Of a stretch of 64,000 nucleotides of DNA, positions 1-64,000 are shown one piece after another. The stretch comes from Paenibacillus kribbensis. GTDB taxonomy: Bacteria > Bacillota > Bacilli > Paenibacillales > Paenibacillaceae. The position numbers were made by a program, and so were the translations under genes. The DNA lies in the NCBI RefSeq assembly GCF_002240415.1, contig NZ_CP020028.1, positions 1,699,501-1,763,500 of the forward strand, written 5' to 3'. How positions within the stretch are numbered: position 1 is the stretch's first letter; every line of letters starts with the position of its first letter. Below the pieces are notes generated by a model, which saw only the letters and a program-made list of their open reading frames with translations, ran no database searches and was not told the origin of the DNA.

Positions 1-1017
1 GACTGGCTGGCGCTGGATAGCGAGGAAGGAAGCTATTTTGGGGCGACGGACGGAACACTGGTGGCAACTGCTTACTTTGCGTATTCGACTCATATTTTGG
101 CGCAGACGGCCAAACTGCTGAATCGTTATACCGATTACAACACATATAGAAGCTTGCATGAGGGGATTAAAGCCGCTTTTGCAAACCGCTACTTCGATGA
201 CGCTGGCAAATTGACCTCCAATACCCAGACTGCACAGGTGGTGGCTCTGCACTTCGGATTGGTGCCCGAAAAGTATAAAAAGCAAGTGATTCAGGAGCTC
301 GTATCGCTCATAGAAAAAAATGATATGCATCTGGATACCGGCTTTGTGGGCACACCCTACCTATGCCTAGTTTTATCCGACAATGGCTATACGGATGTAG
401 CTTACAAGATTTTATTTCAAAATGACTATCCTTCATGGCTCTATCAGGTTGAACGGGGGGCAACGACCATGTGGGAGCATTGGGACAGCATCAAAGTGGA
501 TGGCTCGTTCTGGAGTACCGATATGAACTCGTTTAATCATTATTCGTACGGCTCAGTTGGAGACTTTATGTACCAGAATATTGCCGGAATCGATGTGCTT
601 GAAGCAGGGTATAAAAAATCACGTTTAGCTCCCAAACCGCCTGCCAATCTTACTTCGGCCCGCGGGAAACTGGAGACGCCATATGGCGCGCTTGAGGTCC
701 ATTGGAAAATCGTGAATGAGGAAATGCAGATGACGGTTCTTGTACCGCATAATACGACGGCCAAGATTACACTTCCGGGAGTGATGGAGCCGGATGCACT
801 GCAGCAGACCATTGCCACGCAATATCCGTCGATTCAGTATCCGCCTGATAATGTGCCACAGGAGCTGGCCGGGAAATTAGGTTCTGCAGGGGAACAGGCG
901 ATCTTCCAAAGGAGCGAAGATCATGAAATGACGTTTACGGTCGGTTCCGGACAGTACGCGTTCCAGTACAGATACTGCCAGGCTACCCAGGTTCCTGCAC
1001 ATGCAACCAGAGGCTAA
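1..1017 (+). CDS. alpha-L-rhamnosidase (GH78), C-terminal part
   Basis: Open from the first base, so the start lies outside the window; about 338 residues are visible. Family GH78 removes terminal L-rhamnose from plant glycosides and pectic chains. The visible part is the end of the (alpha/alpha)6 barrel, with the motif TTMWEHWDS (the Glu position of the family is expected here) and YGSVGDFMYQNIAG, followed by a C-terminal beta domain (LAPKPP onwards). The reading frame is intact to TAA. The next gene, an MFS transporter, begins about 30 bases downstream with its own ribosome binding site, so the two probably form an operon for uptake and breakdown of a rhamnoside. The family is clear from the barrel motifs; the exact substrate cannot be told. 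Confidence 0.85.
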   Translation, partial: DWLALDSEEGSYFGATDGTLVATAYFAYSTHILAQTAKLLNRYTDYNTYRSLHEGIKAAFANRYFDDAGKLTSNTQTAQVVALHFGLVPEKYKKQVIQELVSLIEKNDMHLDTGFVGTPYLCLVLSDNGYTDVAYKILFQNDYPSWLYQVERGATTMWEHWDSIKVDGSFWSTDMNSFNHYSYGSVGDFMYQNIAGIDVLEAGYKKSRLAPKPPANLTSARGKLETPYGALEVHWKIVNEEMQMTVLVPHNTTAKITLPGVMEPDALQQTIATQYPSIQYPPDNVPQELAGKLGSAGEQAIFQRSEDHEMTFTVGSGQYAFQYRYCQATQVPAHATRG

Positions 1018-1045
1018 ATAACATAGACTAGAGGTGAGAAGCTTG

Positions 1046-2239
1046 ATGAATATTAGGAACAAAGTGTTGTTTAAAACGGCGTTGCTGTCCATTTCCTTAG
1101 TTCTGACATCAGCGAGTGCCATTTCGGCTGTCATACCGATGATGCTGAATCAATTATCAGGAGTTTCCAGCTCGCTGATTGAAAGCGTAGTTACGATTCC
1201 ATCTTTCTCGATGATGCTGTTTGTGCTGTTGAGTGGTCCGATCTCTTCCCGATTGGGCAAAAAAAATACAGTCCTGCTAGGACTTTTGCTCGTGGTCATT
1301 GGCGGTATACTTCCTATGCTCACGACTAACATTACATGGATTCTCGCGTTGCGTCTGGTGCTCGGTGCAGGTCTCGGAATGTTCAATTCGCTGGCTGTCA
1401 GCTTAATTAGCGATTTTTTTGAAGGGGACGAACGTGCCCAATTAGTAGGCTTTCAAAGCGCTGTTCAAGGGCTCGGAAGCAGCCTGGCTACCTTTGTGGC
1501 AGGACAGCTTGCCTTAATCAACTGGCAGTTCGCCTTTTTATGCTATGCGATCACCATTCCGATTGCGCTGTTATTCTTTCTTGTCATTCCCGAACCGGAG
1601 CGTGGGGAGCCTGCAGTCAGTTCAACCGGAACGGGCCGCAGGAGTGGTGGAGTATCCATACCTGTACTCGGATTAGGGGCTGCACTTTTCCTGTTTATGA
1701 CTTTTATTATGATTGTGTATACCAAAACAGGCATTATGATTGCTGAAAAGAGTATGTCCAATGCTGATTTTTTAGGAACTGCGTTAACGCTGTTTTCCTT
1801 GTCAACCATGATTGCAGGTTTCTTGTTTGGTAGAATATATAAGTGGCTTAGAAATTACGCACCCTTTATCTCCAGTCTATTGACAGCAACAGGTTTTGTA
1901 CTACTGTGGTTTGCTCAGAATGTGACCCTGGTTACCGTTGCCATGCTGATCATTGGCTTTAGTTTTGCGTTGTTTATTCCTTATATTTTTACCATACTAA
2001 CTAAAATCGTCCCTAAAGGCAGTGAGACGATATCCATTTCCATTGCGATGGTAGGCTCTAATTTGGGAGCGTTTGCTTCACCTTATGTCATCAAGCTGGT
2101 GGGCATGTTGTTTGGAAATGAAACCGCCTCATTTGCATTCCTCGTTTCTGCGATTGTATTTATGATTGCTGCACTCATCTGTCTGGGAATCGCTATTAGA
2201 GGAAAGGGAAGCAAAACTCAGGCGGCAGTCCACAGTTAA
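1046..2239 (+). CDS. MFS transporter
   Basis: About 397 residues with roughly twelve hydrophobic segments, typical of a major facilitator superfamily carrier in the cytoplasmic membrane. The loop GRRSGG-type cluster near residue 190 marks the central cytoplasmic loop, and SSRLGKKN near residue 67 is the conserved loop 2/3 motif of the family. I chose ATG 1046 because AGAGGTGAG lies 7 bases upstream; TTG 1043 and GTG 1034 are in frame alternatives. It lies just behind the rhamnosidase and ends in a clear terminator, which suggests a role in moving the released sugar or glycoside, but the substrate is not visible in the sequence. Confidence 0.8.
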   Translation: MNIRNKVLFKTALLSISLVLTSASAISAVIPMMLNQLSGVSSSLIESVVTIPSFSMMLFVLLSGPISSRLGKKNTVLLGLLLVVIGGILPMLTTNITWILALRLVLGAGLGMFNSLAVSLISDFFEGDERAQLVGFQSAVQGLGSSLATFVAGQLALINWQFAFLCYAITIPIALLFFLVIPEPERGEPAVSSTGTGRRSGGVSIPVLGLGAALFLFMTFIMIVYTKTGIMIAEKSMSNADFLGTALTLFSLSTMIAGFLFGRIYKWLRNYAPFISSLLTATGFVLLWFAQNVTLVTVAMLIIGFSFALFIPYIFTILTKIVPKGSETISISIAMVGSNLGAFASPYVIKLVGMLFGNETASFAFLVSAIVFMIAALICLGIAIRGKGSKTQAAVHS

Positions 2240-2270
2240 CGGGAGTCATCCAATACAGGAAGTTTTTGCA

Positions 2271-2296
2271 ACGGGCGGGAGAACCGCCCGTTTTTC
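2271..2296 (+). terminator. rho-independent terminator after the MFS gene
   Basis: Perfect stem ACGGGCGG/CCGCCCGT with a 5-base loop followed by a run of T. It closes the rhamnosidase-transporter unit. Confidence 0.85.
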
Positions 2297-2326
2297 CACT
2301 ATATAATGAAGGAGGAGTCAGTGTTC

Positions 2327-3325
2327 ATGAACCTTCATGAGTTGGACCAGCTGCTGAGAACCAAAACGGAAATTGAGCTTTTACAACAACAAAGCAATCA
2401 GGTGATTAACGACCTCTCCGAAGAATCGGAGGATGAACGATACTTTGATGTGAATCGGAATATGTATCGTATGCCTGCTTTGTTTTTCTTCGGAGAACAT
2501 GATATTTATATTAGCAAGCATAATAGATTTGCTCCAATGCTGGAGCATATGCATGAATTTATCGAATTAAACTATGTTTATTCAGGCAAGTGCAATCAAA
2601 TCATAGCAGGCAAAGAAATTCAGCTTTGTGAAGGCCAGGTGTGTGTTCTGGATAAGGATGTGCCGCACAGCATCGCTCCTTTGGGAGAAGACGATATCCT
2701 TATTAATATCTTGCTGCAAAGAGAAACGATTTCTTCCCTGTTCCTGCAACGGTTATCCAAGAAAAAAAGCCTGATTGGCGAATTTCTCGCCAACTCTGTC
2801 CTCCAGCATCAGCACCATAATCACTTTATTATTTTTGAGTCGCAGCATAATGAGAACCTTCAATATATCCTGCGCAGAATCCTGATTGAGTATTTTTCCA
2901 GGCAAGAGGATTCGATGGAATTGGTCAAGGCTTATTTGCCGATTGTTTTTGGAGAATTGGTCCGTGTATTGGAAAGCGAGCATAATATTCACTTGAACCA
3001 GCAGGAAAATAATATTACCTCTATTCTGAATTACATGGAAGAGCATTATCAGCATTTAAGCCTGCAGCAATTATCCAATCATTTTAATTACAATAGTACG
3101 TATTTAAGTAATAAATTAAAAAAAGTAACCGGTCTTACTTACACTCAGCTTATTGCCAACATTAAACTCAATGCAGCCTATTCTCTGGTAGTGAATACCA
3201 ACCTGCCGTTCGAAATGATATTTAAGCAGGTTGGATATAACAGCATGAGTTTTTTCTATAAAAAATTTAAAACGGCGTATGGTGCCACCCCGCAAAATAT
3301 CCGCAACAAACAGTTGAAGAAATGA
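2327..3325 (+). CDS. AraC-family regulator with N-terminal cupin domain
   Basis: About 332 residues. Residues around 60-150 look like a sugar-sensing cupin (HMHEFIELNYVYSG, then DVPHSIAP). The last 100 residues form the two helix-turn-helix units of an AraC DNA-binding domain (LQQLSNHFNYNSTYLSNKLKK, then FEMIFKQVGYNSMSFFYKKFK). Such proteins act in the cytoplasm as sugar-responsive activators. Ribosome binding site GGAGGA at 2311 favours ATG 2327, with GTG 2321 as alternative. It follows the terminator of the rhamnosidase/MFS unit and is the obvious candidate regulator of it. Both HTH units are intact, unlike the response regulator near 13 kb. Confidence 0.85.
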   Translation: MNLHELDQLLRTKTEIELLQQQSNQVINDLSEESEDERYFDVNRNMYRMPALFFFGEHDIYISKHNRFAPMLEHMHEFIELNYVYSGKCNQIIAGKEIQLCEGQVCVLDKDVPHSIAPLGEDDILINILLQRETISSLFLQRLSKKKSLIGEFLANSVLQHQHHNHFIIFESQHNENLQYILRRILIEYFSRQEDSMELVKAYLPIVFGELVRVLESEHNIHLNQQENNITSILNYMEEHYQHLSLQQLSNHFNYNSTYLSNKLKKVTGLTYTQLIANIKLNAAYSLVVNTNLPFEMIFKQVGYNSMSFFYKKFKTAYGATPQNIRNKQLKK

Positions 3326-3458
3326 AGGATACAGAAGGACGTCCAATTCTAACGGGCGTCTATATTTGTTATAATAGCTGCAAATTCATAAGCTCAAGGC
3401 TGATTGAAATGATAGGTTGCGGGATGCCTTTGTCTCCGGCAAAAGGGAGGATACATTC

Positions 3459-4460
3459 TTGGAAGCAATACTAAGACGGCACTGGCCGGAGTGGAACGGG
3501 ACGTTGCAAAAACGAACCGGGGGTTGGAATAATACGACGTATTTTGTTAAGAGTGGTGGGCGAAGCGGGGTGCTGCGCGTGTACGATACACACAGGGATC
3601 GGGACAAAATCGAATTTGAGCATGCGGTGTTGCAGGCGCTGAGTAAGCATTCTCTGTCATTCAGGATACCCCAGCCTATTCCGACGGTCACGGGAGAGAC
3701 GCTCGCTCAACTGGAGAAGGAAAGTGGTAAATATGTGTGTCTGTTCGAATACATAGAAGGCATATCACCCCTGGAGCAGGATTCAAGCTTTGCTTATTCC
3801 TTTGGCGAGACTACGGGGGAATTATCTGCTGTGCTTGCGGCATTCAAGCTTGAATTGACTCCAGTCTATCGACCGTATTACGCCTTGCAGCAATCCTATC
3901 CTTTGTGTAACCGGGAAACGGTTCAAGGCTTTTGTTTACATCCGCCTGAGCCTCTGAAAGCTTTGCATAAAGAACTGAAATTAATAGGAAAAGTTTATGA
4001 AGAGATTACAGATTCGCTTCATGCATTGGAAGAGCTGCCGCATCAGCTTGTACATGGAGACCTGAACGCTTCCAATTTGTTGGTAAAGGATTCGGATTGT
4101 AGTCTAGTAACTGCACTGCTTGATTTTGAATTTTGTACGCTAGACGTTCGGGTCATGGAACCAGCGGTCATCTTGTCAGGTTTTTTGGGACAACCGGAGG
4201 AGGCGACAGCAGTTCGGGATTTTTGCCAGGGCTTCAGCCGCCGAGTTCATCTGTCCTCCGACGAGATTGATGCTTTACCTGTATTGATGCTGCTTAGGAA
4301 GGTAGATGTATTTCTTCATTTTTTGAGTCGCTTTCTGGAAGGAACGGATCAGTCACACGTATTGCAAGAGCAGGTCAAACAGATTGCGAACGACTTGCTC
4401 CAACTGTCTTCCAGCAGTAGCTGGATTCAGGAGGAGATGGCTCAAGCTGGAACAGTATAG
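3459..4460 (+). CDS. phosphotransferase-family protein (APH/homoserine-kinase-II fold)
   Basis: About 333 residues with the small-molecule kinase fold: catalytic loop LVHGDLNASNLL and metal-binding ALLDFEF. Relatives phosphorylate aminoglycosides, homoserine, choline or other small molecules; the substrate here cannot be assigned. I chose TTG 3459 because AAGGGAGG lies 8 bases before it; an in-frame TTG at 3417 has no ribosome binding site. It stands alone, with an uncharacterised gene following. Confidence 0.7.
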   Translation: MEAILRRHWPEWNGTLQKRTGGWNNTTYFVKSGGRSGVLRVYDTHRDRDKIEFEHAVLQALSKHSLSFRIPQPIPTVTGETLAQLEKESGKYVCLFEYIEGISPLEQDSSFAYSFGETTGELSAVLAAFKLELTPVYRPYYALQQSYPLCNRETVQGFCLHPPEPLKALHKELKLIGKVYEEITDSLHALEELPHQLVHGDLNASNLLVKDSDCSLVTALLDFEFCTLDVRVMEPAVILSGFLGQPEEATAVRDFCQGFSRRVHLSSDEIDALPVLMLLRKVDVFLHFLSRFLEGTDQSHVLQEQVKQIANDLLQLSSSSSWIQEEMAQAGTV

Positions 4461-4543
4461 GAATAAGCGAGTTGCATGCCGTGTTAATTTTTGGGGAAAT
4501 TGAGCCTGGGTGCATTGAGATGTACTCGGAACTGGAGGAACAG

Positions 4544-5704
4544 ATGAATAGTTGGTTAACGAACGCGTTACGACCGTACTTCGGGCTGGAGGCGCTGGAA
4601 GAGCATTGGGACGTGGTAGAAATTAAAGAAGGATACTTTATTTGTGTAGATGGAGACGTTATTCGCAAGCGAATTTCTTCCACTGAGGATACCTATGGAG
4701 AATCCGATGTAGAGATTCTTACGCGTGACCGGGCATTTGTTTTGCCTAAAACGGCTCGTGGCAAAGAGAAAAAGCTGAATTACACAAGTGTTTCGAGCAT
4801 CAAGGCAGAAGGCGTGACCTTTTCAGCAGGCATTAGAAGGGATCGTCCTCTTAGTTATGTTACTGCTGTGAATAGCAAAACTGGCGTGAAACTCCCTATT
4901 ACGGGATGTGAGCATTTACATAGTAAAGAAGAGATCATAGATTGGCTTCAACGTTACCCGTCACTTGTGCCTAACGACTATGATCGTAAGCTGGATCGGT
5001 TAAAGCATATGAAAAACCAGCGTTATAAAACCATCCCGGGAGACATCTTTCGTGTGGAAATAGACCTCTTCACAGATGGGTATGTACTGGTCGTCGGTGA
5101 TTTGCGCCAAATGCAAAAGGATCAGTTGTTTACAGAGGAAAGCATTTGGAACAGTGTCATGACGATGCCTTTATTCGTACGTCCGTATTTGTGTACAAGT
5201 CGTGACCGTTCAATAACTTTGGAATCCATCACAGCCGCCCCGTTATCTGATACAACCTGGATTGTCATGGATGATTCCTTTATGCGTGGAGCCTACGAGC
5301 GAGTAGGGCATAAGCTGTTAGTGGAAGAGGATACTGTATTCCCCATCGGCTACGGCAGTAGTATGGATAGTAGAAAAGAAAGAACATATAGTCTGTCCTG
5401 GGGAACGGGTACGGTTTCCAAACCGGAAGGGGAGACCGTGTTCAAGTCTTCGCGAAATTTTTCAAATAACGGTGCTTATTCAGGTATCGTTGCCGACTGT
5501 TTTGGCGCCTGGGAAGAGCGGGAGTGGCATAAAACGCTGGATAATCCGTTGTATAAGGAGGAGCGTCGAAAAGCACTGGCTGAATTCGGATTCCCGGAAG
5601 ACATTTCGTACGATGAGTTCAATCGCCAAACAGGAGGACTGACGCGTTCGGAATATCTCGCATATTTGACAAGGACCTATAACGGAATAAGAAAGATGAA
5701 ATGA
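4544..5704 (+). CDS. hypothetical protein
   Basis: About 386 residues, no recognised domain. It is soluble by appearance, with no signal peptide and no membrane helix. ATG 4544 is preceded by GGAGG with 6-base spacing; the open frame extends upstream to TTG 4472 without a ribosome binding site. The C-terminal 60 residues (LAEFGFPEDISYDEFNRQTGG) resemble a helical tail. It opens a run of small plus-strand genes of unknown or immunity-like type (4.5-7.8 kb). Confidence 0.6.
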   Translation: MNSWLTNALRPYFGLEALEEHWDVVEIKEGYFICVDGDVIRKRISSTEDTYGESDVEILTRDRAFVLPKTARGKEKKLNYTSVSSIKAEGVTFSAGIRRDRPLSYVTAVNSKTGVKLPITGCEHLHSKEEIIDWLQRYPSLVPNDYDRKLDRLKHMKNQRYKTIPGDIFRVEIDLFTDGYVLVVGDLRQMQKDQLFTEESIWNSVMTMPLFVRPYLCTSRDRSITLESITAAPLSDTTWIVMDDSFMRGAYERVGHKLLVEEDTVFPIGYGSSMDSRKERTYSLSWGTGTVSKPEGETVFKSSRNFSNNGAYSGIVADCFGAWEEREWHKTLDNPLYKEERRKALAEFGFPEDISYDEFNRQTGGLTRSEYLAYLTRTYNGIRKMK

Positions 5705-5734
5705 CACGGTTATACATCCTTATAGGAGGGGCCA

Positions 5735-6253
5735 ATGAAATATCTTAAAGATTGTCCGGAACCAGGTATGGGAACCTGGTATTTTGAAATAGACTCAGAC
5801 GGCGCAGCCTATCGGCAAATTGTTATCCAGGATGATGGCACGTATATTGCTTCTAATCGCAAGCACGAGCAATATCATTTCTTGTTAGCCGAGAAAGCGA
5901 TTGATGATACAGAGCCCTATTATACGAAAATTACAAAAAAAGAGTTTGAAGAAGTCTGGTCCAACAATCTGCACACCTTCAACAAGGAATGGCATCAAAC
6001 CAAAACCGATCTACCGGTTGGGACTGAGGTAAGCGGATATATTGAAGCCTTTTTTCCACACGGAACACTTGTTCAAATTTTAGAGTATGATGCAGTCGGA
6101 TTGGCAGACACCCATTCATATGCGGAAAAGACCCCATCCGAGTGGATGTATCCAAGACATGAGATCACGGCGATTGTACAAGGATACGACGAGCAGAATC
6201 AGTGGGTGATTCTAGAGCAAACGCAGGTTTTCAAAAATCAGTTCACAGGTTGA
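5735..6253 (+). CDS. small protein with S1-like C-terminal domain
   Basis: 172 residues. The second half (about 100-165) reads as an S1/OB-type barrel: GTEVSGYIEAFFPHGTLVQI, then VGLADTHSY and a closing strand QWVILEQTQV. S1-like domains bind nucleic acid, but the usual basic surface is not obvious here, so the function is open. ATG 5735 has an AGGAGGGG ribosome binding site. The neighbours are other short unassigned genes. Confidence 0.55.
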   Translation: MKYLKDCPEPGMGTWYFEIDSDGAAYRQIVIQDDGTYIASNRKHEQYHFLLAEKAIDDTEPYYTKITKKEFEEVWSNNLHTFNKEWHQTKTDLPVGTEVSGYIEAFFPHGTLVQILEYDAVGLADTHSYAEKTPSEWMYPRHEITAIVQGYDEQNQWVILEQTQVFKNQFTG

Positions 6254-6282
6254 AAAAAGGATCTTGGAATACAGGAAGGGGA

Positions 6283-6772
6283 ATGAACATGCATATATTA
6301 ACGGTTGATGAGCTGGTGGATCAGGACAACCATGCATGGGAAGAGGTCAGAAATATTCTGCAAGAAGGGAATAATCCATATCGCATTGTATCGGCAGAAT
6401 CGGAATCTGCTAGGAGAGATGCGCTATACCGTCTGCAGGCGAGTACAAAATCGTATTTGGGAACGGTTGCCTATGAAACAGGTGGGATCATGTTTGACCA
6501 CGGATGGATCACCTTACTGGGTGCAGGCGGGCCCGGAATTTACGGTAGTTTGGCTTCATGGAACGGGCTGCAAGAGCCAGCGAGCGTTTCTGCACTTGGG
6601 GGAATGCTGATTGTGGCTTATGATGCAGCAGGCGGATATGGAACTACTTCAGCCAGGAGAGGTATTTGCTTATTATCCACCGCTATGGACTCAGGAAGGT
6701 GGCGGAGAGACCAGTCATAAATCTCCTATAAATGTAACAGAAGCGTGGCAGGCGGTGACGGATAGGGAATAG
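6283..6772 (+). pseudogene. DUF2625 family protein, frameshifted
   Basis: The first about 118 residues match the DUF2625 pattern (YRIVSAESESARRDALYRLQ, STKSYLGTVAYETGG, FDHGWITLLGAG). At about 6640 the reading shifts: the annotated frame runs into unrelated residues and stops at 6720, while the next frame gives the expected ending (ELLQPGEVFAYYPPLWTQ ... WQAVTDRE) up to TAG 6772. One inserted or missing base in the GGCGGATATGGAACT stretch explains it. ATG 6283 follows AAGGGG. The role of DUF2625 is unknown. Confidence 0.6.
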
Positions 6773-6800
6773 CCGCATGTGTGGGGAGGGGCATAAGATT

Positions 6801-7250
6801 ATGAATCATTCCATTCAATCCAAACTGATGCAACTGAATGAAATACTTTCTCAAAATAACATTGACCATTATTACATTTATGATTATACAAGTCGGCCCA
6901 AGCTGGTACTCGCTGGGAGCTTTGACTTTAGCTATTATCACAACATAGAGATCACATTTTACGAGGTCTCGTTTCTTTCCTGTCCGGGCGGTGTATTTTC
7001 AATTGAGTGCTTTAGACTGGCGAATGACAAGGAACTGGAAATATTACAAACTATCTCTTATGGATTTCACGAGGGGCCTGTGATTTGTATGGAAGATCTA
7101 ACGTCTGGCACCCGATTTTTTATTGCTGCTGAAAGCTTGGATTACGAGCTCAAGACGGTTTATTACTACAGACGTGAGAACCTTCAACCTCATGAAAGTT
7201 TGGCTGAATGGGTTGAAAAAGATAGAGAAGGTAGAAACAACAACTCTTAG
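6801..7250 (+). CDS. hypothetical protein
   Basis: About 149 residues, acidic and soluble, no recognised domain. ATG 6801 follows GGGGAGGGG at 6783-6791, which argues against the upstream ATG at 6777. It lies between a broken DUF2625 gene and an SMI1/KNR4 gene; such neighbours are common among immunity proteins and small stress genes, so an immunity-type role is possible but only inferred. Confidence 0.5.
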   Translation: MNHSIQSKLMQLNEILSQNNIDHYYIYDYTSRPKLVLAGSFDFSYYHNIEITFYEVSFLSCPGGVFSIECFRLANDKELEILQTISYGFHEGPVICMEDLTSGTRFFIAAESLDYELKTVYYYRRENLQPHESLAEWVEKDREGRNNNS

Positions 7251-7278
7251 AGACACCAAGGTAGGGAGGGTGGTTATT

Positions 7279-7815
7279 ATGTGGAGTATTCACTTTGAAC
7301 ATCAATTTATAAAATGTCCGGTAGCAACTGGTGAACAAATCGCAAATTTTTTGAAAACATGGAACATAAAGCTATCGGAGCAGGAAATTCACGAAATCCA
7401 ACAAAGACAAGTGAACCCTTTTCCGAAATCGTCTCCACTTTATGATCAATATAAACCGCTAGATCCTGTTAGCTGGCATTTGCCCCAAGGACAATTTGCT
7501 AATAGTTACATAGAATTCCTGAAGTACTCTAATGGCGGGGAATTTCAAAATGGAGAACGTTATTTTCAGTTTTTCGATACCGAAGATTTGAGAGAAATGA
7601 ACCTCGCCTATGAGCTGCCGGCTTATATGCCAGGTGCCGTGTCATTTGCGATGGACGGTAGTGGAAATCACTATATGTTTGATATGAGAGAGGAAAAAAG
7701 AAACAACGAATATCCCATTCTTTTTGCTCATTCTGGTAGTTTGGGGTACGACGAATGTGAACAGGTAGCTCATTCTTTTATGGAGCTATGCACAGAAAAA
7801 TGGGCTTTATATTGA
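7279..7815 (+). CDS. SMI1/KNR4 (SUKH) family protein
   Basis: 178 residues with the SUKH pattern: LPQGQFANSYIEFLKYSNGGE (loop after the first helix), YFQFFDTEDLREMNLAYE, and an acidic end. SUKH proteins in bacteria are commonly immunity proteins against polymorphic toxins, or of unknown role. No toxin gene is next to it. ATG 7279 has GGGAGGG 10 bases upstream. A 14-bp perfect inverted repeat lies just downstream. Confidence 0.65.
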   Translation: MWSIHFEHQFIKCPVATGEQIANFLKTWNIKLSEQEIHEIQQRQVNPFPKSSPLYDQYKPLDPVSWHLPQGQFANSYIEFLKYSNGGEFQNGERYFQFFDTEDLREMNLAYELPAYMPGAVSFAMDGSGNHYMFDMREEKRNNEYPILFAHSGSLGYDECEQVAHSFMELCTEKWALY

Positions 7816-7843
7816 TATGTGCATGATTCTGCCCAATATAGCC

Positions 7844-7881
7844 AATAGCGAGAAGTCTATTGAATTGGACTTCTCGCTATT
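7844..7881. terminator. perfect inverted repeat, probable terminator
   Basis: AATAGCGAGAAGTC and its exact complement separated by 10 bases. It lies between the plus-strand SMI1/KNR4 gene and the minus-strand GH85 remnant, so it may stop transcription from both sides, although no T run follows. Confidence 0.5.
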
Positions 7882-8020
7882 GTGCCGTATGCGTATGTCC
7901 CTATGGCTGAATTTGAGCTATATGTTCGAACAACGAATCGACGGCCTCATCCACCAGATAGAGACCGTCGTCCCGTTGAAGGAACTCTTCATATCAAGAC
8001 AAAGGGATTCTTGCACAAAG

Positions 8021-10670
8021 CTATCTTATATATGTGGTGGCCTGATTGCCAGTGTAATCTTCGAGCACGATCTTTAGCGAGCTGGTACGAGAAGTAGGGG
8101 TAAAAGTCAGTTCACTTAATTTTGTTCTTCCCCGGACAATGTAAGGAAATTTTTTCGATACATAAGTTACGCCAAATTGCTTGGGCACATCGTTTTCGTA
8201 TACATATAAATAATGCCAGTCCTTCAAGGTTGGTAGAGCAAGCGTATACGTTGACCCAGTGATCGTCACATTCTCTTTTGCATAAGGCTCTATCGTCGTG
8301 TCTGCGAGATGCCCGGTGTATGCTACAGGTTCATGATTGCCGATGGCGATACGTAGTGTGTAGCTATCACCGTTTGTGGCCAGATCGGTAAATGTAGCCG
8401 TTTCAGCGCCATTGTCCGCCGTAATGGTTTTATGGAATACGGTGTCCGTATAGTCGGTGGTCAAGGTTAATTTAACCGTTCCGTCCGCTTCAGAGGGATT
8501 TTTCCACGTTACTGTAGCCTCACCGTTTTCTTTAGTCTCCACCTCAATGTGACTGACGGCAGCATTCAGATCGTAGCTTATTTGAGCTGGTTCGCTTTCC
8601 GTTCCATCAGCCCCAACTGCAGTAAGTATTAATTCACCTGATTTATGGTTTAGGGTCTTAATATAATAGGTTGAGTCATAAATTCCGCCGATATAGGAGC
8701 CGTTCTCATACAAATTGTATTGTTGAACTTTGGAGTAATCCTCAAGGTCCCAGGCTACGAGCATTTCGTTCGTATCGGTCAGTGCCTTGGTGATTTTGAA
8801 TCCCGTCGGCGCGGCTGGTTTCAGGACGGAACCGTCTGTTATCTTGATTTGGCCGATATTCATCTGATAGTTTTTGATTGTTTTATTCGCGTTATCAAAA
8901 GATAAACCAAAAGATGCAATCGTTTTTCCTTTATAGGCGCTCAAATCCAAATTTCGGCTAACCCAGCCCGTGGTTTGTTTACCAGAGTTAGGGATGCTTA
9001 CTTTTACGACCTGGCCGGGGTTATCCTTGAAAATAAGTCCGATACTCAGCACCGAGCTGTCATCAGAGGAAGGCCTATTGTACGTGATGGACAAGTTTGA
9101 ATTCTTGTTTACCGACAGATCCGTTTTATACAGGCGTAAAAAGTTATCTGAATTCAGCTCTCCGTTAACGACGAGGGAACTGCCGCCCTGATAAGCGCCC
9201 ACAGGCTGATAGGTAAACCGAGTGCCTTTGGTATAATTCGGCCCATAGTCATAGTCAACCGAGAGCGGTTTACCCTTTGGTATCGAGCCACCATTGCCAA
9301 GTTACCGGGATATCCTGAATATTGATGTTAGACCATTCTTTGGGATTGGAGATGGCTCCATTCACGACATACTGCAAGCCATGTCCGGTATTGAAGCTGG
9401 TATTAAAATGGGAGCCACGGATGACAGAACGTTCGGCGATATATGCCGCAATACCGTCCCAGTTTGCGCCCGAAGCTTTTACATCAGACAAATCTACATT
9501 TGGGTTTCTTTGTGCACGGACGGGATTCTGATTCGGACCGGACCACCAGACACGGTCGCGAATAAAGGTCATCCATTGATAGACATTGTCAGCTCTGCGA
9601 TTGGTGTCCTGCCCGCCAAACTCTTCATCCAGCGCATTATGTGTGAAATCTGCTCCCAACGTTGCGATACTGTTCATCGGCTGCCCGTTATCACCGATAT
9701 TCAGACGAAGATCGTAATTTTGCTTCCATCTGCCAAAGTTACCGTTCCCGCCCTCAATACCGGCAAAAACGGTTTTAAGAGGGTCCAGACCCAATTGCTT
9801 TGCATGGTCGGGGAGCTTTTCAGCTTCGCTTTGTCCCACCAATAATTCAGAAAAATAGAATTGGACACCTGTCCATATTGCTTGTCTTTGACAAACGGAC
9901 TGTTCACCGCATTAAACTCATTTTGATAAGCAATTTTACCAGTTTCGTTTACGGTGGAGTCGTACCATTGTACATACATGCCCTGATCTCGCAAGTATTT
10001 CATAAATTGTTTGTAACGGGGGATGTCCTCTGTAGCTACGCCTTTTGAAGCTTCCTCCTGGTTGATGAAGTAGCCGTCATAGCCATAATATTTCGCCATT
10101 TCGACCAATTTTTTGGCTACCGGAAATCCACCCTGAGCATCCTGCACGAGCATTTGCTTATACGTTTGCGGTCCACGGTCATTATCCGAGAAAAAAATAC
10201 AGGCGATGGAGAGAACGCCATTTTTGTGCGCCGCATTCGTATACCCCGGATTTGGAATGTTCAGAATGCCGAACTCGAACCATTTTTCCGTCCAATCCTT
10301 TTGGGGATCGTATAGCTCTTCGGGTACATGGGCGGTAGGCATGCCATGCCAGTAGCCGTAATAGTCGGTATACTGCCAATAGTTAAACAAGTATTGACTG
10401 AATTTATTAGTATAGGGATAGCTATCAAAGAAAGCGTTTCCATAATCGCCGCTAAGTGCAAACATTTGCGTGTCAGGGCTTAAAGCAGGCTGAGCCTGTG
10501 TAGCTGCAAAGGGGCTGTTTCGTTGTTGCAGTGGGACTCGAGCGCGAAGCATATCTCCATAGACATCTTGGGTAGGAGTCCAGTCCAAAATATGAGAGCT
10601 GGCGTATCCGTGCTGATAAGGCTGATTCGGTCCTTTGGCGCTTTCTCCTTCATATGGGAGGGTATCGCCT
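8021..10670 (-). pseudogene. endo-beta-N-acetylglucosaminidase (GH85), frameshifted
   Basis: Three consecutive minus-strand frames together give one GH85 enzyme, which cuts the chitobiose core of N-glycans. Frame one (about 10670-9815) holds the substrate-assisted Asn/Glu motif in YYGYDGYFINQEE; frame two (about 9840-9270) continues the barrel (FAGIEGGNGNFGRW); frame three (about 9265-8021) holds beta-sandwich and fibronectin-like domains (LNLYENGSYIGG-type strands). Shifts lie near 9815 and at AAAGGGTAA near 9270. The signal peptide is missing: at about 10650-10680 the frame runs straight into the truncated sensor kinase on the other strand. The gene is therefore non-functional as written. 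Confidence 0.8.
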
Positions 10671-10680
10671 GCATAAACGG

Positions 10681-12352
10681 ATGGAGAGTGTTGACCGTTA
10701 TATCCATCTCCGGCATGAATCCGTCCAGAACATGGTGCGGGATATGTACCGGAATGAGGCGCTCTCGATGAACGTTTCTTTTTTTATGGACCACGCGTAT
10801 TCCGAATATGTACAGCACCGCATGGACGAAACGTACATGGAGAGTCATGATTATTTAACAGATGTACTCACCTATTTTAAAAATTGGCTGGATGAAAATA
10901 GCGATATCAGCAATTTGATATTGTACAGTGCCGACCAGCAATATTTGTCCACCTTCAATGAGAACAAGCAATTCAAGCAATTCCCGGTGCATGCGGCGCG
11001 TTCCTTTGTACCGGATGTGATGGCTGCCGAAAGTAAAAGCGTCTCTGCTCCGAATTACTGGATTCGGAAGGCGGTCGATCAGTGGAGCCCCTCGTTATAT
11101 TCGTTACAAGTCCCCATTAACAATAAGCAAACACTCAAAAATACCGGTCAGCTTCTGGTGTTTCTAAATTCCAAAAGTATCTCCAATGCACTTGCCAGCT
11201 ACGGGAACAACCTGAAGGGCGAAATTATCGTTCTGTCCACCCATGGAACGGTTCTGTTTGATTCAAGGAATAACTATTACGGAAAAACGTACCCTTATGT
11301 CGAAGTGACCCGATCATTATATGACGATGTGGACTCCGATGTTGGGATCATTCAGGCGAAGCAAAATATGTACATTAACAAGCTGATTTCTCCGGACGAA
11401 GGGTATGTCGTGATTGGCGCAGTTCCTAATGAGGAAATGGCGGAATCGTACCGGGGTATCCGTAATACGATTTTAACGATCAGTGTCGTTTGTATTCTGT
11501 TTGCTGTGCTATTCCCTGCCTTTTTCGTCATTAACTTTGCTAAACGAACGAATCGGATTATTAAATTCACCCGTCAGGTGAAAAATGGCGACCTTACAGC
11601 TCGTATCCAAGACCCCCAAGAGGATGAGCTGGGACAAATCTCTCGAAGCTTCAACGATATGTTGGACGAACTTAATCTATATATTGAACGAGTGTATAAA
11701 GCAGAGATCAAGCAAAAGCAAACGGAGCTTGTTGCCTTGCAGGCACGAATTCACCCACATTTTTTGTATAACACGCTTGAAGTGATACGTATGAGGGCGA
11801 TTTCCCAGGGAGCCAAGGATGTAGGAGAAATGATCTACAGCTTATCGGTGTTGTTCAAAAGCCTGGTTCAGCAAAAAAATATACACACTTAAAGATGAAT
11901 TGGAGGCTTGCAGATTATATCTTGAGTTGTTCAGAATACGCTACAAGGAAAGATTCAATTACACGATTACGGTCGACCCCGAGTTGTATACTCGTTCTGT
12001 CATGAAGCTGATGCTTCAACCCATTATTGAGAATTATATTGTTCATGGTATCCAAAGCGACCGGAATGATAATGTGCTGACCATTGATGTGCGTGAAACG
12101 GGGGAGGTTCTGCTGGTTGAGATCCGTGACAATGGGAAGGGCATTGAAGGGGAGCGTTTGAAACAGATTCTGGAGGAACTGGAACGCCAGGAGGAAAACG
12201 GACAAATGTTTGGACTACGCAGTGTGCACACCCGACTTCGGTTTTTACACGGAGCCGATTACGGGATCGAACTGGAGAGCCGCAGCGGTGAGGGAACGAC
12301 GATTCGGGTACGATGCCCCAACAGGGAAGGGATGGATGCCATATATGTATAA
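10681..12352 (+). pseudogene. YesM-type sensor histidine kinase, truncated and frameshifted
   Basis: Family: membrane-bound kinases that sense sugars or glycans and phosphorylate AraC-type regulators. Visible in order: part of a dCache-like extracellular region, a membrane helix (ILTISVVCILFAVLFPAFFV, about 11475-11535), HAMP (about 11560-11690), the His motif LQARIHPHFLYNTLE, and the ATP-binding end (PIIENYIVHGI, IRDNGKGI, GLRSVHTRL). The N-terminal membrane helix and start are missing. A homopolymer of seven A at about 11875 shifts the frame to an early stop at 11892; six A would restore IYTLKDELEAC and join the rest. Confidence 0.8.
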
Positions 12353-13739
12353 AGTATTTATTGTAGACGATGAGCCTTTTATCATTGAGGGATTATACGA
12401 TATTGTGGATTGGACCTCTTTTGGGCTGGAAATTGTCGGACATGCGGAAAATGGATCTTTGGCGCTGGAAGCGCTGGCCTCCAGACCCGTGGACGTACTG
12501 ATTACGGACATTTCTATGCCAACGATGAATGGTCTCAGGCTGATTCATGAGGCGAGAAAGCTGCATGCTGACTTGAAGGCGATTGTGTTGAGCGGATTTA
12601 ATGAATTTGATTACTTGAAGGAAGGCATGAAGCTGGGCATCGAAAATTACCTTCTGAAGCCGATTAATGTGGAGGAACTGGAATCCACTTTGTGCAATAC
12701 AACGGAGAAGCTGGACAGGTCCCGGTTGGATCAACAATATGAGACGTTCGGGGTGCAGGTTCTCAAGGAAAATACGTTGTACCGTTGGCTGACAGGACAG
12801 ATTGCGCCTACAGAATTTCAGGAGCGCGCTGAATTGATAGGTTTTTCGTTAAATATCCCCTTTATGGAGGTAGCCGTGTTACGGACGGAAGAGGATTCGG
12901 CAGGAATGCATCAACAGTTAAGGCAGTACATTCAGCACCAGCCCGATTTAACATTATTTCACGATGTTGATATGGATAGTGTAATCATTGCCGCACTACC
13001 GAATTATGATGAGGGCAGACAGGACTTGATAACGCTGTTGGAGGATTTTTCTGTTCAATGGTCGACGGACGGGGAAGAAACGGTGTATATCGGGATAGGT
13101 AGCGCCAGTTCGCTTGCTGCAGCTCCACGCAGCTATAATGAAGCTAAAAAATCTTTGGAATATTTTATGATATATGATGACCGCCGGATCATTGACTATA
13201 CGCTGCTGGAGGAGAGCGAAGGCTACGGTGGCGAGACTTGTTCCATCGACTGGAAGGATTATGCGAAGCTGATTATAGCAAGAGACCTGGATGCGCTTAC
13301 CGCACGGATTCAGAGTGATTTTGAGCAGATACAGCATCTTGAAAGGGTTACCCCGGATGAATTGCGGAATATGGCGCTGGAGCTGGTGATCCGGTTCAAG
13401 ATGGAGCTGGAGAGCATCAAGCATTCCAATGAGTCGGAACGGTTTCAGCAGGGGCTTCACCAGATAAAATGCTGTACGACATTGGCAGAGCTGGTGAGCG
13501 CGCTTCAGCATGTGGCGACAGAGACGGTGAATTCACTGCTGCAAGATATGAAAAATCCTATCGTAAGTCAGGTGCTGTTCTATATCCATGTTCATTATGC
13601 CAAGGAGCAGCTTAAAAACACCAATCTCAAGGTACACGAAATTGCGCGGAACGTGGGGTATTGGGAGACGGGTTATTTTTATAAGCAGTTCAGAAAATAT
13701 GTGGGCATTTCCCCGACAGACTATAAAGGATTGGGATAA
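12345..13739 (+). CDS. YesN-type response regulator with shortened AraC domain
   Basis: About 464 residues. Receiver domain at 1-120 with phospho-acceptor Asp55 (VLITDISMP) and Lys105 (LLKPINVEE), a long middle region, and an AraC-type C-terminus. The C-terminal domain is too short: after YIHVHYAKE it jumps to LKNTNLKVHEIARNVGYWE, so the first helix-turn-helix and linking helix (about 40 residues) are absent while the frame is kept. DNA binding is probably weakened or lost. ATG 12345 overlaps the kinase end; ATG 12336 is closer to the GGAAGGG site and is the alternative. It is the partner of the broken kinase just upstream. Confidence 0.75.
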   Translation: MYKVFIVDDEPFIIEGLYDIVDWTSFGLEIVGHAENGSLALEALASRPVDVLITDISMPTMNGLRLIHEARKLHADLKAIVLSGFNEFDYLKEGMKLGIENYLLKPINVEELESTLCNTTEKLDRSRLDQQYETFGVQVLKENTLYRWLTGQIAPTEFQERAELIGFSLNIPFMEVAVLRTEEDSAGMHQQLRQYIQHQPDLTLFHDVDMDSVIIAALPNYDEGRQDLITLLEDFSVQWSTDGEETVYIGIGSASSLAAAPRSYNEAKKSLEYFMIYDDRRIIDYTLLEESEGYGGETCSIDWKDYAKLIIARDLDALTARIQSDFEQIQHLERVTPDELRNMALELVIRFKMELESIKHSNESERFQQGLHQIKCCTTLAELVSALQHVATETVNSLLQDMKNPIVSQVLFYIHVHYAKEQLKNTNLKVHEIARNVGYWETGYFYKQFRKYVGISPTDYKGLG

Positions 13740-13781
13740 ATACCAGGTGTACATGGATTTCTTTAATTTGTACCTTGGTTT

Positions 13782-14669
13782 ATGAATGATATTCGCGATC
13801 TGTTTACAGACCGGAAGCTGGAGGAAACGGCTGTTGTATTCCCGTATTCCAATGATTTCTCCAACCGATCACTTGCCTTTGATGCCACGACACGGCTTAC
13901 CCGGGTGATGTCCTATGATCTCAAGCAGCCGTTCCGTGCCGTCTCCGAGTATCATCTGGACTCGCTCAAGTGGCAGTTACCAAAACTGATTATGATCCCC
14001 AGCGCGCACAATTTCGACAGTACATCGCTGGAACATCTTCTGGAAATGGTGCGATCTTTCGGTGTGACTTTATTAGTCACCGGACCGTTGGGCCTTGATC
14101 CTTACTGGAAAGTGAGCGACCGGGTCGATGATATTATTGGGCAGCGTAGGCTGGGCAATGTCCAACGGGAGGAAGTGATGAGTTTGGAGGGTCAAACCTT
14201 CCCTGTCTCATTCGGTCAGCGGCGAATCGCTGAGGTGGCTAAGGAGGAACAACTGTCACCAAAAGCGGATGGAGCGATGGGTGATGAAGTCGTGAACCTG
14301 CCGCTTGGCAAGGGGCGCTTGATCTGGAGTCCGCTTCCCTTGGAGTTGAATGGCAGGGATGAGCCGATTGCTGAGCTATATCGCTACGCCCTCACTGCCG
14401 CCGGGGTGGAGCGAGAACTGGAGTGGATAGACGGTGGCGATCAGCCGGGACTATATGGACGTAAGCTGAATTTCGAGAATGGGGGCCTGTATATTTTCGT
14501 ATCGGAGTTTTCCCGGGATACCCAAGTGCGTGTTCGAGATAAGGCGACAGGATTATCCTACGCTTTTCTGTTGCCAAGGAGCCGCTCTGTCTTGTTTGCT
14601 GTGGATCGAGAAGGTCAGTTGCTAGCGGTATATCGTCCCGAGGACGTGAATATTGAAGTGATGCAGTGA
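13782..14669 (+). pseudogene. C-terminal remnant of a large glycoside hydrolase
   Basis: 295 residues without signal peptide or catalytic barrel. The first half (LPKLIMIPSAHNFDSTSLEHLLEMV, shifting to FGVTLLVTGPLG) resembles the class I amidotransferase-like trimerisation domain found after the barrel in GH42-type and related hydrolases; the second half is a beta domain. There is no ribosome binding site before ATG 13782 and an in-frame stop just upstream, so the N-terminal catalytic domain has probably been deleted. The position between the response regulator and the alpha-mannosidase fits a mannoside or N-glycan hydrolase. The exact family is not certain. Confidence 0.5.
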
Positions 14670-14707
14670 ACAATGGCAGGTCAAGACATACGGTGAGGAG
14701 ATATACA

Positions 14708-17506
14708 ATGAGCGAGCGCAGGGATGAATCAATCAACAATCAAGCGATAAGCAGGGAAGTAGACACATACACGGGTAGCAAGACGACAGCACATATTATT
14801 TCGCATACCCACTGGGATCGGGAGTGGTATTTGCCTTATGAGAAGCACCATATGCGCCTGATTAGCCTGATGGATTCTCTGCTGGATAAACTGGAGCAGG
14901 ACCCGGATTATAAAAGCTTTTATCTGGACGGGCAGACGATCATTCTGGAGGATTATCTACAGATTCGGCCCGAGCATAAGGAACGGTTAGAGCAGCATAT
15001 TCGCAATGGTCGTATTTTTATCGGACCCTGGTACATTTTGCAGGATGCTTTTCTGACTAGCGGCGAAGCCAATGTACGCAATATGCAGGTTGGGCACCGC
15101 GATGCCGAACGTTATGGCAATCCGTCCAAGATCGGATACTTCCCCGATACGTTTGGTCTGGTTGGGCAGACTCCACAGCTGATGCTACAGTCGGGGATTA
15201 CGAATGTATTTTTCGGACGGGGCGTAAAGCCCACAGGGTTTAACAATACAGTGTCGGATAGAGGCTACGAGTCCTCCTTTTCGGAACTGTTATGGACGGG
15301 GCCAGACGGATCGGAGGTACTCGGTATTTTATTCGCCAACTGGTATTCCAACGGCAATGAGGTCCCGACAGATGAGGCGGAAGCCAAGGTTTATTGGAAG
15401 CGTAAACTGGATGATGCACAAAAATATGCTTCAACTGGCGAGCTGCTGTTCATGAACGGTTGCGATCATCAGCCTTTACAGCTTGATTTACCGAAAGCAA
15501 TCCGTACGGCACAGAAGCTTTATCCGGATATCGAGTTTGTTCATTCCAATTTCAACGATTATCTGACCTCTCTGAAACAGGCTTCCCAACGGCAACTCTC
15601 GTCTGTGAAGGGGGAGTTTCGCAGTCAGCGCACGGATGGCTGGGGAACGCTGGTGAATACGGCTTCTGCCCGGGTGTATTTGAAACAGATGAACCAGTTG
15701 GGACAAGTGATGCTGGAAAAAGTGGCTGAGCCGCTTGCGACCTTCGCGCATCTGTTGGGGCAGGCTTATCCTCATCATTTGTTCACCTATGCCTGGAAAA
15801 CACTGATGCAGAATCATCCGCATGACAGTATTTGCGGCTGTAGTGTGGACGAGGTGCACCGTGAGATGGTGATTCGGTTTGATAAGAGCCGTCATGTAGC
15901 CGAGAGCATTGTGGATGAAAGCATAGAGGTCATTGCACAAGCAGTAGATACGACGGACTTCAGCCGCTTTGGAGAAGATGCGTTGCCGCTCGTGATTTTT
16001 AATACGTCCGGCTGGGAACGCAGTGGTATAGTGTCGGCAGAACTTGAAGTGGTGCGTCTGTACTTCCGTGAAGGATACACGCTTGAGGAGGCCTCTCATC
16101 GAGTGAAGAAAGTGGATCTTTCCGGGCGCGTACTGGTAGACTGTGAAGGGTGTCCGGTGGCATGCAAGGTGGAGGACCTCGGGCTACAGTTCGGTTATGA
16201 TTTACCGGATGACCGATTCCGTCAGCCTTACATGTCTCGTCGGGTTCGCCTTACCTTTGAGGTTGAACGTGTACCCCTGCTAGGCTTAAAAACCTATGCT
16301 TGGCTGAGAAGCAATGTCAAGACTGACCCCTCTTCACTTTTTCATGGCAGTCGAAGTATGGAAAATGATCTGCTTCACGTCGAAATTGCGGATAACGGCT
16401 CTTTTACCCTGACGGATAAACGTACAGGCCGCTGCTACAAAGACCTTGGCGTATATGAAAATGTTGGTGATATCGGCAACGAGTATATGTTCAGGCAGCC
16501 CGAGGGAGAGCAGGCGCTGACCACTGAAGATTTGATCGCTGACATTCGCGTGCTTGAAGATACACCTTATCTGGCATCCATGGAGATTGTCCATCATTGG
16601 GAAATACCGGCCTCTGCGGATGAAACGCTGGAGCAGGAGCAGCGAGAACTGGTTTATTATCCGCACCGTCAGGCTCAGCGCTCCCGACAGACCGTTCCGC
16701 TGACGATACGGACTGTCATTTCTTTATCTCGGAACAGCAGGGGTGTTTCCATGAAAATCACCTTCAACAACCAGGCCAAGGACCACCGACTTCGCGCTCT
16801 GTTTCCGACAGATATAGACTCTGCTGAGCATCGGGTGGACTCCATGTTTGAAATTGCAATTCGGGACAATGAACCCTCACCTGAGTGGGAAAACCCAAGC
16901 AACACACAGCATCAGCAGGCGTTTGTGGATGTAAGCGGGGGACAAACCGGTCTGACTGTGGCCAATCTCGGGTTGAATGAATATGAAATGCTGCGTGATG
17001 GACGCAACACGATTGCAGTAACGCTGCTTCGCTCAGTTGGCGAGCTGGGTGATTGGGGATGGTTCCCGACGCCAGAAGCGCAATGTCTAGGTGAGCATAC
17101 CGCCCGTCTGGAGATCATTCCACATGATGGCGACGGTATTCAGTCCGGCGCATATACAGAAGCCTATCAATACCAAATTCCTTGGATTGTAAAACAAACG
17201 GGGATCCATGCGGGTACAGTTGCTCCAGATTATGCGCCATTTGACTGGAAAAGCACGGAGCTTGCCTTTTCCTCTATGAAAATGAATGAGCTGTCAGGGG
17301 ATGTGCTGTTACGCTGGTACAATATGAGTCATATTGTAGCCCAGTTACTTATCAAGCCCAGGCCGCAGCAGTACGATTTTTATAAAAGTAATATTCTTGA
17401 AGAACAAGGAGAAAGCATCACAGTTGATTCTTCTGGTGAGCTACATCAGGCTGTAAAGCCGCATGAACTTTTCACACTAGGTTTCAAAGTGAAGACCCAC
17501 CAATAA
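14708..17506 (+). CDS. alpha-mannosidase (GH38)
   Basis: About 932 residues, full length for GH38. N-terminal metal site HTHWDREW (residues about 33-40), nucleophile region IGYFPDTFG, a second metal/active-site region LMQNHPHDSICGCSVDEVH, then long beta domains to the end. It removes alpha-mannose from N-glycans or mannosides and, with no signal peptide, acts in the cytoplasm. ATG 14708 has GAGGAG upstream. It is the only intact enzyme of the 8-17.5 kb glycan locus: GH85 upstream would release the glycan that this enzyme trims. A strong terminator follows. Confidence 0.88.
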   Translation: MSERRDESINNQAISREVDTYTGSKTTAHIISHTHWDREWYLPYEKHHMRLISLMDSLLDKLEQDPDYKSFYLDGQTIILEDYLQIRPEHKERLEQHIRNGRIFIGPWYILQDAFLTSGEANVRNMQVGHRDAERYGNPSKIGYFPDTFGLVGQTPQLMLQSGITNVFFGRGVKPTGFNNTVSDRGYESSFSELLWTGPDGSEVLGILFANWYSNGNEVPTDEAEAKVYWKRKLDDAQKYASTGELLFMNGCDHQPLQLDLPKAIRTAQKLYPDIEFVHSNFNDYLTSLKQASQRQLSSVKGEFRSQRTDGWGTLVNTASARVYLKQMNQLGQVMLEKVAEPLATFAHLLGQAYPHHLFTYAWKTLMQNHPHDSICGCSVDEVHREMVIRFDKSRHVAESIVDESIEVIAQAVDTTDFSRFGEDALPLVIFNTSGWERSGIVSAELEVVRLYFREGYTLEEASHRVKKVDLSGRVLVDCEGCPVACKVEDLGLQFGYDLPDDRFRQPYMSRRVRLTFEVERVPLLGLKTYAWLRSNVKTDPSSLFHGSRSMENDLLHVEIADNGSFTLTDKRTGRCYKDLGVYENVGDIGNEYMFRQPEGEQALTTEDLIADIRVLEDTPYLASMEIVHHWEIPASADETLEQEQRELVYYPHRQAQRSRQTVPLTIRTVISLSRNSRGVSMKITFNNQAKDHRLRALFPTDIDSAEHRVDSMFEIAIRDNEPSPEWENPSNTQHQQAFVDVSGGQTGLTVANLGLNEYEMLRDGRNTIAVTLLRSVGELGDWGWFPTPEAQCLGEHTARLEIIPHDGDGIQSGAYTEAYQYQIPWIVKQTGIHAGTVAPDYAPFDWKSTELAFSSMKMNELSGDVLLRWYNMSHIVAQLLIKPRPQQYDFYKSNILEEQGESITVDSSGELHQAVKPHELFTLGFKVKTHQ

Positions 17507-17556
17507 AGACCAATACACAAAGACTAGGGAAAACATTATATCAAAGAAAAACAGTT

Positions 17557-17583
17557 GGGAGCCGTAAAAAAGGCTCCCTTTTT
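17557..17583 (+). terminator. rho-independent terminator after the mannosidase
   Basis: Perfect stem GGGAGCC/GGCTCCC with an 8-base loop and a run of T. A similar hairpin lies at 24108-24132 next to the second DUF1697 copy. Confidence 0.85.
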
Positions 17584-17634
17584 GAGTTTTACCCTTCCAA
17601 CGTTGCTTTTGGATTCCAGTCAGGAGCTTGTATC

Positions 17635-18189
17635 CTACAACTCTTCCTGTTCAGCCGTTTGCATCAGCTTATAGATCTGCCGTGTTGTGTTCACATTCCG
17701 CACAGTCATTTGCTGATACAGCTTGGTGCCGACTAATTTTGTTAACCCGCTTTTTGTGACTTGTTCTTTGCTGACCGAAAACAGAACGGCCCCGGTCGTA
17801 TATATTACCTGGCCTATTCCCGGTTTCAAAGGAAGCTTGTCCAGAACGGAAATATCGTTAATTTCATCCCACAGGAACAATACATCACTTTTCATCTGCG
17901 TATCATTAGACCATTCATTCGGCAGTGCCTCCATAATGCTCTGAATCTCTTTCATATTACGGACGATGACACGGATAGGTAAGCCAAAATCCTCCAGAAT
18001 CGCCTGTTCCAGTATGAGCGATAGCTCCTGGTTGGACTGGATCTGACTGGAAAAAATGATATTTCCAGAATTGATGTAAGTTGTCACATGGCCCATGTCT
18101 GCCTTTTCAAACGTTTCTTTAAGCCTCGTCATCTGAATCTTGTTGTTGCCGCCAACATTGATGCCTCGCAGTAATGCGATATAGATCAT
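17635..18189 (-). CDS. DUF1697 family protein
   Basis: 184 residues, full length for the family: start MIYIALLRGINVGGNNKI, then TYINSGNIIFSS and IRVIVRNMKEI. The function is unknown; the fold is ferredoxin-like with two repeats. Minus-strand ATG at 18189 follows GAGGTGGGG. A second copy with about 80 percent similar protein lies at 24147-24700 but is broken. Both copies sit on the minus strand beside plus-strand genes and share downstream sequence, so they come from a duplication of more than the gene itself. Confidence 0.85.
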   Translation of the reverse strand: MIYIALLRGINVGGNNKIQMTRLKETFEKADMGHVTTYINSGNIIFSSQIQSNQELSLILEQAILEDFGLPIRVIVRNMKEIQSIMEALPNEWSNDTQMKSDVLFLWDEINDISVLDKLPLKPGIGQVIYTTGAVLFSVSKEQVTKSGLTKLVGTKLYQQMTVRNVNTTRQIYKLMQTAEQEEL

Positions 18190-18535
18190 AAAAAGCCCCA
18201 CCTCTCTTCAACAAATAGGATTCTAACAAAGGGATAGGTATTTCAGCAAATACGTTCCTTTCTAACTGTAGGCAATGACCTCCGATAATAACGTTTCATT
18301 TCTAGCATAAAGATATCATAATATAGGCATGGAGCAAGAAAAAACCGGGAGTTTTTATGAAAGTATTGACTGCATTGCTCGATATCAGATTTTTTGTGTA
18401 ATGATGCCATTCCATCACGCTTCTTTAGTACAGCCTGATCTACGAATAAAAGGCGTTACCGCATTTTTGCTTCCTTCCTGGCGAGATGGGAAAATATGCG
18501 TTAGTTATTACATTTGAAAAGGGGCGTAAAACCAA
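18190..18535. other. intergenic region without recognised gene
   Basis: Divergent space between the minus-strand DUF1697 gene and the plus-strand ADP-ribosylglycohydrolase. It must hold both promoters. A 62-codon frame at 18329-18517 has no ribosome binding site and no family likeness. Nothing else is seen. Confidence 0.4.
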
Positions 18536-19465
18536 ATGGCACTTATCAAGGATCGTTTTTTTGGATGCCTGGTTGGGCTGGCCGTGGGTGATGCTTTGGG
18601 AACCACGGTGGAATTCAGTAGTCCAGGTACATTTGAGCCTGTAACGGATATCGTGGGTGGCGGTGTGTTTGGATTGAAGCCGGGACAGTGGACGGATGAT
18701 ACATCCATGGCGCTCTGTTTGGCCGAGAGTTTGGTACGAAAAGATGAATTTGATCCGGCAGACCAAATGCGGCGATACACGAATTGGTACTATGTAGGAT
18801 ATATGAGCAGCACAGGAACGTGCTTTGATATCGGTGGTGCGACAAGAGGGGCGCTGCATCGGTTCGAAGCCACTGGAGATCCATACAGCGGATCTGTTGA
18901 CCCCATGAGCGCGGGAAACGGCTCCATTATGAGGCTTGCACCTGTGGCTATGGCCTATGCGAACCGTCCGGAAGAGGCGGTGATGTACGCTGAGATGAGC
19001 TCGCGCACCACCCATGGAGCAGTCGAAAGTGTTGAGGCCTGCGCTGTGCTTGCTTCAATCCTTGTAGCAGCTCTGCAAGGGGCAGACAAAGAAGCCATGT
19101 TATCGGCCGATGTGTGCCGTAAGTGGTGGCGGGACAAGCCAACTTATTCGACAGCAATTGAAGAAATCATCCAGGGATCTTACCGTCATAAGGAGCCGCC
19201 CGAAATACAGGGAACCGGTTATGTCATTCGTTCCCTTGAGGCTGCGTTGTGGGCATTTTACCATTCGACTTCGTTCGAGGAGGGGGCACTGCTGGCAGTG
19301 AATCTGGGGGATGACGCCGATACAACCGGAGCGGTGTACGGGCAGATTGCAGGAGCTTATTATGGAATAAGCGGTATCCCGAGTCATTGGCGCGAGAAGC
19401 TGGCGATGAAGGAGACGATTGATGAGCTGACTGAGGCTTTATGGAAGAAGGCCGAAAAAAGCTAA
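18536..19465 (+). CDS. ADP-ribosylglycohydrolase family protein
   Basis: 309 residues with the Mg-binding motifs of the DraG/ARH fold: LVGLAVGDALG, WTDDTSMALCLAES near the start, and GDDADTTGAVYGQIAGAYYG near the end. The family removes ADP-ribose from proteins or small molecules in the cytoplasm. All key Asp residues are present, so it should be active. AAAAGGGG lies 11 bases before ATG 18536. It appears monocistronic; no ADP-ribosyltransferase is next to it, so the target is unknown. Confidence 0.88.
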   Translation: MALIKDRFFGCLVGLAVGDALGTTVEFSSPGTFEPVTDIVGGGVFGLKPGQWTDDTSMALCLAESLVRKDEFDPADQMRRYTNWYYVGYMSSTGTCFDIGGATRGALHRFEATGDPYSGSVDPMSAGNGSIMRLAPVAMAYANRPEEAVMYAEMSSRTTHGAVESVEACAVLASILVAALQGADKEAMLSADVCRKWWRDKPTYSTAIEEIIQGSYRHKEPPEIQGTGYVIRSLEAALWAFYHSTSFEEGALLAVNLGDDADTTGAVYGQIAGAYYGISGIPSHWREKLAMKETIDELTEALWKKAEKS

Positions 19466-19619
19466 ACGTTCTGACTATTGCTCATATTTCTCAACAAATT
19501 TAATTTCGTAACCTCACAGATTTTTTTCCGTATAAAGATAAAAACATGATCCAAATTCGTTCCCTCAGGGAGAAGTGCAGCCATGTTTAACAAAATGAGA
19601 AGTTGAGGTAATGCATTAT

Positions 19620-21998
19620 ATGAATGAAAAATTACAAGCCAATACAGGATATCGGCTGGCTGAGCGGAAGGCGATTCAGTATTTTGCATCACTCTATGAT
19701 CAGGTCATGGATAAGACTTATGTGACTAAACTTACGGAAGATATCCAAATATGGAAAAGAAATCATATTCATCATTCTTCATGGTTATCCTTTTTTTCAC
19801 GAGGAAAGAGAAAACCGGATTCGCGGGATTATTATAGATATATTCAATGGCTGAGTTATACAGGTAAATTGGATGATTATCTGGATCGAAGTGTTTCTTA
19901 TATTTACATGAGAGATCTAGGCAAGGCCCTGGATTCTGCTGACACACAGACCCGGATTCAGCGCGTTATTGCTGACGTAAAAAGATACTTGCTTCAATCC
20001 ACCAGTGCAAACAGGAGCGACCAACCGGAGTTTATGAATGTAGCCGGGGTGTATCGGTGGTCCCAAAAGGAAGGGATAGAAGCCACCGTAATTTGGGTAA
20101 TCAACAAGCTTGGTTCTGTATCTTCTCATATTCCCGAGGGAATGGATGCAGAGCAAGCCCAGCGCAAGCTGATTAAGATCATTATTGGGGTTATTCTGCA
20201 TGTGATGGAAGAAATGGACGATGCAGTGTCACCTGATGAACGTTCTCGCAGACTTGATGAAGCCATCAGGCTGGGTTACTCTTATGGGTTAACCTATCCT
20301 TTTATTGATGATCTTCTCGATTCTCGGCTTTTGACCGTTCAAGAGAAGGAACAATACTCTCATATGATACGTACCGCGCTTCTTACTGGATCTGTGCCTG
20401 AGCTGGGCGACTGGACCGGGAATCATATGCAGTTGATTCAATACATACATTCGGAGCTCTCGGATGCTTTTGAATATATAAAGGACCATCAGCGACCAGA
20501 CACACAGCAGACATTTTTCGAACAGTCCTATGTTTTTTTTCATTCTCAAGATATCGACCGTGTCAAAGATCTAACGCGGGCTAATTACACCAATGAAGAG
20601 CTTTATATCCCCGTCATTTTAAAGTCAGCTTCTTCCCGGTTGATTGCCCGTTCCGTGATTGGTGCTCCTGAGGATGAGGGCTTTGAGCAACGAACCTTTT
20701 TTTATGGTATCTATAACCAACTTGCTGATGATTTTGCGGATATGGTTGACGATATGAGAGAGGGTGCAGTGACGCCCTATACCTATTATTTAAAATATCA
20801 TCTTCAGAGATCGGATTTGATCAATCCGTTTGAATTATACTGGGGGGTCATTTCCTATTTGATCCATAACGTATATAACTCCGATGCCAGGGCTCGTGAG
20901 GTGATACTGGATCGTGCAATGAATGGACTCAAACGTTATAAAGAACGTGTAGGTGTTGAAAAGTATGATGAAATGATGGGGATTTTTGCATCCGGCCATC
21001 CGGAATTCAATCGTCTTATTCAGAAGATGGTGCAAAAAGCGGATGATGTGGATTTCTTTGATAAGCTGCTTCGGGATCAAATGATTACTCATCTAAAAAA
21101 CGATTCGAAGGAAAAGGAAGACTTTTTCAATACGATCAAAATAGTCCGTGAGCAGATTAACCATCAATTGAAGATCACCAAACCTCATGGGATTCCGGCC
21201 ATGAAAGAACAGCTAATTGATGCTGCAAATTACAGTCTCGAAGGGAACGGGAAGCGGATACGGCCTATATTGACCTGGGTCATGGGCGTGAACGAATATG
21301 GACTGGATGCATCGGCAATCGTACCTCTTCTGAGATCACTGGAGTATATGCATACCGCATCCCTGATCTTTGATGATCTGCCTTCCCAGGATAATGCGTC
21401 TACCCGTAGAGGGCGTCAGACGTTACATCAGGTGCACAACAGCGCTACCGCGGAATTAACCGGCCTGTACCTAATCCAGAAGGCGATTGGGGAACAATCG
21501 TCACTGGACCAGTTCAATGCTGAGACTGTACTTGCCTTGATACAATACTCGGCCCAAAAGGCAGAAGATATGTGTATGGGACAGGCGATGGATCTGGATT
21601 CCAAAGGAAAGGCATTGACATTGGAGCAGTTGAATATGGTGTGCTTTTATAAAACAGGAGTGGCGTTTGAGGCTTGTCTGGTTATGCCAGCCATGCTCGC
21701 ACAGGCCAAGGAGTCGGAAATTGCTGCTTTGAAAAAATTCGCCTATCATATGGGGATTGCTTTTCAGGTTAAAGATGATTTGCTTGACGTGGAAGGAGAT
21801 ATGCTCTTACTCGGAAAACCTGTTGGTCAGGATTTTGATAACAACAATTCGAATTTCGTGTCTATCCTTGGTCACGAGGGTGCCTGTAAAGAGATGTGGG
21901 AACACTATTGCCTTGCCATGGAAGCACTTGAACAGTTACCCCGCAATATTGCTTTTCTAAAGCATCTAATGAATTATATAGTTAACCGGGACCGTTAA
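19620..21998 (+). CDS. terpene-synthase-like / polyprenyl synthetase fusion protein
   Basis: About 792 residues, much longer than a normal prenyl synthase (about 300). The last 270 residues are a trans-prenyltransferase: GNGKRIRPILTW, first Asp motif FDDLPSQDN, second Asp motif KDDLLDVEGD. The first about 500 residues are helical and carry an Asp-rich stretch DDFADMVDDM at about residue 365, reminiscent of class I terpene synthases. It may make a prenyl diphosphate and convert it in one protein. ATG 19620 (MNEKL) is preferred over ATG 19611 by spacing to TTGAGG. A terminator follows directly, so it is a single-gene unit. The N-terminal function is inferred. Confidence 0.7.
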   Translation: MNEKLQANTGYRLAERKAIQYFASLYDQVMDKTYVTKLTEDIQIWKRNHIHHSSWLSFFSRGKRKPDSRDYYRYIQWLSYTGKLDDYLDRSVSYIYMRDLGKALDSADTQTRIQRVIADVKRYLLQSTSANRSDQPEFMNVAGVYRWSQKEGIEATVIWVINKLGSVSSHIPEGMDAEQAQRKLIKIIIGVILHVMEEMDDAVSPDERSRRLDEAIRLGYSYGLTYPFIDDLLDSRLLTVQEKEQYSHMIRTALLTGSVPELGDWTGNHMQLIQYIHSELSDAFEYIKDHQRPDTQQTFFEQSYVFFHSQDIDRVKDLTRANYTNEELYIPVILKSASSRLIARSVIGAPEDEGFEQRTFFYGIYNQLADDFADMVDDMREGAVTPYTYYLKYHLQRSDLINPFELYWGVISYLIHNVYNSDARAREVILDRAMNGLKRYKERVGVEKYDEMMGIFASGHPEFNRLIQKMVQKADDVDFFDKLLRDQMITHLKNDSKEKEDFFNTIKIVREQINHQLKITKPHGIPAMKEQLIDAANYSLEGNGKRIRPILTWVMGVNEYGLDASAIVPLLRSLEYMHTASLIFDDLPSQDNASTRRGRQTLHQVHNSATAELTGLYLIQKAIGEQSSLDQFNAETVLALIQYSAQKAEDMCMGQAMDLDSKGKALTLEQLNMVCFYKTGVAFEACLVMPAMLAQAKESEIAALKKFAYHMGIAFQVKDDLLDVEGDMLLLGKPVGQDFDNNNSNFVSILGHEGACKEMWEHYCLAMEALEQLPRNIAFLKHLMNYIVNRDR

Positions 21999-22007
21999 AA
22001 AGGTGTG

Positions 22008-22042
22008 TCCCCCATTGCTTAATCTAAGCGATGGGGGATTTT
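22008..22042 (+). terminator. rho-independent terminator
   Basis: Stem TCCCCCATTGCTT paired with AAGCGATGGGGGA (one G-T pair) and a T run, ten bases after the polyprenyl synthetase stop. Confidence 0.85.
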
Positions 22043-22164
22043 GCGTTAGGGTAAATATGCAATCGGCAAGGTGGTAAAACCGTCACTTGGGCACAATTGT
22101 ATCCTTTTGTATATTTGATGTGAAAAAATATTTCTTTATTTTTGCAGTACTGTTATTTCTCTTA

Positions 22165-22191
22165 TAAAAATGAAACGCTTTCTTCCGATAT
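22165..22191 (+). promoter_or_regulatory. sigma-D-type promoter of the chemoreceptor gene
   Basis: TAAA, 15-base spacer, TCCGATAT: one base off the sigma-D (FliA-like) consensus TAAA-N15-GCCGATAT used for motility and chemotaxis genes. It lies about 100 bases before the chemoreceptor start. Confidence 0.65.
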
Positions 22192-22290
22192 ATATATCAT
22201 CACGGTGTAAATCTCTTGAGTTTGATTAGAGGATATTGCTTATGAGACAGCGGCGTGATCGATTATACATAGACGACTGGAGGGGTTTTG

Positions 22291-24036
22291 ATGAAAACAA
22301 AACTATCAGACGGCACTAAAAGCGCAAAAGGATTTAGAGGTTTAAAGGTCACGACAACGATGGTCACCATGATCATGATCAGCTTGGTGGGTTTGCTCAT
22401 TGTATCATCGGTAGGGGTTTTCGGCATGTATCAAGCAAAAGAGGGTCAAGGTATTTTGTATATGGATCGCTTTCAACACCAGACGAATATTCTTGAAGTA
22501 AAAAGTGATTTTTATAACATGCGGGCCAATTATACCAAAGTACTCGATAATGAGGAGTACACAGATAAACAATATAACCAGGTACAGAAGGGAAAAGACA
22601 GTGTTACGTCAGGGCTGGATAAATTCTCGCAAAAGAATCTCGACTCAAGGGAACAGAAATTGTACGAGCAACTAAGAAGCAGCATAGACACATATTATCA
22701 GGATATTGAGCAGATCATGGCAGTCAAGAAAAATACCGGAACCTATGACAAGGAAGAGAGAGGTCGGATTAATACATCCAGTACGGCAATTGTTAAGATA
22801 CTAACCGATATTTCTGATTACAACAATGAACAATCGGCCAACCTATATCAAAATACACAAAATGAGATTAAAATGCGTACGATTGTTTTGATCGTGATTC
22901 TGGCCCTGGTAATGGCTGTTCTTGGTATGATCTCCTTTTCGGCCATTCGGAATATCCGTTCTCGGATGAGCACCATTACGAAATACTGTGGAGAGATTAC
23001 CCAAGGAAATTTAACGGCAGCACTTGATCCGGCCCTGCTCAAGGGAAATAACGAAATCGCTGTCATTGCACGTGCCATTCAGCAAATGACAGATTCGACC
23101 TCAATGGTTATTACGGGAGTTATCAATGAATCCCGCCAAATTAATCAGCTAAGTGACCAGACGAATCATAATATGACAGATCTCAATGGGCGGATTAGAG
23201 ACGTATCGGCAACGGTCGAACAGCTGTCAGCAGCGATGGAGCAGACTTCGGCGTACACAGAAAACATGAATCATTCTGCGGATGAAATGCAGCGGGCGGC
23301 GGAGTACATTTCGGTCAAAACTCAAGAAAGAGCCCAGTCTGCCTATGATACAAGCCTAAAGGCCGAAGCGTTAAAGCATGAGGCTAGTGAGTCCAATAAA
23401 GCGTCCAAAGAGATTTACCGGAAGACCAGCGAAAAGATGGCAGTAGCGCTGGAGCAAGCCAAGGCGGTAGACCAAATTCGCATACTCTCCCAGTCTATTC
23501 TGGAAATTACGGCGCAAACCAATTTGCTGGCTCTAAATGCATCCATTGAAGCGGCTCGTGCCGGTGAGTCAGGCCGGGGTTTTGTGGTTGTAGCTAACGA
23601 GATTCGCAAGCTGGCAGATGGGTCCAAGCAGGCGGTAGATCAAATTCAGAGTGTTACTCAAGAGGTTGTACAATCTGTAGCCAATCTGACGACTAATGCC
23701 GAAGAATTGCTGCACTTCCTACAAGTCCAGGTAGGCAAGGATTATCAGCTGCTTGAGGATACGGCAGCACAATATTACAATGATGCAGTTGAGCATACGA
23801 ATACAGTCAATGATTTAAACGCCACCTCCAAGCAGGTAAATGAAACCATTCAAACTATGGTGAGAGCTATCCATGAGATTGCAACAGCCAGCGAACAGTC
23901 TGCCGTCTCCACCCAGCACATTGCTGGGAATATGGTTTCATCGGCGGAAAAGTCTCTTGAAGTGGCGCAGCAGTCCGATCAGGTGAAGGAAAGTGCTGCT
24001 CGACTGAATGAACTGGTTGACGGTTTTACAATTTGA
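22291..24036 (+). CDS. methyl-accepting chemotaxis protein
   Basis: About 581 residues. Membrane helix at about 27-50, a four-helix-bundle-type extracellular domain (50-190), second membrane helix (about 195-215), HAMP, then the long coiled-coil signalling domain with the hairpin tip [21 protein letters not shown]. It senses an unknown ligand and controls CheA. GGAGGGG precedes ATG 22291 (TTG 22288 is next to it). A sigma-D-like promoter upstream fits control with the flagellar regulon. It is monocistronic. Confidence 0.92.
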
Positions 24037-24107
24037 CGAAGCCAGTACGGGCGAAAGGTATTTCATATGAAGGGTGTCTTTAACAGCACATTTAAAAGAA
24101 CGCAATT

Positions 24108-24132
24108 AGGGGAGTCAGAAGCAGGCTCCCCT
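24108..24132. terminator. weak hairpin between convergent genes
   Basis: AGGGGAG/CTCCCCT with an 11-base loop, no T run. It is related in sequence to the terminator at 17557, consistent with the shared origin of the two DUF1697 regions. Confidence 0.4.
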
Positions 24133-24146
24133 CTGGATTGTATCTA

Positions 24147-24700
24147 CTACAGCAACTCTTCCTGTTCAGCCATTTGCATCAGCTTATAAATTTGCCGGGT
24201 CGTGTTCACATTCCGCACCGTCATATGCTGATATAGTCTGGAGCCGATCAGTTTCGTCATCCTGCTTTTTGTGACATGTTCCTTGCTGACAGAAAACAGA
24301 ATGGCCCCGGACGTATATATTACATGGCCTATTCCCGGCTTCAAAGGAAGCTTGTCCAGAACGGAAATATCGTTAATTTCATCCCACAGAAAAAATACAT
24401 CACTTTTCATCTGTGTATCATTAGACCATTCCTCTGGCAATGCACCATAATGGTCTGTATTTCCGCCATATTGCGGACGATAAGCCGGATGGGCAGGCTG
24501 AAATCTTCCAAAATGGCCTGCTCCAGTTGAAGCGCCAACTCCTCGTTGGATTGAACTTCACTGGAAAAAATGATGTTTCCGGAGTTAATGTACGTCGTTA
24601 CATGGCTCATACCAGCCTGCTCAAAAGTTTCCTTGAGCTTCTTCATATTAATCTTGTTTTTGCCGCCCACTATGTTTGAATAATAGAATCTTTCAGCAAG
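24147..24700 (-). pseudogene. second DUF1697 copy, truncated and frameshifted
   Basis: Closely related to the intact copy at 17635-18189 (for example TTYINSGNIIFSSEVQSNEE and NDISVLDKLPLKPGIGHV), but the first residues and start codon are gone: only the tail of the start motif (NIVGGKNKINM) remains at about 24670. A frameshift near 24430 separates the first part from MPEEWSNDTQ onwards. It is not expected to make a full product. Confidence 0.8.
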
Positions 24701-24931
24701 AGTCCTAGGCACCACAGGTACTTATGGATTCATTTTACCACCTTGTTGATCCAGTCAGGTCCAGAATCAAAGGCTGCCATGGTCCTAATGTGTGATCAGG
24801 ATCAGAGCCAAAGTCTCAGTAACAGCGAATGCCGATTATGATAGACTTATGATAAATTTGTGTTTGTACTGTCCCATGAACAGTCGGGCACTGGTCATAT
24901 TGGTTTATCTGGATAGGGAGGTGTTGTGTCC

Positions 24932-25018
24932 GTGAACAATTCGATTAGGTTATTGCTGGGCAGTAACAGCCTTTCTATTCCTATCTATCGAATCTGTGGA
25001 GGAGTTTTGACATCATGA
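24932..25018 (+). CDS. possible small upstream peptide (28 codons)
   Basis: GTG 24932 follows AGGGAGGTG with good spacing (GTG 24926 is in frame too). The frame (VNNSIRLLLGSNSLSIPI...) ends in a TGA that overlaps the ATG of the acetyltransferase gene in an ATGA junction, which suggests translational coupling. There are no homologues that I recognise, and it could be chance. Confidence 0.35.
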   Translation: MNNSIRLLLGSNSLSIPIYRICGGVLTS

Positions 25019-25560
25019 AAAAACAGTTCAGCATTCAACTCGCTGTTCCTTTGGATCTGGAGGCGGCGGATCATGTTTTTGAAAGTTCCATATCTGCGGC
25101 ATTTGAACAGGAGGGTCTGGAAGCTTTAATCGACGACATACAGCAGGAGATAGAACATAAAAAACAGTTGCTGCGTGCATCTTTGTCAGATTTGAATCCA
25201 GACTTGTTTTTCCTGACGGCCAAACATAACCATAACGTTGTTGGAACGATCTCTTATGGCCCTTGTGGAGAAGAAATCAGGAAATGTACCAACGACGAAC
25301 TCCGGCATATGGGGACTTTGGGGAGTTTGTATGTGCTGCCCAGTTATCAGGGACAGGGAGTAGGCTCGGCGTTAATTCGAGCTTTGATGATCAGGCTAAA
25401 AGAAATGGAAGTTGCACAATTTTGCCTGGATAGCGGCTTCAAAATAGCCCAGACCAAATGGCTGCGAAAATTCGGCACCCCCTACACCGTTGCAAAGGAT
25501 TATTGGGGCGAGGATGGGGATCACATGGTGTGGCTATGTGAAGTGCAGGATTTTTTATGA
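25015..25560 (+). CDS. GNAT family N-acetyltransferase
   Basis: 181 residues. The acetyl-CoA loop is GTLGSLYVLPSYQGQGVGSALI (motif A Q-x-x-G-x-G/A as QGQGVG), with the usual strand before it (FFLTAKHNHNVVGTISYG). Substrate unknown. GTGGAGGAG lies before ATG 25015. It ends 62 bases before the cueP-like gene, which has its own strong ribosome binding site; the two may share a transcript. Confidence 0.8.
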   Translation: MKKQFSIQLAVPLDLEAADHVFESSISAAFEQEGLEALIDDIQQEIEHKKQLLRASLSDLNPDLFFLTAKHNHNVVGTISYGPCGEEIRKCTNDELRHMGTLGSLYVLPSYQGQGVGSALIRALMIRLKEMEVAQFCLDSGFKIAQTKWLRKFGTPYTVAKDYWGEDGDHMVWLCEVQDFL

Positions 25561-25621
25561 GAAACAGAGTGGATCAATCTCCTTTATAATAGTAAAAAAG
25601 GGACAAGGAGGTGAACTCAAA

Positions 25622-26161
25622 ATGAAAAAATTAACCTTGATAGCAACCGGGTTAGTTGCGGTCGCCATAGGGACATACCTGATTGCAGGGAATGCCCAGA
25701 GAGAAGAAGCCGACAACCAGGGAGCGTCAAATATCAAGCAATTGGTGCATGATTTCAGTACAAGAAAGGCAACGGCCGAGTCTGCTTCTATCACTTCCAG
25801 TCAGTTAAGCGTATCGGAGGATGGTAAAACCACAAAGACCTACGCTCTGCCTGACAACGAATTTTTTCTTTCGATAGCGCCATATATGGAACAGACCCAC
25901 CCTTGTGCAACCCATAGCCTGACCGGTTGTCAAGGCGAAATGAAGGATGAAGAGTTCAGTGTAACGATTCATGATTCCGCTGGGAATTCAGTCATGAATA
26001 AAACTTTAGTAAAATCCCAGTCCAATGGATTTATTGATCTATGGCTCCCACGTGACAAAACCTATAGTGTTACGGTGGAGCATGAAGGGAAGACTGCAAA
26101 ATCCCAAATCTCCACGTTTGAGAACGACGATACCTGTATTACCACGATGCAATTGGGTTAA
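25622..26161 (+). CDS. cueP: CueP-family metal-binding protein
   Basis: 179 residues with an N-terminal membrane anchor or signal (LTLIATGLVAVAIGTYLIAG) and the CueP pattern: SITSSQLSVSEDGKTT, then HPCATHSLTGCQGEM, and DDTCITTMQLG at the end. CueP in Salmonella is a periplasmic copper-binding protein; here it would be outside the membrane of a Gram-positive cell, tethered or secreted. The three Cys and nearby His are candidate ligands. AAGGAGGTGA precedes ATG 25622. A terminator follows. Confidence 0.8.
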   Translation: MKKLTLIATGLVAVAIGTYLIAGNAQREEADNQGASNIKQLVHDFSTRKATAESASITSSQLSVSEDGKTTKTYALPDNEFFLSIAPYMEQTHPCATHSLTGCQGEMKDEEFSVTIHDSAGNSVMNKTLVKSQSNGFIDLWLPRDKTYSVTVEHEGKTAKSQISTFENDDTCITTMQLG

Positions 26162-26229
26162 CGCAGTGAATCAAGTTCCATTATCCCACTGGACGGCTTT
26201 GAAGGAGAAGTTATGCACAGTGGACTAAA

Positions 26230-26270
26230 CGAGTCGACCAAGAATTAAGTTCTTGGAACGACTCGTTTTT
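26230..26270. terminator. terminator between cueP and tetR-type gene
   Basis: Long stem CGAGTCG-CCAAGAA/TTCTTGG-CGACTCG with a short loop and a T run on the plus strand. It may serve both convergent genes. Confidence 0.8.
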
Positions 26271-26913
26271 AAGCTGGGTTAGATATTGAATCCAGCATCA
26301 TATCAGCTACAGTACTTGCAATCTCATCCAATTCAACGGTTCGAGCATCAGGAATCGACGGGGGAGTAGAACTTAATCTTTGCAGCAATCCCATCATCGT
26401 CTGGAAAATAGATACAGACATTTTGAAAGCATCAACATCAGGCTTCAAAGAACCGTCCTGTATGCCTTTAGAAATTATCTCTTCTAAAAAATGATTATGA
26501 AAACCTTCTTTGATAAAACGCTCAAAGCGGGCTGCCAACTCTTCTTCTTGACATTTATACTTGTAGTAAAGATCAAAAAACATGATAAATCGTAGTTCCT
26601 TCCCATGCTCTTTGGCAAAATCAATCCAGCTGTACAGCAAGCTTCGCAGACTTTCTTTCCCGCTTATATTGTCTTCATTGCCCGCCTTTATAAACTCGGT
26701 CATATTTTTGAGTATATTCATAGCTACTTCAAAAACAAGTTCGTCCAAACTTTTAAAATATTTATAAAAGGTAACTCTGCTGATTCCAACAACTTCACAT
26801 ATTTGTTGAATATTTATACCCGAAAAGTGATGGTCCAAAAATAATTGGGTTCCAGCTTTGAGAATTTCCTCCTGATGCTTGCGTTTCAGATTTGTATGCC
26901 ATGTGCTGGTCAT
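26269..26913 (-). CDS. TetR/AcrR family regulator
   Basis: 214 residues. N-terminal helix-turn-helix (INIQQICEVVGISRVTFYKYFKS, residues about 35-57) and a helical ligand domain. Its start overlaps the stop of the MFS gene by four bases (ATGA), so both are translated from one message. TetR proteins usually repress the pump they are cotranscribed with. A TTTAC-N5-GTAAA site in front of the pump gene is a candidate operator. Confidence 0.85.
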   Translation of the reverse strand: MTSTWHTNLKRKHQEEILKAGTQLFLDHHFSGINIQQICEVVGISRVTFYKYFKSLDELVFEVAMNILKNMTEFIKAGNEDNISGKESLRSLLYSWIDFAKEHGKELRFIMFFDLYYKYKCQEEELAARFERFIKEGFHNHFLEEIISKGIQDGSLKPDVDAFKMSVSIFQTMMGLLQRLSSTPPSIPDARTVELDEIASTVADMMLDSISNPA

Positions 26914-28106
26914 TGTTCAACACTTACCTTTTTTTGTATTTTAGGTCGTCTAATCAAGCCAATCGTTGCCATCAGAATAAATGCACCCAGAATATAAGGC
27001 AAATTGATGTGAATGTCAAAAAGTGTTCCGGCTATAACAGGGCCCAATATGTTACCCAAACTATTATATGTAGTATTAAGTCCGGCAACAAAACCTTGCT
27101 GATCACCAGCTTGCTTGGAAAGGAGCGTATTTACTGTAGGACGTAACAATGAATTGAATAAAAAGAAAAGAGCAGATACCGCAATCAGATAGGAAAAATT
27201 AACTTTGATAAGCATGAGCAACAGAGCAATGCTTGTCACAATAAGCGAGTATCGGATGAGATTGTATTCTCCAATCCTTCGGATGAGTTTATCCATAAAC
27301 CATACTTGTACGATAATACCTATCGCTGCACCCAGTGTAATCAGGACGGAAATCTCCATAGAACTAAATCCATATTTCTGCTCAATGTACAATGAAAATA
27401 CGGTTTCATAATTTACCAAGCCGAAGGTCATAACCAAAACTAACACCAACAAAGGAAAATAAGGCAACGTAAACGATTGTACAAGTTGTTTCCAAATCGA
27501 GGGGGTAGCTGCTTCTTTATGAACCTGCGTTCTTTTTTCGACAGGCAATGTTTCAGGGAGAACGAAAGTCAATACGGTAGCTACCAGCCCCAAGCCAGCC
27601 GCTATAAAATAAGGAAATCGTACGTCAAAGCCAGCCAAAAGACCTCCGATCCCCGGGCCCAGTACCATCCCCAAGCTCATTGCTGCACTCAGATACCCCA
27701 TCCCTTTTGCACGCTGATCATGTGTTGTGATGTCCGCGACATAGGCAAGTACGGAAGGAACCATGATGCCTAAGCCGATTCCTCCGATAAAGCGGGCAAG
27801 ATACAATACAGGCAGGTGATACGCTATCGCAAATATATAATCCGAAATAACAGTGAGAGCCAGGCCGATTAAAATCATTTTCTTGCGTCCATATTGGTCA
27901 GACCAGCGTCCGCCAATCGGTGAAAACAAGAACTGAGCTGCACCAAAAGCAGCAACCAGGTATCCAGCAGCCGTGCCTGCAGCATGAAACTGTTTTAAAT
28001 AATCCGGCAAAATAGGAATAACCATGCCTTGACCCAGCAAAGCAATAAATAGATTAAGCATTAAAATAAATAGGGGTAGTTTTTTCTGTAATGGGGGATT
28101 GGGCAT
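26910..28106 (-). CDS. MFS drug/efflux transporter
   Basis: About 398 residues with twelve membrane segments. It carries GGRWSDQYGRKKM (loop 2/3 motif A) and GLGIMVPSVLAYVADIT together with GMVLGPGIGGLLAG (antiporter motif C, GxxxGPxxGG), the mark of proton-driven drug exporters such as the NorA/Bmr/TetA group. Minus ATG 28106 follows GAAGGAGTG; an upstream in-frame start at 28124 has no ribosome binding site. It is cotranscribed with the TetR-type gene. The substrate is unknown. Confidence 0.85.
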   Translation of the reverse strand: MPNPPLQKKLPLFILMLNLFIALLGQGMVIPILPDYLKQFHAAGTAAGYLVAAFGAAQFLFSPIGGRWSDQYGRKKMILIGLALTVISDYIFAIAYHLPVLYLARFIGGIGLGIMVPSVLAYVADITTHDQRAKGMGYLSAAMSLGMVLGPGIGGLLAGFDVRFPYFIAAGLGLVATVLTFVLPETLPVEKRTQVHKEAATPSIWKQLVQSFTLPYFPLLVLVLVMTFGLVNYETVFSLYIEQKYGFSSMEISVLITLGAAIGIIVQVWFMDKLIRRIGEYNLIRYSLIVTSIALLLMLIKVNFSYLIAVSALFFLFNSLLRPTVNTLLSKQAGDQQGFVAGLNTTYNSLGNILGPVIAGTLFDIHINLPYILGAFILMATIGLIRRPKIQKKVSVEQ

Positions 28107-28172
28107 TAGGAAGCACTCCTTCAAGATAGTTGTAAAATAAATAAGAGAATATCATTTACATCTCGTTAATAG

Positions 28173-28187
28173 TTTACAATATGTAAA
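28173..28187. promoter_or_regulatory. candidate TetR operator
   Basis: Inverted repeat TTTAC-AATAT-GTAAA, 67 bases before the MFS start on the minus strand. A related half (ATTTACAT) lies at about 28154. Binding by the cotranscribed TetR protein is inferred. Confidence 0.45.
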
Positions 28188-28343
28188 TAGTATAATCTAC
28201 ACACTTGCTTTAAGAAATTGCATCAGGCAAACGCACGAAAAAGAAAAACAGATGCTATTGTGCCATGTTTACGTTCCCGTTGAGCGCTCTGCACTACCTT
28301 TTATCATTGACAAAATTACATTTCTCCGTCATAATCCAAAAAT

Positions 28344-28362
28344 GATAATGATTATCATTATC
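28344..28362 (+). promoter_or_regulatory. Fur box
   Basis: GATAATGATTATCATTATC, a perfect 19-base match to the classical Fur box, 33 bases before the iron-binding lipoprotein start. It predicts repression by Fe-Fur. Confidence 0.9.
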
Positions 28363-28394
28363 TTAAAATGTACATATACGGGGAGATACATTCT

Positions 28395-29393
28395 ATGAAA
28401 AAAGGTTTAAGCGGGGTTTTATTGCTACTGGTTTTTGCGCTTGCCCTGGCAGGCTGTGGAGCGGCAGGTAAACCATCGGATACAAGTCAGGCGTCAACTT
28501 CCGGCAGCACACCAGCCGAAGCAGCGGGACCTGTGAAAGTAAAGCATAATCGTGGTGAGATCACACTCGACAGCCCGGCAAAGCGTGTTGTCGTGCTGGA
28601 ATGGACATTTACGGAGGATATGGTTGCGCTAGGCGTTCAGCCCATTGGTAATGCGGATAATGCCGGATACAAGCAGTATGTGTCTTCGGAGGCGGCTCTG
28701 GACAGCAGCGTGACTGATGTCGGAACGCGCGACGAGCCCAATCTGGAAGCGATTGCTGCATTGAAGCCGGATCTGATTATTTCCAATGTTGATGGAAATG
28801 CAGCTATCTATGACCAACTTAGAGCCATTGCACCGACAGTTGAATATAGTCTGAATAGCGGTAAAGGCTATGATTATGACAAAATGGTAGAGATATTCAA
28901 CAACATCGCGGTCGCTCTTGGAAAAGAAGACAAAGCGAAGCAGGTGCTGAAGGAGTTGGATCAGCATTATGCGGAAGCCAAAGAAAAGCTCGCCACTGCC
29001 GGTAAAGCGGAGTTCCATTATAGTTTGACACAGGCGTTCACTTATCAAAATGCAGCCAGCCTGCGCATGTTTTCGGATAACTCGGTCGTCGTAGGCACAC
29101 TGGCGAAGATCGGGTTGGTTAACGATTGGAAACCAGCCAAGCTTGAGCAGTACGGTTTTTCAACTGTGGGCATTGAAGCACTGCCTGCTGTACAGGACAG
29201 CAACTTCCTCTATATTGTGCAGCCGGACGATGATGTTCTCGGTGCAGCGCTGAAAAATAATTCGGTCTGGAACGGCCTGAATTTTGTCAAAGAAAAACGT
29301 ACCTATGCATTGGATAGCAAGACATGGACGTTTGGTGGTCCTGTCTCGTCAAAAGCGTTGGTTGACACCGTTGTTGCGGCGATTACGAAATGA
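28395..29393 (+). CDS. iron-siderophore ABC transporter substrate-binding lipoprotein
   Basis: About 332 residues. Lipoprotein signal ending in LALAGCG, a low-complexity linker, then a class III periplasmic-binding fold: RVVVLEWTFTEDMVALGVQPIG, EPNLEAIAALKPDLIISN, and the C-terminal WNGLNFVKEKRTYAL. It binds ferric siderophore or haem-type ligands at the outer face and passes them to an ABC permease, which is not in this window. ATG 28395 has GGGGAG upstream. The perfect Fur box in front shows iron control. A terminator follows. Confidence 0.9.
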   Translation: MKKGLSGVLLLLVFALALAGCGAAGKPSDTSQASTSGSTPAEAAGPVKVKHNRGEITLDSPAKRVVVLEWTFTEDMVALGVQPIGNADNAGYKQYVSSEAALDSSVTDVGTRDEPNLEAIAALKPDLIISNVDGNAAIYDQLRAIAPTVEYSLNSGKGYDYDKMVEIFNNIAVALGKEDKAKQVLKELDQHYAEAKEKLATAGKAEFHYSLTQAFTYQNAASLRMFSDNSVVVGTLAKIGLVNDWKPAKLEQYGFSTVGIEALPAVQDSNFLYIVQPDDDVLGAALKNNSVWNGLNFVKEKRTYALDSKTWTFGGPVSSKALVDTVVAAITK

Positions 29394-29437
29394 GCCGGGG
29401 CTGAGTATTCCATCCGGTATATAACCGGCGCATGGCA

Positions 29438-29480
29438 AGCATGAATGGGGCGGTCTAACCGCTCTCATCCATGCTTTTTT
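29438..29480 (+). terminator. rho-independent terminator
   Basis: Long imperfect stem from AGCATG to CATGCT with GCGGT/ACCGC near the loop and seven T after it. Confidence 0.85.
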
Positions 29481-29553
29481 TATAGGCTTATAGAATGGCT
29501 GCTATCTCGTTGCCTCTCTATCCGTTAGTTCCCCAGTTTATTCATTCTCCAGT

Positions 29554-29650
29554 TTATTCTTCACCCGTAGCTACAGGCTTCTCCTCATAGCTAATCCAGT
29601 TGCTCGTCGACGGAAATCGAGCCTGGGGACATACGCTGCATCTCCTGTAT
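29554..29650 (-). pseudogene. remnant of a sulfurtransferase (rhodanese) gene
   Basis: On the minus strand, NWISYEEKPVATGEE plus stop is nearly the same as the last residues of the intact sulfurtransferase at 53196 (DWISYEENPVATEEE). Directly before it stands EMQRMSPGSIS, which matches KEVQRVSAGSV from the middle of that protein. About 100 residues between the two, including the active-site Cys, are deleted. It is a relic of a second copy. Confidence 0.7.
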
Positions 29651-29707
29651 ACTTATGGGCATCCAGGTCCCGTGAAATACCTTAATTTGTATATACTAAA
29701 AACCTAT

Positions 29708-29732
29708 TAAAATAGCTGTATACTTCCGACAT
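29708..29732 (+). promoter_or_regulatory. weak sigma-D-like promoter
   Basis: TAAA, 13 bases, TCCGACAT. It resembles the site before the first chemoreceptor, but the spacer is two bases short. Confidence 0.35.
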
Positions 29733-29778
29733 ATTATCTAAGAGCTTTTCGCTCAATATTCCTCGGGGAGATGGCAGC

Positions 29779-31851
29779 ATGTCACAAAATATGAAAAAGC
29801 GCGTATACAGATCATCCAGCATCGCGAACACATTGGCCTTGGTGCTGTTAGTCATTATCGTTGTCGTCTTTGCAACCTTGGGGACGTTTATGTTTGCAAG
29901 CACGCAAAGCATGCTTGTCAAGCAGCAAGAGGACATGCTTCAGACCAAGACGCAGGCTATCGTCAGTCAATTTGATGCGTTATTCAAGGAAAAGGGATCG
30001 CTTGTCAAACAAATGTCAACGAATAACTTATTTAGGCAATATCTAGAAACCACCCCATCAGCAGAGATGGCGAAAACATCTCCATATGCTGCGGAAACCA
30101 AAGCGACTCTGGCAGCCATTGTAAAAGCAGAGCCCTCTTTTGCCGACGCCTGGATTGCAGGAATATCTGGCAAAGGCTTCTTTCTTCAAAATGATGGTGC
30201 TGCTTCGGGCCCGGATTTCGATATCCAAACACGCCCGTATTTCAAGCCGGCTGTAGAAGCAGACGGTTTATACTACTCAGATCCCTATATTGACGTCAAT
30301 TCGGGTAGTGTGCTTATGGGCATTTTCTATCCGATCAAAGATAGCAGTAACCAATTAATCGGATTTGCTGCTATTGATATTGCTTTCAAAGACATCCCTA
30401 CCGTTATGCAAAGCTATTCGCTCGGAAGCACAGGTTATTCGATTCTTGCATCCAAAACGGGCGATATTTTATATCATCCCGATCAAAATAAAGTGTTGAA
30501 AGAAAAGATTAACGAAAGCACAGGCGAGCTTGGGGAGATCGGAAAGAAAATGATTGCCGGCGAGTCCGGAGTACAGCTGATTAATGATAATGGAGAACGT
30601 CGTTATATCGGATATGCAACCAGTAAGGATACCGGGTGGTCCGTAGGCTTAACCATTTCTGAACAAGAGGCGCTTGCAGAATTAAAAGCCTTTACCTGGA
30701 TTACCATTGGCGGTTTTGCTGCAGCTACAATCCTGCTGGTTGTGATTTGTTATATAACGCTCCGTTATCTGTTGAGATCAATACCGAAGCTGCTTGCAAA
30801 AATCAAGCTGATTGAAAATGGAGATTTGACCGTTCAATTTGATACACATTCCAACAACGAAATCGGTCAAATTTCTCAAGGAGTTCACAATATGGTTCAA
30901 AGAATTCAAGGAATGCTCCAAATGGTGGGTAGCTCAGCTCAAGTGTTGAATCAGTCTTCACACGATCTGCAATCCATTTCTTCCAGAACCGCGATAACGA
31001 TGAACGATACCGCGACAGCAATCAATGAAATTGCCAATGCGACGAACTATCAATCCACCGAAACGGATAATATTTTACAAAAAACCGGAGCATTATCCGG
31101 CCAGATTGACGAAATTGCCAATGATACGAAAGCCATCGAAACGATGGTGCAAACCTCTGCCGAGCAAAGCGGATTGGGGCTGGCTGTAGTAGATCAGCTA
31201 TCCAAATGGGCGGAAGAAAATCACAATTCCACACAAGCGATGTCGGCTATTATTCAGGAGATTGACCTGAGCCGTCATGAGATCTCAAGCTTCGTGGACA
31301 CGGTCAATCAAATTGCAACGCAGACCAACCTGCTGGCGCTTAATGCTTCCATCGAAGCTGCACGTGCGGGAGAACAGGGCAAAGGGTTTGCCGTTGTTGC
31401 CGGAGAGGTGCGCAAGCTGGCTGAGCAGACTGCACTGGCGACACAGGAAATCTACAAGAAGGTACGTGTGATTGAAGAAAGAACCAGTGTATCGGTTGAG
31501 CATACGGCTCACGGTCTGAAAATTGCAGAAGAAAATGCCAGATCGGTCGAGAACACCAAGCAAGTATTCTTTAGTATTAACAAGGATTTGGAAGATTTGA
31601 AATTGCGAATGATCCAGATCAGCACGAACACCTCCAAAGTCCACAAGCACAAAGATGAGATTTTGCAGGCGCTGGAGATCATCTCTTCCACCACGGAGGA
31701 GAATTCCGCTTCAACCGAAGAGGTTAGCGCCAGCACGCAGGAACAATTGGAGAGCTTCGAACAGGTTGCTGAACTATCCAAACAATTAAGTCAATTATCC
31801 AATAAGCTTCAAAACGAATTAAGCCAGTTTAAAGTCGAGGAACATGAATAG
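29779..31851 (+). CDS. methyl-accepting chemotaxis protein with dCache sensor
   Basis: 690 residues. Membrane helix at about 17-40, a large extracellular double-Cache domain ([17 protein letters not shown], then [21 protein letters not shown], ligand-type motifs for amino acids or similar), second membrane helix at about 315-335, HAMP, signalling tip [21 protein letters not shown], and a long coiled coil. GGGGAG precedes ATG 29779. Unlike the 22.3 kb receptor it has a Cache sensor, so it reads different ligands. A terminator follows at 31877. Confidence 0.92.
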
Positions 31852-31876
31852 GTAAGATTTTGACTTATATACAGCA

Positions 31877-31905
31877 AAGTCCGCGTTCAGCGCGGGCTTT
31901 TTGTC
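31877..31905 (+). terminator. rho-independent terminator
   Basis: Stem AAG-CCGCG/CGCGG-CTT with a short loop and a T run, 25 bases after the chemoreceptor stop. Confidence 0.8.
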
Positions 31906-31910
31906 TTTTC

Positions 31911-32190
31911 GCTTCCTATTTCAACAGCAATTTAAAACGACGCCGGAGGCGGCTGACGCTGCGAAGAGAGGCAACGCACGGAAGAGCAGGATCGGAACGT
32001 CGGATAAAGGCAGCGCATACGGATCGGCAGGAACGAGGGAACGGGCCTTGCGGCTCTTCTTTTGTTTCTGCGTGGAGGAGAGGGAGTTCCAAAAGGATAC
32101 CTACTGAACCTGAAGCCGGGGTATCTGTTGGAGAAGGTGGCGACGGTGCTATGGGATGATGTGACGGAGGAACTGGACAAGTAAAGGTAA
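31911..32190 (+). other. GC-rich degenerate stretch, probable gene relics
   Basis: Higher GC than the surroundings, no frame with a start and ribosome binding site. A short piece at about 32103-32184 reads as a protein tail (YLLEKVATVLWDDVTEELDK then stop), which suggests the end of a lost gene. It lies between the last intact chromosomal gene and the broken recombinase at the left edge of the cassette array. Confidence 0.35.
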
Positions 32191-32249
32191 GGCATTTTAT
32201 GATCATGAAAATTGGACTTAACGGATCAACAATTTGCTCCGAAAGAATT

Positions 32250-32287
32250 GGGTCTTAAGATGAATCTCCATCTTAAGACCCTTTTTT
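32250..32287 (+). terminator. strong terminator before the recombinase relic
   Basis: Perfect 13-bp stem GGGTCTTAAGATG and complement, 6-base loop, T run. Confidence 0.85.
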
Positions 32288-32343
32288 GTACAAAATTGGA
32301 TTTCCAATTTTTTGAACGGCTGATATACTAAGGAGGCAACGAG

Positions 32344-33343
32344 ATGAAGATTAACCTACTTTATCGGGATGAAAAAACGATCGGCGTACGTTTGGAGCGA
32401 TATGGAGTCGAGGAGCGAGAAGGGATTCGGTCCATACCGGGCAGGAAATGGGTTCCGGACGGAAAAATTTGGACGATTCCGTACAGCATCGTCGCTGTAG
32501 AAAGCCTGTTGGAAGCGTATCGGAGCTGCAAGTTCGAGTGCGACGAGCGCTTGAATAAAGAGCTGCCGTACATCCGGGAATGGCTGGATCAGCGGGGCGC
32601 GCAGGCCAATGCAGTTCCCTCCTCTTCGGAACGAGGTGAATGGAATCCGGATCGGCGGAAAGAATTGCGCGATGCATTGGTGGCAAGGGGGTACAGCAGC
32701 AAGACGATTAAAGCATACATATCGCAAACGGAACGCTTTTTTGCCGGATTGCAAGGGACCGAAGCAAGTATAAATGATGCGACGGTGCAAAAATATGCGC
32801 TGGCTCTGCTCGAAAAAGGCCTTTCGCACGCTTATGTTAACCAAGCGATCAGCGCGCTAAAATTTTACTTTCGCCATGTGCTAAAGCAGCTAAAATCCGC
32901 CGCTATGTTCGTTCGAAAAAGGAGAGTAAACTGCCGGATGTGCAGTCCTTGAATGAGGTCATGCGTCTGTTGAAAGCAGTGGAAAATCCGAAGCATCGGC
33001 AAACGCTGCTCTCCGAAGCGGCTTTTGCGGTGGTCGAGCAGTACATAGGGGCGGAGCAGCCGGAAGACTGGCTGTTTCCAGGACAGAGAGAAGGCCGCCA
33101 CCTGACGGAACGTTCAGCGTAGAAAGTGTTTGAAAAAGCGCTGGCTGAAGCGAGCATTCGCAAACAGGTGAGTATCCATTCGCTAAGGCATTCCTTTGCG
33201 ACCCACTTGCTGGAGAATGGGATCGATCTTCGCTATATTCAGGAGCTGCTGGGGCATCAGAGTGTGCGAACAACGGAGCGGTAGCGGGACATTGGGCGGA
33301 TTCAAAGTCCGTTGGATCGGATGGGCGGGCTGGAGGATTGAAA
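32344..33343 (+). pseudogene. tyrosine recombinase, degraded
   Basis: A recombinase of the XerC/phage-integrase type with an extra N-terminal domain (IPGRKWVPDGKIWTIPY), then a SAM-like core-binding domain (LVARGYSSKTIKAYISQT). After about 32915 it is broken: a frameshift into SKLPDVQSLNEVMRLLKAVE, a deletion from NPKHR straight to QTLLSEAAF that removes the first catalytic box (the Arg), an in-frame TAG at 33119-33121, and a deletion that removes the nucleophile Tyr after SVRTTER. The His-x-x-Arg box ([17 protein letters not shown]) and [12 protein letters not shown] remain. It points toward the cassette array 80 bases further on and is the best local candidate for a former cassette recombinase. 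Confidence 0.8.
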
Positions 33344-33378
33344 CGCAGAAAGTGTGGGAATAAGGGGAAAAGTGCAGG

Positions 33379-33398
33379 ATTCACGAAGTTTGTGAATA
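33379..33398. repeat. ATTCAC/GTGAATA inverted repeat at the array edge
   Basis: Two arms equal to the inner arms of the cassette sites (TATTCAC and GTGAATA) but only 7 bases apart, between the recombinase relic and the first cassette. It could be a collapsed site or a primary insertion site. Confidence 0.4.
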
Positions 33399-33422
33399 TG
33401 ACAAAGAGAGCATCTTTCGGAA

Positions 33423-33444
33423 GTTCATAAATAAGACATTATAC
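33423..33444 (+). repeat. cassette site 0, right-half remnant
   Basis: TTCATAAATA then ATTATAC in place of the usual TTCATGAATA and GTTATAC. It marks the start of cassette 1; the following bases match the start of cassette 15 (CAGAATCAA). Confidence 0.6.
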
Positions 33445-33485
33445 AACAGAATCAAAAATAATAGAAAAGAGGATCATATGATCCT

Positions 33486-33773
33486 CTAGATGTTAGAATT
33501 TTTCAATTCACTAAAGAGTTGTAAAGCGTCTTTGAAGCCTTGTATGTAGATACTTCTTTCTAGGATGGATTGGAGAGAAATTTGGGCGTCTTCATAAAGA
33601 AAAACTGTATGTTGAAGTTGATCGGGTAGTGCTTCACGAAGCGTTCTAAAGTATTGATCTGTTTCCGAAGAAAGTTGATTGTACTCTGTATGATACTCCG
33701 AAAGCTCAGTGTAGAGTAATTCTAAACGTATTCTTATAAGTGGCTCTACTAATGATTCTAATGCATTGTCCAT
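33486..33773 (-). CDS. small protein of duplicated divergent cassette (copy 1)
   Basis: 95 residues, helical, no recognised domain (LIRIRLELLYTELSEYHTE, DALPDQLQ-like REALPDQLQHTV). The same gene with about 85 percent identity stands at 47365-47652. It is one of only three minus-strand genes in the array and is divergent from a small HTH regulator; three TAACTCTATAGAGTTA-like sites lie between them. An additional toxin/antitoxin or self-regulated role is possible but not shown. Confidence 0.65.
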   Translation of the reverse strand: MDNALESLVEPLIRIRLELLYTELSEYHTEYNQLSSETDQYFRTLREALPDQLQHTVFLYEDAQISLQSILERSIYIQGFKDALQLFSELKNSNI

Positions 33774-33792
33774 ATGTTATTCCTTCTTTGGT

Positions 33793-33862
33793 TAACTCTA
33801 TAGAGTTATTATATAACCCTACGAAGTTAATTGCAAGGTGGATATTTGACTTTATAGAGTTA
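33793..33862. promoter_or_regulatory. triple operator-like repeats (copy 1)
   Basis: Palindrome TAACTCTATAGAGTTA at 33793-33808, a diverged copy TAACCCTACGAAGTTA at 33814-33829, and GACTTTATAGAGTTA ending at 33862. They lie between two divergent genes, one encoding an HTH protein, so they are probable binding sites of that protein. Confidence 0.6.
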
Positions 33863-33926
33863 AAACTTCGCTTTTCGTTGATGATTGCTGGTATGAGAGA
33901 TAAGATAGAATTATGGAGGGAAAAAG

Positions 33927-34151
33927 ATGACCGTAATTAAGTGCAATATAAGAGAACTCATGGCAGAACATCGAATAGATGATATAACAGAATTGATGGC
34001 GAAATCCGGGTTAAGTCGGAATTCAATCAATAAACTGTACAGGGAAACGAATATAGAAACAACAAAGCTTGAAACCTTATTCAAGCTATGTGATACATTT
34101 AACTGCAAATTATCTGATTTGATTGAATATATACCAGAAGAAAATAAATAG
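33927..34151 (+). CDS. small XRE-type HTH regulator (copy 1)
   Basis: 74 residues, a bare Cro/CI-type helix-turn-helix: ITELMAKSGLSRNSINKLY, then TTKLETLFKLCDTFNCKLSDLIEY. Related to the short YozG-like regulators of Bacillota. GGAGGG precedes ATG 33927. Nearly identical to the copy at 47806-48030. It belongs to cassette 1 and probably controls its own divergent promoter region. Confidence 0.85.
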   Translation: MTVIKCNIRELMAEHRIDDITELMAKSGLSRNSINKLYRETNIETTKLETLFKLCDTFNCKLSDLIEYIPEENK

Positions 34152-34177
34152 TGAGCGCCGTTTCGAGAAGCAATTCA

Positions 34178-34271
34178 GTCGTTTAACATCATATTCATTG
34201 GAGTCTTGGTCTGCGGGAAAGATTTCAGAAAGGTATTCGGCAGACAACCCCTGGTGAAGTTCGTTATTAAG
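34178..34271 (+). repeat. cassette site 1, degenerate
   Basis: Left arm GTCGTTTAAC and CATATTCA, the GTCTGC/GCAGAC hairpin, then GTTATTA; the right inner arm is deleted. Left arm pairs with the start of cassette 1 at most positions. Confidence 0.7.
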
Positions 34272-34325
34272 AAATTATTATTAGGAAATTTATGTGAATA
34301 AATATAATAACTATGGAGGCTTAAC

Positions 34326-34931
34326 GTGAGTGACTCTCTAACACCAAAATATGATTTGGGATTGTTTTACTTGTCTGGACACTTAGAAGAAAGCGACTTT
34401 TCATTAATAAAATCTGATTTGAATGAGAATGGAATTGGACTTAAAGCAATAGATAAAAGTGGGAGAGTTACTGCTTCGATTGAAGACTTTACTAATGTTT
34501 TTTCATTCTTAGTTAATTCACCATTGGCCATGGGATTGGTTTCAGGAATTCTTGCAAGTGCTGGATGGGAAAGTATAAAAACTGTGATATTGCGTACTTT
34601 TAAAAAAATTAGGAGTGAAAAGTATAGCAAGATAACAAGAAATGGTGTTGAGTCGAAGCAAATAACTTTTGGAATTGAAATTAAAATTAATAATGATCAT
34701 TACAACTTCAACTTTAATGGAATTTCATCGGATGAAGCAATTCACGAAGCTTTAGATAAAATTATTCCTTTGCTAAAGGATAAGCAATTACAATCAAATG
34801 AATCAAACATAGTATTAGCATCTGGATTACCTAACTATATAGCTACTTATGATGAAGCATTAAAAATATGGATAGTTAGAGGGACTAATGAAATCATTTT
34901 AGGAAAAATACAAAACTCAAAACAAATTTGA
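34326..34931 (+). CDS. hypothetical protein, cassette 2
   Basis: 201 residues, GTG start with GGAGG upstream. One hydrophobic segment (SFLVNSPLAMGLVSGILASA, about residues 60-80) could anchor it in the membrane. The C-terminal half is a mixed alpha/beta region with no recognised motif. It is the sole gene of cassette 2 and low in GC. Confidence 0.6.
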   Translation: MSDSLTPKYDLGLFYLSGHLEESDFSLIKSDLNENGIGLKAIDKSGRVTASIEDFTNVFSFLVNSPLAMGLVSGILASAGWESIKTVILRTFKKIRSEKYSKITRNGVESKQITFGIEIKINNDHYNFNFNGISSDEAIHEALDKIIPLLKDKQLQSNESNIVLASGLPNYIATYDEALKIWIVRGTNEIILGKIQNSKQI

Positions 34932-34950
34932 AGATGACATGAGCATTTCA

Positions 34951-35100
34951 TTACAACGTATCTACACTGCGTACTACGCCCTTGGTTTGCAAGATGAGGT
35001 AGGTAGTGAAGCGGAATCAGCTTACTACCCTATGAAGCTAAGTCCGTCGGCCCTGGTCCACCTTAAGCTTCTCAGATTCGTAGATACAAGAACGTTTTAG
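34951..35100 (+). repeat. cassette site 2
   Basis: Inner arms GTATCTAC and GTAGATAC: different bases from other sites but still complementary to each other. Right core AACGTTTTAG. Confidence 0.75.
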
Positions 35101-35132
35101 AAAAATCAGTCTAATGCTAAGGAGAAACATTT

Positions 35133-35993
35133 ATGAAGAAAAGTCCAATGGCCATTATCTCAAGTCTACATAATGATTCCAAGCAAATAATTAGTAATTA
35201 TTTGAAACTTTATTCTGAAAGCTCTTATAAACAATACCTTTCTTCAATAGCTGATATATTTTCTTCCACTCAGAAGGAAAATGTACGGGATCTTACATTT
35301 AATGACTATTTACCGATTTATCAAAAATATATTAACGACGAACAGAAAACAGCCCAAGATTCATACAAAGAATCCTTCTTTAAATATTTATATGCAAATG
35401 ATCTGATAGTGCCTGATGGATTTAATGGAATTTGGTTGAAAGATGACTTGATAAGGCATTTTCTAAAGAAGATGAGTGATTCGGAAGGTTCTTCTAAAAA
35501 TGAAAAATTATCTCATAATAATAGCCTGTCTTTAAGTGAAGTTCTAACAATTGATAAATTATTAGATCAAGAGTTCACTAAATTCGATACTCTTCGAATG
35601 GCATTTGTATGGTATTTGCTATTTGAAACAGATTGTTCTGTTAGAGAAATACTAATGCTCACTAGTGAGCACTACAGAGATGGGGAAATAGTCACTTATA
35701 AAAATAAGAGGTATATAGTTCCAGATAGATGCAAAAATGTATTTGAATATCTTTCTGAAAAGCAATATAACGGTTTTAAAAACCTAAACAGTATAGTTTC
35801 GAAGCTTGGTACACTTGCCGGAATATCGGATCTAAAGCCAATGAGGATAAAAAATGCTAGGAAAGTGAATATGATAAAGTGTGGTGGCTGTAATCGGAAT
35901 ATTACAAATATATCCACTAATTGGAGTTCAGTTAATAATCGTATTGTTTGTGTTCAATGTGCTGACTCACTAAAAAAAACTATAATAATATAG
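35133..35993 (+). CDS. tyrosine-recombinase-like protein with zinc-finger tail, cassette 3
   Basis: 286 residues. Residues about 15-110 look like the SAM-like core-binding domain of integrases; 140-180 (MAFVWYLLFETDCSVREILML) resembles the start of the catalytic domain, where active enzymes have TGLRxSEL. Only one Arg of the catalytic set can be placed; the His-x-x-Arg box and Tyr are not seen. The tail has two CxxC pairs (CGGC, CVQC), probably a zinc ribbon. It may bind DNA without catalysis. AAGGAG precedes ATG 35133. The stop overlaps the next gene by one base. Confidence 0.5.
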   Translation: MKKSPMAIISSLHNDSKQIISNYLKLYSESSYKQYLSSIADIFSSTQKENVRDLTFNDYLPIYQKYINDEQKTAQDSYKESFFKYLYANDLIVPDGFNGIWLKDDLIRHFLKKMSDSEGSSKNEKLSHNNSLSLSEVLTIDKLLDQEFTKFDTLRMAFVWYLLFETDCSVREILMLTSEHYRDGEIVTYKNKRYIVPDRCKNVFEYLSEKQYNGFKNLNSIVSKLGTLAGISDLKPMRIKNARKVNMIKCGGCNRNITNISTNWSSVNNRIVCVQCADSLKKTIII

Positions 35994-36532
35994 TGGAAGA
36001 AGCCATAGAAAAGAATGAAATTGAATTGGTTAGTGAAAAAAGTCTTCGTGCCTCATCAGTGATGTTCACTTTTGATGAATTAAGAAGTAAAGTAACTTGT
36101 GTTATAGATTATTTAAAACTACATGAATTCCAAATGCAGATAGGAAAACTTGGAGAAGCATACGTATTTGAACAAGAGCTCGAGAAACTTGAAGGAACAC
36201 CTTATTTCACTTTAGTCGATGATAGTAAAGCTGCTGACCCGAAAAATGGGTATGATATTCTTTCATATGATGTTGACGGGAACGTAATCTTCATAGAAGT
36301 TAAGACAACAATAAAAGAGGGTAGTGATTTTTATATATCACAACACGAAGTAAATACGGCTAGAGAATGTCAAGCTATGGGAGGTAAATATTTACTTTAT
36401 AGAGTGGGCAATATATTAGGGGAGAAGCAGCATATAACTTTAGAAACTATAGATAACATTCTAGATACTGCTCTCTATGAGTTGGAGCCCTATAACTATA
36501 AAGTAAGAAAGAGAAATAATATTGAGTGCTAG
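35993..36532 (+). CDS. DUF3883 / Mrr-like nuclease-fold protein, cassette 3
   Basis: 179 residues. GTG start overlaps the previous stop by one base, so translation is coupled. Core motif IGKLGEAYVFEQELEKLEG, DPKNGYDILSYD, and VIFIEVKTTI (the D...ExK of PD-(D/E)XK folds), then FYISQHEVNTARECQ, typical of DUF3883. Such domains are often parts of restriction or defence proteins. Pairing with a recombinase-like DNA-binding partner suggests a two-gene defence cassette (inferred). Confidence 0.7.
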   Translation: MEEAIEKNEIELVSEKSLRASSVMFTFDELRSKVTCVIDYLKLHEFQMQIGKLGEAYVFEQELEKLEGTPYFTLVDDSKAADPKNGYDILSYDVDGNVIFIEVKTTIKEGSDFYISQHEVNTARECQAMGGKYLLYRVGNILGEKQHITLETIDNILDTALYELEPYNYKVRKRNNIEC

Positions 36533-36549
36533 TTCGAAGACGCGATTCC

Positions 36550-36671
36550 GTCGTATAAGATAATATTCAAGCTTCGGCTCCGTTGAAGCCTTGGTCTGCG
36601 AGAAGGATTTCAGGGAAGCATTTCAGCAGACAACCCCTGTCGGGGTTCATGAATACAGAAACGTTAGGTGA
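36550..36671 (+). repeat. cassette site 3 (long form)
   Basis: GTCGTATAAG left arm, TATTCAAG, hairpins GTCTGC/GCAGAC and AACCCC/GGGGTT, ATGAATAC, right core GTTAGGTG. Confidence 0.85.
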
Positions 36672-36714
36672 AATCGTCGAAAGATTAAAGACATAAAAAC
36701 TTTAGGGGGATTGT

Positions 36715-37470
36715 ATGAGTAATATTATTTTTATTTCTAAGTCAATATTTGATTGGGATTATTACTCTGATGGTGGAAAGGTGCTATCAAGTGATGCTTG
36801 GACGCGATCTTATAAGATATGGGAACATTCAAAAACATTAATTGATAAGGCGATAACTGAATTTGAATTAGCAGATGGTATTGCTAATCTTAAGAGAGCA
36901 TTGAATCACAGATTGAAGTTAATAGAGAGTTATTATAATTTTAGGAACATGGATGCTTCGTGGAAAAACAAAGGGTATCTAGAAATACTCGAATCTTTTG
37001 AATTGGTTAGACCCTATTTAATGAAAAACTTACTCTCAATTCGGAATGATATAGAACATAATGATGCTAAACCGCCAGGGAAAGAAAGATGTAATGAATT
37101 TATTGATATTGTATGGTATTTCCTGAAATCTACCGATCCGATAGTACAAATTCTAAAGTATTCAAATGCCCATACTCTCTATGATGAAGATGGTTATGAA
37201 ACACAGTATGGATTTAGCTACAGAGTAGACTTTAGTGATTTAAGTTCAATTAATTTCACTGGTTGGTTTTATAATGAGATTATCTCTAATGAACCTAGGG
37301 AGGGACTCCTTACTATAGAGTTTAGCGATATTCATAATAAGAAAAAATGGAAAGAAAACAATTTTCATAATGATAAGCTAGAGTCAGATAAATGGATACA
37401 TGGAGAAATTGTAGATTTAGATATTCAAACCAAAAAAATGATTGTCTCGAAGGTTTTATCTGCAATATAA
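36715..37470 (+). CDS. HEPN-like protein, cassette 4
   Basis: 251 residues. The N-terminal 130 residues are helical and contain LLSIRNDIEHNDA, the R-N-x-x-x-H motif of HEPN RNases and nucleotidyl-transfer partners. The C-terminal half is beta-rich with no known motif. HEPN domains are common in toxin and antiphage proteins, where Arg and His act on RNA. GGGGGG precedes ATG 36715. No antitoxin partner is in the cassette. The assignment rests on the motif and helical context. Confidence 0.5.
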   Translation: MSNIIFISKSIFDWDYYSDGGKVLSSDAWTRSYKIWEHSKTLIDKAITEFELADGIANLKRALNHRLKLIESYYNFRNMDASWKNKGYLEILESFELVRPYLMKNLLSIRNDIEHNDAKPPGKERCNEFIDIVWYFLKSTDPIVQILKYSNAHTLYDEDGYETQYGFSYRVDFSDLSSINFTGWFYNEIISNEPREGLLTIEFSDIHNKKKWKENNFHNDKLESDKWIHGEIVDLDIQTKKMIVSKVLSAI

Positions 37471-37516
37471 AATAATGAATGTAAAAAATGTGTGTATTTC
37501 AAGATGTCGACGACAA

Positions 37517-37665
37517 CACCTAACAAAGTATTCACGCATCCGGCCATCCGGGCCTCAGTCCTGTAGAGGGATTTCGGGGAAGCTGGAGCAGCTGGATACA
37601 TCAATCCCCCTAAGATAAGAGCTATATAAGGGGGATCGACGTCGTGAATACAAGAACGTTATAAG
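37517..37665 (+). repeat. cassette site 4 (with extra hairpin)
   Basis: Left arm CACCTAAC equals the complement of cassette 4 start (GTTAGGTG); pairing resumes beyond a 3-base gap (TCGTCGA). Carries the CTAAGATAAGAGCTAT hairpin also found in sites 16 and 18. Right core GTTATAAG. Confidence 0.9.
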
Positions 37666-37709
37666 AAATTGACGCAGACAGAAATTTAAAGAGTTTATGG
37701 GGGCTTTAC

Positions 37710-38726
37710 ATGAAAAACAAAAAACTCAAAATAGATATTGTAGCAGATGAACAGATTGTAGGCAGTACACAATACACTATTTCCGTAAATGTAACAAACA
37801 TATCAGGTAAGGACATTCATCAATTAGATGTTTTTCCTACACATACGATTGGTCAACAATTAACTTCATTAAATGAAATTGAAAATGTGGAATTGTCTGA
37901 GCTAGAGGAAAAGAAAAATAAAATAATTAATGAAATGCAAAAACAGATTGATAGTGCATATGAAAGAAATCAACTAAACTCTTTGAATACATTTCAAAAA
38001 TTTGTTTTATTATTCGTACAAGTAATAGATATATATGCCGGGATGTTTGGATATCTCACAGGTAAGAAAACTGTTAAAAGTACACCAACGTGGGCCATCG
38101 AAGCCTTGAAAATAGATGATTGGGAAGATGTTGAACGAATTGAACATGATGTGATGGGAAAAATAGAAGAGGATAGATTTCTTAAAAGAGCATTTTTAAT
38201 AAATAAAGATAAGCTAAAAAGAATTATAGATAAAATAAATTTGCAAAGTGAGTTAGGAAGTTCAAACGAATTAAACAAAGGATTTACTTTAGCTGCTGGA
38301 GAAACGTTAACATTCCCTTTTAGTTTCAAGGCGCCCCACTTATTAAAATCAAAAGTTGGCGAAACGCAATTTAAAACAAGTTACAAAGAGTCTGAAAATG
38401 GTACTGCTATTAATAGTTCTATAACTCAAAAAATAAAAATATATCCGTCTGCATTTGCTGTACCTACAGGAAGTATGCTTGGATCAATTTGTGGGTATCT
38501 TATTAAACTTAGTTTAATATCATCCAATAGTCTTACTCAAATCAATTGGAGTTCAATGTCAGGAAGTATACTATTAGGGCTGTTAGTTGCATTAGTAACA
38601 GCTAGGAAATCTAATACTACCAAAGCAATTACCGTTGAGGATTTTTTAGGTGGTTTTATTATAGGATCACTAACAGGATTGTTCAGTGAAAATTTCCTTG
38701 ATAAATTAAAAATCTTAATTCAGTAA
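37710..38726 (+). CDS. membrane protein with coiled-coil region, cassette 5
   Basis: 338 residues. N-terminal Ig-like beta region (TQYTISVNVTNISGKDIHQL), a helical charged middle (LSELEEKKNKIINEMQKQID), a second beta part (AAGETLTFPFSFKAP), and about three hydrophobic segments at the end (SMLGSICGYLIKLSLI, SILLGLLVALVTA, FLGGFIIGSLTGLF). It probably sits in the membrane. I do not recognise the family. Confidence 0.6.
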   Translation: MKNKKLKIDIVADEQIVGSTQYTISVNVTNISGKDIHQLDVFPTHTIGQQLTSLNEIENVELSELEEKKNKIINEMQKQIDSAYERNQLNSLNTFQKFVLLFVQVIDIYAGMFGYLTGKKTVKSTPTWAIEALKIDDWEDVERIEHDVMGKIEEDRFLKRAFLINKDKLKRIIDKINLQSELGSSNELNKGFTLAAGETLTFPFSFKAPHLLKSKVGETQFKTSYKESENGTAINSSITQKIKIYPSAFAVPTGSMLGSICGYLIKLSLISSNSLTQINWSSMSGSILLGLLVALVTARKSNTTKAITVEDFLGGFIIGSLTGLFSENFLDKLKILIQ

Positions 38727-38746
38727 CTCGAAGAAGACGCCAACAT

Positions 38747-38844
38747 CTTATAACATAATATTCACGCTGCGGGCATACGCCCTGGGTCCGGCATGCGCCG
38801 GACGCCCAACATTCGTTGGGTCGTGAATACAGGAACGTTAGTTG
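38747..38844 (+). repeat. cassette site 5 (short form)
   Basis: Left arm CTTATAAC matches cassette 5 start GTTATAAG. Short form with three hairpins (GGGC/GCCC, TCCGGC/GCCGGA, CCAAC/GTTGG). Right core GTTAGTTG. Confidence 0.9.
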
Positions 38845-38887
38845 AAACCAATGCAATTGTATTAAAACAAAATAGGAAGTGAAGATA

Positions 38888-39340
38888 TTGAAGTATTCAG
38901 ACCTATCCAATCTTAAAGACATATATTTAGATCAGATATTCGAGACAAGAGATAACCATCTACGATTACTCTTTAGTAGGAGTAAGACAAATAGAGTTGC
39001 AGAGACAATGACAATTGGAAATATCGAAATTAATGAATCCTACTCAATTGATATTGATGTAACGTTGCCTCAAATTCAAATGGATTTTGAATGGTATATC
39101 GGATATTCAATAAGAAACGAAAGCTATACAGTTTGGGACGATTATGAACAATTTGATGGTAAGATTTTTAGAATTTATAGTAAGTCTAGGTATTTGGATT
39201 TTATCAAAACAAGCACAATAGCAACTGGTGATTATCCAGGACCATATAAGCATTATGGAATATCCTGTTTAAATCATATAATTGATATTGTTTCGACATC
39301 AGATCCAATAATAACTGAAGTAGCAAGAGGATTATTTTGA
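38888..39340 (+). CDS. hypothetical protein, cassette 6
   Basis: 150 residues, soluble, beta-rich (ETMTIGNIEINESYSIDIDV, FEWYIGYSIRNESYTVWD), no recognised family. TTG 38888 lies 8 bases after AGGAAG; GTG 38879 is the in-frame alternative. Single gene of cassette 6. Confidence 0.55.
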   Translation: MKYSDLSNLKDIYLDQIFETRDNHLRLLFSRSKTNRVAETMTIGNIEINESYSIDIDVTLPQIQMDFEWYIGYSIRNESYTVWDDYEQFDGKIFRIYSKSRYLDFIKTSTIATGDYPGPYKHYGISCLNHIIDIVSTSDPIITEVARGLF

Positions 39341-39365
39341 AAGTAACTCAGGGAGGCATCGGCAT

Positions 39366-39489
39366 CATCTAACATGATATTCAAGCTGCGTCTCCTTCGG
39401 AGCCTTGGTCTGCGGGATGGATTTCGGGTAAGCATTTCAGCAGACACATCCGACTATGTCGGACGTCGTGAATACGGGAACGTTAGGCG
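39366..39489 (+). repeat. cassette site 6 (long form)
   Basis: Left arm CATCTAAC, one mismatch to cassette 6 start GTTAGTTG, then CC-ATGC pairing further out. The right core GTTAGGC is identical to the core of many classical integron attC sites. Confidence 0.9.
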
Positions 39490-39514
39490 AAATTGTCACA
39501 AAGGAGTTAAAACA

Positions 39515-40394
39515 TATGTATAAGCATATCGATACAGCACAAGAGAATCTTGAAAATTATTTAGAAACAATACCCAATAAACAATCGAAGTTATTTTATC
39601 AAACAAGAATTAAGAAATTCTTTAATGAGTATATGTCTCAGAAACATAACATACTACGACCTCTTAATACAATTAACTTCCACGATTTGAACACATATAT
39701 AGATCAATTAGAAAGTTCGGATGCGGAAAAGTTGAATTATTTTAGAGCTTTCAATGGTTTTTTCAGATACATGTATTTATCAGACAATTTACAGAGCGAT
39801 GTTATGAAAGGAGTAAATAAGCCTGTTCTTCAATCTAAATTGCTAGACTATATTAGTCGGGTTGAATTAATACAAATTCAGAGATTTATTAAAGATTCAA
39901 ATGAAAAAATAGAAGATAGGCTTTTGCTCGGTTTGCTGTTATATACAGGTTTAAGTAGAAAGTATGTAGCTAATTTAACGCATTACCAATTTAGTTTTGG
40001 AAACGAGTATGTATCATTGTTTTTTGAATTTGGTGAAAGTACAATAAATATCCCGTTAAAAAGTACAGTTGTAAACCTTGTCAGAGATTATTTTAATTCG
40101 CAACAAACCATTAATCCTTTCGAGAAAATATTTAAAATTGATGAAAACTATGTGAGTGAAAAAGTAAAAATATTAAATAAGAAAATAACAGGAAAGCCAC
40201 TTACACCTACTGTCTACTCGAATAGCTTTATTAAAGAAGCACTGAGACAAGGCAACGATGTCCTTACGGTTAGCCAACTTACTTTAGAATCAGTTCATAC
40301 AATCATGAAACATGTTGATGTAGAAGAATATAGAATTAGTAAACAACAACATATACTTGAAAATATATTCGAGGATGACGACAAAATCACTTAA
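39515..40394 (+). CDS. tyrosine-recombinase-like protein, cassette 7
   Basis: About 292 residues. SAM-like core-binding N-terminus (FYQTRIKKFFNEYMSQKH, YFRAFNGFFRYMYL), then a catalytic-domain start LLLGLLLYTGLSRKYVANLT, where the box I Arg is displaced by one residue from TGLRxSEL. The later region VYSNSFIKEALRQGND...HTIMKHVDVEEYRISKQQH parallels the HxxR, LGH and Tyr boxes, but the His/Arg pair is lost while a Tyr is present. I place the start at ATG 39515 after AAGGAG; the frame itself is open back into site 6. It is probably a non-catalytic relative or an unusual recombinase. Confidence 0.55.
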
Positions 40395-40511
40395 CATAAT
40401 ATTCACGCATCAGGCATACGCCCTCGGTCCGGCATTGAAGGATTTCGGAGAAGTAGAAACAGCCGGACACCTCGGCATTCGCCGAGGTCGTGAATACAGG
40501 AACGTTATCAG
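40388..40511 (+). repeat. cassette site 7
   Basis: Left arm CACTTAAC overlaps the end of the previous gene; TTGTC pairing to the cassette 7 start lies beyond a 2-base gap. Right core GTTATCAG. Confidence 0.85.
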
Positions 40512-40561
40512 AAATCAGTGCTAAGTGTTAGCCAAGAAGATATTCAATGGGAGGATCTACA

Positions 40562-40984
40562 ATGAAGATTGATTTTGCGATTGAATCAGATTATGAGTAT
40601 ATCTTGTTAATAGACAAACACATACATAAGACACTTATAAGACCAAAAATAAAAGAAAATGAAATTCTAATAATTAGAGAATCCAATCAAGAAATAGGTT
40701 TGATGAGATACGGATTTTTTTGGGACAACAGACCATTTATGAATATGATATGGATAGATGAGGAGTATAGAGGAACAGGTATTGGTAAAAAAGTTGTCCA
40801 CTATTGGGAAGAATTGATGAAACAAAAAGGATTTGAAATGGTTATGACCTCAACACTTTCAAATGAAGGAGCTCAACATTTTTATAGAAAGCTTGGATAT
40901 AGAGATGCTGGATGTTTAATGCTTGAGAATGAACCACTGGAAATAATACTGACAAAGGAGTTAACAAAAATTGATGTTGAGTAA
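40562..40984 (+). CDS. GNAT family N-acetyltransferase, cassette 8
   Basis: About 140 residues, complete single-domain GNAT. Motif A MIWIDEEYRGTGIGKKVVHYW (R-G-x-G-x-G/A), then TSTLSNEGAQHFYRKLGYRDAG, the conserved F-Y-x-K-x-G-Y end. Closest in pattern to small amino-group acetylases; substrate unknown. GGGAGG precedes ATG 40562, and this rules against ATG 40547, which overlaps that site. GNATs are frequent cargo in integron cassettes. Confidence 0.85.
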   Translation: MKIDFAIESDYEYILLIDKHIHKTLIRPKIKENEILIIRESNQEIGLMRYGFFWDNRPFMNMIWIDEEYRGTGIGKKVVHYWEELMKQKGFEMVMTSTLSNEGAQHFYRKLGYRDAGCLMLENEPLEIILTKELTKIDVE

Positions 40985-41004
40985 ATCAAGGAAGGTACTG
41001 ACAT

Positions 41005-41122
41005 CTGATAACATAATATTCAAGCTGCGGCTCTTTTTGGAGCCTAGGTCTGCGGGATGATTTCGGAGGAGCGATTCAGCAGACAACCCCTTTGGGGTTC
41101 ATGAATACAGAAACGTTAGGTG
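41005..41122 (+). repeat. cassette site 8 (long form)
   Basis: Left arm CTGATAAC is the exact complement of cassette 8 start GTTATCAG, with TCAGT pairing further out. Right core GTTAGGTG. Confidence 0.92.
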
Positions 41123-41170
41123 AAATTAATTACTTAATTTTATTTCTAATCAAAGGAGTATGATTAGACA

Positions 41171-42159
41171 ATGAGTTTTACTTCAACAAGTATCCTTCCA
41201 GATGATGCATCCTATAATAAATTAATAAATTTAATAGACTTGTTAGGTTACACAAAGCAGAGAAACGAATTTAAAACTGAAGGTCTACTAGCAAGTTATT
41301 TTTGGTATCAACATAAAAACTATAGATCGTATGTTGGAGTCGAACTTTATATTTATAGAGAAAACGGCGTTATTTCAGTTGACACAAGAACTAGAGCGGG
41401 AGAAGTTATTGGGATCTTGAACATCAAAATAAAACTATTAAATATATAAAAAATTATTTTAAAGGAAGCTTTTCGACGGATGAAGGGAAAAATCGTTATT
41501 TTATAATGGATGAGGAAGTTCCTACTGAGTTAGAAGCAGGACTATTTATTGCTAGATGGACTTATAATAATGCACTTATTAAACCTAAGATATATTTGGA
41601 TTCAAGAAATTTACAAGGTCAAATTGCAAGGCCAGATTCTACAGGTATTGTGTATATGGATGAATTGAATCCAAGGTTCTTCTCGAATAACTTATTAATA
41701 CCTTACTTAGTAGCGATTTGGGAAGAATATTTAAAGACATCATTTATTGTGCTGTTGAAATATACAGATAATAGAGACAAGATTTTTAAAGAAGCACGAT
41801 TTTCGGTAAATAATCTGAAAGATATCTCTGCTGGAAAAACGTCAATTGAAGAAGCTTTAGTTGAAAAGTTTTCATTTCAGAGGCCGAGGATAATCGCTGA
41901 AAATTATAAGAAGCTTGATGAGAAACTAGATATATTTACTGTGTTAAACAAACCGATATCAAAGAGAAAAATATCTCTTTTCGATTCTATTGAAGAAATT
42001 ATTGAATTAAGGAACGCTTTTGTTCACGAAGGTGGAATGGATTTAAGTATTACTGACAAAAAACTTAAAGTCATCATTAAAGATTTTGAAGTTGCGGTAG
42101 ATAGAATTTACGATAGATTTGGAGCTTATTATAATTTTGAACCTAGTAGAGATTTTTAA
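41171..42159 (+). pseudogene. HEPN-type protein, cassette 9, frameshifted
   Basis: Two frames join into one protein of about 329 residues. The first (41171 onward) ends in TRTRAG; at about 41402 one A seems to be missing, and the next frame continues RSYWDLEHQNKTIKYIKNYF and on through MDEEVPTELEAG to 42159. Residues near the end contain IIELRNAFVHEGG, the R-N-x-x-x-H motif of HEPN domains, on a helical background. As written the product stops at 41449; a separate start at 41506 would still give the HEPN part. A sequencing error cannot be excluded. Confidence 0.65.
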
Positions 42160-42180
42160 TGCGAAGGACGTAATTAGCCC

Positions 42181-42281
42181 CACCTAACATAATATTCACA
42201 CTGCGGACATTCGTCCTTGGTCCGGCGATAGCCGTACACATCCGACTGCGTCGGACGTCGTGAATACAGGAACGTTATAGG
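42181..42281 (+). repeat. cassette site 9 (short form)
   Basis: Left arm CACCTAAC exactly complements cassette 9 start GTTAGGTG, with TAATTAC pairing further out. Right core GTTATAGG. Confidence 0.92.
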
Positions 42282-42316
42282 AAATAGCTAAAAATCTTAT
42301 ATAAAGGAATATGTGA

Positions 42317-42742
42317 ATGATTAATCAATTCTCTAGAAGCCCTAAGCTCCGAGACATCCTAAATGTAATAGAGGCAGTACCAACACAATACTCTGATGAA
42401 GAGATAATTCTGTATGTAGATAAATTCCTGCCAAGTTACAACTGTGAAGGAGCTGCTATAGGATATTTCTCTATTATTTCGCATCTTTGTTATTATAGAC
42501 CCGATCTTGAAAGCCAATTAATGAAGATTGCATTAAAACCTTTATATTATCTAGGAATTGAACATCCGGATAGTGCTATTAAATGGATTAAAACCTATGT
42601 AAAAGAGAAAAATGATAATGATTATTATACATCAAAACAAGGAAGGACATGGATAACAAATCACTTGAAAGATAAACATGAATTAATTACAAGAATTTTT
42701 AAAGAGATAGATTTTGAGGATAATGATGAGGATATTAGATGA
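42317..42742 (+). CDS. hypothetical protein, cassette 10
   Basis: 141 residues, helical, no signal and no recognised family (SPKLRDILNVIEAVPTQ, GAAIGYFSIISHLCYYRP). AAAGGA precedes ATG 42317. Sole gene of its cassette. Confidence 0.6.
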   Translation: MINQFSRSPKLRDILNVIEAVPTQYSDEEIILYVDKFLPSYNCEGAAIGYFSIISHLCYYRPDLESQLMKIALKPLYYLGIEHPDSAIKWIKTYVKEKNDNDYYTSKQGRTWITNHLKDKHELITRIFKEIDFEDNDEDIR

Positions 42743-42770
42743 TTAAGTAAACGCATCATGTAGTGGCTAC

Positions 42771-42893
42771 TTCCTATAACATAATATTCAAGCAGCGGCT
42801 CCGCTGGAGCCTTGGTCTGCGGTATGGAATTCGGGGAGGCATTTCAGCAGACAACCTCTGGCGAGGTTCATGAATACAAGAACGTTATACGAC
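42771..42893 (+). repeat. cassette site 10 (long form)
   Basis: Left arm TTCCTATAAC complements cassette 10 start GTTATAGGAA over 10 bases. Hairpins GGCTCC/GGAGCC, GTCTGC/GCAGAC, AACCTC/GAGGTT. Right core GTTATACGAC. Confidence 0.93.
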
Positions 42894-42922
42894 AGAACAA
42901 ATAAATAAGGAGAAGGATATTT

Positions 42923-44701
42923 ATGAGCTATATTAGAATAAAAAGCATTAGTGTTGAAAACTATAGATCATTTGGAACAAGACAGACAATACATTTTCCT
43001 GATCAGAATCATAAGAAACCTGTAGCTATCGTTGGGTATAACAATTCAGGGAAAACAAATTTTCTCAACGCAATTCTATATGGGATAAAAGAGAAAAATG
43101 TTAATAAGGATACATTCACAATTAACGATTTTCACAACCGTGATTACAATAATCGTCCTTTTATTGAAACTGAAATTGAAAGCAGTATAGAAGTTAAAGG
43201 AGACGGAAACCAAGCAGAGCTTAAAGGATTTCATTCATTAAGAATAAGCGTAGTGGATAATGAAATTGAGCACGCTGGAGTCCGATCTTTTCGTGACAAG
43301 GAACAATTAACAAAAAATCCTGATGCTTCGGGAGCAGCAAAGTATTTTAGGATTTTCTATGTGAATTTTCATGATGTAAAAAAAGAGTTATCAACTAAGA
43401 AGACTACCTGGGGAAATCTTACTTCGTTTTTAGCGAAACATATTAAGAAAATTGTTGAAGCAGATGCGAACATGAAAGGGAAAAGGAAAACTTTTGAAGG
43501 AGAAGTGAAGGATTCAACTGATAGGGTTCTAGCAGATTCGAAGTTACACAGTTTTCTTGAGGATATAAGGTCAAATTATTCAACAAACCTAAGAGACAGT
43601 AATTTTTTTATAGGTTTTGAATTGCCTGATTATGAAGATATTTTTTTGGATATGATTTTTAAAATCGGTTTAAATGGTGATACCGAAAACCTTATTTCTA
43701 TAGATCATTTCGGTGATGGATATATTTCTATGTTTGTTATGGCTATCATTCAAGCAATTGCTGAGAGCAACAAGAGTGATAAATGTTTATTTTTATTTGA
43801 AGAGCCTGAAAGTTTCTTGCATGAAAATCATCAAGAGTACTTTTACAAAACTGTCCTCTGTAACTTGGCAGAAAAAGGGCATCAAGTTATCTATAGTACT
43901 CACTCGGACAAAATGATAGATGCTTTTGATACACGAGGACTTATTCGTTTTGAATTTGATGATGAAGCACACGAAACAATTTTGAAATATAACAAACCAG
44001 ATGAGAATATTTCAGAAGCTGATCTAGAAGGTTTCTCTTTGGATCAAGTAGCAGATTTTAATAATTACATTAAAATGATAGAGCCAAATTTGAATAAAAT
44101 TGTGTTCAGTCAAAAGGTGGTTTTAGTAGAGGGGCCAAATGATTTACTGACCTACAAAGAAATTATAAAGAAAAAGGTATATCTGTTAACTAAAGATTCT
44201 ATGTATTCAGAGACATATTTAAACTTTAAAAATATTTCTATAATTCCTCATCATGGTAAGATTACAGCCAGAATCTTGGTTAAGTTATGTAAACATCTTG
44301 GAGTGGACTTTTTTTGTATAAATGATTTTGACTTCAAAAACAATTTCATTTCAGAACTTTTATTTGATTCACTTGAAGATTTAAAGAAAAGTGAATTATA
44401 CACAAAAAGGATATTGGATTTAGAAGAATTTAATTCTAAAGGCAAACCTCTAAGTGACAGTACAAAACGACAAATGGTTACTACAAATTGGGGATTAATT
44501 AAAGAAGCTTCTTTGGAAAAAATACATTTCAACATTCCTAAGTTAGAAGCTGTGATAGGTTACGAATCAAATGATAAAAGCAGTTTAGGCATATGGACTA
44601 AACTCCAAGAAACATCAGAATTCGGAGAAGAAATTTTTCCAACATCTCTAAAGAAATTCGTTGGAATTGAAACTTTAGAACAAGCATGTTCCAAACAATA
44701 A
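42923..44701 (+). CDS. OLD-like ATPase/TOPRIM nuclease, cassette 11
   Basis: 592 residues. Walker A GYNNSGKT at 38-45 in an SMC/RecF-type ATPase head, Walker B FLFEEPESFLHEN near 290, then QVIYSTHSDKMIDAF, and a C-terminal TOPRIM start VVLVEGPNDLLTYKEI near 400 with a likely acidic partner CINDFDFKNN. This is the layout of the OLD family, which includes antiphage nucleases such as GajA (Gabija) and AriA-type proteins. No GajB-like helicase follows, so it may act alone. It is the largest gene in the array; GGAGAAGG precedes ATG 42923. Confidence 0.85.
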   Translation: MSYIRIKSISVENYRSFGTRQTIHFPDQNHKKPVAIVGYNNSGKTNFLNAILYGIKEKNVNKDTFTINDFHNRDYNNRPFIETEIESSIEVKGDGNQAELKGFHSLRISVVDNEIEHAGVRSFRDKEQLTKNPDASGAAKYFRIFYVNFHDVKKELSTKKTTWGNLTSFLAKHIKKIVEADANMKGKRKTFEGEVKDSTDRVLADSKLHSFLEDIRSNYSTNLRDSNFFIGFELPDYEDIFLDMIFKIGLNGDTENLISIDHFGDGYISMFVMAIIQAIAESNKSDKCLFLFEEPESFLHENHQEYFYKTVLCNLAEKGHQVIYSTHSDKMIDAFDTRGLIRFEFDDEAHETILKYNKPDENISEADLEGFSLDQVADFNNYIKMIEPNLNKIVFSQKVVLVEGPNDLLTYKEIIKKKVYLLTKDSMYSETYLNFKNISIIPHHGKITARILVKLCKHLGVDFFCINDFDFKNNFISELLFDSLEDLKKSELYTKRILDLEEFNSKGKPLSDSTKRQMVTTNWGLIKEASLEKIHFNIPKLEAVIGYESNDKSSLGIWTKLQETSEFGEEIFPTSLKKFVGIETLEQACSKQ

Positions 44702-44739
44702 TCGAATCAAATACTTCATGTAAATTCAAGTAATGTTCC

Positions 44740-44840
44740 GTCGTATAACATAATATTCACGCTGCGAGCATTCGCTCTTGGTCCGGCATTCGCCGGACAC
44801 ACAGCGTGCGCTGGGTCGTGAATACGGGAACGTTATGTGA
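44740..44840 (+). repeat. cassette site 11 (short form)
   Basis: Left arm GTTCCGTCGTATAAC pairs with cassette 11 start GTTATACGACAGAAC at 14 of 15 positions. Hairpins GAGC/GCTC, TCCGGC/GCCGGA, CAGCG/CGCTG. Right core GTTATGTGA. Confidence 0.95.
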
Positions 44841-44864
44841 AATCCCAGTGGAAGGAGAATAAAA

Positions 44865-45380
44865 ATGGCTGAATTAGGAGAAACAATAGTGAGGAATTTC
44901 CTGGAAAACAGAGGGTTTCAAGTGAATAAGATACCTGAATCTCAAAGCAAAACACCTGATTTTGAAGTATATAAGAACGGTAAGTTAGTCTTTTATTGTG
45001 AAGAAAAAACCTTAGATAAAGACGATTTCGAAGGTTACAAAAATGATTCGACATACAATGCAATTACAAGACATTTTCATACAGCTGCAAAGCAATTTGA
45101 AAGTATTAATCCTCATAATCAAGTACCTAATATCCTAGCCATTGTTAATTTTGATACTATGAAGGATTGTCACGATTTATTTATTAGCCTGACTGGACAT
45201 GCTTTATTAGAGAGCGGAGAGTATTTAAAAATAAGGAATTTCAGTGATTATACTAAGAAAGATATGAATTATATAAACCTATGTTTGTGGTTTGATAAAG
45301 AGACATTTATTAGATACTTATGGAGAGACGACAAAGAAAACACAGATAGGAAAAATATTGAAAACCTATTTGATGGTTAA
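44865..45380 (+). CDS. PD-(D/E)XK-like nuclease-fold protein, cassette 12
   Basis: 171 residues. AELGETIVRNFLENRGFQV is the opening helix of the fold; SKTPDFEVYKNGKLVFYCEEKT gives PD...E-x-K-type active-site residues. The rest is alpha/beta with no second domain. Restriction-type or defence nuclease is the best guess; a non-catalytic relative is possible because the spacing of the motif is slightly unusual. GAAGGAG precedes ATG 44865. Confidence 0.6.
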   Translation: MAELGETIVRNFLENRGFQVNKIPESQSKTPDFEVYKNGKLVFYCEEKTLDKDDFEGYKNDSTYNAITRHFHTAAKQFESINPHNQVPNILAIVNFDTMKDCHDLFISLTGHALLESGEYLKIRNFSDYTKKDMNYINLCLWFDKETFIRYLWRDDKENTDRKNIENLFDG

Positions 45381-45399
45381 TTTTGAGAGGGCATGGACA

Positions 45400-45527
45400 T
45401 CACATAACATAATATAATATTCATGCTGCTTCTCCTGCCGGAGCTTTGGTCTGCTTGATGGATTTCGGAGAGGAATTTCAGCAGACAACCCCTGACGGGG
45501 TTCATGAATACAGAAATGTTATGCGAA
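45400..45527 (+). repeat. cassette site 12 (long form)
   Basis: Left arm TCACATAAC complements cassette 12 start GTTATGTGA. The AT-rich spacer is extended by a short duplication. Right core GTTATGCGAA after AAAT rather than AAAC. Confidence 0.92.
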
Positions 45528-45564
45528 AGAACTACAAAAAATAATAAAGGCAGGTATTACATAC

Positions 45565-46515
45565 ATGATCAATATCTTTATTTCTTATTCTAATATAGAT
45601 AGAGAATTAGCCAGTGCATTTATAAATAAATTAAGAGATTTTGATATTCGAGTATCTGTAGATGTTTTGGATTTGAAAATCGGAGATGATTGGCAGACGG
45701 TTTTGAATAATGGGCTTAGGAATTCTGATGCAGTAGTAATATTGATTACAAAAAATTCAATTAGAAGCGATAATGTTATGTCAGAATTACACGCTTCCCT
45801 AGCTTACATGAAAGAACGAGGAAAACCCAAGATTCTTCCTATCATCTTTGATGATGTTCCAATCCCCGATCCATTAAAACATATCTTAGCATTAAGGGCT
45901 GATCGAGATAATCTGGATTTAACGATGTATAAAATAAAAGATTCTATTGCAGGAATAACAGGCGAATTAATAGCAAAAGCTGATGAAAAGAAAGAGTCGA
46001 GTGCTAAAGTAGAATCATCTGCCGAACAATATATTCATGATTCACTAAACACATTAGAGAAAAAGGAGAGAAAGTATAATTTAATTGCATATGGTTGTTA
46101 TATAGTATCTTGTTTCAGTTTGATAGGATGTATAATTTTGGCTCTTGCACGAGGAAATACTTTGTTAAAATTTTATGTAGATACCACGGTGTATAAATAT
46201 ATTGAATTTTCTTTGCTGAATATTTTGACTATTAGTTTAATTATTGCATTGGCTAGATTGTCATTTATTTTAGGGAAATCGTTTATGGTAGAAGCATTAA
46301 GAAATGCTGATCGAATTCATGCAATATCTTTTGGAAAATTTTATTTGAAAGCATATGGTGAAAAAGCCGAATGGAATGAAATAAAAGAGGCGTTTCAACA
46401 TTGGAATATTGATAATGGCTCTTCGTTTATTTCTCAGTCAACTAAAGACTTTGATCCAGAATTGATCCAAAATTTAATTGAATTTACAAAAGCAATAAAA
46501 GGAAATGAAAAGTAA
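45565..46515 (+). CDS. TIR-domain protein with two membrane helices, cassette 13
   Basis: 316 residues. TIR domain at 1-130: FISYSNIDRELA at the start, the likely catalytic Glu74 in DNVMSELHASL, and PIIFDDVPIP. Bacterial TIR domains often degrade NAD or make cyclic ADP-ribose signals during phage infection. After a charged linker, two membrane helices follow at about 173-195 and 213-236, then a cytoplasmic tail. A membrane-tethered TIR effector fits an abortive-defence role (inferred). The ribosome binding site before ATG 45565 is weak. Single-gene cassette. Confidence 0.85.
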   Translation: MINIFISYSNIDRELASAFINKLRDFDIRVSVDVLDLKIGDDWQTVLNNGLRNSDAVVILITKNSIRSDNVMSELHASLAYMKERGKPKILPIIFDDVPIPDPLKHILALRADRDNLDLTMYKIKDSIAGITGELIAKADEKKESSAKVESSAEQYIHDSLNTLEKKERKYNLIAYGCYIVSCFSLIGCIILALARGNTLLKFYVDTTVYKYIEFSLLNILTISLIIALARLSFILGKSFMVEALRNADRIHAISFGKFYLKAYGEKAEWNEIKEAFQHWNIDNGSSFISQSTKDFDPELIQNLIEFTKAIKGNEK

Positions 46516-46543
46516 CAACAGATAATTCTAAGAAGAAAGTTCC

Positions 46544-46646
46544 TTCGCATAACAATATATTCACGTTGCGGACTTTCGTCCTGGGTCCGGCATTCGCCGA
46601 ACACCTCAGCGTGCGCTGAGGTCGTGAATACAGGAACGTTATACGC
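46544..46646 (+). repeat. cassette site 13 (short form)
   Basis: AAGTTCCTTCGCATAAC pairs with cassette 13 start GTTATGCGAAAGAACT at nearly all positions. Right core GTTATACGC. Confidence 0.95.
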
Positions 46647-46689
46647 AATTACCTAGATAGAATCATTGAGAGTACCTCTAGCTAGGGAG

Positions 46690-47175
46690 ATGAAAGAAAT
46701 AATAAATAAAATATCGGTTGAGAATCAGAATAGTAAGTATTTAAAAGATGCTCATCCAACTATACTAATAGACGATAAGCCCTTGGATCAATTTTTTGGT
46801 GAATATTATCCGAATGATTTCATACCAGGGCTAATTCCAATGATCGTTGATTGGATGAATTTAGATGAAGAGTCGAAATTGGTAGAGTACGTATATGACT
46901 CGACGGATAAAACAAAGATATTACCTATATTAATGTGTCCGGATGATTGTGATTTTTCATGTACAATCATCGTTGCAGAAGTAGAAACGACAAACAATCA
47001 AATAAAGTGGAATCGAATCGGAATAGATAGGAATAATCCTAAAGAAGTGATAGATAAGAAAAAGTTTTTAGAAATAGGAATTGAATGGATAGATAACGTT
47101 CCAATAATGATTTTCAATAAAGAAGAGTACATGTCACTGGAGAAGATATACAAGTATAGAAGCCAAAGTGAATGA
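46690..47175 (+). CDS. hypothetical protein, cassette 14
   Basis: About 161 residues, soluble, acidic. Strand pattern LPILMCPDDCDFSCTIIVAEV followed by IKWNRIGIDR and a C-terminal helix. The two Cys of CPDDCDFSC could bind metal, but this is not certain. No family recognised. ATG 46690 has AGGGAG very close upstream; TTG 46666 is in frame and equally possible. Confidence 0.55.
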   Translation: MKEIINKISVENQNSKYLKDAHPTILIDDKPLDQFFGEYYPNDFIPGLIPMIVDWMNLDEESKLVEYVYDSTDKTKILPILMCPDDCDFSCTIIVAEVETTNNQIKWNRIGIDRNNPKEVIDKKKFLEIGIEWIDNVPIMIFNKEEYMSLEKIYKYRSQSE

Positions 47176-47197
47176 CTATTCGAAGAAGTCAGGTACA

Positions 47198-47325
47198 GCG
47201 TATAACATCATATTCAAGCAGCGGCTCCTAACGGAGCCTTGGTCTGCGGGATGGATTTGGAAGATGATTTTCAGCAGACATATCCGACATTGTCGGATGT
47301 CTTAAATACAGGAACGTTATACGAC
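47198..47325 (+). repeat. cassette site 14 (long form)
   Basis: Left arm GCGTATAAC exactly complements cassette 14 start GTTATACGC. Right core GTTATACGAC; the right inner arm is changed to CTTAAATA. Confidence 0.92.
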
Positions 47326-47364
47326 AGAATCAAGAACAATAGAAAAAGAGGGTCATATGACCCT

Positions 47365-47652
47365 CTAAATACTAGAATTTTGCAATTCACTTAATAGTTG
47401 TAGAGCATCTTTGAAACCTTGTATGTAGATACTTCTTTCTAGGATGGATTGGAGAGAAATTTGGGCGTCTTCGTAAAGAAAAACCGTATGTTGAAGTTGA
47501 TCGGGCAAAGCATCACGAAGCGTTTTAAAATATTGATCTGTCTCCGAAGAAAGCTGAGTGTACTCCTTATGACACTCCAGAAGCTCAGTATAGAGTAATT
47601 CTAAACGTATTCTTATAAGCGGCTCTGTTAATGATTCTAATGTATTAATCAT
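47365..47652 (-). CDS. small protein of duplicated divergent cassette (copy 2)
   Basis: 95 residues, about 85 percent identical to the product at 33486-33773, including the ends DALPDQLQHTVFLYEDAQIS and IYIQGFKDALQLL. It is transcribed divergently from the HTH gene that follows. The cassette around it is a second copy of cassette 1, separated by thirteen unrelated cassettes. Function unknown. Confidence 0.65.
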   Translation of the reverse strand: MINTLESLTEPLIRIRLELLYTELLECHKEYTQLSSETDQYFKTLRDALPDQLQHTVFLYEDAQISLQSILERSIYIQGFKDALQLLSELQNSSI

Positions 47653-47671
47653 ATGTTATTCCTCCTCTAAT

Positions 47672-47741
47672 TAACTCTATAGAGTTATTATATAACCTTA
47701 TAAAGTTAATTGCAAGGTGAATATTTGACTTTATAGAGTTA
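47672..47741. promoter_or_regulatory. triple operator-like repeats (copy 2)
   Basis: TAACTCTATAGAGTTA at 47672-47687, TAACCTTATAAAGTTA at 47693-47708 and TGACTTTATAGAGTTA at 47726-47741, with the same spacing as in copy 1. Confidence 0.65.
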
Positions 47742-47805
47742 AAACTTCGCTTTTCGTTTATGATTGCTGCTATGGGAGATAAGATAGAATTATGGAGGGG
47801 AAAAA

Positions 47806-48030
47806 ATGAACGTAATCAAGTGCAATATACGAGAACTCATGGCAGAACATCGAATAGATGATATAACAGAATTGATGGCGAAATCGGGCTTAAGTCGGAA
47901 TTCAATCAACAAGTTGTATAGGGAAACGAATATAGAAACAACAAAGCTGGAAACTTTATTCAAGCTATGCGATACATTTAACTGCAAATTATCAGATTTA
48001 ATTGAGTATGTACCCGAAGAAAACCAGTAG
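47806..48030 (+). CDS. small XRE-type HTH regulator (copy 2)
   Basis: 74 residues, nearly identical to the product at 33927-34151 (differences are mostly at the ends, for example MNVIK for MTVIK). Helix-turn-helix LMAKSGLSRNSINKLY. GGAGGGG precedes ATG 47806. It should recognise the same repeats as copy 1, so the two cassettes may cross-regulate. Confidence 0.85.
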   Translation: MNVIKCNIRELMAEHRIDDITELMAKSGLSRNSINKLYRETNIETTKLETLFKLCDTFNCKLSDLIEYVPEENQ

Positions 48031-48045
48031 TGAAGAAGCGATTCC

Positions 48046-48167
48046 GTCATATAACATAATATTCAAGCAGCGGCTCCTTTGGTGCCTTGGTCTGCGGGAA
48101 GGATTTCGAAGAGGCATTTCAGCAGACACCCCCTTCGGGGTTCGTGAATACAGAAAAGTTATAGGAA
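48046..48167 (+). repeat. cassette site 15 (long form)
   Basis: GATTCCGTCATATAAC pairs with cassette 15 start GTTATACGACAGAATC at 14 of 16 positions. Right core GTTATAGGAA after AAAA. Confidence 0.93.
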
Positions 48168-48227
48168 ATCAGCGCAAGAAATTAATTGATGAATTAAACT
48201 AACGTGTAGTTATGCTTAGTGGAAATG

Positions 48228-48275
48228 AGCAAAAGCAGCCCATCCTCTGACGAGGAACGAGCTGCTTATTACTTT
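48228..48275 (-). terminator. possible terminator for the inverted gene of cassette 16
   Basis: AGCAGC/GCTGCT stem with an inner CCTC-GAGG pair, about 95 bases after the stop of the minus-strand gene. There is no clear T run on that strand. Confidence 0.35.
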
Positions 48276-48369
48276 TCTATCTCTTTTTCCATTTTGGAGA
48301 ACATATTCTCTCAAAATTGAGGTTTTTTACAGGTCTATCATTCAAGTGCTGAAAATTGCAAATATGGTA

Positions 48370-48795
48370 TTAGGTTCTCGTTTTAACGGCTAACCCACTA
48401 AACGATACAGGCCCAACAACATCGGCTCTTGTTTTTGCAGTAAGGTTTTCTGCTGTGACTGTGTAAACATGGGCACCGGCTTTTACATTTCTATCTTCCG
48501 CCTGGAACGTAACTGCATAATTTTGTTCAGAACCAGCAGATTCGATACCTTGTTGGGTGTTGAAAATCTCTCTTCCATCGCGGAAGATTCTAAAGAGTAT
48601 TTGCGCAATGCCAGTGACACCTCGAACACCCACAGTTGCTACTAAATCTACCCGATTAGGTTGAGAATTGACTGGAATCCGTAAAGTGATTGTTGCCAGG
48701 AGAGATCTTGCTGGTGAACGTCGGATAGTAAATGAGTTTGCTAAGTTGAATCTACGGCGCGGTTGTACGGCAGCTTTATCAAGAATACGTACCAC
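48370..48795 (-). CDS. spore-surface-like beta protein (ExsC-like), cassette 16, inverted
   Basis: About 141 residues, GTG start after AGAGGAG. The pattern ILFRIFRDGREIFNTQQG followed by AGAHVYTVTAENL and VVGPVSFSGLAV resembles exosporium protein C and related trimeric beta-sandwich proteins of Bacillus spores. No signal peptide or collagen repeat. It lies on the minus strand inside a plus-strand array, with its own upstream region; it is the only gene of cassette 16. The family is an estimate from pattern only. Confidence 0.5.
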   Translation of the reverse strand: MVRILDKAAVQPRRRFNLANSFTIRRSPARSLLATITLRIPVNSQPNRVDLVATVGVRGVTGIAQILFRIFRDGREIFNTQQGIESAGSEQNYAVTFQAEDRNVKAGAHVYTVTAENLTAKTRADVVGPVSFSGLAVKTRT

Positions 48796-49100
48796 AAAAT
48801 ATCAACTCCTCTTGTTTGATATCTCCATGATATGTTGGACACAAAGATAATGATTGGACAATTATGTAAGATGTTTTGATTTGAATCAAATACATTATGA
48901 ACAATGGCAAAGAGCAAATTACAGGTGGTGGTGAATAATTGTAAGGGGTCGTACAAGAAATCCTAACCTACGACGTATTTCATAACTGTAATGTTACTAA
49001 ATAATTATTATCCACCAGGAGCGCCTCAGCAGACATAGAATGATGTTAACGGGAAACGATAGTTAAAAAATGATTTTGTATTTCGAATAAGGTGCTGACA
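48796..49100. other. noncoding part of cassette 16
   Basis: AT-rich stretch upstream of the inverted gene; it should contain its promoter. No frame with start and ribosome binding site and no repeat was found until site 16 begins. Confidence 0.4.
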
Positions 49101-49251
49101 TCCTATAACATAATATTCGCGCTGTGGCCGTTGGCCCCTTGATCTGCCAGAAGTTTTTTCGAAGAAGAAGAGCCAGGCAGATACATCCATTCCCCTAAGA
49201 TAGGAACTATCAAAGGGGAATGGACGTCGCGAATACGACAACGTTAGACGA
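49101..49251 (+). repeat. cassette site 16 (with extra hairpin)
   Basis: Left arm TCCTATAAC exactly complements cassette 16 start GTTATAGGA, with TCAGC pairing further out. Inner arms TATTCGCG/CGCGAATA co-vary. Contains CTAAGATAGGAACTAT. Right core GTTAGACGA. Confidence 0.92.
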
Positions 49252-49304
49252 AACCTGTGCAAGGAAAAAAATAAAAAAATAAAAAGACAATGGAGGTATG
49301 TTTG

Positions 49305-49754
49305 GTGCAGACATTAGAAAAAGCTAGAAAAAATGATGCACAAAAACTTGCTGAAATACAAAAGGCCAGTTTTGAGGATGAATCAAAGCATTTTAATAAT
49401 AACGAAGCCGTTGGGCCAATAGGATATGATTCCATAAGTTAGCAAGAAGAGATGATGCAAAATTGCGAATATTTCAAGGTACTCTTTAATGGAGAAATAA
49501 TAGGGGGAGCTATGATATTTGTAGAATGCAATCAAGTGCATAATCTAGGAAGAATCTTTATTGATCCAAATTTTAAAAATCAAGGAATCGGAACGAAGGT
49601 GATGGAGAAAATTGAAAATAAATTTCCAGACAGCACTGAATGGTGGCTGGATACTCCTAACTGGAGTGTCAAGAATCATCACTTCTATTCAAAGTGTGGG
49701 TTTACTAAAGTTAGAGAAGAAGGTGACTTATACATTTTTGAAAAGACTTTATAA
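49305..49754 (+). pseudogene. GNAT acetyltransferase, cassette 17, with amber stop
   Basis: GTG 49305 follows GGAGG at 8 bases. The frame reads VQTLEKARKNDAQKLAEIQ and on to GPIGYDSIS, then TAG at 49440-49442, then in the same frame QEEMMQNCEYFKVLFNGEIIGG and the acetyl-CoA loop IDPNFKNQGIGTKVME, closing with FYSKCGFTKV. A single TGG to TAG change explains it. ATG 49452 lies after the stop, so a shorter protein missing the first strands could still be made. Confidence 0.75.
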
Positions 49755-49792
49755 ACTTATTTTTTGTGCCTTAATCAGGGAGGACACAATTA

Positions 49793-49912
49793 TCGTATAA
49801 CACAATATTCAAGCAGTGGCTCCTTACGGAGTCTTGGTCTGCTGGAAGGATCACGGGGAGGCATTCGGCAGACAACCCCTCCGGGGTTCATGAATACAGA
49901 AACGTTATATGA
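49793..49912 (+). repeat. cassette site 17 (long form)
   Basis: Left arm TCGTATAAC, one mismatch to cassette 17 start GTTAGACGA. Hairpins GTCTGC/GCAGAC and AACCCC/GGGGTT. Right core GTTATATGA. Confidence 0.88.
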
Positions 49913-50033
49913 AATCGGCGGATAATAAAAAGGGGGTTCAAATACAAAAGATATATTGCGAACGCACGACTATAAGTATGATAAAATCAAAATAGAAAGA
50001 AGGAATAGGACGAAATTGTAGGAGGTAGAACGA

Positions 50034-50291
50034 ATGAAATGGCAAGAAGTAAGAGAATTATTCCCTGACCAATTTGTTCTGGTTTCCATACTTAATTATC
50101 ATGAGGAAGGCAACAAAAAAATAGTAGATGAAGTTGCACCGATTCGCACAATATCAGAAGAAGATGCTAATAAAGAGTTTTTTCAAGCAAAGCCTGGGAA
50201 TTTAGTGTACCATACTTCAAATCAAGATTTTGTGATTCATCTTCGCAGGGATCCATTAATGAGAGTGAGACGTAATAGTGATGAGAATTAA
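50034..50291 (+). CDS. small protein coupled to protease, cassette 18
   Basis: 85 residues, soluble (WQEVRELFPDQFVLVSIL, then EEDANKEFFQAKPGNLVYHT). No confirmed family; such small proteins precede retropepsin-like genes in other bacteria, where they are often annotated as hypothetical. TAGGAGG precedes ATG 50034. It overlaps the next gene by 11 bases, so the two are coupled. Confidence 0.6.
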   Translation: MKWQEVRELFPDQFVLVSILNYHEEGNKKIVDEVAPIRTISEEDANKEFFQAKPGNLVYHTSNQDFVIHLRRDPLMRVRRNSDEN

Positions 50292-50652
50292 CTATGACGG
50301 ACAATTAATTATGACGTCACTTACTGTAACATTCAGAGGAAGAGATTTGAGAATAGATGATGTAATTATAGATACAGGATCTTCCCATACTATAATTAGT
50401 CCTGATATCTTAGAGAATATCGGTGTGACTTACGAAACAGGGGATTCAATATATGAAGCATATGGGATCGGCGGAAGCATTCCATTCTACACAAAGATTA
50501 TGGACAGGATTGAAATAGGTACAAGCAGCATTGAAAATATAGAAATAGATGTAGGCATACTGCCTAAAGATCATAAAGGGCTACTTGGACTGGATATTCT
50601 GAAACAACAAAATTTTATTATTGACTTGAAAACATTAGAATTACGTATATGA
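50281..50652 (+). CDS. retropepsin-like aspartic protease, cassette 18
   Basis: About 123 residues, one retroviral-type aspartic protease domain: catalytic VIIDTGSSHTIIS, flap region near AYGIGGSIPFYTK, and the closing LLGLDILKQQNFIIDL. Single-domain enzymes act as dimers. ATG 50281 overlaps the upstream gene. The pair with the small upstream protein suggests a substrate, inhibitor or toxin-antitoxin-like arrangement; this is inference. Confidence 0.8.
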   Translation: MRINYDGQLIMTSLTVTFRGRDLRIDDVIIDTGSSHTIISPDILENIGVTYETGDSIYEAYGIGGSIPFYTKIMDRIEIGTSSIENIEIDVGILPKDHKGLLGLDILKQQNFIIDLKTLELRI

Positions 50653-50698
50653 CTTTTGAGAAAGAATAAAGTTAGTAAAATCGAAGATGTCGTCGAAA

Positions 50699-50847
50699 TC
50701 ATATAGCAATGCAACTATGCTGTGGGGTATTGGCCCCTTGGTTATCAGGTGTCACGCACAGAAGCATATTCAGACAACACAGGACCCGACCTAAGATAAG
50801 AGCTATCTAAGGTCGGGTTCTGTCATAGATATAGAAACGTTATCTAT
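50699..50847 (+). repeat. cassette site 18 (with extra hairpin)
   Basis: Left arm TCATATAGC, one mismatch to cassette 18 start GTTATATGA. Inner arms CTATG/CATAG differ from the usual sequence but still pair. Contains CTAAGATAAGAGCTATCTAA. Right core GTTATCTA. Confidence 0.85.
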
Positions 50848-50893
50848 AATCAAGGTAATGAATGTAACCTAGCAATTCAGGGGAGGAGTTTCT

Positions 50894-51331
50894 TTGAATC
50901 GAAATCAAGCATTTAGAATAATTGGTAAATACTTTGAATCATGGATTAAGAAAGACATTGAAATGTTTGGTAAGGTTGTACATGATGCAGCTATTATAAA
51001 GGAATGTACCGGTGCAGTCATGGAAGGAAAAAATGAATTAGTAAACTGGTTCACTCAATGGAATAACAGTGATAATAAGGTTGATTGCTGGGAAATCAAA
51101 GAAATAGGATTTGATGAAGCAAGTGAAGCAGCGTTTGTTGAATGGAGATTCAAGTGTTTATACGATGCTCAAGAATATGAATGGGATGGGGCTAGTATAG
51201 TATATTTCAAAGATTCTTTAATAATTGAACTGAATGAGTATAAAATGAAGCAAAATAAGTTTTTTCCTTACAGAAGCGTAAAAAACAAAGAAAGCGCAAG
51301 GGAATACAGGGACGGACTTGACAGCAGATAA
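50894..51331 (+). CDS. NTF2/SnoaL-like protein, cassette 19
   Basis: 145 residues, cone-like NTF2 fold pattern: NQAFRIIGKYFESWIKKDIEMF, HDAAIIKECTGAVMEGKNEL, VNWFTQWN, and AAFVEWRFKCLYDAQEYEWDG. Small-molecule enzymes or scaffolds use this fold; no clear active site is seen. TTG 50894 follows GGGGAGGAG. The stop codon overlaps the left arm of site 19. Confidence 0.7.
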   Translation: MNRNQAFRIIGKYFESWIKKDIEMFGKVVHDAAIIKECTGAVMEGKNELVNWFTQWNNSDNKVDCWEIKEIGFDEASEAAFVEWRFKCLYDAQEYEWDGASIVYFKDSLIIELNEYKMKQNKFFPYRSVKNKESAREYRDGLDSR

Positions 51332-51493
51332 CAAAGTAAGTATTCTCACTGCTGGCCTGACTGTCCTTGGTCTGCCCGAGGCATTTCGAGAAGCGAAATC
51401 AGGCAAACAACCCTGTAAGGCTAAGTGGCGGAGCCATCCGCCGTTCGTGTGGCTTAACCCTCTCAGGTTCGTGAATACAGAAAGGTTATTTTC
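51325..51493 (+). repeat. cassette site 19 (longest form)
   Basis: Left arm CAGATAAC, one mismatch to cassette 19 start GTTATCTA, with TCAAG pairing further out. Inner hairpin region is enlarged (TTCGTGAATA on the right). Right core GTTATTTTC. Confidence 0.85.
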
Positions 51494-51533
51494 AATTGCC
51501 AAAGCCTAAAAGGTATAATAGGGGGAACGTATC

Positions 51534-52058
51534 TTGACCACAACTTTCACTAAGATAACTGGAGTTGGTTTTATTATTTTATCAGTTTTAAGACTAACCC
51601 CTTTTATGAATGCTACTGGAAAATGGTTGTTATATATCTCAATCGCAGCATTCTTTCTTATACTATATGACTTACTGGAATTTATTGTTGAAGGCATATG
51701 GATAAAGAAAGGAGTAAAGCTAAGTAAATTTCTATTCAGCCTACGTTCTATATTTCTTGGGTGTGCTGTGATGGCTATAATCGTTTTGCCCAATTTAAAG
51801 ATCAATATATCTGTCAAAGAAGTTAATACATTTAGCGATGCATTTACATTAATTAGCTTAGGCATAGCGATAACACTAATTGGGTTTAAGACCGAAAGAG
51901 TACAAACCATTTTATATAATAGGAGAAAGACAATAAATAATGAAGTCAGAGAATTTCTCAATTCAATTGAAGGGCGAAGCATGATTAATGAACACATAGA
52001 AAAACTAAGAATAGAAAATACACACCAGATTAATAAATTAGATGCTGATTCTAAGTAG
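51534..52058 (+). CDS. membrane protein, cassette 20
   Basis: 174 residues with about four hydrophobic segments (GVGFIILSVLRLTPF, WLLYISIAAFFLILYDLLEF, IFLGCAVMAIIVLPN, AFTLISLGIAITLIGF), then a charged cytoplasmic tail. TTG 51534 after GGGGGAA is the likely start. No family recognised. Confidence 0.6.
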   Translation: MTTTFTKITGVGFIILSVLRLTPFMNATGKWLLYISIAAFFLILYDLLEFIVEGIWIKKGVKLSKFLFSLRSIFLGCAVMAIIVLPNLKINISVKEVNTFSDAFTLISLGIAITLIGFKTERVQTILYNRRKTINNEVREFLNSIEGRSMINEHIEKLRIENTHQINKLDADSK

Positions 52059-52066
52059 TAGCAACA

Positions 52067-52185
52067 GCAGATAACGTAATATTCAAGCTGCGGCTCCTAA
52101 CGGAGCCTTGGTCTGCGAGATGCATTTCAGTGAGGTATTTCAGGAGACAACCCTACAGGTTCGTGAATACAGAAACGTTAATTGA
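52067..52185 (+). repeat. cassette site 20 (long form)
   Basis: Left arm GCAGATAAC, imperfect to cassette 20 start GTTATTTTC, but TTGC pairs further out. Hairpin GGCTCC/GGAGCC intact; the GTCTGC partner is changed to GGAGAC. Right core GTTAATTGA. Confidence 0.85.
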
Positions 52186-52222
52186 AATCCTGCAAGATAA
52201 ACAAAAGTAAGGGGAATCAACA

Positions 52223-52819
52223 ATGTCTTACACTAGACCAGTAATAATTGAACCATATTATGATAAGCCCGAATGGATCACGAACGAGGTTACTCGAGAA
52301 GAAATTATCTTCCTATCTGCTGAATCAAGTGAGCAAGATGTTGAATTATTTTTAATTCTTCTATTTGGTTACAATCATATCAATATAGAACAATCATTTT
52401 GTTTGTCTTTCAATGAATTACTGAAGCAAGAAGAAGTCGTTATTTCAGGAGGAATCGCTTTCTTTGAAGATGAGAGTAAATATATATTACCAAGCTGTTG
52501 CTGTGGGTTAGAAGATTTCTCTAATGTTATTGATTCTATTTTAAATAAACAAAGTCCATGGATGGGACATGATCCTACCCCGGTTATTACATATATCGGT
52601 GATCAAGTATGTGTTTGGCAAGATGATCAAGAAACAATCGATAGTAATGTTAATTTCCACATACAATATTCACATAAAGAACTAATAGACAGTCTAAATA
52701 AAACACGAAAAGAAATACAGGGGTTTATTGAGGGCCCATTATATGAATGGATTAACAAGAGAGACAAAGAGATTGCTGGCACTATGAGAGATCGGATGAA
52801 ACAATGGATTATGAAATAA
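52223..52819 (+). CDS. hypothetical protein, cassette 21
   Basis: 198 residues, acidic, soluble. Central FNELLKQEEVVISGGIAFFE and LPSCCCGLEDFSNVIDSI suggest an alpha/beta fold; the C-terminal helix has KTRKEIQGFIEGPLYEW. No recognised family. AAGGGGA precedes ATG 52223. Last gene of the array. Confidence 0.6.
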   Translation: MSYTRPVIIEPYYDKPEWITNEVTREEIIFLSAESSEQDVELFLILLFGYNHINIEQSFCLSFNELLKQEEVVISGGIAFFEDESKYILPSCCCGLEDFSNVIDSILNKQSPWMGHDPTPVITYIGDQVCVWQDDQETIDSNVNFHIQYSHKELIDSLNKTRKEIQGFIEGPLYEWINKRDKEIAGTMRDRMKQWIMK

Positions 52820-52855
52820 GAAAGTTATGGAAGTATTTCGAAGAAGACGGGAACT

Positions 52856-52899
52856 TCAGTTAACATTGTATTTACACTGCGGGCTTTGCCCTTGGTAAG
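52856..52899 (+). repeat. cassette site 21, left half only
   Basis: TCAGTTAAC (one mismatch to cassette 21 start), TATTTACACTGCGGGC and CCTTGGT, after which the similarity ends. The right half is missing, so the array is cut here. Confidence 0.75.
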
Positions 52900-53120
52900 A
52901 GAAATGTTGGGCGGCAAAGTATATATCTCCACACCACACACGGCTTCCGGAATCGTAACAGGTGACCTCCTGTAGCGGTTTTAAAGACCCTTGCTGGATA
53001 TTATACAGCGATGACGCCCATGGACCAATTGTCAGAACGTAGAAAAAAGTCAGCTTTGGAGTTCTGAAGAAGGTTGCTTTACTCAGCTCAAGTTGATTTT
53101 TTGTTGACTTTTGAACAAAG
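52900..53120. other. region between array and sulfurtransferase
   Basis: No gene with start and ribosome binding site. Short fragments look like decayed coding sequence (for example LGGKVYISTPHTASG at about 52912), but no family is recognised. Confidence 0.4.
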
Positions 53121-53121
53121 C

Positions 53122-53164
53122 AAATACACTGCCGTAAGCCGCAATCGCTTAAGGCAGTGTATTT
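53122..53164. terminator. bidirectional-type hairpin
   Basis: AAATACACTGCC paired with GGCAGTGTATTT, with an inner TAAGC/GCTTA pair. It lies after the stop of the minus-strand sulfurtransferase gene. Confidence 0.7.
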
Positions 53165-53195
53165 CCTTAGAACCTGTATATTCGTTGAAAACTTT

Positions 53196-54044
53196 TTATT
53201 CTTCCTCGGTCGCTACCGGATTTTCCTCATAACTGATCCAATCGCTCCAGCTTCCCGGATATAAACGCACCTTACTAAAGCCAGCTTCATTCAGGGCCAG
53301 TACATTGGGGCAGGCGGATACGCCGGAACCGCAATACACGATGATTTCTGCATTTGGGTCAAGGTTGGCAAAGTGCTCTTGCAATTGTTCTCCATTTTTA
53401 AAGCTGCCTTTTGCGTCTAATACTTCTTTCCAAAAGAAATTCACCGCACCGGGGATATGTCCTGCTGCTGTATCTATAGGTTCTTCCAGCCCGAGGTAGC
53501 GTGGCCGCTCTCTTGAGTCGATCAATATATAAGTGCCAGTGGGAACGGAGCCTGCAGACACACGCTGCACCTCTTTCATATTTGTGAGCATTTGCGCCTG
53601 TACATTCGGGGTGAATGTACTTGGTATGCGAATCGGCCGGTCTGCCGTAACGGGGAACTTCGCTGCCTTCCAAGCGCTGTAGCCTTCTTCCAGCACATAT
53701 ACCTGTTCATGCCCGAGATAGCGCAGCAGCCACCAGAAGCGGGAGGCCATCATACCGCCTTGGTCATCGTAAGCGATGATGCGTGAAGTTGCGTTGATTC
53801 CGGCACGACTCAGACGTGCGGCAAGTGTATCCGCATCAGGTAATGGATGGCGACCGCCATGCTCGCCAAGAGGGGCTGTGAGGTCTTCTTCCAAATCGAA
53901 GTGAATCGCCCCTGGAATATGGTCTTCATTAAATTGAGCCCGTCCCGCTCCTGCTTGTCCGAGCAGGGAACGGCAGTCGGCAATGATAATGTCTGGCTCA
54001 TACAAGCGGGCCAGTAGCCAGCGTTTGGATACGATGGATTTCAT
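53196..54044 (-). CDS. sulfurtransferase with two rhodanese domains
   Basis: About 282 residues: an inactive first rhodanese domain (IIADCRSLLGQ, YDDQGGMMASRFWWLLRYLGH) and a catalytic second domain with IIVYCGSGVSACPNVLAL. The loop CGSGVSA is close to CGSGVTA of 3-mercaptopyruvate sulfurtransferase; thiosulfate sulfurtransferase is the alternative. ATG 54044 has AGGCGGA upstream; the frame is open to 54104. A relic of a second copy lies at 29554-29650. Confidence 0.85.
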   Translation of the reverse strand: MKSIVSKRWLLARLYEPDIIIADCRSLLGQAGAGRAQFNEDHIPGAIHFDLEEDLTAPLGEHGGRHPLPDADTLAARLSRAGINATSRIIAYDDQGGMMASRFWWLLRYLGHEQVYVLEEGYSAWKAAKFPVTADRPIRIPSTFTPNVQAQMLTNMKEVQRVSAGSVPTGTYILIDSRERPRYLGLEEPIDTAAGHIPGAVNFFWKEVLDAKGSFKNGEQLQEHFANLDPNAEIIVYCGSGVSACPNVLALNEAGFSKVRLYPGSWSDWISYEENPVATEEE

Positions 54045-54144
54045 AGAGGATTCCGCCTTTCTTTTTTCAATAATGATATGAGGACTTTTGCAAAATCCTT
54101 TCATGTACGAGTTGAGTATGGATTATGAAAATGGGGTAAATAAG

Positions 54145-55089
54145 CTAAGAACTGGCCTTCAGGGGATGCTCCGTGGTAGACAGTTCACTTTGGTGGACGA
54201 CTGGCTTTTTAAAATCCGTTCCGTAGCGAATAAAAATCCATACCCCCAGCAGGATGAAGAAGCCTGCACCAAATTGCAAGGCTGATAGTCTTTCTCCCAG
54301 CAGCACCCAAGCTAGCAGGGAAGAAATAACGGGCTCACCGAGTACCGCCATCGACACCGCGGTGGCGGTAATGTATTTGAGCAGCCAGTTAAACAGGTAA
54401 TGTCCGAACAATGTGGGTACAATCGCGAGCAGCAGGAACAGTCCCCATTCCCGTGGAGCGTATCCGGTAAAAGGAATGGCATTGACCACATTATACAACG
54501 CAAGCGATGTGGCGGCGATGGCGAATACCCAAAAGTTATACACAAAAGCGCTCAAATGCTCGCGTAGATGTTTGCCCATTAGCATATGGATGGAAACGGC
54601 TACCATACCCAAGAAGGACAATGCGTCTCCAAGCAGTGCTTGTCCCGAGACGTGAAAATCCCCGGCCCCGATGGCCAATGAGCCGATAAAGGCCATACCC
54701 ATTCCGATGAGCATTGCGCGATTGGTGCCTGTCCGGAAAAACAAAAAAGAACCGAGCATGACAAGGATCGGCTCCAATGTCATAATAACGGTAGAGCTTG
54801 CAACGGTGGTCAGTCGCAGTGAGCCCATCCAGAGCAAGAAATGCAGCCCTAATGCGATACCGGACCAGAGGATTAGTATCCACTGCTTGCGAGTGAGGCT
54901 GAATAGCTCGGCGCGGTATTTCCAGACCAACGGCAGCATGACGAGGTTGGTCAGGTACAAACGGTACATAGCGATGACGGACACCTCGGCTTCAGACCAT
55001 CTGACGAAGATTGAGGAGAACGATATAGCGATAATGCCTACGATGTACAGTAATTCAAAAGAAAATGACGTTTTGTGTGCTTGATTCAT
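54145..55089 (-). CDS. EamA-family (DMT) transporter
   Basis: About 314 residues with ten membrane segments in two EamA repeats (FSSIFVRWSEAEVSVIAMYR in the first, LLKYITATAVSMAVLGEPVISSLLAW in the second). Members export amino acids, metabolites or drugs; the substrate is unknown. Minus ATG 55089 follows GGAG; ATG 55101 is in frame. It precedes the sulfurtransferase on the same strand with about 100 bases between. Confidence 0.85.
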   Translation of the reverse strand: MNQAHKTSFSFELLYIVGIIAISFSSIFVRWSEAEVSVIAMYRLYLTNLVMLPLVWKYRAELFSLTRKQWILILWSGIALGLHFLLWMGSLRLTTVASSTVIMTLEPILVMLGSFLFFRTGTNRAMLIGMGMAFIGSLAIGAGDFHVSGQALLGDALSFLGMVAVSIHMLMGKHLREHLSAFVYNFWVFAIAATSLALYNVVNAIPFTGYAPREWGLFLLLAIVPTLFGHYLFNWLLKYITATAVSMAVLGEPVISSLLAWVLLGERLSALQFGAGFFILLGVWIFIRYGTDFKKPVVHQSELSTTEHPLKASS

Positions 55090-55372
55090 ATGCAGCTCCA
55101 TCCGTACGGAAGGAATTCAGGCTATTTGCTTCCTTCTTTTGCTTCCTTCCATGGGTATTTTGAAAAAGTGTTTTGAAAAGAGTATCTCAAAAATTAGTTG
55201 ATACAGCCCATTATACCGTACCTGACATCTGCGTGGTATGAGGATTTTGCAACCACCTGAGAATTTAAAAAAACGGGAGCAGGAGAAGGGCTTTTATTGG
55301 AAGTATTTTAAGTGTGCTGTGGCGTAGAACTTTTGCCGCACAAACTCGTCTATCTTAATGGAGGTGGATTTT
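55090..55372. other. divergent promoter region
   Basis: Between the minus-strand transporter and the plus-strand lipoprotein. It must contain both promoters. No further gene or repeat is seen. Confidence 0.4.
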
Positions 55373-56311
55373 ATGAAAAAAAACAACACATTTTCAATCA
55401 TACTATTGACTGTAGTGGCAGTGCTGGCCCTGTCAGCCTGTGGAACGAAACCGCAAACGAATAACACTACACCTCAGGGTGCAAACCAACCGCAAACGCA
55501 ACAACCGCAAGTGAACCCGGTCGCTGAGCCGGAGGTCAAACAAGGCACAGGCGTATACAACGGAGCCGCTGATCCGCATACGGTTGAAATTGAAATCAAT
55601 GGTGAAGCCCAATCCTTCCAACTGGGAGATGGACTGGACAAGGTAGTGGCCGGACTTGAGGAAGGCGATTCAGTATCGTTTGAATATAGTGAAAAGGCTG
55701 TTGAGGGGGACACAACTGCGAAGCAGCTCATTTTAACGAAAATACAAAAAACAGAAGCAGCAACCGGGGGCAAGGAAAACGAGGGTTCCAGTCAAGCAGC
55801 AGGCGGGGACAAAGACACCGGAGGCTCAAGCCAAGCAGCAGACAGGGAACGCTCGAAAACGCAAGCCTTTGAGCTTACCCTTGAAGGCAAAAAGGAAACG
55901 CAGACGGCTACATTGGCACAAGGAGAGGGCTATTCGTTGTATGTGTTTGATCCGATGTCCCTGTTCCCCGACCAAAACCGTGTCGCCTTAGCGGTAGATG
56001 ATAACTATTATGCTGAGATTACGAAGCTGCCTACGGATTTTAACCTGGATGAGCTTCAAAAAGAAGGCAAGAAGGATCTGGCTTCGATAGGCAAGGTACA
56101 AAAACTGGACAAAGCAACAGTGCCTCAAGCGCTGTCCAGCAGCCGTCTGTTCTTGCAAGCAAGCGGTTCGAAGGTCACACAACAATATATTGTTGTGGAA
56201 AATACAACGGGGGCTTTCATTGTGAAAGTGAACATTCCCCAAGGGGAAGCTGCCGAAGGTTTTGAATCCTTCATTTATACATCGCTGGAGAGCTTGCAAG
56301 CTAATAAATAA
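55373..56311 (+). CDS. lipoprotein of unknown function
   Basis: About 312 residues. Signal with lipobox VLALSACG, a Gln/Asn/Pro-rich linker (TPQGANQPQTQQPQ), a beta domain (GVYNGAADPHTVEIEINGEA) and a spacer with GSSQAA repeats, then a second alpha/beta domain (FELTLEGKKETQTATL, YSLYVFDPMSLF). Surface-anchored. Family not recognised. GGAGGTGG precedes ATG 55373. Confidence 0.7.
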   Translation: MKKNNTFSIILLTVVAVLALSACGTKPQTNNTTPQGANQPQTQQPQVNPVAEPEVKQGTGVYNGAADPHTVEIEINGEAQSFQLGDGLDKVVAGLEEGDSVSFEYSEKAVEGDTTAKQLILTKIQKTEAATGGKENEGSSQAAGGDKDTGGSSQAADRERSKTQAFELTLEGKKETQTATLAQGEGYSLYVFDPMSLFPDQNRVALAVDDNYYAEITKLPTDFNLDELQKEGKKDLASIGKVQKLDKATVPQALSSSRLFLQASGSKVTQQYIVVENTTGAFIVKVNIPQGEAAEGFESFIYTSLESLQANK

Positions 56312-56522
56312 CCCTGTTTTGATGTCGGGCGGTCGCTGGCTTACAATGATGAATCAAAGCAGTCAAACTGCTGAAACTTGTTATTGTAGGTACTAGGTTA
56401 GCGCTCTGAAGATCTATTCTGTAATTGCGAGACCTGCACTTTTGTGCTATAAAGGATGAGAGAATAAGATCATTCCGGCTTGCGAAGTCGTATGAAGTGA
56501 TAAAGGAGTTGTTCGATTTACT
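56312..56522 (+). other. leader region of dapH
   Basis: About 210 bases upstream of dapH. I looked for a lysine riboswitch because dapH is in the lysine path, but its conserved core was not found. GATAAAGGAG is the ribosome binding site. Confidence 0.4.
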
Positions 56523-57236
56523 ATGTCCATCGAAATGAATACACAAGAAGTCATCAACGTAATTAAAAACAGCAAGAAAAAGACGCCTGTTAAAGTATAT
56601 GTAAAAGGAGCTTTGGCTTCCGCAACCTTTGGCGAGAATGTGCAAGCTTTTATTTCCGGGGACAGTGGTGTTGTATTTGGCGATTGGGCAGACATCAAGC
56701 CTGTACTGGACAGCGCAAACGCTAAAGAAGAAGACTATGTGGTGGAAAATGACCGCCGTAACTCTGCAGTGCCTATGCTTGATCTGAAGGGCATCAATGC
56801 ACGTATTGAGCCAGGTGCGTATATTCGCGATATGGTCGGTATCGGCAATAATGCAGTCATTATGATGGGCGCAGTGATTAACATCGGTGTTACGATTGGT
56901 GAAGGCACGATGATTGATATGAATGCTGTACTTGGCGGTCGTGTTAAAGTCGGCAACATGTGCCATATTGGTGCAGGCGTTGTCCTAGCGGGTGTCATTG
57001 AACCACCGTCCGCACAGCCTGTTATCGTAGAAGATGAAGTATTGATCGGTGCAAATTCAGTCGTATTGGAAGGCGTACGAATCGGTAAAGGTGCGGTTGT
57101 TGCAGCCGGAGCTGTCGTAACGGAAGATGTGCCTCCATACTCCGTGGTTGCTGGTACACCAGCACGTGTGATCAAACAGGTCGACGACAAGACGAAATCC
57201 AAAACTGAGATTTTGAAAGAGCTACGCGTTCTGTAA
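56523..57236 (+). CDS. dapH: 2,3,4,5-tetrahydropyridine-2,6-dicarboxylate N-acetyltransferase
   Basis: 237 residues, full length for DapH. N-terminal alpha domain, then a left-handed beta helix of hexapeptide repeats ([58 protein letters not shown]), and the C-terminal [11 protein letters not shown]. It puts an acetyl group on tetrahydrodipicolinate in the acetylase branch that leads to meso-DAP and lysine, in the cytoplasm as a trimer. The deacetylase follows at 57417, after a terminator-like hairpin. Confidence 0.95.
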
Positions 57237-57323
57237 GAGAAACGTTTTTGAATGTACCAAAGGTGAACGATTCCTTGTCAGAGATGAGATGTACTGACAC
57301 ACAATTTAGGGACGAAGCACAAC

Positions 57324-57368
57324 GGACAAGGCTCGGCGGCTGCGCCGGGCTTTTGTCCTTTTATTCTT
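57324..57368 (+). terminator. hairpin between dapH and the deacetylase
   Basis: GGACAAGGCTCGGCG paired with CGCCGGGCTTTTGTCC (two G-T pairs) and followed by T-rich sequence. It could end dapH or attenuate the next gene. Confidence 0.75.
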
Positions 57369-57416
57369 TTGCCGGATAAAAGCTGGTGAACTAGAAAAAG
57401 GAGGCGGAGCAACAAA

Positions 57417-58553
57417 ATGAGTACAGTCGATTACCGTTCTTTTGTCCAAATACGGAGGGATTTACATCAGATTCCCGAACCAGGTTTTGAGGAATATAAA
57501 ACACAGCAATATTTGTTGAATTATTTGGGAACGCTCCCTCAGGAGCGTCTGGAAATTCGTACATGGCGTACAGGTATATTGGTGTTCATTCATGGAACGG
57601 CTCCCGAACGCCGCTATGGATATCGTTGCGATATGGACGGCTTACCGATTGAAGAAGAGACGGGGTATGATTTTCGTTCGACCCATCCCGGCTATATGCA
57701 TGCTTGCGGACACGATTTACATATGACGATTGGGCTGGGCATAGTCACTCATTTTGCAAGTCATTCCATGAAGGACGATCTGGTTGTGATATTTCAACCT
57801 GCCGAGGAAGGGCCGGGCGGAGCGTTGCCGATGCGTGACAGCGCAGAACTGGCAGACTGGATGCCGGATGAAATTATCGCGCTGCATGTGGCACCGGAGT
57901 ATCCGGTCGGTACGATTGCGACTCGCCCGGGCATTTTATTTGCCAACACATCGGAGCTTTTCATCGATCTGAAGGGTACAGGTGGGCACGCTGCTTATCC
58001 GCACAAGGCAAACGATATGGTCGTCGCTGCTTGTCAGCTGGTAGGCCAACTGCAAACCATTGTAGCTCGTAATGTAAATCCGCTCGATGCAGCAGTCGTT
58101 ACCGTCGGTAAGGTTAGCGGCGGCACGAAGCAGAATATTATCGCGGAAACCGCACGTTTGGAGGGGACCATTCGTACATTGTCAGCGGGTACCATGAAGC
58201 TGGTTAAATCCCGGATTGAAGCGCTGGTGCGCGGTATGGAAGCTGGGTTTGAATGCCAGGCGGAAATTCATTATGGCTCCAATTATTTGCAAGTGTACAA
58301 TGAAGCCAAGGTGACAGAAGAATTCATGAACTGGGTCAGTGATCGGCAGGATGTGCAGCTCATTGAATGCGGGGAAGCGATGACCGGCGAGGATTTCGGA
58401 TATTTTCTGGAGCGGATTCCGGGCCTGATGTTCTGGCTCGGTGTTGATACGCCTTATGGCTTGCACCATGCCAAGCTGGAGCCTGCGGAGGAAGCGATCG
58501 AGGTAGCCATTCGTGTGCTGACAGATTATTTTACATGGAAGTCTCAAGGGTAA
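57417..58553 (+). CDS. dapL: N-acetyldiaminopimelate deacetylase (M20 family)
   Basis: 378 residues. M20 metallopeptidase motifs: [40 protein letters not shown], and the C-terminal [13 protein letters not shown]. It removes the acetyl group from N-acetyl-LL-DAP in the step two places after DapH. The neighbouring dapH supports this function over a general aminoacylase. AAAGGAGGCGG precedes ATG 57417. The M20 fold is clear; symbol use varies between genomes. Confidence 0.88.
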
Positions 58554-58634
58554 AATGATACGGCTTGAATAAATATGTTTAATGAAAAGAAAGAATCGGA
58601 ATGAAATGAAGTCGAATCTTTGAAGGAGGGTGTT

Positions 58635-59744
58635 ATGGGAGAGCAAACCATCATCCGATTTGAACGGGTGACCAAGCAATATGACAACGATCCCCCGGTG
58701 CTGGCGAATGTCAGCTTTGAGATTGAGCGTGGTAAATTTTATACACTGCTGGGTCCTTCCGGCTGTGGTAAAACGACGATTCTGCGTATGATTGCAGGCT
58801 TTGCAGAGCCGACGGAAGGCTCCATCTATTTGAATGACAAGCTCATTAATCGTGTTCCAGCCAATGAACGGCAGGTCAATACCGTGTTTCAGGATTACGC
58901 GTTATTCCCGCATCTGAATGTGTTTGAAAATGTCGCTTTTGGTCTGCGGATCAAAAAGATGAACAAAAAAGACATTCAGGAAAAGGTGACACAGGCATTG
59001 TCCTTTGTCAATCTGGAGGGCTACGGTGAACGGGAAATTTCCGAAATGTCCGGGGGACAGCGTCAACGTGTAGCCATCGCACGGGCCATCGTCAATGAAC
59101 CGGAGGTTTTGCTGCTGGATGAACCATTGTCTGCGCTGGATTTAAAGCTGCGTACAGAAATGCAGTACATTTTGCGCGAAATGCAGCAGCGCCTTGGAAT
59201 TACCTTTATTTTCGTTACGCATGATCAGGAGGAAGCGCTGGCTATGTCGGACGAAATTTTTGTCATGAACAAAGGCAAGATTGAGCAGAGCGGCACACCT
59301 AATGATATTTATGATGAACCGATCAATCGGTTTGTTGCGGATTTCATTGGTGAATCCAATATTGTCCCTGGACGTATGATTGCCGATTATCAGGTGGAAT
59401 TCAACGGCCGACAGTTTGAGTGTGTAGACGGTGGGCTGCGTCCTAATGAACCGATCGAAATCGTCATCCGGCCGGAGGATTTGGAGATTACCAGTGTGGC
59501 TGAGGGGAAGCTGCGTGTAAAGGTGGATACTCAATTATTCCGCGGGGTTCACTATGAGATTAGCTGCTACGATGATTCGGGGCAGGAATGGCTGGTGCAC
59601 TCCACCAAAAAGGCGGAGCTTGGTAGTGAAATCGGCCTGCACTTTGACCCGGAAGCGATTCATGTGATGCGTTTTGGGGAAACGGAGGAAGAATTTGATC
59701 GGCGTCTGGAAGCCTATGAAGAGGTGGAGCAGCATGTCCGGTAA
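58635..59744 (+). CDS. potA: spermidine/putrescine ABC transporter ATPase
   Basis: About 369 residues. Walker [14 protein letters not shown], signature [15 protein letters not shown], Walker [17 protein letters not shown], switch His FVTHDQEEA, and a C-terminal TOBE regulatory domain (VIRPEDLEI). It energises polyamine uptake. ATG 58635 follows AAGGAGGG. It is the first gene of a four-gene operon and overlaps potB by 11 bases. Confidence 0.93.
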
Positions 59745-60546
59745 TACAAGAGCAGCGTATCTGCTGCCTTACTACTTATGGATTGTATTGTTCGTGGTAG
59801 CACCAGTTGTGCTTGTGTTTTACTACTCTTTATTTGATGTGGACGGTCATTTCACATTCAGCAATTATGCACAGTTTCTGACACCTGTTTACTTGAGTAT
59901 GACGCTCAGTTCGTTTTGGTTCGCATTTCTGATCACGGTGTTTTCGCTTCTGGTGGCTTATCCGGCGGCGTATTTGCTCACACGAACCAAGCATAAGCAG
60001 CTGTGGCTATTGCTCATTATTTTGCCGACATGGATTAACCTGCTGCTTAAAACGTATGCTTTTATCGGGATTTTCGGTACCTATGGTCCGGTGAATGCTG
60101 TATTAGGTATGGTTGGATTGGGTGGTCAGCAAATTTTGTTTACCAGTTCCAGCTTTGTGTTTGTGTCGGTGTATATTTTTGTGCCTTTTATGATTTTGCC
60201 GATCTTTAACGCACTGGAAGGGCTAAACCCTTCACTGCTGGATGCTGCGCGTGATTTGGGAGCCTCCAAATGGACTGCGTTTCGCCGGGTTGTTTTCCCG
60301 CTAACGCTTTCGGGCGTGCGATCCGGCTGTATGGCGGTGTTCATTCCGGCGCTGTCGCTATTTATGATCACCCGTCTGATTGCGGGCAACCGTGTCATTA
60401 CCCTGGGAACTGCGATTGAGCAGCATTTTCTGGTGACACAGGATTGGGGGATGGGCTCTACGGTGGCTGTGTTCCTGATATTGGCGATGGGTATCATTAT
60501 GGTGGTCACATCGGGAACGAAACGGAGGGTACGACATGGCAAATAA
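59734..60546 (+). CDS. potB: spermidine/putrescine ABC permease
   Basis: About 270 residues, six membrane segments. The EAA loop is [23 protein letters not shown], which contacts PotA. ATG 59734 lies inside the end of potA, with GAGGTGG before it; overlap is 11 bases. It forms the channel together with PotC. Confidence 0.93.
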
Positions 60547-61357
60547 AAATCGATTCGGGAATATGTATTTGGTGATCGTTTTTCTCGTGTTGTACGCACC
60601 CATTCTGTATCTGATGTACTATTCCTTCAACAGCGGCGGGACGATGCACAAGTTTGAAGGCTTTACGCTCCAATACTATAAAGAAGTGTTTGCAGACACT
60701 CGCCTGATCATTATTGTCATTAACACCTTGGTGATCGCGTTGCTGTCGTCTGCACTGGCTACGATTATTGGCATCATGGGCGCGCTGGCTATTCATCAGA
60801 TGCAGAATCGTCGGGTCAAAAATACGCTTTTGTCACTCAACAATGTGCTGATCGTGAACCCTGATGTGATTATTGGCGCGTCCTTCCTCATTTTGTTCAC
60901 GATGGCCGGGATCAAGCTGGGTTTCTACTCGGTTTTGTTATCCCATATTGCATTTAGTGTACCGATTGCGGTCATTATGATTTTGCCGCGGCTTCAGGAA
61001 ATGAGTCCATCTCTGGTTGATGCAGCGCGTGATTTGGGTGCCAGCCGGCTGGATGTGCTGACCAAGGTGATTTTACCCTTTATCAAGCCAGGGATTTATG
61101 CGGGCTTTTTTATGGCGTTAACGTACTCGCTGGATGATTTTGCGGTGACCTTTTTTGTGACAGGCAGCGGCTATTCGACCTTGTCAGTGGAAATTTACTC
61201 ACGTGCCCGCCAAGGGGTTTCCCTGTCCATCAATGCGTTGTCCACGCTCATTTTCCTGTTTACGGTGCTGCTGGTGGTGGGCTATTACTTTATTATGCGT
61301 AAGGCGAACCGTAATGGAAAAAAAGAGCCTGCGGCGGAAATGGGGGTACCTAGATGA
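60536..61357 (+). CDS. potC: spermidine/putrescine ABC permease
   Basis: 273 residues, six membrane segments. EAA loop [25 protein letters not shown] 60536 overlaps the end of potB by 11 bases. Its stop overlaps the potD start in an ATGA junction. Partner of PotB in the membrane. Confidence 0.93.
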   Translation: MANKNRFGNMYLVIVFLVLYAPILYLMYYSFNSGGTMHKFEGFTLQYYKEVFADTRLIIIVINTLVIALLSSALATIIGIMGALAIHQMQNRRVKNTLLSLNNVLIVNPDVIIGASFLILFTMAGIKLGFYSVLLSHIAFSVPIAVIMILPRLQEMSPSLVDAARDLGASRLDVLTKVILPFIKPGIYAGFFMALTYSLDDFAVTFFVTGSGYSTLSVEIYSRARQGVSLSINALSTLIFLFTVLLVVGYYFIMRKANRNGKKEPAAEMGVPR

Positions 61358-62427
61358 AGTCGCTTGTGCGCGTATTTCTCTCCATTTTTATCATCTCGTT
61401 TAGCCTGATGGGGGTGGCGGCATGGCTCAACTCCAGTCAGGGCTATTCCGGTGGCAACACGCTGACGGTGTACAACTGGGGAGACTACATTGACCCTGAG
61501 CTGCTGGAAAGGTTTCAGAAGGAGACGGGGATTACCGTCATTTATCAGACGTTTGACTCCAATGAGGCGATGCTGACGAAAATCGAGCAGGGTGGAACTT
61601 CGTTTGATGTCGCGGTTCCTTCGGAGTATGCGCTGGCTAAAATGAAGCAGGAGCACCTTTTGCTTCCGCTGGATCACAGCAGGCTGCCGAATTTGAAGCA
61701 TGTGGATTCTCATTTTCTAAACCTTTCGTTTGATCCGGATAACCAATATTCAGTCCCGTATTTTTGGGGTACGGTCGGGATTGTGTTTAACCCGGAGCTG
61801 ACCAAAGGCGTTGATTTTCATAGCTGGGATGGCCTATGGGACCCGAAGCTGCGCAACAATTTGCTGCTGGTCGATGGAGCCAGGGAGATTATGGGCATGT
61901 CGCTGAACAGTCTTCACTATTCCTTAAATGATACAAACAAGGCGCATTTGCAGCAAGCTTTGACGAAGCTGGAGAAGTTGGCGCCGAATGTCAAGGCCGT
62001 TGTCGGTGACGAGATTAAAATGCTGCTTGCCAATGAGGAAGCTGCTGCGGGGGTTGTATGGTCCGGTGATGCGTCGGAAATCATGGATCAGAACGACAAG
62101 CTGGATTACATCGTGCCGGATGAAGGCTCCAACCTGTGGTTTGACAACATGGTTATTCCCAAAACAGCTACCCATGTGGATGCGGCCCATAAATTCATCA
62201 ATTTTATGATGCAGCCCGATGTAGCCGCTCAAAATGCCGAGTTTGTAGGCTACTCTACTCCTAACAAAGACGGTAAAAAGCTGCTGCCTGCAGATATTTC
62301 TGGCGATGAGCGCTTCTACCCACCGTCCGAAATTACCGACAAGCTGGAGGTATACGACAATCTCGGCAAGCGGATGCTGGCTCATTATAATGAATTGTTT
62401 TTGCAATTCAAAATGCATTTAAAATAG
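61354..62427 (+). CDS. potD: spermidine/putrescine-binding protein
   Basis: 357 residues. N-terminal hydrophobic anchor or signal (VFLSIFIISFSLMGVAAWL), then a type II periplasmic-binding fold: LTVYNWGDYIDPELLERFQ, TFDSNEAMLTKIEQG, FDVAVPSEYALAKM, and GVVWSGDASEIM. There is no lipobox Cys, so it is probably held by the uncleaved anchor or released. It catches polyamines for PotBC. The start overlaps potC by 4 bases. Confidence 0.93.
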   Translation: MKSLVRVFLSIFIISFSLMGVAAWLNSSQGYSGGNTLTVYNWGDYIDPELLERFQKETGITVIYQTFDSNEAMLTKIEQGGTSFDVAVPSEYALAKMKQEHLLLPLDHSRLPNLKHVDSHFLNLSFDPDNQYSVPYFWGTVGIVFNPELTKGVDFHSWDGLWDPKLRNNLLLVDGAREIMGMSLNSLHYSLNDTNKAHLQQALTKLEKLAPNVKAVVGDEIKMLLANEEAAAGVVWSGDASEIMDQNDKLDYIVPDEGSNLWFDNMVIPKTATHVDAAHKFINFMMQPDVAAQNAEFVGYSTPNKDGKKLLPADISGDERFYPPSEITDKLEVYDNLGKRMLAHYNELFLQFKMHLK

Positions 62428-62504
62428 GCGGTGGAGGTGCGGCGCGGATTCAGGTTTTGAGCTTTGAAGGCCGCTGCGGTGGCGGATGGTGCTTACCATC
62501 GCTG

Positions 62505-62633
62505 TTAAATTCCGATTTTTTATGATTGGATATACAAAGGATATTCATTTCATTCACACATTTGTGTTGAACCGAATCAAATATCCGGTCGCAGGTACGC
62601 TGTACCTGCTCAAAGGTTAAAATCGGAATTTAA
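62505..62633. repeat. structured noncoding element with 15-bp inverted ends
   Basis: TTAAATTCCGATTTT at 62505-62519 and its exact complement at 62619-62633 enclose GGATATT/AATATCC arms and the hairpin GCAGGTAC/GTACCTGC. It lies in the space after potD. It could be a small folded RNA, a REP/MITE-type repeat or part of a terminator. Confidence 0.5.
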
Positions 62634-62972
62634 AGGCGACCGCTTACGCTTGTCCAGCACTATTCCGCCCCCTCCGCTGCGCTGTGCTTAAAGCTACGCA
62701 CCCATGAATCCCACACCGACGGTGAGGGAGTAGTGGAAGAGCGAACAGGCCGTTGGATCACCTGTATGGGTGGTTTGCTATTATCCCTTTTGAGTAGACA
62801 GTTTGGAATAAGCCCCCTAACTATCTATATTCAAAAGGGATTTTTTTACGTCCTTTATCAAGTTAAAAATATGTTTACTATTTAATATCTTTCTTATATA
62901 TTAATATTTGGAAATTGGTTTCATAAATTTTTCCTATAGAACTAGATTAAATTAACAGAGGAGATTACTTCA
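62634..62972. other. intergenic region with long-loop terminator
   Basis: No gene. It contains ATCCCTTTTGA at 62783-62793 paired with TCAAAAGGGAT at 62831-62841, followed by a T run, which could end transcription. The rest is AT-rich before the next gene. Confidence 0.5.
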
Positions 62973-63437
62973 ATGAGCATTTCATTAAGAATCGAACGCA
63001 AATCCGGTGGTGAGCCAATCGAGTTTGTAAATGGTGAAATCACTGGTTTTACATATATGAACAATAGTGCCAAAAACCTTTCAGCTAAGTCTTCAGTTTT
63101 GGCACATTCACTACATATTCGAAGCAAAATTCCGCTCCATTCGCTTCCTTCGGTTATAGACAATGCGGATAATACCAACATGCTGTATACATGGGCAAAC
63201 ACAGAATATAAACCTGATAGTGAGGATTACTATCGAAAATGTAACATCCAAATCGTGAGAAATGAAAATACGATCCGAGAAATTACGTTTACACACGCTT
63301 ATGTAGAAAAGTATCAGGAACAAATGGATACCAGCAAAGAGATACTTGAGTTTGAACTTGTTTTAAAACAAAAAGAAGATCAATTGGGAAAAATTCAATA
63401 CAGCCCTCAGTTAGAACCTAAGGAAACAAGAGAATAG
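62973..63437 (+). CDS. Hcp/tail-tube-like small protein, ends at an in-frame TAG
   Basis: 154 residues: ISLRIERKSGGEPIEFVNGE, SKIPLHSLPSVIDNAD, REITFTHAYVEKYQEQ and FELVLKQKEDQLGKI. The pattern is like the beta-barrel proteins often annotated as membrane-associated protease 1 or tube-like proteins in Paenibacillus. ATG 62973 follows GAGGAG. The TAG at 63435 is directly followed by an open reading frame in the same frame to the end of the window, so this may be the start of a longer protein with a premature stop. Function not known. Confidence 0.5.
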   Translation: MSISLRIERKSGGEPIEFVNGEITGFTYMNNSAKNLSAKSSVLAHSLHIRSKIPLHSLPSVIDNADNTNMLYTWANTEYKPDSEDYYRKCNIQIVRNENTIREITFTHAYVEKYQEQMDTSKEILEFELVLKQKEDQLGKIQYSPQLEPKETRE

Positions 63438-64000
63438 GATCTGTCTGATATCTCGCAGGAAGTGCTGCAAGGCGCATATAGTAAGAATATGTTAGTGTAT
63501 GCTGGAAATAATACTTTTCCGTTTGAAAATCCTCTGGTAGAACTAGAAAAGGCTTGGGTGCGAGGTGTAGAACAGGTAAAAGATTCGACAGACACTGTAA
63601 TACATTATCCTGATCGTAAAGCATTTACATCCGTAGCTGTTCCTATAGCTCGAAAGAAGTACGGAGACATCACAGCCAATTTACTTCAACATTCACTTGA
63701 TTACAAACCAGGAAATTTATACTTTAATGAGTGGTCATATGAGGCGCAGCAAATTAAAAAATCTAAAGAGCACATCGCAATAGTTAATGACGAAGTCAAA
63801 AAAGCTAACGCTAATAAAGTTAAAAGTTTTTCATATAATGGATCTAAGGGATTAGAAAGTGATAAAGATTTATATAATGCTTTTCACAACATGTATTATG
63901 AAATAAATGGAAATTACTTTGGCGGGCAATGGAAAATTACTACAACGTATTCTGATGTCTATAATTTTGAGTATAATTTTAAACAAATGTTTACTGGGAA
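63438..64000 (+). CDS. open frame continuing after the TAG, partial
   Basis: 187 codons without a stop, in the same frame as the previous gene, running off the window. If separate, the first ATG is 63489, with only a weak ribosome binding site. Text such as GNNTFPFENPLVELEKAWVRG and YEINGNYFGGQWKITTTYSD suggests a folded domain, perhaps a toxin or effector part behind a delivery-type N-terminus. It could be the second part of one broken gene. Confidence 0.5.

Follow-up and report, generated by a model that had tools for sequence, protein, structure and literature searches.

What system has assembled the run of short gene modules at 33438-52899 of the window, a stretch of 64,000 nt of the Paenibacillus kribbensis chromosome, and which enzyme has moved them? 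The array is built like an integron and is linked to a recombinase of a different lineage. We conclude that it very probably represents a sedentary chromosomal integron-like system whose IntI-related recombinase has decayed in this strain. An earlier note on this DNA was right in seeing an integron-like array, but it missed the recombinase remnant, the attI site, the complementarity rule, the genus-wide presence and the non-canonical character of the IntI relative.

Anatomy of the array and its sites

The array holds 21 cassettes and ~20 structured sites in one direction (Table 1), in agreement with the 21 modules and about 20 sites counted before, and direct repeats with the layout of arms, spacers and hairpins proposed at that time are present. 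Its GC content is 32-40%, against mostly 43-51% in the flanks, which bears out the AT-rich composition described for it. The modules were also said to share one direction, which holds for the sites but not for every ORF: the cassettes at 33438-34267 (ORF 33486-33773) and 47316-48157 (ORF 47365-47652) contain a minus-strand ORF besides a plus-strand one, and in a third cassette a minus-strand ORF (48370-48795) is the sole ORF of note.

The sites were searched with a covariance model (R2). It was trained on 41 of the 44 sites of canonical length, with the three sites of locus L036 omitted and two of the training sites lying in the window. A first model (R1; 52 of 54 sites, without 45410-45523 of the window and 11210-11317 of locus L017) mixed two site classes, had 6 pairs and was dropped. 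At E<=1e-7, R2 detects 16 sites in the window, every one on the plus strand and from 36556 to 52181; weaker plus-strand matches follow at 34951-35098 and 51333-51489. Three weak minus-strand matches are the same sites read in reverse. Inspection by eye showed further sites, damaged or truncated, near 34177, 50697 and 52854. When the whole 5.78-Mb genome is searched, all 16 R2 matches at E<=0.001 and all 17 pattern matches (<=2 mismatches) fall in this array, so that neither search finds the scattered copies that would have spoken against a cassette array. Among 149 genomes drawn from the phylum, R2 has matches in four, two of the same genus and two with single weak matches. An Rfam search of 33000-53500 returned nothing relevant, the one sub-threshold match being due to chance.

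The sites are 85-170 nt long, their hairpins covary in a covariation analysis, and their inner arm reads TATTCACG/CGTGAATA. The attC plan attributed to them agrees with the sites in layout and fold, whereas the expected GTTRRRY form of the R' core is found in only 4 of the 16 window sites and in 42 of 185 sites across all loci read. The majority of R' cores are GTTATNN, and the R'' core is exact (RYYYAAC) in 32 of the 185 sites. The classical GTTRRRY/RYYYAAC cores, present in a minority, were rejected as a rule for the sites; the single exact GTTAGGC core noticed earlier is indeed found, at 39482.

Table 1. Positions of the recombinase remnant, attI, sites and selected cassettes in the window
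Feature	Position	Strand	Remark
Broken IntI-related tyrosine recombinase (pseudogene)	32344..33341	+	N-terminal ORF 32344-32952; lacks an internal stretch, contains two in-frame stops
attI-like site	33377..33441	+	junction AAGAC^ATTA; intact relatives AAGAC^GTTA
Cassette 1	33438..34267	+	DUF6809 ORF (minus), HTH_26 ORF (plus); duplicates 47316 cassette
Damaged site	34177..34275	+	by eye
Diverged site	34944..35103	+	weak R2 match 34951-35098, E 0.03
Cassette	35094..36662	+	recombinase-like ORF 35133-35993, NOV_C ORF 35993-36532
attC-like site	36549..36672	+	R2 E 1.3e-10
attC-like site	37514..37667	+	R2 E 9.8e-8
attC-like site, canonical three-hairpin form	38744..38846	+	R2 E 3.1e-28; R2 training site
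attC-like site, GTTAGGC core	39363..39491	+	R2 E 1e-8
attC-like site	40385..40513	+	R2 E 5.4e-21
Cassette	40504..41114	+	GNAT acetyltransferase
attC-like site	41002..41124	+	R2 E 1.7e-11
attC-like site	42178..42283	+	R2 E 9e-20
attC-like site	42770..42893	+	R2 E 1.7e-11
Cassette	42884..44831	+	OLD/GajA-like ATPase-TOPRIM protein
attC-like site, canonical three-hairpin form	44739..44841	+	R2 E 2.2e-27; R2 training site
attC-like site	45398..45527	+	R2 E 4.8e-10
Cassette	45518..46637	+	TIR-domain protein
attC-like site	46543..46647	+	R2 E 6.9e-23
attC-like site	47196..47325	+	R2 E 2.8e-10
Cassette	47316..48157	+	second DUF6809 + HTH_26 pair; 86.6% to cassette 1
attC-like site	48045..48167	+	R2 E 3.9e-10
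attC-like site	49099..49252	+	R2 E 4.8e-10
attC-like site	49791..49913	+	R2 E 3.7e-10
Diverged site	50697..50848	+	by eye; partial R2 match E 1.4
Diverged site	51322..51494	+	weak R2 match, E 0.014
attC-like site	52065..52186	+	R2 E 1.2e-8
Last cassette	52177..52899	+	cut-off site at its end (52854-52899), by eye
Right-flank sulfurtransferase-like gene	53196..54104	-	name by eye; array-adjacent position conserved in relatives

Cassette ends and cassette turnover

The end of a cassette complements the start of the same cassette and not that of the next one. In the window, 86 of 114 positions are complementary in this way (0 of 200,000 permutations), and across 164 cassettes of 19 loci including the window, taken where both halves of the site were found and the cassette measured 250-6,000 nt, the count is 694 of 820 against 468 (sd 10). 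Distant loci give 75 of 85 against 46.4, a count based on 17 cassette pairs hand-picked from 6 loci, with loci lacking a clear site series left unscored and with two of the five Fusibacter pairs kept in it despite their poor fit. The rule is also valid in some Clostridia. Complementarity within the same site is 2.5 sd above chance over all loci, which counts against our main reading. The outer arm, ~16-17 nt long, shows an A.C mismatch that is conserved at position 11. By fold energy, the bottom strand is preferred in 120 of 158.

These features suggest a substrate. The start and end of a circular cassette would pair to form the outer arm, beyond which would come an unequal spacer, the inner arm and, in canonical sites, three small hairpins. 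One folded single strand, probably the bottom one, would serve as the substrate, exchange would take place at or beside AC^GTTA, and attI would be the entry point of new cassettes, near which their expression may also begin. Strong hairpins and a common sequence are equally found in dispersed mobile repeats of the MITE or REP kind, which might have been inserted after many genes, but we consider this origin extremely improbable. An inserted repeat leaves related flanks at one site, whereas here the related sequences are the two ends of a cassette, ~0.6-2 kb apart; in addition, this genome has no copy outside the array, and the named loci have no match upstream of the recombinase.

The comparison of related strains, suggested earlier as a check, largely turned out as anticipated for an integron-like system, in that whole cassettes or blocks differ with their edges at cores. 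Among 46 near-identical cassette pairs (>=90% identity), 37 have the G of GTT as their first base in both genomes, as expected of cassettes bounded at the core. The remaining nine do not start at the core in both partners: in four the match starts at the core, or <=3 nt from it, in one genome but within a longer interval in its partner, and in five it starts 43-64 nt inside. Genomes G010 and G011 (~98% identical) diverge exactly at attI, with 8 and 2 cassettes, respectively, and rejoin at a site, and each has only a truncated recombinase at the array. A single-cassette difference in G011 did not conform, since the site of the lost cassette is retained, unlike in a clean site-to-site excision. 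Nine genomes have variable content of 14-47 kb at the same chromosomal locus, and the sulfurtransferase-like gene on its right flank is present in 10 of 10 polymyxa-group genomes.

That unclean difference would also fit a model in which homologous recombination between similar sites is the main cause of cassette change and the recombinase is a relic or has another role. So would the broken or truncated state of the recombinase gene in the window, G010 and G011, and the fact that genomes with sites outnumber those with a recombinase match. We regard this model as unlikely. Homologous exchange would not produce same-cassette complementarity, nor would it put different cassettes exactly behind attI, which has little sequence in common with the sites, and intact recombinase genes are kept in many relatives. 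In the integron-like system that we favor, the array-linked recombinase would catalyze cassette exchange; because its gene is damaged in all three cases (the window, G010 and G011), we infer its part in the observed turnover.

An IntI-related recombinase without the IntI insert

The array had been described as one without integrase, which the broken recombinase gene just upstream of it corrects. The two pieces of this pseudogene match Phage_int_SAM_4 (2.4e-11) and Phage_integrase (1.5e-16), and one TAG lies within the catalytic part. Six intact orthologues (371-379 aa) stand at the head of such arrays in relatives, where a dedicated IntI-related tyrosine recombinase, encoded just upstream of attI in the direction of the array, would act on gene cassettes, every one of them with a structured attC-like site at its end. 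In 80 named loci, some of which overlap loci of R2 training sites (at least L039, L065, L073 and L092), all 258 R2 matches are downstream of the recombinase and 256 are on its strand. The attI core (^GTTA) is conserved 3' of the recombinase stop in relatives, and the module behind it differs from genome to genome, with automatic picks in several loci (e.g., L075, L078, L089, L101 and L109) showing no core.

In the tree, the recombinase groups with IntI (support 98/98), apart from eight further tyrosine recombinases that this genome encodes, and it is distinct from the Xer-like proteins of the genome. The twelve IntI make up a separate clade (100/100), and the recombinase stands outside as a sister or neighbor only, with IntI4 as the nearest IntI by sequence and by fold. 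The IntI-specific insert is missing in 78 of 78 relatives read, the insert blocks of IntI1 and IntI2 are absent, and the GKG-HxLRH spacing is 62-68 in 78 of 80 loci read. TIGR02249 (integron-integrase) scores 202.6 bits against a cut-off of 265, which is passed by 0 of 10 distant genomes. The absence of the insert and the score below the cut-off may explain why standard tools missed the recombinase. Two of the features by which integrons are recognized, the IntI-specific additional domain (by spacing, insert blocks and TIGR02249) and an integrase inside the IntI clade, are thus absent here, while two others are present: an attI with a conserved ^GTTA beside the integrase gene, where a block difference exactly begins, and complementary cassette ends with boundaries at the core.

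If the array were an ordinary integron or CALIN acquired from Proteobacteria and worked by a canonical IntI, this would account for the grouping of the recombinase with IntI and for cargo typical of cassettes, and a few CALINs in Firmicutes are reported in a passage of PMC9024848. We hold this to be very unlikely, given the separate IntI clade, the missing insert and the low TIGR02249 score, and an acquired ordinary integron agrees poorly with the presence of sites in nearly every genome of the genus. The results support the earlier proposal of a cassette-collecting system of its own lineage, through the complementarity, the recombinase outside the IntI clade and the turnover at cores and attI. 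Two further points count against this reading: the recombinase relative is found in fewer genomes of the genus than the sites are, and the insert that it lacks has been reported as essential for integron function.

Distribution and comparison with known systems

Sites are present in 73 of 75 Paenibacillus genomes, 65 of which have at least 5, and a recombinase relative is found in 46 of the 75. In the family, at least 139 of 245 genomes have sites, many of those outside the genus with only 1-3 matches. Integrons are described as extremely rare in Firmicutes in the same passage of PMC9024848, the sole complete example being that of Limnochorda pilosa. The standard integron tool detected that one, which resembles the present array in its Bacillota host. 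The standard tool demands the IntI-specific domain, according to a part of PMC9668308, so it would overlook an insert-less recombinase. If our reading is true, sites in nearly all sampled genomes of one genus would alter the picture of rare Firmicutes integrons.

The system resembles chromosomal integrons (IntI4, class 1-3) in its tyrosine recombinase, attI, one-way array, mostly single-gene cassettes, diverse cargo, folded sites with AAC/GTT cores and exchange at the core. Same-cassette complementarity is the rule in integrons, too. It differs from them in its recombinase, which lacks the IntI-specific insert, carries an extra ~100-aa N-terminal part without a Pfam match and is encoded in the direction of the array, and in its mostly GTTATNN cores. 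The outer arm of attC is ~7 nt, whereas that of the present sites is ~17 nt and contains the A.C mismatch. A CALIN is defined in the cited part of PMC9668308 as two or more attC spaced by <4 kb with no intact integrase; the window array, with sites that are attC-like by layout and fold, now likewise has no intact recombinase beside it, but it retains a recombinase remnant and attI. XerC/XerD dif modules (pdif) also have genes between recombinase sites and an enzyme of the Xer-type family. However, pdif modules rely on the host XerC/D and on dif sites that are short and double-stranded, whereas the sites here are long covarying hairpins and the recombinase is linked and separate.

We are evenly divided on whether these arrays form a second, insert-less integron branch, common across Bacillota (nearly every Paenibacillus sampled, some Clostridia, perhaps Halanaerobiia, Treponema), that may keep the state of IntI before the insert, and in which the strand would be selected by the long outer arm with its conserved A.C mismatch (a G.T wobble on the bottom strand) rather than by the other features used in classical attC. 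The need for the IntI insert and the origin of integrons from Xer-like recombinases become newly testable, and the arrays hint that Gram-positive soil bacteria hold a large stock of cassette genes that has been little read so far.

A search for LexA/SOS boxes ahead of the recombinase gave no support for them, with 10 of 78 stretches against 11 of 76 control stretches. Among the best 5,000 plasmid records and 1,293 phage records, no match reaches 60% identity. In the relatives on Chryseobacterium plasmids the same-cassette complementarity rule was not found, and a ~282-nt repeat lies behind the recombinase.

The cassette array and its head

The window spans bases 1699501-1763500 of a one-contig genome of 5.78 Mb. 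The AT-rich run of modules claimed in the earlier note was borne out: the array comprises 21 modules, the majority with a single plus-strand gene, and its GC content is 32-40%, against mostly 43-51% in the flanks. The sites between the modules are laid out as AAC, 4 nt, TATTCACG, hairpins, CGTGAATA, 7 nt and GTTA. A covariance model of the attC-like sites (R2), built from 41 canonical sites, finds 16 sites in the window at E<=1e-7, plus weaker ones. Sites outside the array had been named as a point to check, and all 16 whole-genome matches to R2 (E<=0.001) lie inside it.

A broken tyrosine recombinase lies directly 5' of the array. In relatives, six intact orthologues (371-379 aa, with 88-92% identity across the N-terminal query) stand at array heads on the same strand as the array, and the remaining orthologues in the group are partial. 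Past the recombinase stop codon, a conserved stretch (attI) ends in ...AAGTTCGTAAATAAGAC^GTTA, and the module that follows differs in every genome read; the junction in the window is AAGAC^ATTATAC. We compared 80 named loci of relatives, and a similar attI core occurs in many Paenibacillus and Saccharibacillus loci, with a looser one in some Clostridia, as picked automatically by a procedure that fails at several loci. A perfect LexA-box-like match (CGAACTAATGTTCG) lies 5' of the recombinase in L057, and no enrichment of LexA boxes before the recombinase was found across 78 loci.

Coordinates of features in the window and in loci of relatives
Feature	Sequence	Coordinates	Remark
Recombinase remnant	window	32344-33341	broken
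Cassette array	window	33438-52899	
DUF6809 + HTH_26 cassette, first copy	window	33438-34267	
Degenerate tyrosine recombinase-like cassette ORF	window	35133-35993	seen by eye only
Degenerate tyrosine recombinase-like cassette ORF	window	39456-40394	partial Phage_integrase match, 20.4 bits, below cut-off
DUF6809 + HTH_26 cassette, second copy	window	47316-48157	
A few cassettes 5' of the attI of G010	L136	4614-6690	
Recombinase and repeats, Chryseobacterium plasmid	L119	13035-20861	

Cassette ends, site structure and turnover

Because the circle of an integron cassette opens inside its site, the closing bases of each cassette are expected to pair with the start of that cassette and not with the start of the next one. 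Of the 114 cells compared in the window (19 cassettes, positions 5-10 behind the core), 86 match the start of the same cassette (permutation mean 54.4; 0 of 200,000 permutations reach 86), and the same-site control gives 54/114 against 53.5 expected. Across 164 cassettes from 19 loci, the window included, the own start matches in 694/820 cells versus 468 (sd 10; highest of 5,000 shuffles, 514), while same-site complementarity shows a small excess (544/925 versus 518, sd 10.6). The rule also holds in 75 of 85 cells versus 46.4 (17 hand-picked pairs) in distant loci of Alkaliphilus, Acididesulfobacillus, Natronincola, a Clostridiales MAG, P. glacialis and Fusibacter, whose site sequences differ.

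The complementarity of own start and end extends to about position 17. Position 11 is a conserved mismatch, A facing C, in 135 of the 164 cassettes and in 17/17 in distant loci; this is a G.T wobble on the bottom strand and may therefore bias the choice of strand. The computed fold is more stable with the own start placed behind the site than in the array form in 133/158 cases (means of -26.2 and -21.8 kcal/mol), and the bottom strand folds more stably than the top in 120/158.

Covariation in the 41 canonical sites argues that their structure is under selection. Pairing is found in 95% of cells versus 89.8% after shuffling and 30-40% in slid controls; two-sided changes occur in 15 of 25 pairs (7.6 shuffled), and 78 cells are changed on both sides versus 26.5 after shuffling, with 78 reached in 0 of 500 shuffles. 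The count of further pair types (30 versus 27.5; 23/500 shuffles) is less telling.

Comparison of 199 cassettes from the window and its relatives yielded 77 shared pairs. In 37 of the 46 pairs with at least 90% identity, both members start at the G of GTT; in these 37, the bases before it drop to the likeness of the site consensus. A 970-nt stretch that is 99.8% identical between P. brasilensis (L023) and Paenibacillus sp. BJ-4 (L018) begins at GTT in both, and it is attI-proximal in the former and internal in the latter. G010 and G011 are two genomes that share 97.6% identity across 12 kb ending with attI; they then carry 8 and 2 other cassettes, respectively, and identity resumes exactly at a site. 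Both have only a truncated recombinase at this locus. The earlier proposal that cassette differences have their edges at the cores is supported by the 37 pairs and by the G010/G011 block; the other nine pairs do not begin at the core in both partners. One single-cassette difference retains the site that belonged to the lost cassette, and it is not a clean excision. Nine genomes of the polymyxa group have the same locus with different content, with 14-47 kb from the recombinase to the right-flank gene on one contig; in a tenth (G059), the two are on separate contigs. Judging from these sequence comparisons, we have high confidence that the Paenibacillus array would work like an integron.

Relation to integron integrases and distribution

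IntI4 (2a3v) is the closest protein to the recombinase both by sequence and by fold (predicted structure, pLDDT 80, pTM 0.49). However, IntI4 residues 183-239 align with only 15 residues of the recombinase, and the GKG-to-HxLRH spacing is 62-68 in 78 of the 80 named loci (the 78 readable). The recombinase scores 202.6 bits against a cut-off of 265 for the integron-integrase model, which none of 10 distant genomes or records passes, and narrowly misses the XerA cut-off (215.3 versus 220). The NCBI label of several family members, 'site-specific tyrosine recombinase/integron integrase', is the name of the XerA model. No Pfam match was found in the first ~100 residues. In a 52-row tree, for which the program warns of long branches, 12 IntI form their own clade (100/100), the recombinase family and IntI stand together, apart from eight further recombinases encoded in this genome (98/98), and the family itself falls weakly on one side of a branch (75/75).

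In published work, the IntI-specific domain is regarded as defining and is used by an integron-finding tool (PMC9668308), Firmicutes are named among the integron-bearing phyla (PMC8618304), and Limnochorda is reported to have the only complete integron of the Firmicutes, with a few CALINs in the phylum (PMC9024848). By this defining test, the Paenibacillus system is not an IntI integron. The earlier suggestion of an integron-like system of its own lineage is supported, and the best label is an insert-free integron-like lineage of Bacillota, with the recombinase decayed in the P. kribbensis strain. No report of a Paenibacillus integron was found among the matches listed for titles and abstract openings in the open-access literature, and the system may already be in print elsewhere.

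A strict site pattern occurs in 61/75 same-genus genomes, with 0 control matches. R2 matches occur in 73 of these 75 (at least 5 matches in 65), in 139/245 family genomes from 16/19 genera, and in 4/149 genomes sampled across the phylum. Two of these four belong to the genus; the other two are from other families and have single matches (L133, G323:C5; L134, G361:C131), one of them at a contig end. A recombinase relative was detected in 46/75 same-genus genomes. In the 80 named loci, selected by recombinase alone and partly overlapping the R2 training loci, all 258 site matches, found in 48 loci, lie downstream of the recombinase (461,673 bases) and 0 upstream (721,209 bases), and 256 are on its strand. 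Many genomes, including G001 and G034, have two site clusters ~0.9 Mb apart. Treponema MAG relatives (L108, L115) show a GTTA(R)GC-like junction behind the recombinase, with little sequence there. In the Chryseobacterium plasmid, a related recombinase is followed by four ~282-nt repeats 2-3 kb apart, possibly a Bacteroidota counterpart.

Cassette cargo

In 164 of the 199 cassettes the longest ORF points forward, in 23 it points backward, and 12 have none. The window encodes two GNATs, a TIR protein, an OLD/GajA-like protein, a NOV_C protein, a HEPN protein and an aspartyl protease, and the others are without a match. Searching 120 of the 136 distinct cassette proteins of relatives gave 7 GNAT, 3 APH, 3 HNH, 2 TIR_2 and 2 AadA_C matches, those to APH and AadA_C being resemblance only. 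The DUF6809 + HTH_26 cassette, present twice in the array, recurs in the arrays of several relatives; it is the sole cassette kind of the window that pairs a minus-strand gene with a plus-strand gene, and it might stabilise the array.
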